Shown: positions 1-64,000 of the stretch, in pieces | How positions within the stretch are numbered: the stretch's first letter is position 1 | Layout of the letters: every line of letters starts with the position of its first letter | Assembly: GCA_032622095.1 (NCBI GenBank) | Contig: CP136066.1 | Location: 42,547,835-42,611,834 of the forward strand | Direction: 5' to 3' | Source: Siphonodentalium dalli | Taxonomy: Eukaryota; Mollusca; Scaphopoda; Gadilida; Siphonodentaliidae | DNA: 64,000 bases | Notes under the pieces: model-generated | Seen by the model: the letters and a program-made list of their open reading frames with translations, nothing else | What the model was told of the DNA's origin: nothing | Database searches by the model: none | Position numbers and translations under genes: made by a program

Positions 1-536
1 TAGGTTCTATAATAATTACATAGATGCATTGCTCACAATAATCTATGCGCCTCGTAAGGCCTTGAAATGGCGGCTGATTATGGCGAAATGTCGATTTTCA
101 TATTCAATTTTTTTTAAAGTCCGCCGCCTTTTCGAAAACCCGGACAATTTGTATGTTTGAAGCGAAACGGTCCGTGAATTCGAAACAATAATTCTAAAAA
201 CTAACGTGTAGGCGACCAGTAATTATTGTATCGATAAATTGAATTTGTTGTCTAGTTGTTAAACGACAAATTCGGAAAAATACTCCCTTAGACTTCTCGT
301 TCGGTTCGTAGCAGAAAATAAACTGGCGTATTCAGTCAGTTATATTGGGACTGCGCATGCGTGACTAATACGAGCAAGCCACTAAAGACCGCGAGGTACC
401 GTAGGCGACCACAAAAAAGTTAACCCCTTTTCTACTATGGTTTTACAAACGCAGGACATCTATCCATATAGTTCAGTGTGAACGGCTTCCTTTAGCGGAA
501 ATATGAATAACAAAACTTATTAATTGCTTTCAGAGT
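1..536. other. No recognisable feature
   Basis: Unique-looking AT-rich sequence. I see no coding exon, and in particular no terminal MTR exon encoding a V.DYA.RK-like segment. Confidence 0.5.
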
Positions 537-791
537 TTAACCCTTTCTATTCTAATTACTCATTGATGAGTAGTTATCCCTTAGGAAATGTGCAGATAAT
601 AAGTTCAACAAAGGTTGTGTGTTGAACTTATTATCTGAACATTTCCCTCTAATAGATAGGAATACTTCTGCTCTTGTATTATCTGTCGTCTTCTTAGATT
701 TCCTGAAAACCCCTCAAAATTAATAATAGACCATTCCAGTGTATAATTTTAGAACCGAAAGGGAGAATCCATTTAGTAAAGAAAGGGTTAA
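537..791. mobile_element. TTAA-flanked MITE with small hairpin
   Basis: It starts TTAACCCTTTC and ends GAAAGGGTTAA, the inverted ends seen throughout the window. A hairpin of about 20-bp arms (GATAATAAGTTCAACA and its complement) lies near 590-640. A TTAA target suggests a piggyBac-type element, by inference. Confidence 0.7.
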
Positions 792-805
792 ATGAGCAAT
801 TCAAG

Positions 806-1071
806 TTAACCCTGAGGTTCATGACGGGAGTTGTGTTGGTGCAGCATTAAATACCCTGTGCCAGTGCATTCTCTTATATATGAGTCTCCCACAGGGAGCC
901 TCACATATACAGTAGAATGCACAGGCTTGCAAGGTCAAGTTATATATTGTTAGGCCAATGTATTCTCTTATATATGTGAGGTTCCTAATGGGAGACTCGC
1001 ATATATAAGAGAATGCATTGGCACAGGATTTGTTTCAAAATTTCAGGAAGCTCCAGTCATTAAAGGGTTAA
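806..1071. mobile_element. TTAA MITE, GACGGGAG shell, two hairpins
   Basis: It begins TTAACCCTGAGGTTCATGAC and ends CATTAAAGGGTTAA. It holds two imperfect copies of the ~70-nt hairpin module (872-932 and 952-1026). The same shell recurs at 19484, 27475, 31307 and 61476. Confidence 0.75.
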
Positions 1072-1072
1072 A

Positions 1073-1495
1073 GGTACTCAATCCGATTCGATGGTCCCCA
1101 TATAATCAGATTCCAACAACAACAACATTTTTAGAAATGCCGCTTCAGTTATCAGAATAGATTAATTGCCCAAAACTGATGCTAACCACTGTCAACTATA
1201 GTATAAAATTGCCCGAAACGTGTTATTTATCAACATTTTGTTGAACGAAATTTGGCCTTATTATCAACATAAAGCCTCTTGATTTTGAAGTTATCCATCT
1301 TCATCTGCAATTTGGTCTGAGACCTTTGGCTCGTTGACTTTTTAGTGGGCCACTAATAAGTCTTGAAGATACCTAATCGATACCTAATAACTCTGAGCTA
1401 TGATAGGTGGGTTCCTTGACTAGAATCAGATATTTTACCCCCCCCCCCCAACTAAATAGTAATTGAGGGGTGCTTAATCGGATTATGCATCTTTA
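1073..1495 (+). repeat. Interspersed element F, copy 1
   Basis: About 420 bp, starting AAGGTACTCAATCCGATT and ending with an inverted version (CTTAATCGGATTATGC). Copies lie at 2383-2831 (inverted) and 16024-16440 (same orientation). It is probably a TIR-bearing MITE. No coding capacity. Confidence 0.7.
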
Positions 1496-1539
1496 AAGTG
1501 GCTAATGGGTGAACAATTTATTCACCGTCACAGACATCT

Positions 1540-2160
1540 GTAAAGATTTGATGCCACCATTTTATATTCATAGTAAAATATTTAAAGTGATGTGAAACAC
1601 TCTGGTAGGGTGATCAAATAGAAATGGAGAATATTCTTGTTCAAAGTAGTTATTTTTACAAATATTATATCTAAATTGACAACACACATCATCATTCTTA
1701 TATATATTAATTAAATGCAGCGACTCTCGATGGCGAAATCGTTTTCATTAGTTTATTGCTGATAGATGCATCCCGAATAGAGTACTGAATATTTACAATT
1801 GAGCGTAGTTCAGACGATGTTTTCTATGGAGTGATACTGTCGATTTGCTTCAGATTTTCGGCAGTGTCAGTAGAATGTTGCATTCCTCCAATTTCCATAG
1901 TGCCTGAGTACTAACTTATCAGTTTCACGCACAAGTCCATAATATGTCTTTGAACTCATACATGCATTAGTGCTGTGGAAATTGAATGCAGGACATTGGT
2001 TGGTTGAAATCATGTCACGTGACATAGCATGTAGGCCCTAACTTGTTTCCATAATGTTTGGAACAAACTTACAACTCTATATCAGGATATCATTCAAAAC
2101 GGATAAATGTTTTTATACTCTGCTAGTTAAGTGTAAATATAAGGAATGTTGTTTCCTCGA
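1540..2160. repeat. Interspersed element G, copy 1
   Basis: The stretch with CGACTCTCGATGGCGAAATC and the flanking AT-rich text recurs inverted near 31730-32090. Function unknown. Confidence 0.5.
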
Positions 2161-2166
2161 AAGTGC

Positions 2167-2382
2167 TTAACCCTTTCAGTCCCAAGTCTGATTTTTGTAT
2201 CAACCCATATTTCCTTGATCATCTTTCAAATTTATTGATTATAATAATGTGATACATTGATGGAAAAAGCTCTAAGAGCTCTTTCCATCAATGTATCACA
2301 TTATTATAATCAATAAATTTGAAAAAATGATCAAGGGAATATGGGTTGATACAAAAATCGGACTTGGCACTGAAAGGGTTAA
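2167..2382. mobile_element. TTAA MITE, near-perfect palindrome
   Basis: TTAACCCTTTCAGTCCCAAG at the left mirrors CTTGGCACTGAAAGGGTTAA at the right. The whole 216 bp folds as one hairpin centred near 2277 (AGCTCTAAGAGCT). It is the shell form without the shared hairpin module. Confidence 0.85.
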
Positions 2383-2831
2383 AGGTACTGAATCCGATTA
2401 AGTGCCCCTCAATTACTATTTATATGGCTTCGGGGTTAAAAAATATTTGATTTGAGTCGATGAACCTACCCATTAAAGCTCAGAGTGATCAGATATCGAT
2501 TTTTAAAATCTATTATTTTTCACCACCTGGAATATTTAGTGGCCCAGTAAAAGTCAACGAGAAGACTGTCACGGACCAAATTGAAGATGAAGATGGATAA
2601 CTCTAAAATAAAGTTGCTTTTTTGTGTCAGATATTTGACAAACCAGCAAAATTTCGTTGAATAAAAAGTTGATAAATTACAGGTTTGGGGCAATTTTATA
2701 CAATAGTTGACTGTGGTTAGCATTATTTTTGGGCAATTAATCGATGCTGGTAACTGAAGCGGCATTTCAAAAAATTTGTGGTTGTTGGAATCTGATATGG
2801 GGGATCATTGAATCGGATCGAGTACCTTTAA
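2383..2831 (-). repeat. Interspersed element F, copy 2 (inverted)
   Basis: An inverted copy of 1073-1495. Short ORFs here on both strands come from the repeat and are not supported as genes. With copy 1 it brackets 1500-2380 as an inverted pair about 0.9 kb apart. Confidence 0.7.
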
Positions 2832-2839
2832 AAATGATG

Positions 2840-3640
2840 TTTGTGGAAAGATATCTCGTCGCCGGTGCCCAGAAAGTTAACTCAGATGGACCTCATATTC
2901 AGGTTAAATTAGTGGCTAACGAAAATACATTTACTGCAGAATTCACAATACACTTTATTATTGAGATAAGATGGGGCTAATCAGTCACACAAAGACAAAA
3001 ATAAGATCTCTACAATTAATTATGTCACACAAAGGCTGGCTTACTGTCATAACTCTGATGTCATTACCTAATTCCATTACCACTCGGCCTAGATAGAAAT
3101 CTGGTCCATGAAACAAAAAAATTTAGGAAAATCCATAAAAGTACTTAAATGACTTAGTAAAGATAGAGAGTTGAGAGTTTGTGATTAGAAACTTGGGAGT
3201 TGCTTCTTTGACATCTAAATTTACATTCGACCTGGGAATTCTTGACATAATACGTACAGGTGGTGGTTTTATGATGAAAAATTGGACAGGGAATCTTAAA
3301 GTAATAAGCACGTTTTTGGATATAGGGTTTTTACATCTGGACTTGCGGACTTACAGTCGGTCACACAAAAGCAAACAATAAGGTATCTGCTATTAAATTT
3401 CACTCAAAGACTGGATTAGTGTGATTAACTCTGATTTGATTACCTACTTCCATTACTACTCGGCCCAGATAGAAATCTGGTTCATGAAACAAAAATATTT
3501 AGGAACATCCATAAAAGTACATCACAAAGCAAAGATAGAGAGTTTGTGATTAGAAACTTGGGAGATCTTTCTTTGATATCTAAATTTACACTTGACTTTG
3601 CAGTGCTTTGTATACTATGGTTTTGGGATTTAGCAGATAG
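2840..3640 (+). repeat. Imperfect direct duplication (~375-bp unit)
   Basis: GTCACACAAAG... CACTCGGCC.AGATAGAAATCTGG ... GATTAGAAACTTGGGAG occurs twice, about 2985-3355 and 3360-3600. No known family recognised. Confidence 0.65.
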
Positions 3641-3644
3641 TCTT

Positions 3645-3850
3645 TTAACCCTTCGAGTGCCACATAAGTCTGTTAAAGAACATAAGAATAAATTATTAAA
3701 ATTGTAAAAAAAAAAAAAAAAATAATGTTAGGCCAATGCATTCTCTTATATATGCGAGGCGACCTATGGTCGACTCGCATATATAAGAGAATGCATTGGC
3801 ACAGGGTATATGGGTTGATACAAAAATCGACCTGGCACTCAAAGGGTTAA
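3645..3850. mobile_element. TTAA MITE, TGCCA shell with hairpin module
   Basis: It begins TTAACCCTTCGAGTGCCA and ends TGGCACTCAAAGGGTTAA. The shared hairpin occupies 3730-3806, next to an A-rich tract. Confidence 0.8.
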
Positions 3851-4135
3851 ACATGACTGGACACAAATATCAACTATATGATGATTGGGATTTATAGATA
3901 GTGTTGGATGTTTAAACATGTTGGATAAAATTATCCATGATCGAGTGAAGAGAACATATATAGGACACTGTCCCATTTATCCCAAATGCATTTCTGAGTG
4001 AGACATTCCATTTACATGATTGTTTTTTCAATGTTATACTCTTGGTTAAATAAAAGAACAGCTGCTTCAATACTTAATGCACAGAGAATGTTAGTTTGGG
4101 TTTAATTTTCTCAAAGTTTCATTGAGGAATACCCT
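3851..4135. other. No recognisable feature
   Basis: AT-rich intergenic or 3'-flanking sequence. Nothing supported. Confidence 0.4.
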
Positions 4136-4139
4136 GAGC

Positions 4140-5100
4140 AGGTCTGAAAATATGGTGCTGGAGATTTGCAGAATGAGGTCCCCAGAGGGTGAATTTAGTA
4201 ACAGTACCCAGCACAGGGGGTGGGGGATGGGGGGGGGGGGTGGTGGTTGTGGGGACAAGTCCACAAAAAAACCTGACAAAGCTCATAATCACAAGTTCAC
4301 AGGTTCCGGCATCGAAAGCAAGGCTGAATTTAGTGTGTGACATTTGCAGAATAAGGTCCCCAGAGGGTGAATTTAGTGATGCAATATCCCGCACTGCGGG
4401 CTAACATCACCTATGGGGACCTCATTCAACTTAGGCCTCAACTGCCAGGAGAGCTGGGATCAGCTTGTAGTCCACCAATTGATGTTGGTGATGTTCACCC
4501 ATTAATCATCTCGATTATGCATTTTATCTTCTGCAAATTAGGGGATATAAAAACTCAACAGAAAGGAAAAAGTAACTAAAAATAATGTTAATTTGAGACT
4601 ATAGATACATCCCAGAATATGAATCCTAAGCAGAATGAGGTCCCCAGAAGGTGAATTTGGTGATGCTATATTAGAACTGGTGTAAGGACTGTGTGGCTCA
4701 GTATGATGTGTTCACTTCTTCATATATGCACTAGTTTCGTGTGCCTGTCATTTGCAGAATGAGGTCCCAAGAGGGTGAATTTAGTGACGCTATCCTGCAT
4801 ATCGGGCTAGCATCACTAAATTCACCCTCCGGAGACCTCATTCTTCTTAGGCCTCATCTTCTCTGGAAAGTTGTTTTATTATAAAATTTCTATAGAAATT
4901 TCTTCACATAGATTCTATTTCTTTTTTAATTTCTCTACATCCCCAAATTGGCAGACGACACATTGCATAATCGAGGTTCCCAATGGGTGTACATCACAAT
5001 ATTAACCATTTGGGAACTTCAATCTGAGTCTATGTCTCTCATTGCAGATGATACCTGTGGGATAGCACCCTCTGGGGACCTTTTTCTGCAAAATCCAGGC
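4140..5100. mobile_element. Cluster of degenerate hAT-type MITE B copies
   Basis: Repeated GCAGAATGAGGTCCCCAGAG and its complement at 4170, 4350, 4630, 4755 and 4800. A longer internal part (TTGATGTTGGTGATGTTCAC, GGGGATATA) recurs at 6900-7100 and 18900-19080. A G-tract lies at 4230-4242. Short proline/glycine-rich ORFs here are repeat artefacts. Confidence 0.7.
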
Positions 5101-5157
5101 TTGATCCAGAGGGGCTCAATAAAGGTTAATCCAATCTAGAAAATGAATAGATCTCAC

Positions 5158-5358
5158 CTGATCTTTACATAGCTTTCCCGTTGCAAAGTAATGCGATTTC
5201 GGATGAGCCAAGTACATCCCTGAAACGGACGAGGCTGGGTCCATCGCTAGCGACTCCGTTAACGTAATGCCCACTTTATCAGCCTCCAGCAGTTTCCACA
5301 TGGTTAGTTTCTCTGTATGATCGGGCTGTGTGGGGTATCCAGCAGCTGGACGGATTCC
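5158..5358 (-). CDS. MTR: MTR exon w26: AdoMet-binding loop GIRPAAGYP
   Basis: Window residues 962-1028. [17 protein letters not shown] is the signature AdoMet-contact loop (R.A.GYP). [18 protein letters not shown] and [12 protein letters not shown] follow. The acceptor is CTTACAG and the donor CAG|GTGAGA. Related proteins add about 28 residues (V.DYA.RK, WLGP) in a further exon not seen here. Confidence 0.97.
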
Positions 5359-5571
5359 CTGTAAGTTTTTATACATTTATTGCATTGTTATGATGTAAAC
5401 TTAATAAACGGTAGATTCAAAATATTTATGTGTTTTGACTGAAAGAAAACTTCAATTTGTAAATCCAAACATATTGTTTTTTGGCTCAATCAGACCCTGT
5501 GTTCATATTGACTCCGTTGTTTATTATTAACAACTCTTCCATGACTGGAGCTTCCTGAAATTTTGTGAAAA

Positions 5572-5996
5572 CCCGGTGTCAATTTATTCTCTTATATATG
5601 TTAGTCTTCCATAGGCAGCCTCACATATATAAGAGAATACATTGGTCTAACAATATTTACCTTGTCCTCGTTAGCCAGTGCATTCTCTTATATATGGGAA
5701 TCTCCCAAAGGGAGCCTTGCATATATAAGAGTATACATTGGCCTAACAATATTTACCTTGTCCTTGTAAGCCAGTGCATTCTCTTATATATGCGAGTCTC
5801 CCATAGGAAGCCTTGTATATATAAGAGAATACCCTGTGCCAATGCATTCTCTTATAATATATAGGGAGCCTCGCATATATAAGAGAATACATTGGCCTAA
5901 CAATATTTACCTTGACATTGTAAGTGAGTGCATTCTCTTATATATTCGAGGCTCCCTATGGAAGACTCACATATATAAGAGAATGAACTGGCACAA
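5572..5996. repeat. Cluster of five hairpin modules
   Basis: Five tandem, diverged copies of the CATTCTCTTATATATG...CATATATAAGAGAATG hairpin near 5578, 5672, 5773, 5840 and 5926, separated by ATTGGCCTAACAATATTTACCTTG. Intron text upstream and C-rich sequence downstream (5996-6430) carry nothing else recognisable. Confidence 0.8.
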
Positions 5997-6430
5997 GATG
6001 ATATAAAAGTTCCTTTTCTGCTGATATTCACGATTTTAGTACCTTCTGAGGTGACATATTCTTACCTATCTTCCCACCCCACCCCCTTGTTGTATGGCAG
6101 GAGGGGCAGGTGCGATCTCTGCCCCTTAATCTAGGGGTGTATTAATTGCTGATGTTGATAATCAATCCGTTACATTAATAAACAATTAGTGTATCACTGA
6201 ATACATTACAAGATTATAGTTTAGCAAGGGAAGCCTAACTGTCTTAGTAAAGAGTAGGTCGGTATAACTTGTCGTACGTTGCTTGTTAAGTATGATAACT
6301 TTTTGTATTAAAATATAGGGTAACTGATTTCACTTGGGTTAAGCTCTTCATGTGAATTGTCATGATCAGCAATGAGATATGTTTTCTGAATAAGTGGGAC
6401 GAGTACTCTTTCGTTTATATAGAGGACATT

Positions 6431-6684
6431 CAAGCCTTGAAATAGTGTGTCTGTCATTTGCAGAATGAGGTCCCCAGAGGGTGAATTTAGTGATGCTACC
6501 CCACATAGCGGGCTAGCATCACCAAATTCAACCTCTGAGGACCTCATTCTGCTTACATCTCAGCAGAATGAGGTTCCCAGAGGGTGAATTTGGTTATGCT
6601 AGCCCAATATGCAGGGTAGCATCACTAAATACACCCTCTGGGAACCTCATTCTGCAAATGACAGACACACTATTTCAAGGCTTG
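6431..6684. mobile_element. hAT-type MITE B with 8-bp target duplication
   Basis: Ends CAAGCCTTGAAATAG and CTATTTCAAGGCTTG, flanked by a perfect AGGACATT duplication at 6423-6430 and 6685-6692. Inside are two head-to-tail palindromes of GAATGAGGTCCCCAGAGG. The 8-bp duplication points to the hAT superfamily. Confidence 0.85.
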
Positions 6685-6771
6685 AGGACATTATATCCAG
6701 AGGGCACGAACAGGTCAGACACCTTATGGTGAATAAAATTAATCAGTGAAAACATTAGTTTGGTTTTACTT

Positions 6772-7232
6772 CTGTGCAAGCCTGAGTTTAGTGTATCTGT
6801 CATTTGCAGAATGAGGTCCCCAGAGGGTGAATTTAGTGATGCTATCCCGCATAGCAGGCTAGCATCACTAAATTCACCCTCTGGGGACCTCATTCTGCTT
6901 AGGCCCTCAACTGCTATGGTAGATATAGGATCAGATTGAAGTTCCCCAGTTGAACTTGGTGATGTTCACCCATTGGGCACCTCGATTATGGACTTTACCT
7001 TCTGCAAATTAGGGGATATACCGGTAGAAACTTCCCAGATGGGAAAACGTAACTAAAAACAATGTTAATTTGATACTATAGATACCTCCAAGAAGATGAG
7101 GCCTAAGCAGAATAAGGTCTCCAGAGGGTGAATTTGGTGATGCTAGCCCGCTATGCGGGATAGGATCACTAAATTTACCCTCTGGAGACCTCATTCTGCA
7201 AATAACAGACACACTATTTGCAGGCTTGCTTC
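6772..7232. mobile_element. MITE B, long form
   Basis: Palindromic GAATGAGGTCCCCAGAGGGT modules at 6806-6900 and 7110-7200 flank a ~200-bp internal segment. It is also found at 4430-4630 and 18890-19080, which defines a longer family member. Confidence 0.7.
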
Positions 7233-7419
7233 TGTGAACAACGACACCCTTTTCAGTTACTTGTTGGCGAAACAAAAATAACTATACTCGTTCTTCTTTA
7301 ATCTTTGGAAAAGAATATCAACTGCACAGGAATAGACGTTTAATTAATGAAACTAAAAACACCTGTGACTAAACAAGTCTTGACATTTTGACCACCAGCA
7401 TGAGTAGCCTATGGATTAC

Positions 7420-7521
7420 CTGGTATTTAACTTTGAGGAGGTCGGTCGTGTCTAATCCCTCGTCTTTGGAGAATCCCCAGAGATCAGATCTAACTCTCGC
7501 ATGGAGTTCCTCAGCAAAAGC
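7420..7521 (-). CDS. MTR: MTR exon w25: AFAEELHARVRSDLWGF
   Basis: Window residues 928-961. AFAEELHARVRSDLWGF then LLKVKYQ is the conserved helix before the AdoMet loop. The acceptor is TTTTTCAG and the donor CCAG|GTAATC. Both ends are phase 0. A mariner-type MITE lies 36 bp upstream of the acceptor. Confidence 0.96.
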
Positions 7522-7556
7522 CTGAAAAATACCCACACTGATATATATCTAAGGTA

Positions 7557-7771
7557 CAGTAATGCCCTAAATAATCGACTCCTTTAATGGCAGCAGAATT
7601 ATGGGTAACTTTTCAGGATTTAGTCGGAAATATGGCTTGTTGCCATTCACCGGAAAGCTCTCAGTGAGAGCTTTCCGATGAATGGCAACAAGCCATATTT
7701 CCGACTAAATCCTGAAAAGTTACCCATAATTCTGCTGCCATTAAAGGAGTCGATTATTTAGGGCATTACTG
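7557..7771. mobile_element. Mariner-type MITE C, full palindrome
   Basis: Ends CAGTAATGCCCTAAATAATC and its complement, flanked by TA on both sides. The whole element is a near-perfect palindrome centred near 7664. The TA target suggests Tc1/mariner. It lies 36 bp upstream of the w25 acceptor. Confidence 0.88.
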
Positions 7772-7774
7772 TAG

Positions 7775-8280
7775 TAATACACAATTTCCAGCAATTTTGT
7801 CCAACCTGAGAGAGGATACTGTACTTCAATCTATGCTGAGCCATTATTGCATACACAAAACACTTAATTTTACCTATTTTGTTTTTTACTCAAATTGATC
7901 ATTTTCAACACAAAAACCATGACAGAGTGAATGTAAGCAAATAAGCTTCTTCCAATTAATAGAACTATGTTAGGGCTGAGAACAATTTGAAATAATTTTT
8001 TTTTTTAAATAAAAATATTTTGCAAGTGCAGATGACAGAATTCAGGGGAGAGAAATCGGGCTATTTTCCTGTAACCAAACACAGAGTTGGCCTCCACTGA
8101 TTAGGAAAATCATGTAACGTATCCAACTGTTTCCCTTTTTTTGTGAACTTTCCCAGTTTTGTAAAATAGTTAAACAGTCAAACCAGTAATGTCACCCCCC
8201 CCCCCCAGATACTTATTAGTCTATATTTCTGACCCCCTATAATCGATAAGTCGTGTACTGCAACCTTAAGTCCCCATCAG
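7775..8280. other. Intron sequence, no feature
   Basis: AT-rich with a C-tract at 8195-8207. Nothing supported. Confidence 0.4.
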
Positions 8281-8283
8281 GCA

Positions 8284-8890
8284 CGGGAATATGGTACCAG
8301 ACATTTGCATAATGAGGTCCCCAGAGGGTGAATTTATTGACGCTACCCTGCACAGTGGGCAAGCATCGCCAAAAATTCATCCTCCGGGAACCTCATGCTG
8401 CATGGCCTCATCTGCTATGCGAGACCCAGACACATATTTAAGTTCCCAAATGGTGAATATTGTGATGTGAACACATTGGGCACCTTGATTATGCAATGTG
8501 TCGTCTGACAATTTGAGGATATAGAGAAACTATTAAAAAAAAAAAAAAAAAAAAAAAAAATTCTTTCTGAAAAAACTTGTTAAATTGATAATAAAGATAC
8601 CTTAGAAAAGATGAGGCCTAATAAAAAAGAGATCCCCAGAGGGTGAATTTACTGATGCTTGCCTGCTGCGTGGAGGAGCTTCACTAAATTTATCCTCTGG
8701 GGACCTCATTCTGCTGCGTGGAGGAGCTTCACTAAATTTATCCTCTGGGGACCTCATTCTGCTGCGTGGAGGAGCTTCACTAAATTTATCCTCTGGGGAC
8801 CTCATTCTGCTGCGTGGAGGAGCTTCACTAAATTTATCCTCTGGGGACCTCATTCTGCAAATGTCCGCCATCATATTCTCAGGCTTGCAT
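8284..8890. mobile_element. MITE B with fourfold 48-bp internal expansion
   Basis: MITE B modules at 8310-8405 and 8625-8860. Within the second, a 48-bp unit (GCGTGGAGGAGCTTCACTAA...) is repeated four times, making a short ORF repeat in both strands. A long A-tract lies at 8534-8560. Confidence 0.75.
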
Positions 8891-8980
8891 AAGCCCATCA
8901 TGCTCTATTTATAGAGTTCAAGAAGAAAGGCACATAACTCTGGTGAGAATGGATGAAATCCATCATATGGGGGATATCTT

Positions 8981-9182
8981 TTAACCCTTTACCCAACAAA
9001 CCGGCCAAAAACGCCCAAACAAAGCTTCAACAGCCTAAAATATCTTCGGTCTGTCTCAATAACACCATACAAATATGGATATCATTGGAACCGGTTCATT
9101 GACCACATTGTGATGGTTACAGTTATGCCCTGTGCCAATGCATTCTCTTATATATGCGAGTCGACAATAGGTCGCCTCATAT
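8981..9182. mobile_element. TTAA MITE, CCGGCC shell, 5' half only
   Basis: TTAACCCTTTACCCAACAAA then CGGTCTGTCTCAATAACACC, running into the hairpin module, which is cut at about 9180. Complete relatives are at 30534, 54701 and 62473. Confidence 0.75.
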
Positions 9183-9841
9183 TGGACTATCACTCTACCA
9201 AACCAGAGGTGGGACAGACAGTATAAGGTAATTCATACATACTGCTATATACACCCCCATAACTAGGGGTCGGGGGCATAATAACTTGGTTCTTATATTT
9301 TATAAGAAGTCATATGCGCGTTTTATTATCAATATCCAAATAAGTTTTAAATTGTGATAAGGTAATGGTAAAATTATACATGTATTTATCCACCTCTCAC
9401 TGGCTCTAATGCCTACATAAACATAAACATAACGTAGCTTTATTTGGACATCATACCTTTATTATGTGAGTGCTACTTTCATGATGTAATTGCATAGTGA
9501 ATCAGGGATGTCAACCTGTCAAAATGATGACATTGTGATTTCGAAAAGTTTTTATCGTCTAAAATCCACCACAATTGATAAAAAAATTCATAAACAGATA
9601 TGTGTTTTCGCTCTATAACATCTATAAACCATTAGAACAACGCCAGTCTAGATAACTATAAACTTAACCAACCAACTATTTCACTCTTAGCTGCACTCCA
9701 GTTTTCCCCGTGTCATGAATACTAATCTGTTTGCTTGACCTCATAAATGTAAGGGCGTCATCGAAGTAACGAATTTAAAACTTTGGAAAATTACAGATTT
9801 CTCCCACAAGTTATGTGGTGGATAAATAAAATATGCAGCTA
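9183..9841. other. Intron sequence, no feature
   Basis: AT-rich, no repeat or exon recognised before the array at 9842. Confidence 0.4.
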
Positions 9842-11318
9842 ATGATGATATTAAAGTACTGACCTCGGCTAACCTGTCTGCTAAAGCCTTCACCATGATG
9901 ATATTAAAGTACTGACCTCGGCTAACCTGTCTGCTAAAGCCTTCACCATGATGATATTAAAGTACTGACCTCGGCTAACCTGTCTGCTAAAGCCTTCACC
10001 GTGATGATATTAAAGTACTGACCTCGGCTAACCTGTCTGCTAAAGCCTTCACTATGATGATATTAAAGTACTGACCTCGGCTAACCTGTCTGCTAAAGCC
10101 TTCACCGTGATGATATTAAAGTACTGACCTCGGCTAATCTGTCTCCTAAAGCCTTCACCATGATGATATTAAAGTACTGACCTCGGCTAACCTGTCTGCT
10201 AAAGCCTTCACCATGATGATATTAAAGTACTGACCTCGGCTAACCTGTCTGCTAAAGCCTTCAGTACTGACCTCGGCTAACCTGTCTGCTAAAGCCTTCA
10301 CCATGATGATATTAAAGGACTGACCTCGGCTAACCTGTCTGCTAAAGCCTTCAGTACTGACCTCGGCTAACCTGTCTGCTAAAGCCTTCAGTACTGACCT
10401 CGGCTAACCTGTCTGCTAAAGCCTTCACCATGATGATATTAAAGTACTGACCTCGGCTAACCTGTCTGCTAAAGCCTTCACCACGATGATATTAAAGTAC
10501 TGACCTCGGCTAACCTGTCTGCTAAAGCCTTCACCATGATGATATTAAAGTACTGACCTCGGCTAACCTGTCTGCTAAAGCCTTCACTATGATGATATTA
10601 AAGTACTGACCTCGGCTAACCTGTCTGCTAAAGCCTTCACCGTGATGATATTAAAGTACTGACCTCGGCTAACCTGTCTGCTAAAGCCTTCACCATGATG
10701 ATATTAAAGTACTGACCTCGGCTAACCTGTCTGCTAAAGCCTTCACCATGATGATATTAAAGTACTGACCTCGGCTAACCTGTCTGCTAAAGCCTTCAGT
10801 ACTGACCTCGGCTAACCTGTCTGCTAAAGCCTTCACCATGATGATATTAAAGGACTGACATCGGTTAACCTGTCTGCTAAAGCCTTCAGTACTGACCTCG
10901 GCTAACCTGTCTGCTAAAGCCTTCAGTACTGACCTCGGCTAACCTGTCTGCTAAAGCCTTCACCATGATGATATTAAAGTACTGACCTCGGCTAACCTGT
11001 CTGCTAAAGCCTTCACCACGATGATATTAAAGTACTGACCTCGGCTAACCTGTCTGCTAAAGCCTTCACCATGATGATATTAAAGTACTGACCTCGGCTA
11101 ACCTGTCTGCTAAAGCCTTCAGTACTGACCTCGGCTAACCTGTCTGCTAAAGCCTTCACCATGATGATATTAAAGTACTGACCTCGGCTAACCTGTCTGC
11201 TAAAGCCTTCAGTACTGACCTCGGCTAACCTGTCTGCTAAAGCCTTCACCATAATGATATTAAAGTACTGACCTCGGCTAACCTGTCTGCTAAAGCCTTC
11301 ACCATGATGATATTAAAG
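9842..11318 (-). repeat. Splice-donor array of exon w24 (53- and 37-bp units)
   Basis: About 30 tandem copies counting the real exon end. The standard 53-bp unit contains ATGGTGAAGGCTTTAGCAGA...GCCGAG (MVKALADRLAE) followed by the donor GTCAGTAC and intron bases. A 37-bp form lacks the CACCATGATGATATTAA part. A higher-order period of about 535 bp shows from a shared AAAGGACTGAC variant at 10311 and 10846. Nearly every unit keeps the donor. Confidence 0.95.
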
Positions 11319-11339
11319 TCATCCAGCTTCTCTTCATAC
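11273..11339 (-). CDS. MTR: MTR exon w24: MVKALADRLAE, seed of a donor array
   Basis: Window residues 905-927, YEEKLDDFNIIMVKALADRLAE. The acceptor is TTATTCAG and the donor CGAG|GTCAGT. The last ~35 coding bases plus donor are repeated about 29 more times across the following 1.4 kb of intron. I chose the copy adjoining the unique 5' part, because only it has the acceptor. Confidence 0.95.
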
Positions 11340-11381
11340 CTGAATAAAATATTTAGGAAATTGCTTGAATATACATCAACA

Positions 11382-11878
11382 AGCCTTGAAATAGGGTGTC
11401 TGTCATTTGCAGAATGAGGTCCCCAGAGGGTGAATTTAGTGATGCTACCATCACCAAATTCACCCTCTGGGGACCTCATTCTGCTTACACATCAGCAGAA
11501 TGAGGTTCCCAGAGGGTGAATTTAGTGATGCTACTCCATTCAGCGGGCTAGCATCAACAAAATCAACCTCTGGTAACCTCATTCTGCATAAGCCTCATCT
11601 TCTGGGAAGTATCTATAGTCTTAAATTAACATTGTTTTAGTTACTTTTTCCCTTCTCTTCCAGTTTCTGTATCCCCTAATTTGCAGAAGATAAAATTAAT
11701 AACCTCAACTGGGGAACTTCAATCTGATCCTAGGTCTCCCATAGCAGTTCAGGCCTAAACAGAATGAGGTTCCCAGAAGGTGAATTTGGTGATGATACCC
11801 CACCACGTGGGATAGCACCACTAAATTCACCCTCTGGGGACCTCATTCTGCAAATGTCAGACACACTATTTCCAGGCT
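11382..11878. mobile_element. MITE B, composite copy
   Basis: It starts AAGCCTTGAAATAGGGTGTC and ends ACACACTATTTCCAGGC. It contains several GAATGAGGT palindromes and the longer internal segment at about 11600-11760, and sits just upstream of exon w24. Confidence 0.75.
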
Positions 11879-11886
11879 GTATAAAC

Positions 11887-11975
11887 ATATTTAAACTTCA
11901 AATAATCGACTAAATCCTGAAAAATTACCCATATTTCTGCTGTGGTTAAGGAGTCGATTGTTTAGAGCATTACTG
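11887..11975. mobile_element. Mariner-type MITE C, decayed half
   Basis: TAATCGACTAAATCCTGAAA then CTGCTGTGGTTAAGGAGTCG and GAGCATTACTG followed by TA. Only the right part and a short left part remain. Its end is about 15 nt inside the intron from the w23 donor. Confidence 0.75.
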
Positions 11976-11991
11976 TATGTGAGTGACTTAC

Positions 11992-12125
11992 ATTTTGCAT
12001 AATTTCTGCGCTCCATGAATTGAAACAGCAAAGAGACCTATATGATCCTTGAGTCCTGATTCCTGTGGTGCGATGTAGTCAGATAGACAGAGGTATGGTT
12101 CATTGGAATGTACGTCTTTTTCAGC
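11992..12125 (-). CDS. MTR: MTR exon w23: AdoMet domain, CLSDYIAP
   Basis: Window residues 861-905. PYLCLSDYIAP then DHIGLFAVSIHGAQKLCK. The acceptor is TTGGCAG and the donor AAAT|GTAAGT, phase 2. The end of a mariner-type MITE lies about 15 nt into the intron after this donor. Confidence 0.96.
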
Positions 12126-12215
12126 CTGCCAAAACAAAAGGTGAAAAAGGGTCTATAATTGGTTAAACAATTTGTGGGGAAAGATGATATAAGATGATGT
12201 ATTGATGTAAACTTA

Positions 12216-15200
12216 TAGTCTGGTCGATAAAAGGTTTGACCTAGAAAAAAACTTGGACTAAAATCCGCATTTTCTGTAATTCAAGATGGCGTCCAAGATG
12301 GCTGCCATTTTCCTATAAGTCAGCTTGATGCAATTAGAGTGAGAACATTTTGTCATATGTATACGCATGTATACATTTTTGTGAAGTTAAGACATAACGC
12401 TACCTTTAACCACCAAAATTGGAACTCCCCGTCCAAGATGACCACCAAAATGGCGACCGGAAGTGGAATTTTTACGTTTTTTACTAACATCTTTAAGATA
12501 AGTTTCTGTGGTTTGGAAATGGTTGAGAATTGTGACTTTATTTTGTATTTATCATGTTAACTGACCATTGGAGCAATGAAATAAGCTGTTCATGGGGTCC
12601 GCACCCCTTCCGATCACTCAATTATTCGATTTTACAAAACACGATATAACATTTCACAAAAGATCCCCATTGGGATTCTAGTCATATTTCACCAAGAAGT
12701 GGGAAGAACTGTGCAATGTAAGTGATGCATTCTATATCTTATTTATATTCAAACTCAATGGTACCAAAATTGTCACTTTGGCTCAAAGTGGCTGCCAAAA
12801 TGGCCACCAAAATATGGAAAATGGTAATTATTATCCCAGTGCCATGCAACTGCTTACAAGTTGTGGTGATGCATACAATTGACTATTCTGTCTTATATAG
12901 CTTGACTACTAACATTTCTGATACATCTTGGGTATTTGTTACTATTTTAACCACTGAAGTTACCAGAATTATTCGAAATTTTCTGTCACAAACCTGATAT
13001 CAAAATCAAAATATCGCTGTTCAGGTTTGAGCCATTTTTAAAATGTAAAATGGAACTATGTTTGGTATCAAAGATGTTTATTGTTCTGATATGTGTGACA
13101 TGTGTCACACTGAGGTGTTTTAGAACAAATTACTCAAGATGGCATCCAAAATGGGAACCAAATTTGGTAAATATTATTATATACATATGTGTATATACGT
13201 GGTGTATATGTAAACATAATCAATTGCGACTCATGTGTTACTTAATCAACTAAATGTCCCGGTACCCTATGAGGCATGACAAGTTCATTTTGAGGAATGC
13301 AATATGGATTTTGCCAAAAACTTCCTTGTTTTTGAACGGAAATGGGCAGAACATTCAAACAGAACTGAGAGGGATCATATTATGTGGCCATTAGCATCAA
13401 CATTGATCAACTTAATACAGTGTGTATGTCTGATGACTGTATGGTCATAGGCGAGGTGAGTAGGTACACATGGAGTTATTGTATTCATGAATGATGTGAA
13501 AAGTTATACAATGTGTGATGTGACCATATGGTCATGGATGCGGTGTCCATGGTGAGATGTATAGGTATATAATGAGTAGCTGTATGGTCATGTGTGAGGT
13601 GAACATGTTTACAGTGATTGGCTGTCTGGGCATAACGAGAGCAGCTACACTGTCCTGTATGTATATATATGGAGTGACTGTGTGGTCAGGGGTGGGCTGT
13701 ATAGGTGTACATTGGGTGGCTGTATTGTCATGGGTGGGTGTATATGTATACATATGTTGGATGTATGATAATGGATGGGTGTATGGATAAATAGGGTGTG
13801 GTTGTATGGTTATGCGCAATGTGTATATGTGTACATGGAATGACTGCACGGTCATTGTTGAAGTGTATATGCATACCTGGAGTACACTTTGATGGCCATT
13901 GGCAGCTAGTCTATATAGAGAGTGACCTCATGGTGGTGTGTGGAATATATATGTTTATATGTAGGGCCTATTGTATTGTCATTGGTGGTGTGTACAAGTA
14001 TACAGTGAATAGCTGAATGCTCATGGAGAGGGTGTATACGTATACAGCCAGTGGCTGAATTGTCACGGTTGAGCTGTATATGCAATTCTGTACGAATGAC
14101 CATGTGTGCGGGTATTGGTATATCTAGAAGGGCTGTATGGCCATTGATGAGGTATATATATACACCTGGAGTGATGCTGTGGTCATGGGCGAGGTGTATA
14201 TGTATATCATGAGTGACTATATGGCCATGGCACGGCCAATATGTATATAGGGATTGACAGTATGGCAAAATTAATGGTGGGGGTGAATTGATATACACAG
14301 AGTGACTATGATCACGAATGTGGTTTATGCGTATACAGCAACAGGCTGAATTGTCATGGGTCAGGTGTATATGCAAGTCTGGAGTGTATGAATGGCCGTG
14401 TGTGCGGTACGGGACATTGATATATCTAGAAGGGCTTTAAGGCCATTGAGAGGTATGTGTATATACCTGGAGTGACTCTATGGTTTTGGGTTGGGTGTAT
14501 ATGTATATCTTTAGTGGCTATATGGCCACGGGTGTCACAAATATGTATATATACAGGGAGTGAGACTGTATGGCCACTGGTGAGGCAAATAGATATACAA
14601 GAAGTGATGTATTATCATGGATGTAGCGAACAGGTATAACAGGAGTGACTGTATGGTCATCGGTGGGGTGTATATGTATATCTTTAGTGGCTATATAACT
14701 ATGCATGTGGCAAATAAATATACATGGAGTGAATGTATGGCCTATGGTGAGGCGAATAGGTATACAAGAGGTTACTTTATGTTCATGTATGTAGTGGATA
14801 TGTATACAGGTCGTGTGAGGTGTAGGAGTATACCAGGTGTGACTCTGCATGGTTATTCACGGCTATAGGGCCATGCGTTGGTGTATGGGTAAACCCAAGT
14901 GTGGCTGTATGGTAATGGGTGAGGTGTATGTCTATACACTGAGTGGCACATGGTCATTTATGTGGTGTTCATGTATATATGGAGTGACTGCATGCTCATG
15001 TGTGATTTGTACTGGTACACCTTTGGGTGACTATCGCTTTCCACAATAACTCAAGGATATGTTAATCGATAGAGGTAATATCAGAGTGTTCTCCACATTA
15101 ATTGCGTTTTATATGCAATGTGAAGAAAACGGTTTTCCTGACAATAGTTTATAAGAACCAATTTTGATGCTAATGGGCCAGAGTAGCCACATAATATGAT

Positions 15201-15895
15201 CCCTTTCAGTTCAGTTTCAACGTTCTGTCCATTTCCGTTAAAAAACATGGACAGAATCCCAAAAGAGGTGTTCCGCTAAATCCATACTGCATCCCTTAAA
15301 ATGAATTTGTCATGCCTCATAAGGTGCTGGGACAACCAGAATATAAGATTTAGTTGTCAGTTGTCAGTTGATTAAGTAGCATGTTTAATAACCAAGTGAG
15401 TCACAATTTGCTACCATTTCGGAACAGCAGAGAATAGTGTTCGGAATATAAACTTTTTACCAAATTTGGTTCAGAATTCTCAACCAGTTCCAAACCACAG
15501 AAATTTATCTTAAAGATGTGAGTAAAAAACGTAAAAATTCCACTTCCGGTCACCATTTTGGTGGCTGGTCACCATTTTGGTGGCCGGTCACCATTTTGGT
15601 GGCCATCTTGGACTGGGAGTTCCAATTTTGGCACATAAAGGTGGCGTTATATCTTAGCTTCACAAAAATGTATACATATGACAAGATGTTCTCACTATAA
15701 TTGCATCAAGCTGATATATAGGAAAATGGCAGCCATCTTGGACGCCATCTTGAATTACAGAAAATGCTCAAAGCGGATTTTAGCGGATTTTGGATATGTT
15801 ATAGAGGAGAGCTTCCTCTTCAAAATGGTATAAAAACAACTTAGTCCAAATTTTTTATAGGTTGACCCTAAAATTTGAGTTTATCGACCAGACTA
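12216..15895. mobile_element. Foldback element with ~0.7-1.2 kb inverted arms
   Basis: It begins TAGTCTGGTCGATAAA and ends TTTATCGACCAGACTA. The right arm (about 15150-15895) is complementary to most of the left arm (12216-13410). The left arm has about 550 extra bases (12560-13120). Both arms share CCAAGATGGC...CATCTTGGAC stretches. The core is a satellite. ORFs here have no recognisable product. Confidence 0.8.
13420..15045 (+). repeat. ~42-bp minisatellite core of the foldback element
   Basis: About 38 diverged units of the form TGTATATGTATACATGGAGT GACTGTATGGTCATGGGTGA GG. The TATAC/GTATA palindrome recurs in nearly every unit. It generates many short ORFs on both strands (tyrosine/isoleucine-rich) that are not genes. 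Confidence 0.85.
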
Positions 15896-16023
15896 TTAGG
15901 TAATAAAAGATTCAATATATTTATGTTTTTTTTACTGTAAGAAAACTTTGTGAATTCAAAAATTTTGCTGAAATCTTATCTCAATCAAAACCTGTGACCG
16001 TATTGACTCTGTTGTTTATTATT

Positions 16024-16440
16024 AATGGTACTCAATCTGATTCGATGGTCCCCATATAATCAGATTCCAACAACAACATTTTTAGAAAAACCGCTTCAGT
16101 TATCAGAATCGATTAATTGCTAAAAAATGATGCTAACCAATGTCATCTATAGTATAAAATTGCCGAAACATCAACATGTTGTTCGACAAAATTATGCCTT
16201 ATTATCAACACAAAGCCTCTTGATTTTAGAGTTATCCATCTTCATCCCCATTTTGGTCCCGAGACCATCAGCTCATCAACTAATAAGTCTGGATGGTGAA
16301 AAATAATAGATTTCAAAAATCGATATCTAATAACTCTGAGCTTTGATATGTGGGTTCCTTGACTCGAATCAAATATTTTTAACCCCCGAATCCAAATAAA
16401 TAGTAATTGAAGGGCGCTTAATTGGATTATGCATCTTTAA
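16024..16440 (+). repeat. Interspersed element F, copy 3
   Basis: Same orientation as 1073-1495, from GGTACTCAATCTGATTCG to TTAATTGGATTATGCATC. Confidence 0.7.
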
Positions 16441-16776
16441 TGCTTAAAAACTTAAATAATTTATGTCGAACTATCATATTGCACTATTGCTCAGCGCAGA
16501 CAATCAAGTACTGCAGGGTGGACAAAGGAGTACACCAGTTCAAAGAGGCGAGAACAACGATAGAGTATTTATCGCTAACAATGAGTAAAAATGAGTTCAA
16601 AGCTTTATACGATCAGAATGGATTATCTTCACACAAATAGTAATTTTGGGGCTCATGTTTGTCCAACATCAAAAGAAAGCAAGCCGTATATAGCATGTCT
16701 CTGATTTCAAAACAAATATCTTGTTTCTATTATTACTGGAAACTGGCTAATTAGAATTAAAACAAAATTAGATTCT

Positions 16777-16899
16777 TTAACCCTTTCAGTGCCAAGTCTG
16801 ACTTTTGAATGTATCACATTATTATAATCAATAAATTTGAAAAATGATCAAGGAAATATGGGTTGATACAAAAGTCGGACTTGGCACTCAAAGGGTTAA
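16777..16899. mobile_element. TTAA MITE, deleted palindrome
   Basis: TTAACCCTTTCAGTGCCAAG to CTTGGCACTCAAAGGGTTAA, lacking most of the left arm found at 2167 and 48637. It ends 29 bp from the w22 donor. Confidence 0.8.
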
Positions 16900-16928
16900 A
16901 TCCTTTGACACTCGTCCTTTGAACTGAC

Positions 16929-17110
16929 CTGCTGCCGAATTCCATGTAATATCGCTTTATTCTGGCCATTCTCATCAAAGACTATGATGTCATCACCGCT
17001 ACTGTTTGCTGCATAGAACGCCACACATCCTCGTGCTGTGAGGCTGCCATTGGTTATCACAGTCTGTAGCATCTTCTGGGCGTCATTGTAGAGTTTCTTA
17101 GCCTCGGCAC
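16929..17110 (-). CDS. MTR: MTR exon w22: AdoMet domain middle
   Basis: Window residues 800-860, AEAKKLYNDAQKML, then LTARGCVAFYAANSSGDDI and LHGIRQQ. It follows the usual pattern ARGV.GFWPA.S..DDI, then a variable loop, then F.GLRQQ. The acceptor is CTCCAG and the donor CAG|GTCAGT. A TTAA element starts 29 bp beyond the donor. Confidence 0.96.
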
Positions 17111-17158
17111 CTGGAGCACAGATGACAAAGCAGTCAGAAGATCTACCACACAGAGCCA

Positions 17159-17515
17159 AGCCTTGGAATAGTGGCTGTCATTTGCAGAATGAGATCCCCA
17201 AATGGTTAATTTAGTTACGCTATCCCGCAAAGCAGGCAAGCATCACCAAGTTCACCCTCTGGGAACCTCATTCTGCTGTAGCCTCAACTGTTATGGGAGA
17301 CCTAGGATAAAAACTGAACAGAATGGAAAAAGTAACTAAAAACAATGTTAATTTGAGATTATAGATAGTTCCCAGAAGATGAGGCCTATTCACAATGAGG
17401 TTCCCAGAGGGTGAATTTGGTAATTCTAGACTGCTGTGTGGGATAGCATCACTTAATTTACCCTCTGGGGACCTCATTCTGCAAATGATAGACACACTAT
17501 TTTCAGCCTTGCTAC
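17159..17515. mobile_element. MITE B pair flanking internal segment
   Basis: Palindromic B modules at 17185-17275 and 17390-17490 with the longer-form internal part between them. It starts 48 bp upstream of exon w22. Confidence 0.7.
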
Positions 17516-17693
17516 TGTTTAACCTGTTCAATACTGAACGGATTCTCCCATTCAGTTATAAAAGTATACATTGGAACGGTCTATTATTCATTTGGAGAAG
17601 TGTCCAATGGGCAGAGAGCAGATGGCAGCATGACGAAAAGATTATACAAGTGCAGAAGTATTCATATTTTTAGCGCGAAATGTTCAGATAATA

Positions 17694-18052
17694 AGCTCCG
17701 TGGTCCAGTGGTCAGCATGTCAGAATTGTCTTCGATACCAACACATTGAGATGAGATCGCAACAGTGGCTTAGTGGGATTTAACAACATGTGACTGTACG
17801 TGGTTAAAATCTCTCACCAAGTTGTGACCCTTGGGCAAGGTCACTTCTACTGTGCTTGCTTTGTCATACCTCGATGAGAAATGGGGACCTGGTTTGTTGG
17901 TTAAGTGTAGGGCGCTCTAGTGAAGCCCTTATAAAATGGCAGCAGGCATAAGACTCGGCATTACTCAACAGCTGGGGTAATAATGTGAAGCACATAGGGC
18001 CCCGTATGTTAGAGAGATTCGCATTATATAAACACCATTATTATTATTTTAG
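17694..18052 (+). mobile_element. tRNA-derived SINE, type 2
   Basis: A tRNA-like head (GCTCCGTGGTCCAGTGGTCA), a central CCTTGGGCAAGGTCACTT region and a tail TATATAAACACCATTATTAT. This architecture is widespread in marine animal SINEs. No flanking duplication identified. Confidence 0.65.
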
Positions 18053-18164
18053 TCACAGGATGTGACATACTGTGAATGTTTTGATTTCATCAGCATCAAT
18101 TTTCGTGGTTTCTTACAAAAAGGCTTTTTCATGGGGACATGAATTCGTGGATCAGATATCATAT

Positions 18165-18428
18165 TTGTGACCCGCCATATCAAATCCAGTCGGAAGTCGG
18201 GATTTTTTTACCCTGTGCCAATGCATTCTCTTATATATGCGAGTCGACCATAGGTCGCCTCGCTTATATAAGAGAATGCATTGGCCTAACAAATTTTTAC
18301 AATTTTAATAATTTTTTCTTGTATTCTTTAACAATTTTATAATTTTACCCATACAGAGCCCCAGACAAACATGAGCAGACGACACTCTTCTATGTGCTGC
18401 TATATATGTGTGGGGCTCCCTGCAGGGT
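18165..18428. mobile_element. Hairpin-bearing MITE, GACCCGCC shell, copy 1
   Basis: GTGACCCGCCATATCAAATC, then TCGGGATTTTTTTACCCTGT, the hairpin module (18213-18285), then AGAGCCCCAGACAAACATGA and a GGGGCTCCCTGCAGGGT end. It is nearly identical to 23964-24226. 18430-18770 holds nothing else recognised. Confidence 0.75.
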
Positions 18429-18773
18429 TGATATCTGTGCCAAATTAAAAAAAATTTACCAGAAAATGATGAATACAGGCTCGGACCAAGTTCCGGATGG
18501 ACGGCTAGAAGATGGACTCTACGACAGACGCATGCAGACTAGGGTCATTACTATAGTCCTCCAAAGGATTAATTGATTGGAAAGTGGATTAAGCAATAAG
18601 CCCAAGGGCTTCTATTGAGTTTGCTGTTCTTTTAATTTGATAATGGCATTTTATATAACATTTCATCTCGTCTTCCGTGTTTTCTCCCACCCGTTTTCGA
18701 TCTTTTATATTGATATTTACTCTACCAAATCAGTCAATTCTTTCGTATATTAATTTGTGGTCAACAAATAGAA

Positions 18774-19152
18774 GCCTGCAAACAGTGTGTCTGTCATTTG
18801 CAGAATGAGGTCCCCAGGTGCTCCATCCCACACAGTGGGCTAGCGTAACCAAATTTACCCTCTGGGAACCTCATTCTGCTAAGGCATCAACTGCCATGGG
18901 AGACCTCGGATCAGATTGAAGTTCCCCAATTGAAGTTGGTGATGTTCACCAATTTGCCACATCTATTATGCATTTTATCTTCTGCAAATATGGGGATATA
19001 GAAACTTCCCAGAAAGGAAAAAGTAACTAAAACAATGTTATTTTGAGACTATCGATACTTCCTAGAAGATGAAACCTAAGCAAAATGAGGTCCACCAGAA
19101 GGTGAATTTGGTGATGCTAACCCACTGGGGACCTCATTCTGCAAATGACAGA
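18774..19152. mobile_element. MITE B, long form, partly deleted
   Basis: GCAGAATGAGGTCCCCAG modules with the internal TTGAAGTTGGTGATGTTCAC segment. It lies 99 bp downstream of the w21 donor. Confidence 0.65.
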
Positions 19153-19250
19153 CCAAAAACAAAAATGGCCAGACAAAATTTGAAGCCAGCGTGAACCCTA
19201 TTAGAGCAGTATGCAGTCACTCAATCAGAAGACAAGAACGAGATACTCAC

Positions 19251-19406
19251 CCACTTGCTTATCATTGAATATTTTCGGGAATCCTCTGTTTGGATATTTC
19301 CCGCGGAGCTGCCAGACGTCGAAGAAAGGTTTCCAGTCTATATAAGGCACGAGTTTTGCTAACTGGTAATTATCAAACCGAGTTATACCCAGCTGTGGTG
19401 GAGCAC
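19251..19406 (-). CDS. MTR: MTR exon w21: AdoMet domain, [18 protein letters not shown]
   Basis: Window residues 748-800. [19 protein letters not shown] and GFPKIFNDK are conserved in the activation domain, which rebinds AdoMet to re-methylate oxidised cobalamin. The acceptor is TATTTCAG and the donor GTGG|GTGAGT. Phase 1 at both ends. Confidence 0.97.
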
Positions 19407-19483
19407 CTGAAATATATAGATATGAGTGTCAAAGCTTCCAACACTTATCATTACTAAATGGATTCTTCACTGAAGATAAACAA

Positions 19484-19742
19484 TTAACCCTTTCATGATG
19501 GGAGCCGCGCTTGTGTAGTATTAAAGATCCTGTGCCAGTGCATTCTCTTATATATGCAATTCTCCCACAGGAACCTCGCATATATAAGAGAATGCACTGG
19601 CTTACAAGGTAAATATTGTTAGGCCAATGTATTCTCTTATATATGCGAGGCCCCCAATGGAAGACTCGCATATATAAGAGAATGATGCATTGGCACAGGG
19701 TTTTTGCAAAATGTCAGGATGCTCCATGCATGAAAGGGTTAA
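19484..19742. mobile_element. TTAA MITE, GATGGGAG shell, two hairpins
   Basis: TTAACCCTTTCATGATGG to CATGAAAGGGTTAA, with hairpins at 19533-19608 and 19620-19696. Upstream of exon w21. Confidence 0.8.
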
Positions 19743-19762
19743 ATGTGTCATATTTGTCTTTG

Positions 19763-19934
19763 TTAACCCTTTCAGTACCAAGTCCGATTTTTGTATCAAC
19801 CCATATACCCTGTGCCAATGCATTCTCTTATATATGCGAGTCGACCTAATGCATTGGCCTAACAATTTTTCATCATTTGTTATTATTTTTTACAATTTTA
19901 ATAATTGTTTCTTATATTCTTTAAAAAGGGTTAA
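19763..19934. mobile_element. TTAA MITE, TGCCA shell, right end degenerate
   Basis: TTAACCCTTTCAGTACCAAG, then a hairpin truncated in its loop (19808-19862), then an AT-rich tail ending AAAGGGTTAA. The stretch 19965-20940 is AT-rich intron with nothing recognised. Confidence 0.65.
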
Positions 19935-20954
19935 CAACAGATTTCCAGAAATTAATATATAAATCAGTATAAATCCTGAAGAAATGATGAATGTTGCGAT
20001 GAGATCATCAAAGCAAGTATTTGTGTTCTCAGGCAATTACCGGTAGAACTCAATTTTAAGATGAGGGAGGGAGAGTATTTATTTCTTACTTTTTTTCTCA
20101 AAATCTGGAAAGCATACTCCAGAATTTTTGTTTTATTTTCGTTGCTTAAGACCAATATAACATATTGAAAAAAATGTTTGACAAGCTTTTAAAAGAAAAT
20201 TTTGGTGATGAGGGATGTGCCTGAGAACACAGGAGAACACGGAATTTTTATTTATTCGGCATAAATAACATAATAATACTGTCCTGTAATGGTCAAACGA
20301 TTGCCATCAAATGTAAAATTTGAACGATTTGCAAACATTTTTGGCAAATAAAAATTATGACAACATCAGACAGAGTTTTTGTGATAATTCCCACTGGATT
20401 CTTTTGATTCAGTTATAAACATATAGATTGGAATAGTATATTGTTCATTTGAAAACGAGTTATAAAATTACAAGAGCAGAAAACGTATAAATATTTTCTC
20501 ACCAGTGTTAACCTAACTAACTACATCTAACTAGAACTTTCTCAAAGGTACAAAAAGACAGTCCCATCATTTAAATTTTAGAGAAAACCTGTGCTAAATG
20601 ATCGGTGTGATGGTTTCATAACAAATAATAAACATGTGCTAATATTCATTAGGTACTACATAAATTTTAAAAAGAAACTTGTTTTAAATTGTTATCTGTG
20701 AAGAATATTGGAAGATGCCATTGGTTTTGAAACAAAGTAGTACATTTATGTCACTTTAAATGGCACGGTTCTCCGATAAAAAATTTTGCACAAGTTGGCG
20801 GGATTGCAGGTAATTCAAGAGTACTGGTTGATCCCAGCTAATCAGAATTCTTATTGAACCCAATTTGAAGGGTGGCTGTAATTATTTCAATGTTAAAAGG
20901 CCCAAAAACAATGAGTTAGCATGTTACAACGTAGCAGTTTCATGTTACAACGTA

Positions 20955-21120
20955 CAGTAATGCCCAAAGTAATTGACCCCTTAACCACAACAGAATTATG
21001 GGTAATTTTTCAGGGGAGAGCTTTCCGATGAATGGCAACAAGCCATATTTCCGACTAAATCCCGAAAAGTTACCCATAATTCCGCTGTGGTTATGGAGTC
21101 GATTATTTAGGGCATTACTG
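20955..21120. mobile_element. Mariner-type MITE C next to a splice donor
   Basis: CAGTAATGCCCAAAGTAATT to GGGCATTACTG, flanked by TA. Its right end lies at intron position +6/+7 of the GC donor of exon w20. Confidence 0.88.
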
Positions 21121-21127
21121 TACATGC

Positions 21128-21203
21128 CTGGTGGTGTCTCTGTATTCCAGTCGATGAGTATCTTCTTCTCTCTGGCTTTGTCCAGTGACAAATATTTCCT
21201 ATC
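21128..21203 (-). CDS. MTR: MTR exon w20: AdoMet domain, with GC donor
   Basis: Window residues 723-748, DRKYLSLDKAREKKILIDW. The acceptor is TTGTAG. The required phase 1 end falls at CCAG|GCATGT, a non-canonical GC donor. The nearest GT would give phase 2 and break the frame with exon w21. A TA-flanked MITE begins 6 nt into the intron. Confidence 0.9.
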
Positions 21204-21441
21204 CTACAACATAATATAATTAAAGAGATACAGTTAGCTCGATAACTGAATTTAAAAAAATCAAGATAACAATGATGATGACTAAACTAGAGTAGACAAT
21301 GAGTGTGATGTTAATATAAACTTGTCAAATTTTCGTGGTCATTTTTAATAAATTTTAACTTCTTGCATGATTTTGAATCAAAATCTTGAACTTTTGAGCC
21401 CCCCCCCCATGTTTAGCAGGATAAAATGACAATGCACCAAC

Positions 21442-21540
21442 CTTCAGTGAATCATAGTGTTCCTCACGGATCTCCTCATATTCGTCACTTATATCCTCGA
21501 TGAATTCATCCTTCACGTTAGCGTCTCTCAAGGCAGAACA
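21442..21540 (-). CDS. MTR: MTR exon w19: linker to AdoMet domain, [15 protein letters not shown]
   Basis: Window residues 690-722. [19 protein letters not shown] then [14 protein letters not shown] is the linker into the reactivation domain. The acceptor CTTTCAG|TGTTCTGCC is the nearest of about 36 tandem copies. The authentic exon differs from the array copies (RDA instead of TDG). The donor is AAG|GTTGGT. Confidence 0.96.
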
Positions 21541-23815
21541 CTGAAAGATATTAAAAACCATGATGAAATACCATCAATCAAGGCAGAACACTGAAAGAAA
21601 TGAAAAACCACGATGAATTAATCCTTCACATTACCGTCAGTCAAGACAGAACACTGAAACATATTAAAAACCACGATGAATTAATCCTTCACATTACCGT
21701 CAGTCAAGGCAGAACACTGAAAGAAATGAAAAACCTCGATGAATTCATCCTTCACATTACCGTCAGTCAAGGCAGAACACTGAAAGAAATGAAAAACCAT
21801 GATGAATTCATCCTTCACATTACCGTCAGTCAAGGCAGAACACTGAAAGATATTAAAAACCACGATGAATTAATCCTTCACATTACCGTCAGTCAAGACA
21901 GAACACTGAAACATATTAAAAACCACGATGAATTAATCCTTCACATTACCGTCAGTCAAGGCAGAACACTGAAAGAAATGAAAAACCTCGATGAATTCAT
22001 CCTTCACATTACCGTCAGTCAAGGCAGAACACTGAAAGAAATGAAAAACCATGATGAATTCATCCTTCACATTACCGTCAGTCAAGGCAGAACACTGAAA
22101 GATATTAAAAACCTCGATGAATTCATCCTTCACATTACCATCAGTCAAGGTAGAACACTGAAAGATATTAAAACCATGATGAATTCATCCTTCACATTAC
22201 CGTCAGTCAAGGCAGAACACTGAAAGAAATGAAAAACCATGATGAATTCATCCTTCACATTACCGTCAGTCAAGGCAGAACACTGAAAGAAATGAAAAAC
22301 CATGATGAATTCATCCTTCACATTACCATCAGTCAAGGTAGAACACTGAAAGATATTAAAAACCACGATGAATTCATCCTTCACATTACCATCAGTCAAG
22401 GCAGAACACTGAAAGAAATGAAAAACCTCGATGAATTCATCCTTCACATTACCATCAGTCAAGGTAGAACACTGAAAGAAATGAAAAACCTCGATGAATT
22501 CATCCTTCACATTACCGTCAGTCAAGGCAGAACACTGAAAGAAATGAAAAACCTCGATGAATTCATCCTTCACATTACCGTCAGTCAAGGCAGAACACTG
22601 AAAGAAATGAAAAACCTCGATGAATTCATCCTTCACATTACCGTCAGTCAAGGCAGAACACTGAAAGAAATGAAAAACCTCGATGAATTCATCCTTCACA
22701 TTACCGTCAGTCAAGGCAGAACACTGAAAGAAATGAAAAACCATGATGAATTCATCCTTCACATTACCATCAGTCAAGGTAGAACACTGAAAGATATTAA
22801 AAACCTCGATGAATTCATCCTTCACATTACCATCAGTCAAGGTAGAACACTGAAAGATATTAAAACCATGATGAATTCATCCTTCACATTCCCGTCAGTC
22901 AAGGCAGAACACTGAAAGAAATGAAAAACCATGATGAATTCATCCTTCACATTACCATCAGTCAAGGTAGAACACTGAAAGATATTAAAAACCATGATGA
23001 ATTCATCCTTCACATTACCATCAGTCAAGGTAGAACACTGAAAGAAATGAAAAACCATGATGAATTCATCCTTCACATTACCATCAGTCAAGGTAGAACA
23101 CTGAAAGATATTAAAACCATGATGAATTCATCCTTCACATTACCATCAGTCAAGGTAGAACACTGAAAGATATTAAAACCATGATGAATTCATCCTTCAC
23201 ATTACCGTCAGTCAAGGCAGAACACTGAAAGATATTAAAACCATGATGAATTCATCCTTCACATTACCGTCAGTCAAGGCAGAACACTGAAAGATATTAA
23301 AAACCTCGATGAATTCATCCTTCACATTACCGTCAGTCAAGGCAGAACACTGAAAGAAATGTAAAACCATGATGAATTCATCCTTCACATTACCATCAGT
23401 CAAGGTAGAACACTGAAAGAAATGTAAAACCACGATGAATTCATCCTTCACATTACCATCAGTCAAGGTAGAACACTGAAAGAAATGAAAAACCATGATG
23501 AATTCATCCTTCACATTACCATCAGTCAAGGTAGAACACTGAAAGAAATTAAAAACCATGATGAATTCATCATTCACATTACCATCAGTCAAGGTAGAAC
23601 ACTGAAAGAAATGAAAAACCATGATGAATTCATCCTTCACATTACCATCAGTCAAGGTAGAATACTGAAAGATATTAAAAACCTCGATGAATTCATCCTT
23701 CACGTTACCGTCAGTCAAGGTAGAACACTGAAAGATATTAAAAACCTCAATGAATTCATCCTTCACGTTACCGTCAGTCGAGGCAGAACACTGAAAGAAA
23801 TGAAAAACCACATGT
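21541..23815 (-). repeat. Splice-acceptor array of exon w19 (63-bp units)
   Basis: About 36 tandem units upstream of exon w19. Each reads TTTCTTTCAG or TAATATCTTTCAG, then TGTTCTGCCTTGACTGACGG TAATGTGAAGGATGAATTCATC, i.e. the acceptor plus the first coding bases (CSALTDGNVKDEFI). The unit nearest the exon is only 50 bp. Units of 62 and 63 bp alternate, breaking any long frame. Long ORFs on both strands are by-products of the period. Confidence 0.95.
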
Positions 23816-23963
23816 TCTCAACTTAAAATTTGAAAACATGAGTATTATATCGCAGGAAATAGAATTTAAACTCTTCGCTGCTGAATAACATTACGTTGTG
23901 TGCTGAGCCATTGGCGTTATGGCATAATGCAGTTTGAAACGGAGATGATGTGAAAATGCTATA

Positions 23964-24226
23964 TGTGACCCGCCATATCAAATCCAGTTGTAAGTCGGGA
24001 TTTTTTTACCCTGTGCCAATGCATTCTCTTATATATGCGAGTCGACCATAGGTCGCCTCGCATATATAAGAGAATGCATTGGCCTAACAATTTTTAACAA
24101 TTTTAATAATTTTTTCTTGTATTCTTTAACAATTTTATAATTTCACCCATACAGAGCCCCAGACAAACATGAGCAGACACCACTCTTCTATATGCTTCTA
24201 TATATGTGTGGGGCTCCCTGCAGGGT
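23964..24226. mobile_element. Hairpin-bearing MITE, GACCCGCC shell, copy 2
   Basis: Near-identical to 18165-18428, with the hairpin at 24014-24087. A further half hairpin lies at 24298-24340. The rest of 24230-25060 is AT-rich intron without recognised features. Confidence 0.75.
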
Positions 24227-25077
24227 AATGGATGTTTTTTATTTTATGTCCTAAAAATTGTAAAAAACATTTATTTAAAAAAAATGATAAAAAATTGTTA
24301 GGCCAATGCATTCTCTTATATATGCGAGGCGACCTATGGTCAATATAAAAAATATTGCTAGATTTACATCCCCCTCCCGACACTTTTATTTTTTTTATTT
24401 GACCAATTTTGATGCAAAAATTATTATCATGCTTTAACCAGCCTCAACCATCAAAATATGTTTTGAAAACCAATAAATCAGTCTATTTTGATCAAATTGG
24501 ACAAAATAAATCACTGAGTATTATATAAGATAGGACACATATTCAATATTTACCATGACCATTTAAGAATAAAATATAAAAAATAAAATTTCCCCTCCCT
24601 CCAGCTGCGCATGCTCCCTCTGGAAAAAAAATCTTTATATTGGCCTTGTACAGTGAAATGGATATTTTAAGAACATATTATAACTCATTCTAGACAGGTA
24701 TTATTATCTGGGACTATCCACAATATAACAGCACACTAAATATTGGCTGTACACAATATAACAGTCTGCGCTTGTGTTGAAGTATGACATCACATCTTAC
24801 CTCCATCCTCTGTATGGATAAAAAACAGTGTTAACGGGTTAAGATCAGTCACAAAAATATTAAGTCGAAACATTTAGAAGAAAAAGAAAATGAAATATTT
24901 AATATATTTCCCCTGTTGATTTGAAGGGAAAATCTATAAAGTTTAACTGAAATTCAATAGTTAAACAGCAATGTTCTTATAAATATTAAAGAATTCTGTA
25001 AGATATCAATATACAGGACAATAAATAACCATTCAGATACATAATAAAAGTGTATCGAGAAAACGTATGCAACTCAC

Positions 25078-25159
25078 CACTACAACACTCTTTGAAGCAT
25101 CAATAACGTGGACAACTGGACACTTGTATCTAGGAGCAATCTTGACAGCTGTGTGTGTC
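25078..25159 (-). CDS. MTR: MTR exon w18: end of cobalamin domain, [11 protein letters not shown]
   Basis: Window residues 662-689. [11 protein letters not shown] and [13 protein letters not shown] close the cobalamin domain. The acceptor is GTTTTAG and the donor GTG|GTGAGT. Phase 2 in, phase 0 out. Confidence 0.97.
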
Positions 25160-26280
25160 CTAAAACATAAAATCATAATACGATTATATAATTACATATA
25201 CTTCATTTTCTATAGTATTTTGTTATATGTTTCTGAAATGCTAATGTATTAAATATGATACATGTAATTACAATAAAGAGGAAGTGAACATTGAGTGTAG
25301 TAATTTTGTCATGGCAACACGCTATGTGGCAGCAACATCACTATAGTTTCCTATATTTAACAATATTTCCAAAATGAATTTTAAGGTTGATAATTTTCAC
25401 TGAACTGTAATTAAAAGTAATGACCTTGGTTTATTAATATAATTACACAGATTAAAAGCATCATGCTGAATCACAATTAAATATTTAGTAATTTATGAGC
25501 TTGTGATTGATCAAACTTGGCCTGTACTTTATCGACCACAAAATCTGTCTAATAAGCGAAATTTAAAGTTCTTCTGATAACAAAATATTAATCTATTGTT
25601 CTTTATCACCATTTTTTTTTGTGCTAAAGAAAGACCATTTCGGACAATTATATGTCAAGGTAATATCTAGTATCTGTAAAAATGTTCTGAACACAATATG
25701 TGCCTTTAACTATTTATAATTGCATGTCAAAAATAAGAAAGTAGGCCAGGGCATGAAAGAGTTATGCTCTTCCATGTCCTGGATTGAGAGAATGATTGCA
25801 TGCATGCATTTTGCCTCTTCCTTTGTTATTCTCTATTCTCAATAAAAAAAAAAAATTAATAAAAATTTATGATTGATCAATCTTGGCCTGTACTTCATGG
25901 TTTCAAACCTGCATACCATCTTTCATTCCATTCAGTTAAAATTTTAACTAAATTTATAATTGAGAAATGAAAACTGAGCCCAAACTTCAACAAAGGGCTG
26001 TAATTCAAAATTGAACTTCACCTGTATTTTACGTACCAAATTTCCACTTAGTTCAGTTGAACTAAAGTTATCATCCAGAAATTAAATATGAATGGACGAA
26101 CAGAATGACAGTCAGATGAATGGAAGTAGAGACAGAAGGACGGCTAGACAGACAGACCAAAAATATAATATGTCCCATTTTAAAATGTGTGTATAAAATA
26201 TAATACACAAGATATGAAAAACTCAACAGACAATTATAAAATGGTTAGCTGCAGTTGAATATAATATTTTCGAGGTATGA
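25160..26280. repeat. Intron with degenerate GACGGACAG-type repeats
   Basis: AT-rich. Around 25860-26165 it carries a diffuse repeat (ACCAAATTTC...CATCC.GAAA...AGACAGACAGACC) that recurs at 26700-26850, 44560-45740 and 49010-49400. No coding sequence. Confidence 0.5.
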
Positions 26281-26286
26281 GCTTAC

Positions 26287-26407
26287 TTTGAAGTTGTAGC
26301 GCCACCTATCAGTAATGGCAACTTCATGCCGATTCTCTGCATTTCTTTTGCAACATATATCATCTCATCTAACGATGGAGTGATTAATCCTGACAAGCCA
26401 ACAAAGT
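26287..26407 (-). CDS. MTR: MTR exon w17: cobalamin domain, [11 protein letters not shown] and GGATTS
   Basis: Window residues 622-662. [13 protein letters not shown] and LLIGGATTS are the second and third cobalamin-contact motifs of the Rossmann-like domain. The acceptor is TATTTCAG and the donor CAAA|GTAAGC, phase 2 out. Confidence 0.97.
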
Positions 26408-26699
26408 CTGAAATAATAGTGTGTAGACATTATGAAGATCACATTTAAATAAAAAATAACAACAAATAACTGTGATTTTAGCCACTGATATATATCCTGA
26501 TAAGAATATCTACATTTACTAAATTTTAAACTGATTGTAAAACAAACTGACTGATGTTATGAGGAAACTAAAATAACTAAATGTCGAAGACCCCAAGTCC
26601 CCCCGAAACAAAGTGACTTTTGGGATGTTGGGTTTTTTTAAGAACAAAGAAGTCAAATTCTATGTAGAGATTCTTTTGAAGATTGCTCAAGTTATCATT

Positions 26700-27150
26700 T
26701 AGACAACACATATATTATTATTTCCAAGTCGAATAAAACCGACTAGGCCAACATACCAAATATCACGAATGTCTGATAAATATTGCTCAAGTTATGATCC
26801 AGACAACCCGGATGGACAGACGGACATGCTGATTAGAATAGTCCCTCGAAAATTTTGGGGAACAATTAGCCATATCCTTGTTAGACAAGGACCATTGGCA
26901 CACACAAGCCATACACCAAAATTTGTCAAAATCGGATAATGTTTGTTGGAGTTATCGTGCTTACATCGCCAAATTTAGACTCTAAGACAATCCTGGAGGT
27001 ATAATCAATGAAATAAAATTCAAATGGAGCTGGTTTGCAAACTAATCCAAGATATTCATGAGCAGAAGTATGAAGTCAAAATCAGTTGACGTCTGTCGCA
27101 CTTAAGTTGTGACACGATGACAGATGGCCAAAGTCATTCATGAAACCATA
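26700..27150. repeat. Degenerate repeat H in cobalamin-domain intron
   Basis: Contains ACATACCAAAT, GTTATGATCCAGACAACC and GGATGGACAGACGGACATGC, matching the family near 45300. Between exons w16 and w17. Confidence 0.5.
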
Positions 27151-27240
27151 GGTTGAGTTTGGTATACAACTCGACCAAAAACAGAAGCTACATAAAATTT
27201 AAATTGTTTAATCATCACATGTAAACACAAGTTTCCTCAC

Positions 27241-27412
27241 CAGCATTTTCTCTGATGGCTGTTTCTAATATCTTCTCACAGGGACACATCACTCCAAGAT
27301 CTATAACTTGGTAGTTATTGCACCCCAACACAACGCCAACAATATTTTTGCCGATATCATGGACATCACCCTTCACTGTTGCGATAACAACTGTTCCGAC
27401 ATATGATGATCT
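27241..27412 (-). CDS. MTR: MTR exon w16: cobalamin-binding His (DVHDIGKN)
   Basis: Window residues 565-622. [19 protein letters not shown] contains the D.H..G motif whose histidine replaces dimethylbenzimidazole as lower cobalt ligand (His759 in E. coli MetH). [12 protein letters not shown] and PCEKIL follow. The acceptor is CTCTTCAG and the donor GCTG|GTGAGG, phase 1. Confidence 0.98.
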
Positions 27413-27474
27413 CTGAAGAGTGAAACATAGTTCTTCAATATGAGTTAGAAAAATATAGTAGAATACTTCTGCTT

Positions 27475-27736
27475 TTAACCCTTTCATGATGGGAACTGCG
27501 TTGGTGCAGCATTAAAGATCCTGTGCCAGTGCAATCTTATATATATATATATATATATATGTCTCCCATAGGGAGACTCGCATGTGTAAGAGAATGCACT
27601 GGCTAACAAGGTCAAGATAAATATTGTTAGGCCAATATATTCTCTTATAAATGTGAATCTCCCATGGTATAAGAGAATGCATTGGCAGAGGGTTTTTTCG
27701 CAAATTTTCAGGATGCTCCAGTCATGGATGGGTTAA
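27475..27736. mobile_element. TTAA MITE, GATGGGAA shell, with TA microsatellite
   Basis: TTAACCCTTTCATGATGGG to CATGGATGGGTTAA. The first hairpin is disrupted by a (TA)n expansion at 27540-27560. The second is at 27628-27694. It lies 63 bp upstream of exon w16. Confidence 0.75.
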
Positions 27737-27864
27737 GGCTAATGAAAAATAAATGTCTGGTTTGTGTTACATGTCAGAAAAAAAACAGGGTTAGTAGTTA
27801 GGCTTAAAATTATATATTTTTTTATTTGGCAAATTCTTATGGTTTTTTCATGTCATCTGCAGAC

Positions 27865-27965
27865 CTGTTAACCCTCCCGGAATGTGCGGGAGACTCCCGG
27901 ATTTGAGCACGATCTCCCGCACTCCCGGACAGGCATGACAATCTCCCGGATTCAGCTACTGTAGA
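27865..27965. repeat. GC-rich CCCGGA/TCCGGG palindromic patch
   Basis: GTTAACCCTCCCGGAATG, GGGAGACTCCCGGATTTG and CTCCCGCACTCCCGGACAGG form overlapping hairpins in otherwise AT-rich intron. It looks like the end of a transposon, not identified. 27980-29050 has nothing else recognised apart from T- and A-tracts. Confidence 0.45.
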
Positions 27966-29050
27966 AAATCACAAAAAATAATCTCTTTATTTTATCTATT
28001 TGACCAGTAGACAGGCTATCAGCACATCCTGATATCGGATTGCGACATCATTGTGGCAATTAACACCCATGATTAATCTGGGGTCATAAAATCAACATTG
28101 TTCGCACAGCAGGGGCACCGGACTATAAAACAACAAACACCTTCTAAGTTCTATTGTCAAACCGGATCACCAGACAGAACAAAGGTGACCTGTTCTCAAT
28201 TAGCAACCCACTAGAGATAAGCCCTGAGGTTATATGAAACTACCATTAAAGTTTATTGGTCTGATAAAATTCAAAAGAAGCAAATGTTCTGGCTTTAAAC
28301 TTTCGGAATCCGTTCCTGAGTTGTACTTTTTAATGTGACATTTGAAATCTCGCGAGATTTTTATGAAATCGAAAGTAGTTTAATATTGTTATACGTAATC
28401 CGGTGGCTTACCGATATTTCCTCTATAAATTAGACAATAAAAGTAAAAACTACACAGTAAATGTTTTTCTTAAGAATACTTGTTAATTTGCCATCAAACT
28501 TGAATGTTTCTGTGTTATAGCTGATCATATTTTTTTTTTTTTTTTTGGTCAAAATTATGAAAATGCATAAGGAATCAGCAGGAATAGATTTCGATAACAT
28601 TAATTTTGATTTTCTTTGTATAAATTGTAATAAAAACAATGCTCTGATAGCTAACAATCCATTCTGAGAAAATGATAATTAATTTTCGTTTTTTAATAAA
28701 AACATTTCTTGAAAACCATGAAAAAGCTTAAGGGTAGGGTGTTTAAAATAGGGAAGGTAGGGAAACTCAAACAACAAATATTTTTTTCTTTGAACTAATG
28801 AAAATATTCATCCCGAATGATCAAAAAACATTGTTTGGTGTGAAAAATTACTTGTCATGATTGAAAGCAATTTAAATGTAACAGTCTGTCGTACAAAGCA
28901 AAGGCGTACAGTTTAAACAGTATAGTTTAAAAATGAAAACTTCAATATTATCATAAATAACAAATGGAAATATCAAATAAAATTTGAAATGGGATTAGAT
29001 AAATTTACGTCAGTGGTTTGTCCATTGTCAAGAGGCAGGATGAAAAAAGA

Positions 29051-29203
29051 AGCCAGCCTAGAAATAGTGTGTCTGTCATTTGCAGAATGAGGTTCCCAGA
29101 TTGTGAATTTGGTGATGCTAGCCCACTATGCGGGTTAGCATCACTAAATTCACCATCTGGGGACCTCATTCTGCAAATGACAGACACACTATTTCAAGGC
29201 TTG
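29051..29203. mobile_element. hAT-type MITE B, minimal single palindrome
   Basis: CCTAGAAATAGTGTGTCTGT to ACACTATTTCAAGGCTTG, a simple ~150-bp palindrome. The flanks AAAAGAAG and AATAGAAG match at 7 of 8 positions. Confidence 0.75.
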
Positions 29204-29324
29204 AATAGAAGTATATCTCTATAATGGCAAACGCAAATGTCATTTGCCCCTCTTTTGAAAGCAGTCATGATGGCGAACCTCCATGTCAAATTTCATCCAG
29301 ATCTGATAACACACGGCTGAGGTA

Positions 29325-29364
29325 CAGTAATTACTTAAGAGGTCGATTACTAAGGGCATTACTG
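29325..29364. mobile_element. Mariner-type MITE C, 40-bp end-only remnant
   Basis: CAGTAATTACTTAAGAGGTC then GATTACTAAGGGCATTACTG, with TA on both sides. Only the two termini remain. Confidence 0.65.
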
Positions 29365-29426
29365 TATCTGCCTGGATGGACCAAAAAAACAAACTATTTT
29401 CAGATGATGTAATTGACAGCGAACAT

Positions 29427-29712
29427 GATTGATTGATTGGGGTTTAATGTTGCTTTCAGCAACTAAGGCCATATCACGACATTGCCAGTTTTAGTGGTGG
29501 AAGAAATCCGCACACTTACAGCTAATATTACAGTGATCTCAATGGCTGATAAACTCATTGACCATGTGCGGCAAACCACCGGTCATATGGCAACTCCACC
29601 AGATAACAATTTTGAATTACAAAGTCCACCATGGAAGCATGTTGATTTGAACCCTTATCGCCAGGCTGGAGGGCGAGTCGGCTTGGAGTTGTACCCTTAC
29701 CGACTGAGCCCC
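29427..29712 (-). mobile_element. tRNA-derived SINE, type 1 (minus orientation)
   Basis: Read on the minus strand it has a tRNA-like head with box B GGGTTCAAATC, a body CACTAAAACTGGCAATGTCG TGATATGGCC and an AATCAATCA tail. It matches 59095-59400. The ORF of 129 residues here is SINE-derived and not a gene. Confidence 0.8.
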
Positions 29713-29729
29713 ACCCCCCCCCCCAGCAA

Positions 29730-30520
29730 GCATGATATTGCAAAGAGAACTGTTGTTCACAGTACTATGAAGTTTGATGCCTTTACCACAGTGACTGGTG
29801 CATCGCATGTCAGTAGTGTAATAGCTTGGTGCCACTTGGTTATGGTTTTATGGTGCCCATATTCAGAATGAGCAATGGGTGATGCCACAGTGTCCTGGGC
29901 CCACAAACAAGGTACCCTGCCTTGCTCACCGGAAGCTTATATTCCGCTAATGATGAACAGACAGTCTGCCGTCAGAGCATTTTTAGCCAGTCAAAAATAA
30001 AAATAGTATAAATAAAATTGTAGAAAACCCTGAATCTCATGAATTGCTTACAAAGCACAAAATGTGCAACTTTTAATCCCACACACAGTCGTGGCCAGGT
30101 TATTTTGTTTATATAATCATCGGAGGTGCCGTTGTTGTCAGCGAGAGGTATCGGAATCCAACGAGATCGCAGCGGCCGCACGAATTACTATATTTTACAG
30201 ATTCCCGCGTTATCATAACAGCTACGTTTATATCTCCGTGGCTGATATTTTAGTATTATAAATTTATTATGCATATCACAAAATTCCCCGGACTATGTAT
30301 AGGTTATATCAATCAAATACATTTAACAAATATTGTATTGTACAATATATTGTATTGTATGGCATCACCCATTGCTCATTCTGAATATGGGCACCATAAA
30401 ACAAGCATGATATTGCAAAGAGAACTGTTGTTCACAGTACTATGAAGTTTGATGCCTTTACCACAGTGATTGGTGCATCACAATGTCAGTAGTGTAATAG
30501 CTTGGTGCCACTTGGTTATG
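29730..30520. repeat. 115-bp direct repeats enclosing 42-bp inverted repeats
   Basis: GCATGATATTGCAAAGAGAA...GCCACTTGGTTATG occurs at 29730-29844 and 30403-30519 in the same orientation. Immediately inside lie inverted copies of TTATGGTGCCCATATTCAGA (29846-29888 and 30360-30401). The enclosed ~470 bp has no recognised coding content. Confidence 0.7.
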
Positions 30521-30533
30521 AAACTTGTATTTA

Positions 30534-30933
30534 TTAACCCTTTACCCAACAAACCGGCCAAAACCGGCCAAATAAAGCTGCAACAGCCTAAATTATCTTG
30601 GGTCTGTCTCAATAAAACCATACAAATATGGATATCATTGGAACCGGCTCCTTGACCACATTGTGATAGTTACAGTTATGCCCTGTGCCAATGCATTCTC
30701 TTATATATGCGAGTCGACCATAGGTCGCCTCGCATATATAAGAGAATGCATTGACCTAAAAAAAATCTTTTTTTAACACTTTTTACCATTTTTTCTTACA
30801 TTCTTTAACAATTTTATAATTTTTAATGTGTTAAGCCAATGCATTCTCTTATATATGCGAGGCGACCTATGGTCGACTCGCATAAATAAGAGAATGCATT
30901 GGCACATGGCCCTTCTGTTGGGTAAAGGGTTAA
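30534..30933. mobile_element. TTAA MITE, CCGGCC shell, complete
   Basis: TTAACCCTTTACCCAACAAA to TTGGGTAAAGGGTTAA, with two opposed hairpin modules at 30684-30755 and 30835-30906 separated by AT-rich sequence. Confidence 0.85.
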
Positions 30934-31103
30934 TATAATTTATACTGAGAGGAAATTCTACAGACGTAAATCTGATAGAGTATCGTAAATCTGATAAAGT
31001 ATCGTAGGCATTTTAATGATCCTGGGAGAAATTTTTACAAGAATAAAAATGAAAATTGTGATACTGATTACCAATGAATTTAACCTCTGTAAAACTAACT
31101 CAC

Positions 31104-31262
31104 TGTATCAACAACTCCTGTCTCCTTCATCTGTCTCTCTTTCTCTTCTTCCATGAATGGTATGAGGTGACCGACCGCTTTCTTCATCACTCTTGCCGAT
31201 TTTATCACTTGTGGCAAAAACATTTTCCCTGCTCCGAACAAGTCACCGACTATACTCATACC
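31104..31262 (-). CDS. MTR: MTR exon w15: cap helices, [18 protein letters not shown]
   Basis: Window residues 512-564. [17 protein letters not shown] and [20 protein letters not shown] are the cap-domain helices over the upper face of methylcobalamin. The acceptor is ATTTTAG and the donor ACA|GTGAGT. Both ends are phase 0. Confidence 0.97.
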
Positions 31263-31306
31263 CTAAAATATAAATACCTGATGTAAGTCACCTTCAGCAA
31301 AAGTAA

Positions 31307-31500
31307 TTAACCCTTTCATGACGGGAGCTGCGCTGGTGCAGCATTAAATATCATGTGCCATTGTCTAATATATGCGAGTCTCCCATAGGTCCCCAGAGGG
31401 TTAATTTGGTGATGCTAGCCCACTGTGCGGGATAGCATCACTAAATTCACCCTCTGGGGACCTTATTCTGCAAATGACAAACACACTATTTCAAGGTTTG
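31307..31500. mobile_element. Chimera: TTAA MITE 5' part joined to MITE B
   Basis: TTAACCCTTTCATGACGGG runs into a truncated hairpin (GCGAGTCTCCCATAG) and at about 31388 switches directly to the MITE B palindrome GTCCCCAGAGGGTTAATTTG, ending CACACTATTTCAAGG. It is 45 bp upstream of exon w15. Confidence 0.65.
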
Positions 31501-31729
31501 CCAGGATTGTTGAATGCGAATAAACGACCAATGAAAATGAAGTATTCTTCAACTGGATGAGTGATTGACAGGTGTTTGTTCCCAAGACATAATTGTTAAT
31601 TATTGTTAATTGTGAATATGGACATACTATGTACATACACTGTAAATATGTTATATGACTCTATATTTCGTGCATAATAGCACGATTGAGTTATAAATAA
31701 AGCATACCAATATCAATATCACTTGTTCG

Positions 31730-32100
31730 GGTGCATGAAACTGATAAGTTAGTATTCAGCCGCTATGCCAGGTGGCGGAATGTGGAATTCTACTAACATC
31801 GCCGAAAATCTGAAACAAATCGACCATACCACTCCATAGAAAACATCGTCTGAAATATGTTCAATTGTAAATATTTACTTGTCGATTCGGGACGCAACTA
31901 TCGGCGATAAACAAAAATGATTTCGCCATCGAGAGTCACTGCATTTAATTCTTTAATTTAAGAATGACAGTATGTGTTGTCAATTTGGATATAATATTTG
32001 TATAAATAACTACCTTGAGCAAGATTGTGCTCCTTTTCTATTTGATCATCTCACCGAAGTGTTTCACATCACTTTAATGGAAATATATTGATGAAAACGA
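31730..32100 (-). repeat. Interspersed element G, copy 2 (inverted)
   Basis: GATTTCGCCATCGAGAGTC and neighbouring text are the reverse complement of 1600-1800. No coding content. Confidence 0.5.
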
Positions 32101-32324
32101 CATTTTTTTTACCAATAACTCTTCTTTAGATTATGGTTATGAGTTTATATCTGAAAAGATTTAAGACAAATTTACTATAATTTGTCTTCAAACTTTTCGG
32201 TTATAACTGCATAAACTTAATTGAAATAAAAGGTCAGCAGACCACAGTGTCCCCCGACAACATGGCAAGTCGATGCCGCTTTGTTAAAGAAATTAAAAAA
32301 AAATGTTGAAATTTCTAAGTCGAA

Positions 32325-32945
32325 AAGGGTTAATAACTCCATAAAAAAAATATTAGCTATATAGATGTTGCAAATCACCAACATGTTAGGAACAATATAC
32401 CAGAGTTTCAAATCTCTACATTTAAAACTGTAGGAGGAGTTGATTACACCATGAAGGTACCCAATCTCATCCAAAAGGCAAAAATGTTCAAATTTTCTAA
32501 GTCGAAAACCCCCCCAGAAATATGGAAAAAATAATATTTTTGATTAGCTATATAGATGTTGCAAATCACCAACATGTTAGGAACAATATCCCAGAGTTTC
32601 AAATCTCTACATTTAAAACTGTAGGAGGAGTTGATTACACCATGAAGGTACCCAATCTCATCCAAAAGGCAAAAATGTTCCAAATTTTCTAAGTCGAAAA
32701 CCCCCCCCAAAATATGGAAAAAATTATATTTTTGATTAGCTATATAGATGTTGCAAATCACCAACATGTTAGGAACAATATCCCAGAGTTTCAAATCTCT
32801 ACGTTTAAAACTGTAGGAGGAGTTGATTACACCATGAAGGTACCCAATCTCGGACGCACGGACGCACGGACGGACGGCTCGACGGACGCACGGACGCACG
32901 AGGGTCATTTCTATAGTCCTCCGACGGAAACGTCGGGGGACAACA
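32325..32945 (+). repeat. ~190-bp tandem triplication ending in GGACGCAC tail
   Basis: TTTCTAAGTCGAAAA...GGAACAATATCCCAGAGTTT CAAATCTCTAC...ACACCATGAAGGTACCCAAT is repeated three times. The last copy is followed by (GGACGCAC)n and a CCGACGGAAACGTCGGG hairpin. A similar tail occurs at 45340-45425. ORFs here are artefacts. Confidence 0.75.
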
Positions 32946-33002
32946 AGAGTTATTTCTTAAATAACTCAATGGTATAATACATTTAGTAGTCGAAGGGTTA
33001 TA

Positions 33003-33140
33003 ACTGCAATCACCTTCGTGAGTGGTCCCCAGATGACATTCAGGTCGGGGAAATAAGATTTTATTACTATATTTACCTTCATGAGTGGTCCCCAGACGAC
33101 AATTCAGGTCGGGGAAATAAGATTTTATTATTATATTTAC
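33003..33140 (-). repeat. Splice-donor array of exon w14 (two extra copies)
   Basis: Two further copies of the exon 3' end plus donor: CCCCGACCT...GGGGACCACTCATGAAG|GTAAATATA, spaced 62 and 65 bp from each other and from the true exon end. The second copy has ACGAAG|GTGATT instead. Confidence 0.85.
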
Positions 33141-33239
33141 CTTCATGAGTGGTCCCTCGATAACATTTAGAGGTCGGGGATATAAGGTCTTATTACACCT
33201 CGCTTCTTCTGTATCATCTACTACATATTTATCAATGCC
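33141..33239 (-). CDS. MTR: MTR exon w14: cap domain start, YPRPLNVIEGPLMK
   Basis: Window residues 479-511. GIDKYVVDDTEEAR then YPRPLNVIEGPLMK opens the four-helix cap that shields cobalamin. The acceptor is TTTACAG and the donor AAG|GTAAAT. The 3' end of this exon with its donor is duplicated twice more just downstream in the intron. Confidence 0.96.
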
Positions 33240-33295
33240 CTGTAAATATTTGGAATTGTTATTTTCAACATGTAAGCTGCTCCTACCTTCATATA

Positions 33296-33463
33296 CAGTA
33301 ATGCTCTAATTAATCGACTCCATAACCACAGCAGAATTATGGGTAACTTTTCTCGTGGGAGAGCTTTCCGATGAATGGCAACAAGCCATATTTCCGATTA
33401 AATCCTGAAAAGTTACCCATAATTCTGCTGTGGTTAAGGAGTCAATTAATTAGAGCATTACTG
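33296..33463. mobile_element. Mariner-type MITE C
   Basis: CAGTAATGCTCTAATTAATC to GATTAATTAGAGC-like right end (AATTAGAGCATTACTG), flanked by TA, palindromic, lying 56 bp upstream of exon w14. Confidence 0.85.
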
Positions 33464-33489
33464 TAGTACAAAAGACATGTTAACCCTTC

Positions 33490-34116
33490 TATACACACTG
33501 TCTATACACCATCACTGTCTATAAACCATCACTGTCCATACACCATCACTGTCCATACACCATCACTGTCCATACACCATCACTGTCGATACACCATCAC
33601 TGTATATACACCATCACTATACACCATCACTGTCTATAAACCATCACTGTCCATACACCATCACTGTCCATACACCATCACTGTCCATACACCATCACTG
33701 TCTATACACCATCACTGTCTATTCACCATCACTGTCTATAAACCATCACTGTCCATACACCATCACTGTCTATACACCATCACTGTCTATAAACCATCAC
33801 TGTCCATACACCATCACTGTCCATACACCATCACTGTCTATAAACCATCACTGTACATACACCATCACTGTCCATACACCATCACTGTCTATACACCATC
33901 ACTGTCTATTCACCATCACTGTCTATAAACCATCACTGTCCATACACCATCACTGTCTATTCACCATCACTGTCTATAAACCATCACTGTCCATACACCA
34001 TCACTGTCCATACACCATCACTGTCCATACACCATCACTGTCTATACACCATCACTGTCTATTCACCATCATTGTCTATACACCATCACTGTCTATACAC
34101 CATCACTGTCTATACA
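33490..34116 (+). repeat. 17-bp minisatellite CTGTCTATACACCATCA, block 1
   Basis: About 36 copies with C/T and A variants (CTGTCCATACACCATCA). It continues at 35139 after an inserted element. Confidence 0.9.
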
Positions 34117-35138
34117 CAGGGCCTGATCCAGGTTTTATTTGGGAGGACACCTCCCGATGACCGAAGGTCATCCCCGACTGCCAAAGGCAGGAGCCGGGGA
34201 GCGTATGAGAGGGGTTGCAGGGAATTTTTTTGAAATTTCAATGCTCTGAGAGTGATCTTGGGCATATCTGAAGGACGATTTTCATTTTTTAACCAAAGAG
34301 AATTTTATACTTTCAGTAGCTATTAATATGACCAGAGTCACTTAAGCTAGAAAACAAAATTTATTTAATACATGAACTCAATTTATATTTATACACAAAA
34401 GAAAAGACACAATGAACCAACATATTTATTTCAACTTACAAGATAACATTGTTTTTAACAGAATTAAACAAACACACATAATGATAACATATTAATATAT
34501 TATCATAATAATGCATAATATAATCTAATAATGTATAATATGCCCCACTGTATGACTGAGATGAAAAAGATAGAATGAACAGTCCTGCAACATTTTTCAT
34601 TATTTCTTATTTCTAGTTTTGTAGTTAAACACTCTCAAAATTATGTTGTGTTGTTCTATTTGTTTCCAATTGATATACCGGTATATGTTAGGGCCCTAGT
34701 AATTAGAACTAATCTCTACGTTAATTATTCATTTGGTATTATGAGATCCCACCTGATAACCAGGTTGATTTGATCAAATTGTCACTGTTCCTATACTGTA
34801 TTGTGTAATTTCGCTTTAATTTGATTGAAATACTAAAGTCTGAATGGTAACAAACCTGAACTATTTGAAGTTTTCACAGATGAAAGCTAGATAGAACCAA
34901 ACATACTTTACAGTATGATTCCAACTGTTAAACTTAAATCTTTTTGTAACTTAAATGTCTTATGTCAATATATATAAATACATAAATGATGTGTATCTTG
35001 TTATAATATGAATTGGGACCTGAATATTTAAAAAAAAAAAAAAAAAAAAAAAAATTGCCTTCAATTTGTTTGGGCGCCCAAACTCAATGTCCCCAAACCC
35101 GGTATACCGGGGTCGAAAACAGGCTGGGTCAGGCCCTG
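34117..35138. mobile_element. hAT-like element inserted in the 17-bp minisatellite
   Basis: Inverted ends CAGGGCCTGATCCAGG and CTGGGTCAGGCCCTG bound a 1022-bp, AT-rich insertion without coding capacity, with an A-tract at 35031-35054. The same minisatellite resumes on the far side. The target duplication is blurred by the repeat itself. Confidence 0.75.
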
Positions 35139-35310
35139 ATACACCATCACTGTCCATACACCATCACTGTCTATACACCATCACTGTTGATACACCATCA
35201 CTGTCTATACACCATCACTGTCTATACACCATCACTGTCTATACACCATCACTGTCTATACACCATCACTATACACCATCACTGTCTACACACAATCACT
35301 GTCTATACCT
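35139..35310 (+). repeat. 17-bp minisatellite, block 2
   Basis: Continuation of the array at 33490-34116. 35311-35705 is intron sequence with nothing recognised. Confidence 0.88.
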
Positions 35311-35707
35311 AGCCAATATATTTATTCCTTATGTTCTATACACAATTACACACTGCCATTACATGACGTACATTGACCCATCGCACCCTGCAAGAACAAT
35401 AAGTAGCTGCACGAAATGACAGTCATATCTGAATTAAAATGGTATATAGTACGACACAGACCATCACTCTATCACTAGGTGGGATGGATAAAACTTATTT
35501 CTGGAAACGACTCACTAAGCCCACATGCTTTATGTCGATTCCAGTCCATGATGTCAGATCTCGTGGCAAATTATTATTGACATGGAAGTGCATGCAGATC
35601 ATCATGTACATATTTTATATATATTGACTTATTAAACAATAGGTATATATAACAGATTGTAGCAATAACACTGCCACATAATTATATTATAAAAAAAATC
35701 TTGTGTG

Positions 35708-35948
35708 TTAACCCTTTGAGTGCCAGGTCCGATTTTTATATCAACCCATATACCCTGTGCCAATGCATTCTCTTATATATGCGAGTCGACCATAGGTCGC
35801 CTCGCATATATAAGAGAATGCATTGGCCTAACAATTTTTTTTTAATTTTTTTTTTTACAATTTTAATAATTTATTCTTATATTCTTTAACAGACTTATTT
35901 TGTAGGTTTAGGGCCAATGAGATCGGCCCCTGGCACTCAAAGGGTTAA
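35708..35948. mobile_element. TTAA MITE, TGCCA shell with hairpin module
   Basis: TTAACCCTTTGAGTGCCAGG to CTGGCACTCAAAGGGTTAA, hairpin at 35757-35827, followed by an AT-rich tail containing TTATTTTGTAGGTTTAG. The same layout appears at 41007 and 63748. Confidence 0.82.
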
Positions 35949-36081
35949 TATTGATGGGGGGGGGGGCAAACCCCGGAAACTATATAAAACGTGCTATAGG
36001 AAGAGATAGTGCATCTTTAATTCACAATAAAAACAAGTCACTTTTTTATTTATTGCTGGATAAAATTGTAGAATATGGTAC

Positions 36082-36171
36082 CTTGACTAGGGAATACTCT
36101 AATCTGTTCTCTACAGAGTTGTCCCTCCATTCATCCGTCTGTATGGCTTTCTTTGCTCCAGCCCCCAAACT
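36082..36171 (-). CDS. MTR: MTR exon w13: linker to cap domain
   Basis: Window residues 449-478, [16 protein letters not shown] then [11 protein letters not shown]. The QTDEWR and ERLEYALVK-like segments match the region between folate and cap domains. The acceptor is GTCTGCAG and the donor AAG|GTACCA. Confidence 0.95.
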
Positions 36172-36227
36172 CTGCAGACAAAAAAAATCATTTATATTAT
36201 CAGTATCTCTTGTCATAATTGTTCCAA

Positions 36228-36745
36228 ACCCTGTGCCAATGCATTCTCTTATATATGCAAGTCGACCATAGGTCGCATCACATATATAAGAGAATGCATT
36301 GGCCTAACAATTTTTTTATCAATTTTTCTTACATTCTTTAATAATCTTTATCATTTTTTTATTATTTTTTTCTTACATTCATTAAACAATATTTATCATT
36401 TTTTATAATATTTTATCTTACATTCTATTACAACTTTTATCATTTTGTCTTATATTCTTTAACAATTTTATTATTTTTTCTTATATTCTTTGACAATTTT
36501 ATAATTTTTTTATCATTGTTTCTTACATTCTTTATCTGTCTTTATCATTTTTTCTTACATTCTTTAACAATTTATTAATTTCTTATCATTATTTCATACA
36601 TTTTTTAACAATTATAAAAAATAATATAAAATTTGTTAGGCCAATGCATTCTCTTATACATGGGAGGTGACCTATGGTCGACTCGCATATATAAGAGAAT
36701 GCATTGGCACAGGGTTTTCGCAAAAAATTTAGGAAGCTCCCATCA
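36228..36745. mobile_element. Hairpin pair separated by AT-rich tandem
   Basis: Opposed hairpin modules at 36234-36305 and 36641-36712. Between them a degenerate tandem of TTATCATTTTTTCTTACATTC shows how the spacer between modules expands. The left shell is lost, and the right end is AGGAAGCTCCCATCATGAAA. Confidence 0.7.
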
Positions 36746-36924
36746 TGAAAGTGGCAGGGTTCATAATTACGTCCAATGTAACTAGAGACAATGTTTTTAT
36801 AGTGTTAAAACTTAAAAGATCAAAACTTGCATATAAGAGGCCTTTATCCAGGGACAAGCCTAGAGGGCGACATCTCCCTGAAATGTACCACTTCTCACAA
36901 TCTCCCTATTTTTTTCTTGAGAAC

Positions 36925-37231
36925 AAGCCTTGAAATAGTATGTCTGTCATTTGCAGAATGAGGTCCCCAGAGGGTGAATTTGGTGATGCTAGCCCGCTAT
37001 GCGGGTAGCATCACTAAATTCACCCTCTGGGGACCTCATTCTTCTGTCATTTGCAGAATGAGGTCCCCAGAGGGTGAATTTGGTGATGCTAGCCTGCTAT
37101 GCGGGGTAGCATCACTAAATTCAGCCTCTGGGGACCTCATTCTGCAAATGACAGATAGCGGGCTAGCATCACCAAATTCACCCTCTGGGGACCTCATTCT
37201 GCAAATGACAGACACACTATTTCAAGGGTTG
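36925..37231. mobile_element. MITE B, tandem palindromes
   Basis: CAAGCCTTGAAATAGTATGT, then three GAATGAGGTCCCCAGAGGGT palindromic units, then ACACTATTTCAAGG. The internal repeats differ by one-unit deletions. Confidence 0.75.
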
Positions 37232-37650
37232 GTCCCTGCCTTCATCAGAGAAGACAGAATGGGACTACTACAGGAAAGACATCAGACTCACCCTACAGAA
37301 CTCTAACCTATAGCCACGTTAGTATGGTTTATAAGTACGAAACAATTATGAAATCCACAATGCTTGGCAATTGAATTATTGCATCAAGATTTGTGAAAAA
37401 TACAGAGAATAGCAACCATGACATAATTACACAGAATGACATGATTGTGTTAATGTGTATGTTGATACAGCATGAGTGCTAGCGCGAGTTATATCCTTCT
37501 GCGATGGCACAAGTGTCCTCTCAATAAACCCATTAACACACGTCATTCTGTGTTTATCACACGCCACCCATCCTAGAATACATAAATTAAATAAACAGAC
37601 TTACCAAGATTTATTCACGCACATTCACGGCTTAATTTTTCATGTGTGAT

Positions 37651-37904
37651 CAAGCCTTGAAATAGTGTGCCTGTCATTTGCAGAATGAGGTCCCCAGAGG
37701 GTGAATTTAGTTATGCTACCCCGCACAGCGGGCTAGCATCACTAAATTCACCCTCTGGGGACCTCATTCTGCTTACACCTCAGCAGAATGAGGTTCCCAG
37801 AGGGTGAATTTGGTGATGCTAGCCCGCTATGCGGGGTAGCATTACTAAATTCACCCTCTGGGAACCTCATTCTGCAAATGACAGACACACTATTTCAAGG
37901 CTTG
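37651..37904. mobile_element. hAT-type MITE B with 8-bp target duplication
   Basis: CAAGCCTTGAAATAGTGTGC to CACTATTTCAAGGCTTG, flanked by TGTGTGAT at 37643-37650 and 37905-37912. A double palindrome like 6431-6684. Confidence 0.87.
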
Positions 37905-38206
37905 TGTGTGATGATGCTGCTTTTATTTTATAGTTCCAGCTTCAAGGTTGAGGCAAATGTCATTTACGTCAATGGGGGTTCCATATGGATTTATAAATAT
38001 GACACAGCAAGAACACTAATTCTATTAACAATCCTGTAATAATTAACCAGTTGAAACCACTGAACATTTTTATTTCTGAAATATGAATTCTTGCTTGCAT
38101 AAAATAATATATGCCCTGCATTGTCAAATATTTCTGGCAAAATGAAAATTGCTTTAAAAAAGGCTGAACAATGAACATGCCTCCTCAAAATAGGGAATGA
38201 ATTTAC

Positions 38207-38347
38207 CTGTGCATATGTCAGGAGTTTCTCTGTCGCATCAGCATCTTTATTCCATATAACCATCTCACACAGCTCTAATAACTCTGGTTTGATATCAGTA
38301 TATACAGGCAAGCACCCAGCATTCACAATACCCATGTCTAAACCAGC
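38207..38347 (-). CDS. MTR: MTR exon w12: end of folate barrel, DMGIVNAG
   Basis: Window residues 402-448. [11 protein letters not shown] closes the folate barrel and [21 protein letters not shown] leads to the next module. The acceptor CATTGTAG|GCTGGTTT is the first of about 15 tandem copies of itself extending into the intron. The donor is ACAG|GTAAAT. Confidence 0.97.
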
Positions 38348-38850
38348 CTACAATGTGAATTAGATTCATGTCTAAACCAGCCTACAATGTGAATTAGATT
38401 CATGTCTAAACGAGCCTACAATGTGAATTAGACTCAAGTTTAAACCAGCCTACAATGTGAATTAGATTCATGTTTAAACCAGCCTACAATGTGAATTAGA
38501 TTCATGTTTAAACCAGCCTACAATGTGAACTAGATTCATGTCTAAACCAGCCTACAATCTGAATTAGACTGATGTTTAAACCAGCCTACAATGTGAATTA
38601 GACTCATGTTTAAACCAGCCTACAATGTGAATTAGATTCATGTCTAAACCAGCCTACAATGTGAATTAGATTCATGTCTAAACCAGCCTACAATGTGAAT
38701 TAGATTCATGTCTAAACCAGCCTACAATGTGAATTAGATTCATGTCTAAATCAGCCTACAATGTGAATTAGATTCATGTCTAAATCAGCCTACAATGTGA
38801 ATTAGATTCATGTCTAAACCAGCCTACAATGTGAATTAGACTCATGTTTA
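38348..38850 (-). repeat. Splice-acceptor array of exon w12 (34-bp units)
   Basis: About 15 copies of a 34-bp unit. On the minus strand it reads AATCTAATTCACATTGTAG|GCTGGTTTAGACATG: acceptor plus the first 15 coding bases of exon w12 (AGLDM). More diverged, shortened units run on to about 39030. Some copies change TCTAAA to TTTAAA but keep the AG acceptor. Confidence 0.93.
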
Positions 38851-39159
38851 AAGGCCTCCAATAACAATTAGATTCATGTCTAAATATCCACAATAACAAT
38901 TAGACTCATTGTCTAAATTCATAGAATAACAATTAAGACTCATAGTCTAAAATCCTACAATAACAATTAAGACTCCCGTCTAGACAATGGTACAGTACAA
39001 ATTGAAACTCATACATTTCACAAGCCAACCATAAGAATTAAACACATGACTAAATAAGGTATAATATGTGAATTGAAAATATTTGTTTGCAATTTTATCA
39101 CTAAATTTTATATTTTACGTAAAAATGAATTATGATGTTTAATGTAAAGGACTACACAC

Positions 39160-39276
39160 CTTTATCGCATGATATAGGAACACACTGTGCATGGCTTCCC
39201 GGACCTGGTCCATGCCTCTGAATGAGAACGATATGTTCGACACACCTCCACTCACTCTCGCTCCTGGACATTCTCG
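39160..39276 (-). CDS. MTR: MTR exon w11: folate domain, [14 protein letters not shown]
   Basis: Window residues 363-401. [18 protein letters not shown] and [14 protein letters not shown] are folate-barrel motifs. The acceptor is AATTTCAG and the donor AAG|GTGTGT. Both ends are phase 0. Confidence 0.97.
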
Positions 39277-39344
39277 CTGAAATTAAATATAGATTGGTAA
39301 CATTAATGAAAGTGCCAATGACACTGTAGCTCAACTTGGAGAGG

Positions 39345-40860
39345 AGATAATGTTATACATTACAGTCAATGGAGCAATAAGGAATGTGGAAAGTTTAAAT
39401 GTTAAAGTAATATTAGAGATCAATGCGGAGAACAATATCAAGTTTGGTATCAATCAGATGGGAAATGATGATTATAGGGTATGACGAAGGATATAGTCAT
39501 GCAAACAGAAAATTCCAAGATAGCACTCAAATTTGATAGCTCCCATCTAGAGGTGATCCTAAACATGCCTAAAAAAATTCAAAACATTTCTCCAATAAAT
39601 GTGGGCCACATGGTGCCAATGAATTTAAATATGAATTACATGATGGCTGCTCCCAGCTGTAGGTCACCCTGATGATATCATATGAAGTTTCAGATTAAAC
39701 AGATACAAACTGTTGTTTCAGGGCATGGCAATGAATTTAGTCATACAAATAGTGAAATCCAGAATGGCTGCCAGTGGCCATGTTCTTGATCGAAAATTTA
39801 TCAAATTTGATATCCCTATATATGAAGTTTGGGATCAATTGAATGGAAAGGATTTAATCATGCAAAGAGTAAAATACAAGACGGCTGCCGGCAGCAATGT
39901 TTTTTATCGAAAATCATTAAAATTTGATAGCTCCCATCTAGAGCCGATCCCAAACATGCCTGTAAATTTACAAAACATTTCTCCAATAATTGTGTGCTGC
40001 AGGGTGTAACGATGGATTCAAATGTGAAATCCAAGATGGCTTCTGGCAGCCATGTTTTTCATCGAAAATCATTCAAATTAAATAGATCCCATCTATAGGT
40101 GATCCAAAACATGCCTGTAAATATTTAAAACATTTGACAAATAATTGTGGGCTGCAATTTGAAATGAATTTGGAAATGAAAGTGTCAATGACGCTGAAGC
40201 TCAAATTGGCAAGGGGCTAATGTCAAATGTTACAGTTAAATGGAGCGATAATGAATGAGGAAAGTTGGTATGTCTATGTAACAAGATGGCCATTGGTGAC
40301 CATGTTTTTAAAGAGAATTCAGAAAAAAATGGTAAGCTCCCATTTAGAAATCACCCCCCGAAGATCCATATGAAGTTTGGTGACGATCGGATGAGAGATG
40401 TGACATCTAGGGTGTGCTAAAAGATTTACTCATACAAAGGTAAAATCCAAGATGGCCACTTCATGATTTTAACAGAATTCGGAAAAATTTATAAGCTCCC
40501 ATCTAGAAGTTACCCCGAGGATCCAAATGAAGTTTGGTGATGATCAGAAGAGGGATGGCCTGTAGGTTGTGCCAAAGAATTTAGTTCTCAATGCAAACAG
40601 TAAAATCCAAGATGGCCACTGGCAGCCATATTTTTTTAACAGAATCGAACAAAATGGTAGGCTCCCATTTTGAGGTCACCCCGAGGATCCAACTGAAGTT
40701 TGGTGATGATCGGATGAGGAATGTGGCTGCAAGGTGTCCCAAAGGATTTAGTGATGCAAAGAGTAAAATCCAAGATGGCTGCCAGCGTCCATATTTTTCA
40801 TTGAAAATCGTTCAAATTCAATAGCTCACATCTAGAAGTGATCCCAGGGAGATTACACGA
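39345..40860 (+). repeat. Modular repeat D (AAGATGGCTGCC modules)
   Basis: A long repeat made of diverged modules of about 150-170 bp containing AAATCCAAGATGGC, GGCAGCCATGTTTTT, GATAGCTCCCATCTAGA and TGATCGGATGAG. A second copy is at 55215-55960 and a fragment at 56860-56960. Several short ORFs occur, none recognisable. Confidence 0.75.
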
Positions 40861-41006
40861 TAATTACATAAGCTCCCGTGTTTCGCCTTGTTGTCGTTTT
40901 CATCTGCTCTTATTTTCTTAGCATGAAATTCCCAATGGGTTCAGGAATGGTAATATTTAATGGTGAAGCTGCCATCACCTAATCTGGCTATGTAATAATA
41001 AGGTCA

Positions 41007-41424
41007 TTAAATGTTTCAGTGCCAGGTCCGATTTTTGTATCAACCCGTATACCCTGTGCCAATGCATTCTCTTATATATGCGAGTCGACCATAGGTCGCC
41101 TCGCATATATAAGAGAATGCATTGGCCTAACAATTTTTGATCATTTGTTATTATTTTTTACAATTTTGATAATTTTTTCTTGTATTCTTTAACAGACTTA
41201 TTTTGTAGGTTTAGTGCCAGGGAATCTTACTCTTTTTTTCATGGGCATCAACATTATTACTATGAATACTTGGTGATAGTTTTGAGTTATAACATCCCCC
41301 TAAGGTTTAATACAGTTTGTTTTTAAATTCGCTATAGCATGCTTAAGCATACCCAAAAAAGGGCCGATTTTACAAACCGTAAATTAGGGCCGATTAGATC
41401 GGCCCCTGGCGCTGAAAGGGTTAA
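41007..41424. mobile_element. TTAA MITE, TGCCA shell, long form
   Basis: TTAAATGTTTCAGTGCCAGG to GGCGCTGAAAGGGTTAA, hairpin at 41056-41127, then an AT-rich part with GTGCCAGGGAATCTTA. It shares its right TTAA with the next element. Confidence 0.75.
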
Positions 41425-42511
41425 ATGTTTTAACGTTTTATTGGTCCATACCGATGCGTATATTAAATGTTTTATTGGTCCATACCGATGCGTATATTAA
41501 ATGTTTTATTGGTCCATACCGATGCGTATATTAAATGTTTTATTGGTCCATACCGATGCGTATATTAAATGTTTTATTGGTCCATACCGATGCGTATATT
41601 AAATGTTTTATTGGTCCATACCGATGCGTATATTAAATGTTTTATTGGTCCATACCGATGCGTATGTTTTATGGGTCCATACCGATGCGTATGTTTTATT
41701 GGTCCGTACCGATGCGTATGTTTTATTGGTCCGTACCGATGCGTATGTTTTATTGGTCCGTACCGATGCGTATGTTTTATTGGTCCATACCGATGCGTAT
41801 ATTAAATGTATTATTGGTCCATACCGATGCGTATATTAAATGTTTTATTGGTCCATACCGATGCGTATGCTTTATTGGTCCATACCGATGCGTATGTTTT
41901 ATTGGTCCGTACCGATGCGTATGTTTTATTGGTCCGTACCGATGCGTATATTTTATTGGTCCATACCGATGCGTATGTTTTATTGGTCCGTACCGATGCG
42001 TATGTTTTATTGGTCCGTACCGATGCGTATGTTTTATTGGTCCATACCGATGCGTATGTTTTATTGGTCCATACCGATGCGTATATTAAATGTTTTATTG
42101 GTCCATACCGATGCGTATATTAAATGTTTTATTGGTCCATACCGATGCGTATGCTTTATTGGTCCATACCGATGCGTATGTTTTATTGGTCCGTACCGAT
42201 GCGTATGTTTTATTGGTCCGTACCGATGCGTATATTTTATTGGTCCATACCGATGCGTATGTTTTATTGGTCCGTACCGATGCGTATGTTTTATTGGTCC
42301 ATACCGATGCGTATGTTTTATTGGTCCATACCGATGCGTATGTTTTATTGGTCCATACCGATGCGTATGTTTTATTGGTCCATACCGGTGCGTAAATTTG
42401 GGCTCAACTGCAGAATGTTCAATATCGGACCGAGTCAAAGAGATATTGAATTTGAACATTGTGCAGTCTCGCCCAAAAATACTCACCTGTATGGACCAGT
42501 AAAACATTTAA
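41421..42511. mobile_element. TTAA element whose terminal repeat is amplified into an array
   Basis: Left end TTAAATGTTTTAACGTTTTA and right end GTAAAACATTTAA. The terminal sequence ATGTTTTATTGGTCCATACC GATGCGTA is repeated about 35 times as 34-bp and 27-bp units (41440-42395). At the right end is a hairpin (TGCAGAATGTTCAATATC and complement) and a single inverted copy GTATGGACCAGTAAAACATT. Multiple repetitive ORFs are artefacts. Confidence 0.8.
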
Positions 42512-43470
42512 TAACCTCAAAGTATACCCACTATTCCCTTTGGTAGTGGGGGTATAATATTTTTATCATGATAGCTGAGGTATGCATCTCATACAGACCC
42601 TGGCTTTTATGGACCTTCACTCATACAGACCCTGGCTAATACAGACCATGGCTGATACGAACCCTGGCTTGTATGGACCTCGGCTCATACAGACCCCAAT
42701 TAAAATATGGAATTTTATATATATTTTACTTTTCAAATAGATGCTTGACTTTTTTACATTCCAGTTATTTCCTTTATATTCAAAAATAATATTTATGTTT
42801 GTTACTCACTTGTTACAGGAGAAAATAACATCTGCACTCTGTCAAATTACATTGGTTTAAACAATATTTATTTCTGCCCTGTTTATGACATGAATTAGAA
42901 TAGATGAGGGTGAAGAGGATCTAACAACAAGCGAGTCATCGCTTATGATGAGTTATCTCCTCAGAAAAGAAAAAGATATGGAGTATATAAGAACAGCGGA
43001 GGTTGAAGAGGACAGGATATGAATAACATGATAATGATGAATTTAATAAGCGTAGAAAATTTATGAATCTGCTGAGGTCAGAGAGAGAAAGAACGCGATA
43101 CAGAGGGAGTGAGAGAAAGAGAAAGGGAGAGAGAGTGTGCTACAACTGCCATATGTTCATGAATATTTAACAAATCTTTTTCACTGTTAAATTTAATATT
43201 CTTTTCGTTTTTAAATTATTAGGAATACTTATGACTGATGGAAATTCACTGAATCAAACAACTAGCTAGATCGTTATCATGGTAATCATTTGTGGATACA
43301 ATTTCGAATTTGTATAAGATTTCATACATAATAAACAACTAAAAGCTACCACAAATTACATTGCAGTTATATGTTATGTTACACCAATGTGAATTATGAT
43401 TGTCTTATCACGAGGTATATCTATGATAAATTTCCAGGGTCCGTGTGACCCAGGGTCCATATCAGCTGGC
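42512..43470. other. Intron sequence with short CAGACCCTGGCT repeats
   Basis: CATACAGACCCTGGCTNATA is repeated about five times at 42590-42700. A purine-rich GAGAGAAAGA stretch lies at 43075-43140. Otherwise nothing. Confidence 0.5.
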
Positions 43471-43477
43471 ATTCGTA

Positions 43478-43691
43478 CAGTAATGCCCTAAAGTAATCGA
43501 CTCCTTAACCACAGCAGAATTATGGGTAACTTTCCAGGATTTAGTCGGAAATATGGCTTGTTGCCATTCATCAGAAAGCTCTTGGGGAGAGCTTTCCGAT
43601 GAATGGCAACAAGCCATATTTCCGACTAAATCCTGAAAAGTTACCCATAATTCTGCTGTGGTTAAGGGGTCGATTACTAAGGGCATTACTG
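43478..43691. mobile_element. Mariner-type MITE C near w10 donor
   Basis: CAGTAATGCCCTAAAGTAAT to AAGGGCATTACTG, flanked by TA, palindrome centred near 43584. Its right end is 12 nt into the intron after exon w10. Confidence 0.88.
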
Positions 43692-43704
43692 TAGCTGAGC
43701 TCAC

Positions 43705-43884
43705 CTTAATGAGTTCTGTGGCTTTAAGGAAGTATACAGCGTAGTTGTTATGCTCCTCTAAACCAGTTGCTATCGTGAGAATGTTCGGGTCGAAGATGAT
43801 ATCGTGAGGATTGAAGCCGATCTTCTTTGTCAGCAGATCATATGATCTCTTACAGATCTTAACTTTGTTTTCCACTTCAACTGC
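43705..43884 (-). CDS. MTR: MTR exon w10: folate domain, [16 protein letters not shown]
   Basis: Window residues 303-362. [19 protein letters not shown] and GLEEHNNYA are highly conserved. The acceptor is TTTCTAG and the donor AAG|GTGAGC. A TA-flanked palindromic element sits with its end about 12 nt downstream of this donor, leaving the core donor bases untouched. Confidence 0.97.
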
Positions 43885-43923
43885 CTAGAAATTCAAGAAA
43901 GAATAACAATATAGTATAACAAA

Positions 43924-44529
43924 CAGGGTTCGTGCTGCCACTTGCCAAATTTGCCAATGGCAAAAATAATTCACATTTGGCAAAAAATATTTTCATTTGG
44001 CAAAAGTTTTGGCAAGTCACTTTTTAATTCCTCAATAAAGTTGAAAAATATAGGTCAATCAATACCATTAACTTTAGAAAACTATTACAATATAATTATA
44101 TTAGTGGTGTTTTAATGGTTTTGGAAAAGTTAACACCTCCATTAAGATGAAGTTAATCTGGTAACATTATTATCGATGGGTGGATGGATTACCAGTATTT
44201 AGTGTGGCGGTGGTGTTTACGTAGCTAATCCTCTTGTGATGTTCCCTTCTGATGAAGCAACTCTTCTACCATTTTATTGTTCGGTGATTGATTTATTGGT
44301 GTTTGATAAACCACAATAGATATGCGAGTATAATTATTAACTAACTGCTTTCCTATCGATATCAAACGTCATTCAAACCGCGAGTGTCGAAATATAAAAC
44401 TCAATCAAGGTTGCAGAAAATGATACTATCAGGGATAACATTTGGCAAATTCTAATTGAATTTGGCAAAAAATATTTTCGTTTGGCAAATTATTTGGCAA
44501 AAGTAAATTTCGGTCCAGCGTGGACCCTA
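43924..44529. mobile_element. hAT-like element with perfect 8-bp duplication
   Basis: Ends CAGGGTTCGTGCTG and, on the other strand, TAGGGTCCACGCTG. Flanked by ATAACAAA at 43916-43923 and 44530-44537. Repeated TTTGCCAAATG/CATTTGGCAAAA motifs lie near both ends. No ORF. Confidence 0.87.
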
Positions 44530-44559
44530 ATAACAAATATTATTTGAGTCTCAGACACC

Positions 44560-45745
44560 GCCACATTGAGATAAATGGCAGCATCAACATTTCATTTTGA
44601 ACTTGACCAGTATTTTGATGTGGCTAATCCACATACAAAATTTGAAAACAATCAGATAACAAAAAATTTAAGTTATCATCCGAAATAATTGGCAAATAAA
44701 AGGTCGGTAGACCTCATGTCCGCCTCTAAGAGTTGGCTTGATACGACCGTTGTTTGCGCATAAAAACCTGTCTTTAGTGCTAGTAAACCTACATACCAAA
44801 TTTAATTTCATTCAGTACACATTTACTAAAGTTATCATCCGGAAACCTCAAATTGGCAAAAATTCTAAGTAAAAAAGGGACATAACTCTGGTGAAATTGG
44901 CGGGCGGAACCCGAATTCGAACTTGACTTGTGTTTTGCTGGGAGAAAGACACATACCAACTTTGGTTCAGATCAAATAATCCAAACTGGAGTTATCGGTC
45001 GGAAACCAAAAATGTTAACAGACGGTCAAATTCTAAGTCGAAAAAGGGCCGTAACTCATGTAAAAATAATTGGACGGAACTCATATTCGAACTTGGCCTG
45101 TATCTTTAGCTGGCAAATACACATACCAACTTTGGTTCAGATCAAATAATCCAAACTGGAGTTATCGGTCGGAAACCAAAAATGTTAACAGACGGTCAAA
45201 TTCTAAGTCGAAAAAGGGGCATAACTCTGGTGAAAATTGGCGGACGGAACCAGAATTCAAACTTGACCTGTCTTTTCTGCTAGTAAACCCACATACCAAA
45301 TTTAATTTAATTTGGTTCACTCTTAAAGTTATCATCCGGAAACCTCGGACGCACGGACGCACGGACGGACGCAGGCACGCACAGGCTGATTATAATAGTC
45401 CTCCGAACCCGTTGGGTCGGCGGACAACAAGGACCATAACTCCCGCAAAAATTGGCACACAGAACCAGAATTTGAACTTTATCTGTATTTTGGGCTAGTA
45501 AACTCACATACCAAATTTCTTCCATTCAGTTCAAACTTACTGAAGTTATCATCCGGAAACAAAAATTGAGTACAAATTCCAACAAAACTCTGGTGAAAAT
45601 TTGCGGCCAGAACCCGAATTTGAACTTAACCTGTATCTTGTTCAAGTCAACCCACATACCAAATTTCATTCCAATCAGTTCAGACTTACAAAATTTATCA
45701 TCCGGAAAGAAAAAAGAGAACTGACAGACGGACAGACCAATAACA
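44560..45745 (+). repeat. Repeat H, four to five tandem modules
   Basis: Modules of ~200-300 bp: GAATTCGAACTTGACCTG, CACATACCAAATTTAATT, GTTATCATCCGGAAACC, AATTCTAAGTCGAAAAAGGG, ending in (GGACGCAC)n and CTCCGAACCCGTTGGGTCGG. No coding region. Confidence 0.7.
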
Positions 45746-45806
45746 TAATATGTTCCATATTTTCAAAATGGGTGTATAAAAAAAAGTTCCCTGTCAAAGA
45801 ACTTAC

Positions 45807-45992
45807 CTGGCCAACTTCATCAAAAGCCATAAGTATGACACCAGCGCCATACTGTCTAATGAGTCGAGCTTTCTTCAGAAATTCCTCCTCCCCCTCTTTG
45901 AGACTGATGCTGTTGACGATACATTTACCCTGAGTACACTTCAATCCTGCTTCTATCACAGCAAAGTTAGATGAGTCTATACATAATGGCAC
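45807..45992 (-). CDS. MTR: MTR exon w9: folate domain, CIDSSNF and NSISLKEGE
   Basis: Window residues 241-302, the longest folate-domain exon. It has [31 protein letters not shown] and [11 protein letters not shown]. The authentic acceptor TTAACAG|GTGCCATT is the nearest copy of a long tandem array of the same junction that fills the adjacent intron. The donor is CCAG|GTAAGT, a perfect consensus. Confidence 0.97.
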
Positions 45993-46870
45993 CTGTTAAA
46001 CACATAATGGTACCTGTTAAACACATAATGGCACCTGTTAAATACATAATGGCACCTGTTAAATCTAGATGTGAGTCTATACATAACGTCACCTGTTAAA
46101 TACATAATGGCACCTGTTAAATATAGATGTGAGTCTATACATAACGTCACCTGTTAAACACATAATGGCACCTGTTAAATACATAATGGTATCTGTTAAA
46201 TATAGATGTGAGTCTATACATAACGTCACCTGTTAAATACATAATGGCACCTGTTAAATACATAATGGCACCTGTTAAATCTAGATGTGAGTCTATACAT
46301 AATGGCACCTGTTAAATACATAATGGCACCTGTTAAATACATAATGGTACTTGTTAAACACATAACACACCTCTTAAATATAGCTGTGAGTCTATACATA
46401 ATGCCACCTGTTAAACACATAACGTCACCTGTTATACACAACGCACCTGTTAAATATAGATGTGAGTCTATAAATAATGGTACCTATTAAATACATAATG
46501 GCACCTGTTAAATACATAATGGCACCTGTTAAATATAGATGTTAGTAGATACATAATGGCACCTGTTAAATACATAATGGCACCTGTTAAATACATAACA
46601 ACGCCTGTTAAATATAGATGCCAGTCCATACACAGGCATAGGCACCTGTTGAATTAAGATATGATCAAACTTGAGTCTATATATAACGGCACCTGTTAAA
46701 CGTATGTATAACAGCACCTGTTAAATTAAGAATATGATGAAACTTGAGGCACCTGTTAAAGTATGTATAATGACATCTGTTAAATATAGATATGAACAAA
46801 CTTGAGTCTATACATAATGGCACATGTTAAAAGTATGTATAATGGCAGCTATTAAATTAAGATATGATCA
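45993..46870 (-). repeat. Splice-acceptor array of exon w9 (21- and 37-bp units)
   Basis: About 35 tandem units on the minus strand. Each contains TTTAACAG|GTGCCATTATGTAT: the acceptor and the first coding bases of exon w9 (VPLC). Long units (37 bp) also carry ATAGACTCA (IDS). A remnant (TAATGACACCTGTTAAATTT) survives at 48096-48145 on the far side of the Helitrons. Confidence 0.93.
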
Positions 46871-46908
46871 AAGTTAGATGATTCCATAGAAAAAGGCACC
46901 GATCTATA

Positions 46909-47470
46909 TCTCATATATATTTTGAAGACCTCTGTCTGTCTGTATGTTTGTTTGTCTGTCTGTCATTTATACAATTCTACGATTCTCGACCGATCGGGAC
47001 GAAACTTGGTACGTGTGTGTAGTTTGACCAGGCGGTCGTCGTTGTCGTATTGGCGAGCCTGTGCGACGCCCGTGCAGAGCATGCGCAGACGAGATCTCGG
47101 AAACGGGTGGAGCTATCGACTTGAAATTTGCTATGTGAATGTATCTTGCCCCGGATACGAATTTTATCGGGTCGCCGAGCCCGTGCGACGCCAGCTTCGC
47201 GCATGCGCAGACGAGATCTCGGAATCGGGTGGAGCTATCAACTTGGAATTTGGTGTGTGAATGTATCTTGCCCCGGATACGAATTTTATCGGGTCGCCGA
47301 GCCCGTGCGATGCCAGCTTCGCGCATGCGCAGACCAGATCTCGGAAACGGGTGGAGCTAACGACTTGAAATTTGGTTTTTGAATAGCCCGGACAACGTCG
47401 GGCTGAGTAGAGCTATCGACTTGAAATTTGGTTTTTGAATAGCCCGGACAACGTCGGGCTCATCGGCTAG
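46909..47470. mobile_element. Non-autonomous Helitron 1
   Basis: It starts TCTCATATATATTTTGAAG after an A. It ends with the hairpin GCCCGGACAACGTCGGGC followed by TCATCGGCTAG, a typical Helitron 3' end. Inside are three ~123-bp tandem units (CGGGTCGCCGAGCCCGTGCG, GCGCATGCGCAGACGAGATC), GC-rich against the AT-rich surroundings. It interrupts the w9 array. Confidence 0.82.
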
Positions 47471-48087
47471 TCTACTATATATTTTGGGACTTCTATCTGT
47501 CTGTTAGCTATGGCCGGGAAAACTGCCGGACGGATTGAGCCCAAACTTCCTATCTAAGGGTAAAATCCCACATAAAGTGTCGTCGCACCGCTTCTGAGAA
47601 CGTCAGAGCACTCCTTCTCCATTCCCAGTCACCAAAATGACCGTCATTGGCACTGTGGGGTTAATCGCGTTGATAGTTAAAGAGCGTTCATATCCGCAGT
47701 GTCGTTGATAAAGAGCGTATGCGTGTAATGTGATTCTTATGTCTGGGGCCAGACGTGAGTGTGTCTGTATCCAGACATGAGCGTGTTGTGTGATTCTTAT
47801 TTCTGTCTTCGTACTTAGGGGTTCCAAGGAACGGGGGAGATTTTCATCGGGTAAGTTTTTCCGCCCGAGGACCCACAAACGTACCTCTTTTAGGGACGGG
47901 TACCATCACGGGACGGGTACCATCATTTCTCTTGATTAAAAAGGCAGAATTAACTCAAAAGAAATTTGATACCTAGGGATACTTTTGTCGGGGGAGTGTT
48001 TTCGACGGGTCAAATCGTGACCCCGACCTGACCTTCAAAATGGTCAATACAAGGTCAAAGCCCGGACGAAGTCGGGTCACCTGCTAG
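47471..48087. mobile_element. Non-autonomous Helitron 2, abutting Helitron 1
   Basis: It starts TCTACTATATATTTTGGGAC exactly where Helitron 1 ends. It ends CCCGGACGAAGTCGGGTCAC CTGCTAG followed by T. The 5' 35 bases align with those of Helitron 1. No Rep/helicase ORF. Confidence 0.82.
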
Positions 48088-48636
48088 TATATATATATGT
48101 TAAATTTATACATAATGACACCTGTTAAATTTAAATGTGAACAAAGTTTAATGCAGATAATGTTAGTTTGAATCTAACATGGAAGAATTTTTTTATTTTT
48201 CAAGGCATATAAATAAGTCTCTACATTTACAACTCATACCAAGCAGGAAGGTGCCAAAAGCTTTTAGGAAAACGGAAATGAACATACGGCCTTGCAGTTT
48301 GCGAAGTAGATGCATTGATTCGAATTATGACAAGTTAAAAAATTACATCTCTCCAAACACAAATTGTGTATGTGGGCACATACAAACACAAGACCGAAGC
48401 CATAGCCAAGCACATTGGAAGCAATCAACCTGTTTTGTTTTCTCAAAATTTAATGCAAAACAACATCTCACGGTCACCCATCTTGATATTAATATATATC
48501 AATGCTATCATATTGCTGCAATAATTAGTCAGATTTGTAACTTGTGTTCCGATCCCCTGTGAACTCATATCATCAGATGTATTGTCTTTATGTGGTATGC
48601 TTATCTGTTGTTTATAATGGAACACAATAAATATGT

Positions 48637-48862
48637 TTAACCCTTTCAGTGCCAAGTCCGATTTTTGTATCAACCCATATTTCCTTGATCATTTTTCAAA
48701 TTTATTGATTATAATAATGTGATACATTGATGGAAAGAGATCCATCAATGCTCTAAGAGCTCTTTCCATCAATGTATCACATTATTATAATCAATAAATT
48801 TGAAAAATGGTCAAGGAAATATGGGCTGATACAAAAATCGGACTTGACACTGAAAGGGTTAA
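48637..48862. mobile_element. TTAA MITE, near-perfect palindrome
   Basis: TTAACCCTTTCAGTGCCAAG to CTTGACACTGAAAGGGTTAA, same as 2167-2382, with a small extra AGATCCATCAATGCTCT at the centre. The ORF at 48179-48562 just before it has no recognisable family. Confidence 0.85.
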
Positions 48863-49009
48863 AGTAAAAGACAAAAGTGAGAATTACTAGGTATTAAGTG
48901 AGCCATGCTTCAAAATGTCTGTAGGCTATAGAGTAATCTCCCTTGTTCTCTAGTAGTAAACACAATGAACTGGAGGTGGAACTCTCCCAATGGGACTAAG
49001 TATACCCCC

Positions 49010-49440
49010 GCATAATTACAAGCTCAGACAAAATTATGCATATTGTGAAAAAGTTCTACATAAAAAAAGGCAGATAACTGAACTAAAAAAAAGTCTGACG
49101 GAACTCATAATCGCATGTGCACAGGTTTCTATGGTACTAAAGATCTGTGCAAAGTTTAAACAAAATTGACAGAAAAATGTAAGAATAAAAGCTTGACAAA
49201 ATTATGCATGTTGCAAAACATTTCTAAGTCGAAAAAGGGGCATAACTCAACTAAAAAAAGTCAGACAGCATTCATATACGCAGGTGCACAGGTTCCCATA
49301 GTATTAAATATCTGTGCCAAGTTTTAAAAAATTGACTAAAAAATGTAGGAATACAAGCTCAGACAAAATTACGTACACGGATGGACAGCTAGACGGACAG
49401 ATAAGCCGATTCCAATATACCCCTCACAAATTAGTTACGG
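49010..49440. repeat. Repeat H-like modules
   Basis: Two diverged ~200-bp units (GTCGAAAAAGGGGCATAACT, GGTGCACAGGTTCC, GCTCAGACAAAATTA) ending in GGATGGACAGCTAGACGGAC. Confidence 0.6.
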
Positions 49441-51095
49441 GTGGTATAATAACGACTCCGCTCAGTGAGCTTGCGCGCCCGAGCTCGGGTCATGTATAGG
49501 TAACATGCGGGCGTACATACTTGTGACGTCACACATAAATTACAATATACCGTGAAGGAGAAAATTTTAGCGAACCAACATTTTTGTGAAAAAATCACGT
49601 GACTTCCAGTAGTTGTTTCACAAAATCGCGGAATCGGGGAGTGAAACTAATTTGCTACTTCACAACTTCTGATATTTGGCAATGGACCACTGAAGAATTT
49701 ATTTATTTATTTATAAACAGTAAGTTGTTATGAATATGCCCTGAATATGTTCATATTAGATCAATTTCATTTGTTAGCTAAATGAAGGCAGTTACGGCGT
49801 CATGACGTCAAAACGTCATTTGTCTCTGCGGGCCAGAATCCAGACATGATTGAACATGTCATGTCGTCTCCGCGGTCAACTGATTTCACCTCACTATACA
49901 TCTATTGATTGATGTATTGTTTGAGAGTTTAACGTCGTTTTCGTCGCTAGGCTATATATCACGACCATACTGGACATGTAAAGCAGACACATAATTATGT
50001 GTATTATATTTCAAGAAAGGACTATGCGCAACGTGGCGTATCAACAAAAACTATCGCCTCGAAATTGGGTCATAATTTTAATTTACTCTAGCATATCGGA
50101 AGGTTTAAACGAATACATTTATGCATATAAGTGTCATAAAACAGTACTTAGCTACATATACAATGCAGCATGATTAAATATCCCTAATAGATCTAAATGT
50201 TAGCTTTCATCTATATTTTCCGGTCACTTTAGACGCTTTCGTCGCAGAAAATTAGCAAAATTTACGAATATACTATGTATTGTACTCTTTTCTCAGAATG
50301 TACATGGTTATTTTCAATCTAGTGAATTCTGAACTATAATAGTTTAAAAGACTTTGCCATTTGATTTTCACAGGTCCGATTTATGTACATGAATGAATAT
50401 TGAATCATGACTTACATTTTGTTTAGTGCCAACTAATCACCCCAATGTTCCATAAATACGCGACCTCGTCACATCTATATACACTAACTACGTATTCATG
50501 TGTAACGAGAATTACTCTTCGAAATGACCAAATTGTAGGTTGTTTTGTCTCAAAACTGACATAAATATGCCCAAAAATAAAATGTCCACCGGCAAAGATA
50601 AATACAACAATAACATTGTGTGTTCTGAGATGTGTGTATGTTATATCAACTCGTTAGAGGTATGATTTTTTTCATCAAAGGCCGATATCTAAACCATAGG
50701 CTATATTAAGTCATATATAATTATCGAAGTCTACTCGCATCCAAAACGATCTACACGATTAATCAAGCATTCGCTGACATGCATATAGGCCTAATATATA
50801 TGCATATAATATCATGACTATTTGCACGATCCTTTGCATTGTCCGTCTTCTTACTATTATGCCGGGGTCGTTCCATATGCCTTGCATATTATCATATTAA
50901 CATCAAATTTATGTATATATACTCAATAAACTTGAGTACTAGCTAAAGTAATAGTTCATTAAACAAGACTCAAGAACAAATACTTCTTCAAATATTTCTT
51001 GAGACATAAGATGAGTTGATAGCTGTCAAAGAGATAGAGAGTATTCTACAAGCATTGGATCAACAAAATTTACGAAGTTTTTAAATGTCAAACGC
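49441..51095. other. Large intron block, mostly featureless
   Basis: AT-rich. A fragment resembling the reversed type 1 SINE tail (GATTGATGTATTGTTTGAGA, TATATATCACGACC) lies at about 49905-49970. I see no exon between w7 and w8 here. Confidence 0.5.
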
Positions 51096-51100
51096 TATAC

Positions 51101-51241
51101 CTTCGATACATCTGGTTCTGATGATATCAAGTTAACGAATTTAGTCATTGCAGCGATACCATCCAGCATTCCTTCATCCATATTAATGTCGAGAACCTGT
51201 GCTCCATTCTCGACTTGAAGCTTCGACACTGCTAATGCATC
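51101..51241 (-). CDS. MTR: MTR exon w8: folate domain, [16 protein letters not shown]
   Basis: Window residues 194-240. It contains [19 protein letters not shown], with conserved Asp and Asn residues that contact the pterin in this family, then [10 protein letters not shown]. The acceptor is TTTACAG and the donor AAG|GTATAG. Both ends are phase 0. Confidence 0.97.
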
Positions 51242-51380
51242 CTGTAAATGAAGGGTGCAATTATTATTTTATCCTCACAACATACAGTATCAATTTATAA
51301 CTGGGTCCAAGCCTTCAAATAGTTTTGCCTTGAAATATTATTGGCCTGTTTGGCCAATGTATTCTCTTGTATATGCGAAG

Positions 51381-53353
51381 CAGGGCCCAAGCTAGGGATT
51401 GAAAACAGGGAGAAATGAAGTCTCCCTCTGCAGATTTTAGGGAGACTTCAGCAAGAATAGGGAGACTTATAAAAAAAATACTTACTAATTTTCAAAATTC
51501 GCTTTATTTATCTGCACATCAATAAATAAGATAAAACAACAAGATATTTAGCAAGATACAACACAAGTATAGCACCTGTATAGATCGATAATCTGAAATT
51601 TTAACAAAATTTATAACTTTAATTTTTTTTTTAAACTGTTGACTTTATCTGAAGAAATTAATTGTCGACTTCATCAGGGGGGGGGTCGGAAAAATATTCA
51701 GGCACGTATGGCATTTTTTCCCTTTCGATCATTTTTTGTACCCACCCACCCCCACCGCCAATTTTTTTTCCGTTTTCGGCAGTTTTTTCCGACCATTTTT
51801 TGACACCCACCCCCTCTTTTAACACTAAAACAGAGATTTGCGGGGGGAAATTCACTGTAAACAGCTGTATATGAATTTCTGTGCATACTATTTATCATGG
51901 ATGTTAACATGGACATATAAATAGGAATGAGTCATTTTGAGGTCATTCGGCCAAAAAAACATGGCTGCCAGCGGCCATCTTGGATTTCAAAATTTGCAAC
52001 AAAATACAACACGATAACTGCCTGCAGTCAGTTTACAGTTAGAATTACATTATTTCTCTCATTCAAAGTGGGTTTGAAGCCCAACTCATTACCAAAACAC
52101 TAAAAAACAAGCAGGATTTTTTGTTTTAGTTGCGGAAAAAATTGCTTGTTGGTGGCTTTGACCACCCACCCACCCCGGCATACGTGCCGGAATTTTTTTT
52201 TCACCCCCCCCCCCCCCTGACTTCATAACTTTTAATATCTGAATTGTTATTAATTTTTTTTGGAAATGGCTTTTGGCCACTGCTGTAATGTGGGTGTCCA
52301 TTAAAATAAACAATAAGGACTAATTAAGGAGGTGTAAAAGCTTTTAATTTGGTTAAAAGAGTTTATTGTTGAATACCATCATCGCGACCGTCAGTGATGT
52401 CTGATGATAATCCGATTAAAGCAATAAACTTGACGAGTTTGATAGCCGTGTCACAATAGTGGTTAATGTGTTCTGAACAGAGACCAGTTGAGCTTATAAT
52501 ATGCACCAGCAGGTTATTTAAATACCTGCATTGTAACGAAGTAGGCCTACATGCAATTAATTTGCAGCCGTTGACAGACTATATACGCGGAGCACGTGGC
52601 CTGAGCGATAGATTGACAACAATTGTAATTTGCAAACACATAGTTTTGACACAAATTAATCCTTTTAAATGAGTTTGGATAGTAATAGTTTATTATGTAG
52701 AACTTTGATTTAACTAAGAACATTAAATTAAGTACTTCCAACACACATTCAAACCTCTGTGTTTAATAATAAGCAAGCACGTGTTTTTTTTTGTAAACAT
52801 AATAAAATGCAATTCCAAAAAGTAAAAAGTTGGATTGGGAAACGGAGTCCGACACAAACTACTTTTGTAAAAGTGAAAATTCATAGATATGTTTTAGTTT
52901 TAATAATTTCAAAGACAGTATTATTTGTTCACATTGGCTACTGCATGAGCGGTGGAACCATGTATGGCTATACAATTTGTGGTTACAAAATGACCCGACG
53001 GAACAAAGTAAGGTCTAAATTCCAGTCTCCTTAAAACGAACCAGTAGCTCATCATAAACTTCGTTGCTCAGCGGAATTTGCCATTTCCAAAAGCACCCAA
53101 TCTGATTAGAATATGTGGATAGGGTACACCATGTATAATTTATAAATAAAATGCCTCGTTGGAACAGTTGAGACTATATATATTTTTTCTAGCAAAACGA
53201 GTCTAATTTTCACCGGTAAAATTACCGTAAATCCTAAGCTAGTTTTGTCAAATTTGGAAGGCGACTTCGTTTTCGCCTTGCGGACATACGAGGGCGACTT
53301 CGGCGGCCCGAGGGCGAAATTCTCGCCCGAGTCGCCTCCTAGCGTGGGGCCTG
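51381..53353. mobile_element. hAT-like element, 1973 bp, 8-bp duplication
   Basis: Ends CAGGGCCCAAGCTAGG and CCTAGCGTGGGGCCTG, flanked by ATGCGAAG at 51373-51380 and 53354-53361. A GAGGGCGACTTCGG-rich region lies at the right end. No transposase domain recognised in any frame. Confidence 0.88.
51675..52219. mobile_element. Second hAT-like element nested in the first
   Basis: CAGGGGGGGGG...CAGGCACGTATG and CATACGTGCCGG...CCCCCCCTG form inverted ends. (G)ACTTCAT flanks both sides (51667-51674 and 52219-52226). It has internal AAGATGGCCGC-like and CCACCCACCC sequences and no gene. Confidence 0.8.
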
Positions 53354-53439
53354 ATGCGAAGCTCCCTATTGAAAACTTGCATATATAAGATGATGCATTG
53401 GCACAAGGTTGTTGTAAAATTTAGGAAGCTCCAGTCATG

Positions 53440-53975
53440 GAAGGGTTAATAGAAGAATTAATTTACCTGCCATTGCTAGATCTTTTTAACCCTAGGCCGG
53501 CCGACCAATTTTTTTGCTAATGCATGTTTTTGCGTATAAAGTTTTTTTAACAGCGGATTCTGGTGGATTCTGGTGTCAGCCTTGGGGAATTTGAGAAATA
53601 GGGATAAAACAAAGATGGTGATCAACATGGCTGAAGTTGTTTTAACAAAATGACTTTTACCCCAATGGGCATATAAAATTGTATGTGTCTGAACAACATA
53701 CTTTGTATATTTCACGTAACTTACAAATTTATTTTTGAATTGCAACAAAAAAGACGTTGATTACATATGTGACAATACCATTGTATGTTATAATGGATAT
53801 AACATTACAAACAAACACGAGCAGTTTCTGGCCCTGTGAGCATCGCTCACTACTCCACGTCAGATCCGACATAATGTTTGAGCGTCTCAACCAATGAAAT
53901 GGCTCAAATCCAGGAAAAATATGACATCTATGAACATGTGCCAAATTAGACTTGAGTTGAAGGTCACCCAAAAAT
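53440..53975. other. Intron sequence, no feature
   Basis: AT-rich, with CCCTAGGCCGGCCGACC at 53490-53507. Nothing supported. Confidence 0.4.
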
Positions 53976-53981
53976 TGGCAT

Positions 53982-54235
53982 CAAGCCTTGAAATAGGGTG
54001 TCTGTCATTTGCAGAATGAGGTCCCCAGAGGGTGAATTTAGTGATGCTACCCCGCATAGCGGGCTAGCATCACCAAATTCACCCTCTGGGAACCTCATTC
54101 TGCTGAGGTGTAAGCAGAATGAGGTCCCCAGAGGGTGAATTTGGTGATGCTAGCCCGCTATGCGAGGTAGCATCACTAAATTCACCCTCTGGGGACCTCA
54201 TTCTGCAAATGACAGACACCCTATTTCAAGGCTTG
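53982..54235. mobile_element. hAT-type MITE B with 8-bp target duplication
   Basis: CAAGCCTTGAAATAGGGTGT to CCCTATTTCAAGGCTTG, flanked by ATTGGCAT at 53974-53981 and 54236-54243. A double palindrome. Confidence 0.88.
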
Positions 54236-54700
54236 ATTGGCATTGATTGGAGAGTAAGATGATCTAACAGAAGAGCGGCGTAAGGTGTGATACAGTGAAG
54301 GTATAACAATATGTGATGAGAACAATTGAAAATGGGCCTTTGAATCAGATAACATTATCGTGAAAGAGAATTCAATAAATTAGTGGCAAGAAAGTAATCG
54401 GTGAATCAATCGCTTGTCCCAGCAAGCAAAAACGATTTTGTTATTTGCTTTTCGTATTACTTTCATAGGGTTATTAATGGCAAAGCATGGTACCACACTT
54501 TAACTAAAAGAATACACAATGAAGCCACCAGACTACTTTATGCTACAAAAATATTATTAATTCTATTTTAAGTGGTATTGATAATGGAACTTTATTCTCT
54601 GTGTTATTATTTATATCAAACTTGCATATTAATACACTTTCGGCAAACATTAATGGGAAGGGAAAAGGGGACTATTTTGTTATGTGGAAGAGCAGCTTCT

Positions 54701-55098
54701 TTAACCCTTTACCCAACAGAAGGGCCCTGTGCCAATGCATTCTCTTATATATGCGAGTCGACCATAGGTCGCCTCGCATATATAAGAGAATGCATTGGCT
54801 TAACGCATTAAAAATTATAAAATTGTTAAAGAATGTAAGAAAAATGGTAAAAAGTGTTAAAAAAAGATTTTTTTAGGCCAATGCATTCTCTTATATATGC
54901 GAGGCGACCTATGGTCGACTCGCATATATAAGAGAATGCATTGGCACAGGGTATAACTGTAACTATCACAATGTGGTCAAGGAGCCGGTTCCAATGATAT
55001 CCATATTTGTATGGTTTTATTGAGACAGACCGAAGATATTTTAGGCTGTTGAAGCTTTATTTGGCCGGTTTTGGCCGGTTTGTTGGGTAAAGGGTTAA
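54701..55098. mobile_element. TTAA MITE, CCGGCC shell, complete, reversed
   Basis: TTAACCCTTTACCCAACAGA to TTTGTTGGGTAAAGGGTTAA, two opposed hairpins at 54726-54799 and 54875-54948, then AATGATATCCATATTTGTAT. The reverse orientation of 30534-30933. Confidence 0.87.
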
Positions 55099-55214
55099 TT
55101 GAAAGAAATCTATTGGCAATCAACCGATTCGTTATGTCTATATTTAATTTATCAAATCAAGCGCCTGATCATGAGAGAATACGGTGAATTCAAATAACGA
55201 AAACACACATAATA

Positions 55215-55960
55215 ATGAAAGTGTCAATGCAACTGTACTCAACTTAGAGAGGGGATAATGTCATACATTACAGTCAATGGAGCTATAAGGAATGCGGAAA
55301 GTGTAAGTAATACCAGATGTCAATGCGAAGAGCCATATGAAACTTGGGATCAATTGGATGAAAAATGTTGGCAGGTTGGCATGCACACATATTTCGTGAT
55401 GCAAAGAGTAAAATCCAAGATGGTTGCTGGCAGCCATTGTTTTTATTGAATATCGTTGAAATTTTATAGCTCCCATCTAGAAGCGATCCTGAACATGCCG
55501 GTAAATTTAAAAAACATTTATCCAATAGGTGTCGGCTGCATGGTGTGCCGATGGATTCAAGGATGTGCCAAATTATTTAGTCTTGCAAAGAGTAAAATCC
55601 AAGATGGATGCCATCAGCCATGTTTTTCATCGAAAATCGTTCAAATTTGATAGCTCCCATCTAGAGGTGATCTTAAACATGCCTGTAAATTTTCAAAACA
55701 ATTCTCCAATAAATGCGACCTGCAGGGTGTGCCGATGGATTCAAATTTTAAATCCGAGATGGCTGCTGGCAGCCATGTTTTTTAATGAATTTCGGGAAAA
55801 TAGGCCCATCTAGAGGTCACCTCGAAGGTCCATATGAAATTTGGTGACAATCGGATGAGAGATGTGACAGGGTCTGTAGGGTGCGATAAAGGAAATTGTT
55901 GACAGACGCATGGATGCACAGATGGATGACTGATGCCAACTCATCCCAATAGCTCAAACT
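55215..55960 (+). repeat. Modular repeat D, second copy
   Basis: Shares AAATCCAAGATGG, GCAGCCATG, TATAGCTCCCATCTAGA and GACAATCGGATGAGAGATGT modules with 39345-40860. It ends in GACAGACGCATGGATGCACAG. Confidence 0.75.
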
Positions 55961-56203
55961 TGACTTTGTCAAATTGACAAGTGGAGCTAAAAACGAAACA
56001 TACGGCTTTTGACTGAATATGAGAATTCTCAATTGTGGGTAAAGCAAAAAATCTGTTTTTTCCACTGATGCTCATGGGAAATCGTATTTGCTTGTAACCA
56101 GTAATGAGAATCTCGAATTCAGTCAAAAGCTGTAGGTATCCTCTATTATTGTTGAGCATGCAAATACTCAAATACTCAAGTAAGTTAAAACCTATACTCA
56201 TAC

Positions 56204-56316
56204 CTCATATTTGCCTTTCTTGATGAGGTTACAGAACACTCTGGAACCAGCCACATTGCACCTCTCCCCGATATTTACAAACAGTGAATATGGACCAATG
56301 TACATCGGCTCCAATC
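56204..56316 (-). CDS. MTR: MTR exon w7: start of folate domain ([11 protein letters not shown])
   Basis: Window residues 156-193. [14 protein letters not shown] is the hallmark first strand of the pterin-binding barrel. The acceptor is TTTCACAG and the donor GAG|GTATGA, phase 0 out. Confidence 0.97.
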
Positions 56317-56329
56317 CTGTGAAATATTA

Positions 56330-57425
56330 AAATAACACATTCATAGAATATTCTGCTGGGACAGAATCACCAGTTTTACAACAAACCTTAAAATGTTGAA
56401 AGTAGATTTTAAACTAAAAATATTCATATATGGTCATATATAACTATGCAAAATATAGAAATTATATACTAAACAATCTTATTGTTGCACAATTGAGTGT
56501 TTGGTCATATGAAAAATGTACTTTAAATAAGCTTACCAGAGGTGTATATAGTAGTAAATTTGACAGATGTCAGACTTTAGTGTAAACATAATTTATTTCC
56601 AATCAATAATAACAGACATCTAACATACAAGTTCAGACAATAAGGCCGAAAAATGGGTTTTGATTCTCAGGCATTGAAAAAAATGGTCGCGTTGGACCAT
56701 TTTATTTAAATTTTGGATTTCAAATTATCACCGTAATTGTATACCGGTAACATAAAATAGGAAACTGTCAGATGGAAATTTGTTAAGTTTCAAATATCGA
56801 ATAGGCTAATACAATGGTGTATGTGTGGGTATTCAACAAATGACCACACGCGAAGATAACCGAAGATTCATATGAAGTTTGGCGATGATCGGGTGAGGGA
56901 TGCGGCCTGTTGGGTGAGCCAAAGGAAATTGTTGACGTACACACGGACGATTGGACACCAACCCACGGCAAGAGCACAAACTTTACAAAGTAAAGTTTAG
57001 CTAAATATAATTGTGCCAATATTAAAATCATATCAATATATATATAGATCATTCTAGGTAATTCCTTTTTGATGTACGGGTAGTACAATGTCATAATTTG
57101 TCATTCTTTGTATCAGATTAAATTAGTTTATATCCATTACAAAGTTTTCCCTACATTTTCTGGACATGGGAAGGTATACTAATGCATGTTTACTTTGCCA
57201 TTCTATGGGCAGAAAAAAATTAAAAATAAAAATAAAAAACCCTCGCTCCTGCATTGATTTTCCAAAAAAAAATTGCTGAGAATCAAATATCCTTTTTTGT
57301 TTGGCCTAAGAAATATAATAGTATACATAGATGGATTGATTGGAAAATCTGGAGTGCGGTCTATTTAGGCCTGCTTTACTAATATAAAAAACAGTTGATT
57401 TTTAATATTAGTAGCTACAAACTGT
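56330..57425. other. Intron sequence with repeat D fragment
   Basis: A fragment GATTCATATGAAGTTTGGCG ATGATCGGGTGAGGGATG lies at 56862-56905. Otherwise AT-rich with no recognised feature. Confidence 0.5.
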
Positions 57426-57433
57426 AAACCTAC

Positions 57434-57513
57434 CTGAAAGACACATGTATTCTTCATGTAGTTCAGATGGTGGAACTCGTGGCTTGTACTTCTTGACTGT
57501 TTCTGCTATCGCC
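57434..57513 (-). CDS. MTR: MTR exon w6: link between homocysteine and folate domains
   Basis: Window residues 129-156, [15 protein letters not shown] then HEEYMCLS. It is the last barrel helix and inter-domain linker. The acceptor is TTATAAAG and the donor TCAG|GTAGGT. Phase 2 in, phase 1 out, so the split glycine is completed by exon w7. Confidence 0.94.
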
Positions 57514-57702
57514 CTTTATAATTAAAATTAGATGGATTAATAAAAGCAGGGTTCCTAAATACCAATAAAGTAAATAGAATGTGAAAACTATCAGAGGTAA
57601 AATGAAGGCTTTACTTTAGTTTGTGTTGCTCATTAAACATGAAAATTTCCTAAGGCAGATACCCGGCAATGAGTATTTAGTATAGAAAGCGTTAAATAGA
57701 TA

Positions 57703-57862
57703 GAACCGCATGAGTGTCTGGATTTTGACGTAATTATCGCACGAGATTTGTTGGCGGATCGATATCTCGAGTGCGGGACGCAGTCCCGCACGATAGGTAT
57801 CGCGTCCCGCCAACAAATCGAGTGCGATAAGTCGTCAAAATCCAGACACTCATGTGGTTCTA
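57703..57862. mobile_element. Palindromic MITE, GAACC ends
   Basis: GAACCGCATGAGTGTCTGGA and TCCAGACACTCATGTGGTTC form ~60-bp inverted arms around CGAGTGCGGGACGCAGTCCC, flanked by TA on both sides. It is seen once, so the family is undefined. Confidence 0.75.
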
Positions 57863-57869
57863 TTTTTAT

Positions 57870-59090
57870 TACATATCTCCGTATCATAGTAAGTTGACTC
57901 ACAATCGTACATCTCCGGTACAGAAAATGTGAATTTAATTGAGTTTTAACGTAATTTTAGGGTTAACGCAACAATCAGACAGGGAGCCCGTCTATCCGCT
58001 AGTGACCTTGGCCCATCTTGATGAGTTTGAAATTAAATTCTGTGCCTCGACAAACATATTCTTGAAATGAAACTACTTGAATGAATCATCTCATCGATTG
58101 ATCGCTTATTGTTTCTTTATTGTCGTGACTGAAAAGGTAAAAATAGTAACAGCGAGAACCAGTCTAACAACACTGAATTAAATAGTTCCGTCGACAGATT
58201 GCACTAGTGCGATTCTGAGAATTATCACACGCCTGGAAACTCGTGCGATCATGCGAATTACGTTGATAGATATGTAATAAATTAGTATTCTTCATTTATA
58301 ATATTAATTCATTATTATTAATTAATTTCAAATATGAAGCAGATAAATCTGCAAGTGGCCGAACAACACACTAGGTATAATTTTGTATAGTAAGCCCATA
58401 AATGCAACACAAAATATGTTAATTGCATATGTAGATTGAGTTCCATGAACACATTCTTTCTGTCGTGTTAAACCCATCACACACCAGTGCATTATTGCTA
58501 AGCACTTTGCCTTCCGTGACAAAATACTCAGTGTGCAGGTGTTTGTACTTTAGGCAAGTCATGAAAGGCGAAAGTCTTAAGAATCAGACATGTGTCATAA
58601 TTTTTGTCTTGCAAGGCGAAAGTCTCGCAGTGTGTATTGTACGCAAGACATTTCTCTTAGCACCATTACATGTATCTATAATTAAAGAAGCAGCAAGTGG
58701 AAACCAGGAATGTCATTTGGCAGTAATATGATGCCATATACTAGTATGTCAATATCATTTGTGCCAGGTTGGCATGTTTGTATGCTTTCTATCATCTGGT
58801 GATGACATTTTTCAGTATAATGAAGAATGCATCGTATAAAGTATGAGTTATAAGTCAAGAAAGGCAGTGTATTAAATTCATAGCTGGTTAGGTTATGGTA
58901 AAACCTCTATCCTGTAAGTGTCATATAGCCAGGTGTGTTGGTCATGTGGGTGGCCTCTGTGTATAGCCACGGTGTATGCAGGCACAGTCAGGTTGTCTGT
59001 AGAATATTTTCAAATGCCCACAACATATTTGAACTAATTGAGGTGAAGATAGACTAAACCATTCAGAAGAAGATCACACCTTCATATCGC
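57870..59090. other. Large intron block, featureless
   Basis: I see a small repeated AGGCGAAAGTCTNNNNA at 58566 and 58614 and no exon or known repeat. Confidence 0.4.
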
Positions 59091-59094
59091 AGAC

Positions 59095-59400
59095 GGGGCC
59101 TCGGTGGCTCAATCGGTTAGGGGTACCACTCCAAGCCGTTTCGCCCTCCAGCGCTGGCGATAAGGGTTCAAATCCACATGTTTCCATTGTGGACTTTGTA
59201 ACTCGAAATCGTTATCTGGTGGAGTTGCCAGTTAATCGCCGGTGGTTTGCCGCACATGGTTGACGAGTTTATCACCCATTGAAATCACTGTTAGATTAGT
59301 CGCAAGTGTGCGGATTTCCTCCACCACTAAAACTGGCAATGTCGTGATATGGCCTTAGTGGCTAAAGCGACAATAAACCCCAATCAATCAATCAATCAAT
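59095..59400 (+). mobile_element. tRNA-derived SINE, type 1, with 12-bp duplication
   Basis: Box A-like TGGCTCAATCGGTTAGG, box B GGGTTCAAATCC, a body GTTAATCGCCGGTGGTTTGC and AAACTGGCAATGTCGTGATA, and a tail (AATC)n. Flanked by CATATCGCAGAC at 59083-59094 and 59401-59412. This is a retroposon and not a tRNA gene. Confidence 0.9.
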
Positions 59401-59487
59401 CATATCGCAGACTATTATATTCCATAAATTCAAATCATATTAATTAGAGTTATTGACCCCAATAAAATCTCAAAGTACAACAAATAT

Positions 59488-59866
59488 AAGAAGCAAACAG
59501 CTTCAACAGCCTAAAATATCTTCGGTCTGTCTCAATAACACCATACAAATATGGATATCATTGGAACCGGTTCATTGACCACATTGTGATGGTTACAGTT
59601 ATGCCCTGTGCCAATGCATTCTCTTATATATGCGAGTCGACCATAGGTCGCCTCGCATATATAAGAGAATGCATTGGCCTAAAAAAAAAAATTCTTACAT
59701 TTTTTAACAATTTTTATAATATTTTTCTACATTCTTTGACAATTTTATCATTTTTAATATGTGTTAAGCCAATGCATTCTCTTATATATGCGAGGCGACC
59801 TATGGTCGACTCGCATATATAAGAGAATGCATTGGCACAGGGCCGTTCTGTTGGGTAAAGGGTTAA
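59488..59866. mobile_element. TTAA MITE, CCGGCC shell, left end truncated
   Basis: It begins inside the shell (AGCAAACAGCTTCAACAGCC), has two opposed hairpins (59609-59680 and 59768-59839) and ends TTGGGTAAAGGGTTAA. Confidence 0.8.
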
Positions 59867-60119
59867 ATCAAACTTAGTCAAAATTGGATGGATTTTATTG
59901 AAGTAATGTTGATAACGTGATGGATGAACTAAAAGGCATAATTCCAATTTCCATGATCAAACTTTGGGATGAAGCGCCTTTCCAATTAGGCCAAATCATT
60001 TGCATGTCAAGGTGATAAACCAAATTTGGCCAATATTGGACTCAGTTATTTTTAGTTATAATGCTGCAATTGCAACAAAAAATTGGTCAATTTGGCCACC
60101 AACAACATTAACTCTGAAA

Positions 60120-60200
60120 ATAGACACCCTCGTCTGACCATTATCGACACCCTCGTCTGACCGTTATCGACACCCTCATCTGACCGTTATAAACCATCTG
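60120..60200 (+). repeat. 23-bp triplication
   Basis: GACACCCTCGTCTGACCGTTAT is repeated three times, 46 bp downstream of the w5 donor. It does not include the splice site. The remaining intron 60320-60780 has nothing recognised. Confidence 0.8.
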
Positions 60201-60245
60201 TCGAGATGGAAAAACTCACCCAAAAATCACTAGTGGAGGAAATAC

Positions 60246-60313
60246 CTTATATGTTCTGGTGCAGTTCCACAGCAGCCGCCAATGATGTTCAGCAAACCAT
60301 CCGCTGCAAAGGT
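60246..60313 (-). CDS. MTR: MTR exon w5: paired zinc cysteines (GGCCGT)
   Basis: Window residues 107-129. [17 protein letters not shown] holds the adjacent cysteines that complete the zinc site (Cys310 and Cys311 in E. coli MetH). The acceptor is GTTTCAG and the donor TAAG|GTATTT, phase 2. All three zinc ligands are therefore intact in this gene. Confidence 0.97.
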
Positions 60314-60786
60314 CTGAAACATAATTGCTCATGTATGAGAACGAAAAACAGGATTATGATCTTATCATAGATTTTCCAGTGTACCCATAATGCAGTAGCT
60401 GATGTAGACCTATGTATTTATAATAAATGACCAAAGTAACATCCTTTGAACTTCAACAAATTTAAACGACTCTTGGAAATCTTAGCAGGACCAGTTATAA
60501 TTTATACTCATGAAAGAAAGAACAATTTCAACACAAGTCTATTTTTATGTGTGAATTCCATCCTAAATAACTTCTTTTTTTCTAAATCAAATTGAAATGT
60601 TTTTGTTAATGTTGTTGTCATTATTATGGTCATGTATTTTCAATCTCATGTATGAGAACTCTCCTAGTTTGGTTTTAATGGAAAAAAACTGACCATCCAT
60701 AAATGAAAACGATGTAGAAAAATTGCTTGAGAAGACAAGTTTTCATGTTACGGCCCTAACTAATAAACGCACTTAAATCTACTCAC

Positions 60787-60848
60787 TTCAATACAGCTAG
60801 CCATCATTTCTGGAGTTTCATCATAATCCCCGAATGTGTTCGGCAACC
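60787..60848 (-). CDS. MTR: MTR exon w4: NAGLPNTFGDYDETP segment
   Basis: Window residues 86-106, LPNTFGDYDETPEMMASCIE. This is the conserved substrate-proximal loop of the homocysteine barrel. The acceptor is TTTTAG and the donor GAA|GTGAGT. Phase 1 in, phase 0 out. Confidence 0.95.
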
Positions 60849-61025
60849 CTAAAATTTTTCATAAAAGTTGATGGCAAAGCATCTAACAGCCTTATTCAAG
60901 ATGCATCGAAGTCATAAAAAATACAATGCGACTGCCTGGAAATTGTATATTGCGTAATCTATAACTTGATATCAGTTTAACTTCATGCACTGCTTTCTCT
61001 TCATTTTCATCATTAAAATTATTTA

Positions 61026-61305
61026 CAGTAATGCCCTAATTAATCGACTCCATAACCACAGCAGAATTATGGGTAACTTTTCATGATTTAGTCGGAAATA
61101 TGGCTTGTTGCCATTCATCGGAAAGCTCTAGAATTATGGGTAACTTTTCAGGATTTAGTCGGAAATATGGCTTGTTGCCATTCATCGGAAAGCTCTTGGG
61201 GAGAGCTTTCCGATGAATGGCAACAAGCCATATTTCCGACTAAATCCTGAAAAGTTACCCATAATTCTGCTGTGGTTATGGATTCGATTAATTAGAGCAA
61301 TACTG
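61026..61305. mobile_element. Mariner-type MITE C with duplicated arm
   Basis: CAGTAATGCCCTAATTAATC to ATTAGAGCAATACTG, flanked by TA. The segment GAATTATGGGTAACTTTTCA...GAAAGCTC is present twice on the left arm and once on the right, so the palindrome is unequal. Confidence 0.85.
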
Positions 61306-61475
61306 TAGTACCATAAAAACTTTCAGAGAGACAAAAGCTCTAGATTTTCTTCCCATGGTCTACAGGTGATATTTATTTCAGTGCTATATTGACATGGTTG
61401 TTCAGAGACCATACATGTAGGTATGTTTTCGGATACCTCTTACCAAATTTTTGGGTACAAGTGAGCCATGTCCAT

Positions 61476-61705
61476 TTAACCCTTACATGACTGGCTTCCT
61501 AAAACCCTGTGCCAATGCATTCTCTTATATATGAATATATGTATAAATACATTGGCCTAACAAAATATTTACTGTGAGCTTGTAAGCCAGTGCATACCCT
61601 TATATATGCCAGGCTTCCTATGGGACACTGACATATATAAGAGAATGCACTGGAAAAGGGTATTTAATGCTGCACCAGCACAGCTCCACATCATGATAGG
61701 GTTAA
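61476..61705. mobile_element. TTAA MITE, CATGATGGG-type shell, reversed
   Basis: TTAACCCTTACATGACTGG to CATCATGATAGGGTTAA, with one deleted hairpin (61508-61560) and one diverged hairpin (61585-61656). Confidence 0.75.
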
Positions 61706-61796
61706 TAAATCAAACAACTATAACCAACCATTAGAGAAAGAATTGCGATTAATTTTATGTTTTATAAACATTTTAACACATATATAATTACTGTAC

Positions 61797-61897
61797 CTGC
61801 ATTTGGGTAGCATATAGTTAACGCTTTACTGTTCTTGCTGACAGCTTCGATGAACGGCCGCATTTCACGAGCTCCAAGTGCACAGTTCAGACCAATG
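61797..61897 (-). CDS. MTR: MTR exon w3: first zinc cysteine (GLNCALG)
   Basis: Window residues 52-86. The motif [16 protein letters not shown] carries the first of three zinc-binding cysteines that activate homocysteine (equivalent to Cys247 of E. coli MetH). It ends ICYPNA with a split glycine codon. The acceptor is TTTTCAG and the donor GCAG|GTACAG. Confidence 0.97.
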
Positions 61898-61969
61898 CTG
61901 AAAATGAAGGCAAATGAGCACTTTAACCCATTCTTTACTAAAAATTATCTTCACGAGTCGCTCCCTTAG

Positions 61970-62223
61970 CAAGCCTTGAAATAGGGTGTCTGTCATTTGC
62001 AGAATGAGGTCCCCAGAAGGTGAATTTAGTGATGCTACCCCGCATAGCAGGCTAGCACCACCAAATTCACCCTCTGGGGACCTCATTCTGCTTACACCTC
62101 AGCAGAATGATGTCCCCAGAGGGTGAATTTGGTTATGCTAGCCCGCTATGTGGGGTAGCATCACTAAATTCACCCTCTGGGGACCTCATTCTACAAATGA
62201 CAGACACCCTATTTCAAGGCTTG
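61970..62223. mobile_element. MITE B, double palindrome
   Basis: CAAGCCTTGAAATAGGGTGT to CCCTATTTCAAGGCTTG, same structure as 53982-54235. The flanking 8 bp no longer match. 73 bp upstream of exon w3. Confidence 0.8.
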
Positions 62224-62472
62224 AATCCTTCTGCACTTGTATTATCTGTCTCCTTATTTTTCCTGAACATCATTCCAGATGAGTAAGTAGACGAGTCCAA
62301 TGTATACCTTTATAATTGATAATATGATTCACTTAGTAAAGACAGGATTAAATAAACAAGAGGCCAATCCTGATCAGCGAATGTGAAACCCATACTCAAA
62401 ATAAGAATCCCAAATAAACAATAGACCTTTGATTTTGGAAAACGTACCAGCGCTCTGTTGAGCATGCATATT

Positions 62473-62846
62473 TTAACCCTTTACCCAACAAACCGGCCAA
62501 AACCGGCCAAATAAAGCTTCAACAGCCTAAAATATCTTCGGTCTGTCTCAATAGAACCATACAAATATGGATATCATTGGAACCGGCTCCTTGACCACAT
62601 TGTGATAGTTACAGTTATGCCCTGTGCCAATGCATTCTCTTATATATGCGAGTCGACCATAGGTCGCCTCGCATATATAAGAGAATGCATTGGCCTAAAA
62701 AAACTTTTTTTAACACTTTTTACCATTTTTTCTTTAATATGTGTTAAGCCAATGCATTCTCTTATATATGCGAGGCGACCTATGGTCGACTCGCATATAT
62801 AAGAGAATGCATTGGCACAGGGCCGTTCTGTTGGGTAAAGGGTTAA
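62473..62846. mobile_element. TTAA MITE, CCGGCC shell, complete
   Basis: TTAACCCTTTACCCAACAAA to TTGGGTAAAGGGTTAA, hairpins at 62625-62695 and 62750-62820 with a short spacer. Confidence 0.87.
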
Positions 62847-62994
62847 ACACTGGGTGCACTTCTTTCGTAAACAGGAAACAAAATGTATGATGTTTTTCAT
62901 GTGGATTATACATTGGGAATTGTTTATGATAGTTTTTTTTTATATTTGCATTATAGGAAATATAGAACATTTAAATAGCTTCCTTGTTACTCAC

Positions 62995-63089
62995 CACATA
63001 GCATCAGCATGAGACACGCTGATGAGAAAGGCTTCTGTAGTTTGTCCTGACAACGTTCTCCCACTTTTATCAACTATCGTTCCTGAAAT
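62995..63089 (-). CDS. MTR: MTR exon w2: homocysteine barrel, [15 protein letters not shown]
   Basis: Window residues 21-52. The strand-loop [17 protein letters not shown] followed by ISVSHAD is typical of the MetH homocysteine domain. The acceptor is TTTTGTAG and the donor TG|GTGAGT (phase 2). The split codon completes a cysteine with the next exon. Confidence 0.95.
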
Positions 63090-63095
63090 CTACAA

Positions 63096-63625
63096 AATAA
63101 TTGAGTTAAAGATAGAGTATCCAGTCATGTTCATGCAAGATGATTATCGTCTTTACAGCAAATACCGTCTGTCTGTCCGTCTGTTTGCGATTTTCTCCCA
63201 GACCCCTGGATTTCAACCAAATTTGGGGGGGGGGGGGGGTGACTCAGGGTACCCTAGCGGATGTTAAAATGGCATTAGATTTTCCAAATTTTGATTAAAA
63301 AAAATTCTAGTCAAAATGTTTTAAAGATCAAAATGTGCGCACAAAGGTCCCCTACGCCGCTGAAAATATTTGGGAGTCTGTTTCAGCTAGTCTTTTATAT
63401 TATTATTGCAAAATAAACATCCTTTGAACAATCCAGACGGCACTAACTCCTGAAAAAAACTTTAGTCAGGACCAGTTTTAAAACTCATCCAAGAGATTCA
63501 TGAGTGGAAGCCATGATCCAAATCATATACAAATCGGATTATATTTCCTGAGTTAATGCGGTAGGCGAAGAGATGGACAGACATATGCCCACAATCATTA
63601 TCAAACCAAAAAAGTACACTTGATA
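63096..63625. other. Intron with G-tract and repeat H-like fragment
   Basis: A run of about 15 G at 63224-63238 and a GTAGGCGAAGAGATGGACAGACAT fragment. No exon. Confidence 0.45.
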
Positions 63626-63632
63626 TACTCAC

Positions 63633-63692
63633 GAACACAGGACACTCTCTACCTTCTTCTTTGAATAACTCCTTCACAGCAAAAATAGCAGC
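63633..63692 (-). CDS. MTR: MTR exon w1: homocysteine-binding barrel segment
   Basis: Window residues 1-20, beginning AAIFAVKELF and ending CPVF. It matches the helix before the SGTIVD strand of the homocysteine barrel. The acceptor is TATTTCAG and the donor TTC|GTGAGT; phase 0 at both ends. It is the first exon visible, so upstream coding sequence is outside the window. Confidence 0.9.
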
Positions 63693-63747
63693 CTGAAATA
63701 CAAATTAAATTAACCACATTGATGATCGTAGCTGCCCTGGTGCAGCA

Positions 63748-64000
63748 TTAACCCTTGAGTGCCAGGTCCGATTTTTGTATCAACCCATATACCCTGTGCC
63801 AATGCATTCTCTTATATATGCGAGTCGACCATAGGTCGCCTCGCATATATAAGAGAATGCATTGGCCTAACAATTTTTCATCTTTTGTTATTATTTTTTA
63901 CAATTTTAATAAATTTTTCTTATATTCTTTAACATGTATATTTAGTAGGTTTAGTGTCAGGGAATCTTATGTTTTTTATGGGATTCAAAATTATTACTGT
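63748..64000. mobile_element. TTAA MITE, TGCCA shell, cut by window end
   Basis: TTAACCCTTGAGTGCCAGGT, hairpin at 63795-63867, then the AT-rich tail seen at 41130-41260. It is 56 bp upstream of exon w1. Confidence 0.8.

Follow-up and report, generated by a model that had tools for sequence, protein, structure and literature searches.

We found that five of the 26 exons of the animal methionine synthase gene (MTR) of Siphonodentalium dalli carry tandem arrays that span a splice junction, at the acceptors of exons w9, w12 and w19 and at the donors of exons w14 and w24. These arrays are probably minisatellites of the mirage type, that is, junction-spanning duplications that were tolerated and have grown as intron. 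The gene lies on the minus strand of the window, the whole stretch of 64,000 nt that was analyzed, and its exons w26 to w1 occupy positions 5158..63692. Joined, the 26 exons (3084 nt) read as one uninterrupted frame (1028 codons); this frame can be aligned with E. coli MetH, and its product has five methionine synthase Pfam domains. An Rfam scan of the window returned no match.

In all five cases the array consists of head-to-tail copies of a unit that crosses the splice junction and carries the splice site, which bears out the original prediction. The same prediction placed the start of each array exactly at an exon edge, but the starts lie 14-56 bp within the exon. All of the following features are on the minus strand. 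The array at w9 (exon 45807..45992, array 45979..46806) mixes spacings of 21 bp and 37 bp, overlaps the exon by 14 bp from 45979 and has an intact AG in 26 of its 27 core copies, and the acceptor of this exon is the array's outermost copy. At w12 (exon 38207..38347) the array extends over 38333..38982 with a 34 bp unit comprised of 15 bp of exon and 19 bp of intron; the exon overlap is 15 bp from 38333 and AG is found in 15 of 15 core copies. A 63 bp unit, with 46 bp of exon and 17 bp of intron, is present in 35.7 copies at the acceptor of w19 (exon 21442..21540, array 21569..23811). The exon portion of the unit corresponds to the exon's first 46 bp, and a truncated copy links the array to the exon; the TRF call ends at 21569 because this nearest copy is truncated. 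The donor array at w14 (exon 33141..33239, array 33012..33196) has only 2.9 diverged copies of a 64 bp unit and reaches 33196, an exon overlap of 56 bp by extension or about 44 bp by eye. The donor array at w24 (exon 11273..11339, array 9842..11319) has spacings of 53 bp and 37 bp, an exon overlap of 47 bp up to 11319, and GT in 30 of 30 core copies. Across the five arrays, 79 of 101 inner copies score at least as high as the presumed splice site of the exon. Thus, site strength cannot explain the choice of splice site.

An independent sample from the same genome comprised 141 non-paralogous exons from ten other gene families, with 282 junctions that are predictions and of which those with arrays were inspected individually. 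Paralogous exons (L125, L129, L130, L131) and repeat sightings in overlapping stretches (L012 at 1064, L139 at 1) were left out of the count. The sample contained 14 junction-spanning arrays (6 acceptor, 8 donor) and, in the same class, 24 arrays confined to introns, with score and unit cut-offs that were set after arrays had been seen. All 14 junction units include exon sequence, at least 10 bp of it in 13. None of the 38 arrays in the scored class lay wholly within the 27.5 kb of exon, for which the rate in introns predicts 4.6 (P 0.01). Array density was 0.91 per kb at junctions, 0 in exon and 0.168 per kb in intron, the length of which is slightly overcounted since some fetched stretches overlap. 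Two candidates were rejected. An automatic acceptor call had placed L141 among the junction arrays; the sequence shows that the array stops 9 bp short of this acceptor, so that it was reclassified as intron-only and the junction count is lower. The L031 array reaches the acceptor but does not extend past it, and was left out of the count. The junction arrays are concentrated, with nearly all held by the five top genes and none in four of the ten families, and this concentration is within chance (P 0.26). Nor is MTR an exceptional gene, with arrays at 5/26 exons compared to 14/141 in the sample (P 0.18).

Among 19 curated arrays (9 acceptor, 10 donor) the unit crosses the exon-intron boundary in every case and is 21-122 bp long; for this count the junction of L107 was shifted to its second copy. 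Exon makes up 0.66-0.69 of the unit on average, compared to 0.5. The median intron part is 31 bp for acceptor arrays and 8 bp for donor arrays (P 0.011; for L066 and L099, values of 5 and 6 were entered by hand in place of an earlier 0 for both), lengths that are close to those of the two splice signals. In eight arrays, 129 of 131 inner copies retain the splice dinucleotides, yet about half of all positions are conserved at least as well. Judged by this conservation, the inner copies evolve as neutral copies. Unit lengths are divisible by three in 3 of the 19 arrays (P 0.08 for so few). There are hints of repeated, different-sized events at a single junction at w9, w24 and L148, and the intron that holds the L148 array is also present in a paralogue without the array.

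Whether junctions carry more arrays than chance would give depends on the null. The original prediction argued that random minisatellites should rarely straddle splice junctions. By circular shift of array footprints in MTR, the 5 overlapped junctions compare with means of 6.2, 5.4 and 3.4 for three array classes (the script itself counted 3, since the kept TRF rows for w9 and w19 end before the junction). Footprints in the sample cover 16/282 junctions at 2 bp and 16/277 intron positions at 450 bp (Fisher P 1). The rarity argument is therefore wrong as it was argued, because randomly placed footprints give no junction excess. Since an array can include no more than roughly one unit's length of exon, a junction-spanning array requires a founding unit that itself overlapped the junction, and a null based on founding units gives a different result. 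For MTR, where the pattern was first noticed, this null predicts 1.87 junction arrays among 26 (P 0.033) and, for the 12 arrays of high copy number, 0.86 (P 6e-4); here the units of w9, w12, w14, w19 and w24 were set by hand, and row 46688-46806 was excluded because it belongs to the w9 array. In the sample, 14 of 38 arrays were at junctions where 3.93 were expected (P 7.6e-6). The second half of the sample alone gives a weak result, with 5 arrays against 1.86-2.03 expected (P 0.03-0.04) and, in the strict class, 2 against 0.62 (P 0.12). Per base, exon edges have about five times as many founding duplications as introns do. Two outcomes had been named in advance as counting against the pattern. 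Junction overlap at the level of chance holds for coverage, which equals that of introns, but not for the founding-unit count. Arrays inside introns with no exon homology are frequent (24 in the sample, 34 of 39 in the MTR locus), so this outcome was found in part.

We propose that a short head-to-tail duplication would by chance span a splice junction, such that each copy forms a cassette in which a piece of exon edge is linked to the splice site, as is seen in the arrays. The copy at the exon-side end of the array would retain the old exon and the reading frame; the frame is observed, and if this copy supplies the site in use, the mature mRNA would be unchanged and the remaining copies would be intron. 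Duplications with a complete splice site would be tolerated since the outermost site remains functional. The array may then expand and homogenize like any minisatellite, and the absence of exon-only arrays in the scored class suggests that selection removes duplications wholly within exons. Tolerated duplication was one of the explanations offered originally and is the best supported part of that interpretation, given the single open frame, the 0/38 arrays wholly in exon and the intron parts of splice-signal length; the rarity argument and the statement that the pattern had no named description did not stand. Most simply, exon DNA would give rise to such duplications more frequently, with survival limited to those that carry a whole splice site. 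More tentatively, short tandem duplications may prefer exon edges genome-wide, with selection keeping whole splice cassettes so that introns grow.

It is unlikely that no special process and no excess exist, with junctions in a minisatellite-rich genome struck like any intron base and those duplications that spare the mRNA surviving. The footprint comparisons in the sample and in MTR are what this predicts, but the founding-unit count of 14 against 3.9 and the presence of exon sequence in every junction unit of the sample argue against it. We regard as equally doubtful an origin of the founding duplications in a process initiated at splice sites or transcribed exon edges, for example through breakage associated with R-loops or with pausing of the polymerase. 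The fivefold density of founding units, their exon-heavy composition and the hints of repeated events at w9, w24 and L148 are consistent with such a process. The near-even split between acceptors and donors speaks against one bound to a single site type, and the units run straight across the junction with no sequence pointer to an RNA or spliced intermediate.

Maintenance of the arrays for useful splice variants produced from inner copies, comparable to the human IFI6 minisatellite, is very improbable. Inner copies do keep GT or AG and score like real sites, but few units are a multiple of three, the dinucleotides are not preferentially conserved, and use of the nearest inner copy is predicted to cause a premature stop or frameshift in 5/5 MTR arrays. 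An assembly artefact is hardly credible. The arrays are known from one assembly, but copies differ among themselves, units differ between loci, and the same array occurs in the paralogous myosin exons L066/L150 and aconitase exons L128/L129.

Junction-spanning arrays have precedents. Minisatellites at exon-intron boundaries of lancelet genes (Adh3, TnC, the globins BflGb6 and BflGb9, and PGBD5) are called mirages (PMC3087553, PMC3902484), so the pattern does have a name. As described there, mirage units span the boundary at an acceptor or donor, the array is intronic and inner copies mostly retain AG/GT, as in S. dalli. Unlike them, the arrays here have up to 36 copies and come from a sampling of eleven gene families. 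Normal splicing was tested for lancelet mirages, whereas the S. dalli arrays are known from genomic sequence with an intact exon frame; length variation between haplotypes or tissues is a hallmark of lancelet mirages, and the S. dalli arrays come from one assembly. The mirages in the reports consulted are all from lancelets, whereas the host here has an assembly of 2.23 Gb in 9 contigs. A search with molluscan haemocyanin domains returned no match, as was also the case for the controls, and one myosin exon compared to solved structures pointed to no taxon. The lancelet genome is near 0.5 Gb.

The human IFI6 (6-16) minisatellite also repeats a splice donor and provides multiple donors (Turri 1995, as cited in PMC4526556); its units are reportedly used as alternative donors, in contrast to the predicted effect of inner-copy use in MTR. 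In human segmental duplications, internal tandem repeats at exon-intron boundaries likewise alter introns, with 27 intron modifications (PMC2812944), but these differ from one paralogue to another and can give rise to new introns, whereas here old introns grow. Intron gain by tandem duplication (potato RdRp; Hellsten; Gao and Lynch), as outlined in PMC4974935 and PMC3443670, also involves a boundary-crossing duplication that passes on splice signals. By contrast, MTR has no new intron, and its exons and frame are unchanged. We found no genome-wide survey of junction-spanning arrays outside lancelets in the open-licence literature.

These results indicate that mirages are not confined to a few lancelet genes, with about 1 in 20 sampled S. 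dalli junctions (14/282) carrying such an array. Introns with dozens of near-identical competing sites are natural tests of how the spliceosome settles on the site next to the exon. Because founding events are denser at exon edges, the origin of the duplications can be addressed by measurement. If short tandem duplications do prefer exon edges throughout the genome, exon edges would be a source of both minisatellites and intron length.

We aligned E. coli MetH to the window and found 26 exons of a cobalamin-dependent methionine synthase gene (MTR) on the minus strand, in a genome whose 9 contigs total 2.23 Gb. The joined exons are stop-free over 3084 nt (1028 codons), and five Pfam domains are recognized in them (Met_synt_B12, Pterin_bind, S-methyl_trans, B12-binding_2 and B12-binding). 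The model covers exons w1-w26, with the gene start beyond w1 and the final part beyond w26. The w20 donor (window 21128) is GC, the sole MTR donor without GT.

The five tandem arrays of the original prediction were borne out. In each, head-to-tail units combine a piece of exon with the splice site and part of the intron; the exon and intron parts were set by extending the exon against the array consensus. At acceptors, the w9 unit has 14 exon and 7 intron bp (27 core copies, AG intact in 26), the w12 unit 15 and 19 (15 copies, AG intact in 15) and the w19 unit 46 and 17 (35 copies, AG intact in 35). At donors, the w14 unit has 56 exon bp (~44 by eye) and 8 intron bp (2 copies, GT intact in both) and the w24 unit 47 and 6 (30 copies, GT intact in 30). 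Contrary to what had been proposed, the arrays do not begin exactly at the exon edge; their units hold 14-56 exon bp.

At E 0.01, only 5 of 39 arrays in the locus match an MTR exon and the other 34 lack homology to any, so that arrays without exon homology form the majority. An intronic array at window 41435-42394 (27 bp unit, ~27 copies) has no MTR exon homology, and separate intronic arrays at 33496-34117 and 35139-35308, ~1 kb apart, have a common 17 bp unit. A recurrent 103 bp palindromic element starting GCAGAATGAGG, probably a small mobile element, occurs at window 6460-6655, 37680-37875, 54011-54206 and 61999-62192 and also in the sampled stretches L012 and L108; at window 8663-8858 a fragment of it is perfectly repeated as a 48 bp unit in 4.1 copies.

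Whether random arrays should rarely straddle junctions, as originally argued, depends on the null, and two nulls gave conflicting answers. Sliding finished arrays along the locus overlapped a mean of 6.2, 5.4 or 3.4 junctions, by array class, versus 5 observed; because these classes cover 13-21% of the locus, overlap is not rare and the argument fails on footprints. Exon sequence in an array is limited to roughly one unit, which requires the founding unit (the stretch originally duplicated) to overlap the junction. On that null, 1.87 were expected among 26 arrays (P 0.033) versus 5 observed, and 0.86 among 12 high-copy arrays (P 6e-4).

Since MTR was chosen because of the pattern, a test outside it was required. 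We searched this genome for members of ten protein families and took their exons with 500 bp on each side. Every match was used for carbamoyl-phosphate synthase (30), Na/K-ATPase (9), pyruvate carboxylase (9), phosphorylase (13), glycine dehydrogenase (14), aconitase (21) and ValRS (5); 19 oxoglutarate dehydrogenase matches gave 17 exons, and subsets of myosin (23 of 85 matches) and MRP (4 of 6) were picked before seeing sequence, to avoid near-copies. This gave 145 exons, or 141 once four paralogous exons were left out. Junctions were predicted with a matrix built from MTR and arrays detected by TRF.

In the 141 exons, 14 independent arrays, each inspected copy by copy, span predicted junctions (exons L006, L015, L021, L029, L045, L051, L055, L058, L066, L099, L101, L107, L128 and L148). 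They fall in the synthase (4/30), oxoglutarate dehydrogenase (4/17), phosphorylase (3/13), myosin (1/23), aconitase (1/17) and ValRS (1/5), with none in Na/K-ATPase (9 exons), MRP (4), pyruvate carboxylase (9) or glycine dehydrogenase (14). This uneven spread is compatible with chance (P 0.26), and the MTR rate (5/26) does not differ significantly from the sample (P 0.18). L141 was rejected because its 31 bp array (225-543) stops 9 bp short of the aconitase acceptor; its copies hold an acceptor-like CTGTCAG and no exon sequence. An aconitase intron (L159, G000 C6:77894223-77896982) carries a 319 bp x 8.7 array, and at G000 C4 ~274.2-275.5 Mb myosin head exons that are almost identical to one another follow in series, the matched stretch of several containing a single TAG.

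With cut-offs fixed after the arrays were seen, 14 of 38 arrays with units of at least 20 bp and scores of at least 100 lay at junctions, whereas the founding-unit null predicts 3.93 (P 7.6e-6; 9 versus 2.07 in the first half of the sample, 5 versus 1.86 in the second half, P 0.027). For all units of at least 12 bp the count was 14 of 64 versus 4.61 (P 8.6e-5; second half 5 versus 2.03, P 0.042), and for a strict class 10 of 22 versus 1.69 (P 1.2e-6; second half 2 versus 0.62, P 0.12). Demanding 10 or 15 bp of exon in the unit left 13 junction arrays versus 3.09 or 2.41 expected. Arrays per kb of opportunity numbered 0.91 at junctions, 0.168 in introns and 0 in exons; no array of the scored class lay inside the 27.5 kb of exon, where 4.6 were expected at the intron rate (P 0.01). 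An exon does contain one weak array (17 bp, 1.9 copies), which falls below the cut-off. Coverage by any array was flat (16/282 places 2 bp from a junction versus 16/277 at 450 bp). The excess is seen under the founding-unit null and is absent from coverage.

Over the 19 arrays, nine at acceptors and ten at donors, the mean exon share of the unit was 0.686 (P 0.0015). Manual assignment of two boundary cases gave 0.674, and the 14 sample arrays taken separately gave 0.658 (P 0.015). The median intron part over the 19 arrays was 31 bp at acceptors versus 8 bp at donors (P 0.011). Units are therefore exon-heavy, yet always contain roughly the whole splice signal. Unit length is divisible by three in 3 of 19. 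In eight arrays the splice dinucleotide is retained in 129 of 131 inner copies and is not outstanding, about half or more of the positions per array being equally well retained. In MTR, 79 of 101 inner copies score at least as high as the site taken as used, so the exon-side site would have to win through position. Splicing at the nearest inner copy is predicted to give a stop in w9, w12, w19 and w24 and a frameshift in w14.

Myosin paralogues L066 and L150 have a 67 bp, 2.1-copy array in common, and aconitase paralogues L128 and L129 another, so these arrays are older than the gene copies. The older paralogue L149 lacks the L148 array at the equivalent intron position. The last unit is longer in L148, and w9 and w24 each have two spacings, which may reflect repeated duplication of one junction.

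We favor the reading that duplications across junctions are tolerated; a bias toward exon edges in generating them is suggested by, and depends on, the founding-unit null. The pattern had been thought to lack a name. However, published accounts from lancelet already describe boundary-spanning repeats as 'mirages', named from Adh3 and known also in globin, TnC and PGBD5 genes; their units range from 10-72 bp (Adh3) up to ~160 bp, and they occur at both exon-intron boundaries and leave normal splicing undisturbed (PMC3087553, PMC3902484). Repeats at exon-intron boundaries are reported in human too (PMC2812944), as is a minisatellite with multiple splice donors in IFI6 (PMC4526556), and tandem duplication is a described route of intron gain (PMC4974935, PMC3443670). 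Junction-spanning arrays are confirmed here, five in MTR and 14 more in 141 exons outside it; their kind was already known, and what is new is a first count of their frequency in a sample of one genome.

What the first reader, a model, noticed from the sequence alone, without database searches (positions are those of the whole stretch)
9842..11339. Tandem array of a coding exon's 3' end and its splice donor
About 30 copies of the junction of exon w24 (MVKALADRLAE then CGAG|GTCAGT) sit in the downstream intron as 53- and 37-bp units. Only the copy at the edge has the acceptor and the unique exon start. The spliceosome therefore sees one acceptor followed by dozens of equivalent donors. Using a later donor would insert multiples of 53 or 37 nt, usually shifting frame in the AdoMet domain. 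The gene otherwise looks intact, so something must favour the first donor or tolerate the rest.
Basis: partly seen in the sequence, partly recalled or inferred. Interest (0 to 1): 0.9.

Follow-up and report, generated by a model that had tools for sequence, protein, structure and literature searches.

The report
Splice-site minisatellites in a bivalve gene
The end of one exon, with its splice site, is copied 29 more times inside the following intron of a methionine synthase gene that is probably from a clam or mussel relative, and four other exons of the same gene carry similar arrays, so the cell must pick the true splice site among many look-alikes.

Summary
The array is real. On the minus strand a 67-nt exon (11339-11273) of a cobalamin-dependent methionine synthase gene (MTR) is followed by 29 more copies of its 3' end and donor: 21 units of 53 bp and 8 of 37 bp. 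29 of 30 donors share the 9-mer GAG|GTCAGT.

It is not alone. The same partial gene model (26 exons, 1028 aa, no stop) has four more exon-boundary arrays: upstream acceptor copies at E9 (27), E12 (14) and E19 (36), and two extra donors at E14. Each of the 109 alternative sites translated puts a stop in the message.

Such repeats are known in amphioxus as 'mirages'. The window groups with bivalves. One amphioxus MTR protein model repeats the starts of exons E8 and E9.

Best explanation: ordinary minisatellite growth from a duplication across an exon edge, tolerated because exon definition pairs the sites closest across the exon, with NMD removing errors. Published minigenes with two identical donors support this for donors; acceptors are less settled. 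Four of nine large arrays sit on exon boundaries against 0.23 expected (post hoc). No RNA or reads were available.

The parts
5158..63692 (-). Partial MTR (cobalamin-dependent methionine synthase) gene, 26 exons E1-E26 in my numbering, 1028 aa without a stop; both protein ends are outside the model
   Evidence: tblastn of E. coli MetH, hand-placed splice sites, stop-free translation, five Pfam families
11273..11339 (-).
9842..11272 (-). Donor array: 29 further copies of the exon 3' end plus GTCAGT, 21 units of 53 bp and 8 of 37 bp, then a partial unit
45993..46848 (-). Acceptor array upstream of exon E9 (45992-45807): 27 copies of TTTAACAG|GTGCCATTATGT, 25 with AG, units mainly 21 and 37 bp
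38348..38823 (-). Acceptor array upstream of exon E12 (38347-38207): 14 copies at 34-bp spacing, all with AG; TRF follows weaker copies to 38982
21541..23811 (-). Acceptor array upstream of exon E19 (21540-21442): 36 copies, all with AG, spacing 62-63 bp, 50 bp for the last step to the exon
33012..33140 (-). Two extra donor copies downstream of exon E14 (33239-33141), AAG|GTAAAT at 33076 and AAG|GTGATT at 33013

Best explanation
This is an exon-boundary minisatellite, a 'mirage' in the sense used for amphioxus, in the MTR gene of a probable bivalve. A tandem duplication took in the last 47 nt of the exon plus GTCAGT of the intron, and unequal exchange or slippage grew it to 29 extra units (inferred from the 53/37-bp units and the 535-bp block). 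It has no coding role. It is tolerated because the exon lies between long introns, so acceptor and donor are first paired across the exon and the closest pair wins; the exon-proximal copy is therefore used. Stray use of another copy puts a stop in the message, which nonsense-mediated decay (NMD) would clear. Shown here: anatomy, open frame of the model, premature stops. Shown elsewhere: choice of the upstream one of two identical donors under exon definition. Inferred: proximal use and NMD in this gene.
For: Units are exon end plus donor and the frame is open only with the proximal donor (all 29 others stop). E24 is 67 nt between introns of 652 and 3751 nt, above the 200-250 nt transition given in PMC9225289. 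That paper reports exclusive use of the upstream of two identical donors in five exon-definition minigenes. Amphioxus mirages are reported not to interfere with regular splicing (PMC3087553; PMC3902484). Four sister arrays in the same gene with different units fit repeated births.
Against: No RNA was available. The minigenes had two donors (CAG/guaagu), not 30 with GAG/GTCAGT; when both donors were weakened, the larger-exon minigenes skipped the exon. For acceptors the same paper finds only a reduced upstream preference under exon definition, so the rule is weaker for E9, E12 and E19. The intron after E19 is 238 nt, inside the transition range.
Confidence: 0.72

Rival explanations
1. No copy is favoured. 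Donors are chosen loosely, many transcripts carry extra units and a stop, and NMD leaves mainly the correct ones. The array then lowers MTR output, perhaps with its copy number.
For: All 29 later donors and all 80 other alternative sites tested give a stop. 29 of 30 donor 9-mers are identical, so strength cannot decide.
Against: Two identical donors under exon definition are not chosen loosely in minigenes (PMC9225289). Mirage genes of amphioxus are reported without aberrant mRNAs (PMC3902484). Stops are expected in most intron sequence, so they are weak evidence.
Confidence: 0.15
2. Assembly error: the array, or much of its copy number, was created by misassembly of a shorter repeat.
For: Copy number could not be checked against reads; PMC3087553 notes that one amphioxus mirage was wrongly assembled in the draft (supplement legend).
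Against: Copies differ by point changes and two unit lengths, and five boundaries of one gene have arrays with different units. The 99% block duplication at 535 bp fits biology but could also be a local assembly duplication.
Confidence: 0.08
3. The arrays are kept by selection as decoy or regulatory splice sites that tune MTR expression.
For: Large arrays are over-represented at boundaries (4 of 9, post hoc). 104 of 106 splice dinucleotides in four arrays are intact.
Against: The splice dinucleotide is not better kept than other steps of the units: in E24, E19, E12 and E9, 25 of 35, 18 of 60, 18 of 32 and 9 of 19 other steps are kept at least as often. The arrays differ in unit and divergence.
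Confidence: 0.04

Closest known systems
'Mirage' exon-intron boundary minisatellites of amphioxus (Adh3, TnC, globins BflGb6 and BflGb9, PGBD5), as described in PMC3087553 (passages) and PMC3902484 (passage and section)
   Same: Tandem units span an exon-intron boundary, lie in the intron beside the authentic copy, and may carry donors or acceptors. Adh3 units of 10-72 bp cover the sizes seen here.
   Different: Host is a probable bivalve, not a cephalochordate. Here 30 donors and 37 acceptors at single boundaries, against 6 and 3 repeat units for the two BflGb6 haplotypes. Five arrays in one gene model. Splicing and length polymorphism are unobserved here.
Intron gain by tandem genomic duplication of an AGGT-containing exon segment (PMC3443670, passages)
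   Same: A tandem duplication carries a splice signal (GAG|GTCAGT contains AGGT).
   Different: The copies lie within an intron that extends well beyond the array, and the model needs no new exon or intron from them. PMC3087553 proposes mirages as a source of new introns; that step has not happened in this model.
Minigenes with two competing identical donors under exon definition (PMC9225289: abstract, passages, sections 8 and 9)
   Same: One acceptor faces donors of equal sequence, with long flanking introns.
   Different: Two donors in a construct against 30 in a natural gene; human-type cell assay against a probable bivalve.

Membership tests
Mirage minisatellite | Tandem units that span an exon-intron boundary | tested here: met
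   29 further copies of the E24 donor word; for E9, E12, E19, E14
Mirage minisatellite | Authentic boundary at the array edge, the other copies in the intron | tested here: met
   E24 acceptor word has no other match; positions of all copies
Mirage minisatellite | Regular splicing not disturbed | not testable with these tools
   no RNA; the open frame of the model only with authentic sites is indirect
Mirage minisatellite | Length instability between alleles or somatic cells (reported for Adh3 and BflGb6) | not testable with these tools
   one assembly only; the 535-bp internal block duplication is suggestive
Intron gain by tandem duplication | A new intron bounded by the duplicated segment | tested here: not met
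   the intron is 3751 nt and extends past the 1409-nt run of units to E25; the model uses no copy as an exon. Whether the intron position is old was not tested.
Cobalamin-dependent methionine synthase | S-methyl_trans, Pterin_bind, two B12-binding domains and Met_synt_B12 in order, in one open frame | tested here: met
   all five above the curated cut-off; no stop. The N- and C-terminal ends are outside the model.

The most novel reading that the evidence does not exclude
In this genome exon-intron boundaries are preferred sites of minisatellite growth or retention: large arrays (5 or more copies) start at boundaries far more often than random seeding allows, while small duplications do not. 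Something tied to splicing or transcription would then drive expansion, or the shelter given by exon definition would let arrays grow there. The acceptor of exon E9 of the same gene may show it in two phyla, bivalve and amphioxus.
Probability: 0.2. Interest if true: 0.75.

Novelty: new member of a known kind. Interest (0 to 1): 0.55.

Why it matters
A natural gene that offers 30 donors of almost the same sequence after one acceptor, and 37 similar acceptors before another exon, takes splice-site strength out of the comparison. Counting junctions in ordinary long-read cDNA would measure how sharply position alone decides splice-site choice, and whether acceptors follow the same cross-exon rule as donors. 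Donor arrays need the first-transcribed copy and acceptor arrays the last, so one data set separates 'first transcribed wins' from 'closest across the exon wins'. If confirmed, the case extends mirages from amphioxus to a probable mollusc, as far as my ten searches of an open-licence library show, which would make them a broader animal phenomenon and a possible source of new introns. Gene predictors may misread such arrays as coding, as one amphioxus MTR model appears to have done (inference).

Tried and rejected
Unrelated satellite: rejected; the unit is the exon end itself.

Amphioxus as the source: suspected first because of the mirage papers. The MTR tree and the best named matches point to bivalves; the six Branchiostoma rows of the 120 listed are 65-70% identical, the best bivalve rows 72-74%.

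Selection on the copies' splice sites: not supported.

Per-base enrichment: 5 of 52 boundary words have a further copy, but 18.8% of 1500 random 24-mers have one on the same strand within 3 kb, because long arrays fill much of the window. By that measure there is no enrichment. The seed-unit test (4 of 9 large arrays, expected 0.23, P 3e-5) seems fairer to me, but it was devised after seeing the data, rests on a hand-merged list of nine arrays in one window, and the 30 smaller arrays show no excess (1 against 1.5 expected). A second test in the same call, on array edges lying inside exons, counted 3 with 0.99 expected; TRF trims the E19 array short of its exon, so that one did not count.

Other large arrays (42 bp at 14550, 17 bp at 33496 and 35139, 27 bp at 41435, 16/32 bp at 42588) do not match a boundary word of this gene model.

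A search of the window's own genome did not complete, so copies elsewhere and other genes could not be checked.

Literature: ten searches. In the listed rows (some lists were cut to 8-20 of more) I saw no mirage-type report from a mollusc; I did not open most of the listed papers, and only open-licence papers are held. Papers seen: PMC3087553 passages; PMC3902484 a passage and section 17; PMC9225289 abstract, passages, sections 8 and 9; PMC3443670 passages; PMC2206037 passages (amphioxus huntingtin: tandem repeats named, no boundary repeats in those passages). Canestro et al. 2002 (Adh) is not held; I saw its title in a reference list and what others say of it. Reed and Maniatis is known here only as PMC9225289 describes it.

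Full report
What is there. The minus strand of the window carries most of a cobalamin-dependent methionine synthase gene. E. coli MetH (L001) finds its exons by tblastn from 63695 down to 5155. I placed splice sites by hand and joined 26 exons; the phases agree, the 1028-aa product has no stop, and it holds five Pfam families of methionine synthase in order. The solved methionine synthase 9ssp_A (recalled as the human enzyme; the row gives no organism) aligns over all 1028 residues. One donor, E20, is read as GC rather than GT. The first and last parts of the protein are not in the model.

The reported array. Exon E24 (11339-11273, 67 nt) codes for residues 906-927, inside the AdoMet activation domain (PF02965, 762-1028). 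Downstream come 29 more donors, spaced by 21 units of 53 bp and 8 of 37 bp, down to 9863. The 53-bp unit is the last 47 nt of the exon plus GTCAGT; the 37-bp unit lacks 16 nt of it. 29 of 30 donor 9-mers are identical. The first 20 nt of the exon and its acceptor are not repeated. At offset 535 bp the array matches itself at 99.0% over the first 580 bases compared.

What misuse would do. I translated the message for each of the 29 later donors: 20 change the frame and 9 do not, but all 29 stop at the same codon, after 8 further residues.

It is one of five. Of 52 boundary words, five have further copies within 3 mismatches of 24: the acceptors of E9, E12 and E19 and the donors of E14 and E24. 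With looser words, E9 has 27 upstream copies in 856 nt (25 with AG; a 28th match at 48121, 1.3 kb further, is left out of the 27), E12 14 (14 AG), E19 36 (36 AG), and E14 two extra donors. Each alternative site translated gives a stop: 28 of 28, 14 of 14 and 36 of 36 acceptors, 2 of 2 E14 and 29 of 29 E24 donors, 109 in all; two of the 28 E9 sites have no AG. Mean identity of the copies to the authentic site is 99-100% at E24, 95-98% at E12, 86-90% at E19, and 83% (exon side) to 98% (intron side) at E9; the E14 copies are also diverged. The arrays therefore arose, or were last homogenised, at different times (inference).

Taxon. The best named matches are bivalves (Mactra, Mya, Mytilus, Pecten, Potamilus, Mercenaria; 72-74%). 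In a 31-row tree the window falls in a clade of 12 rows whose named members are all bivalves, support 94/94, just below the tool's own mark of 95. I call it a probable bivalve and name no species.

Known relatives. Minisatellites across exon-intron boundaries are called 'mirages' in amphioxus: Adh3, TnC, globins BflGb6 and BflGb9, PGBD5 (PMC3087553 passages; PMC3902484 passage and section 17). Those texts say that they do not seem to disturb regular splicing, and PMC3087553 suggests them as a source of new introns. Of the 120 MTR homologues listed, one shows internal repeats under my scan (9-residue words, 8 identical, offsets 9-399): the Branchiostoma floridae model C3YH00, P0021. It repeats the starts of the residues of exons E8 and E9, the second time behind a stretch that reads like a translated pyrimidine tract; another model of that species, P0030, lacks both. 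I read this as acceptor mirages in amphioxus MTR, one at the boundary that has an array in the window too. This rests on a protein model, not on DNA.

How it is tolerated. PMC9225289 (abstract, passages, sections 8 and 9) reports that under exon definition the sites closest across the exon are favoured, and that with two identical donors the upstream one was used exclusively in five minigenes. When both donors were weakened, larger exons were skipped. E24 is flanked by introns of 652 and 3751 nt, above the 200-250 nt transition given there. That rule alone would select the first donor. For acceptors the paper shows only a reduced upstream preference under exon definition, so E9, E12 and E19 are the harder test. 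Donor arrays need the first-transcribed copy and acceptor arrays the last, so a simple first-come rule cannot explain both (inference).

Are boundaries special? Treating each of nine large arrays as one unit dropped at random, 0.23 should span a boundary; four do (P 3e-5). Thirty smaller arrays give 1 against 1.5 expected. Per base there is no excess: 5 of 52 boundary words against 18.8% of random words. This is a lead, not a result. Splice dinucleotides in the copies are not better kept than neighbouring steps, which speaks against selection for their use.

Limits. No RNA, no reads, no second haplotype, and no answer from the own-genome search.

Noticed in passing
P0021 (Branchiostoma floridae MTR model C3YH00), at the E7|E8 and E8|E9 junctions: In-frame repeats of both exon starts, the second behind what reads as a translated pyrimidine tract; absent from P0030 of the same species.
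   Followed up: partly
window 21569-23811: The E19 acceptor array has open frames of 201-247 codons on both strands, as the 63-bp unit is a multiple of three; an ORF caller would report false genes.
   Followed up: partly
window 7555-7773: Near-perfect palindrome, arms of 109 nt at 99% with 1 nt between, 33 nt from the acceptor of exon E25; looks like a fold-back element.
   Followed up: partly
window, 35 places on both strands, for example 6460-6898, 11409-11851 and 36953-37875: A 40-base word of a palindromic MITE-like repeat matches 35 times with up to 3 mismatches, none expected by chance.
   Followed up: partly
window 33496-34117 and 35139-35308: Two arrays of the same 17-bp unit in the intron before E14, about 1 kb apart.
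   Followed up: no
window 41435-42394: A 27-bp array with higher-order structure (TRF period 284) in the intron between E10 and E11; no boundary word matches it.
   Followed up: no
window 21128-21127: Exon E20 seems to end at a GC donor (CAG|GCATGT), the only non-GT donor of the 26 in the model.
   Followed up: no
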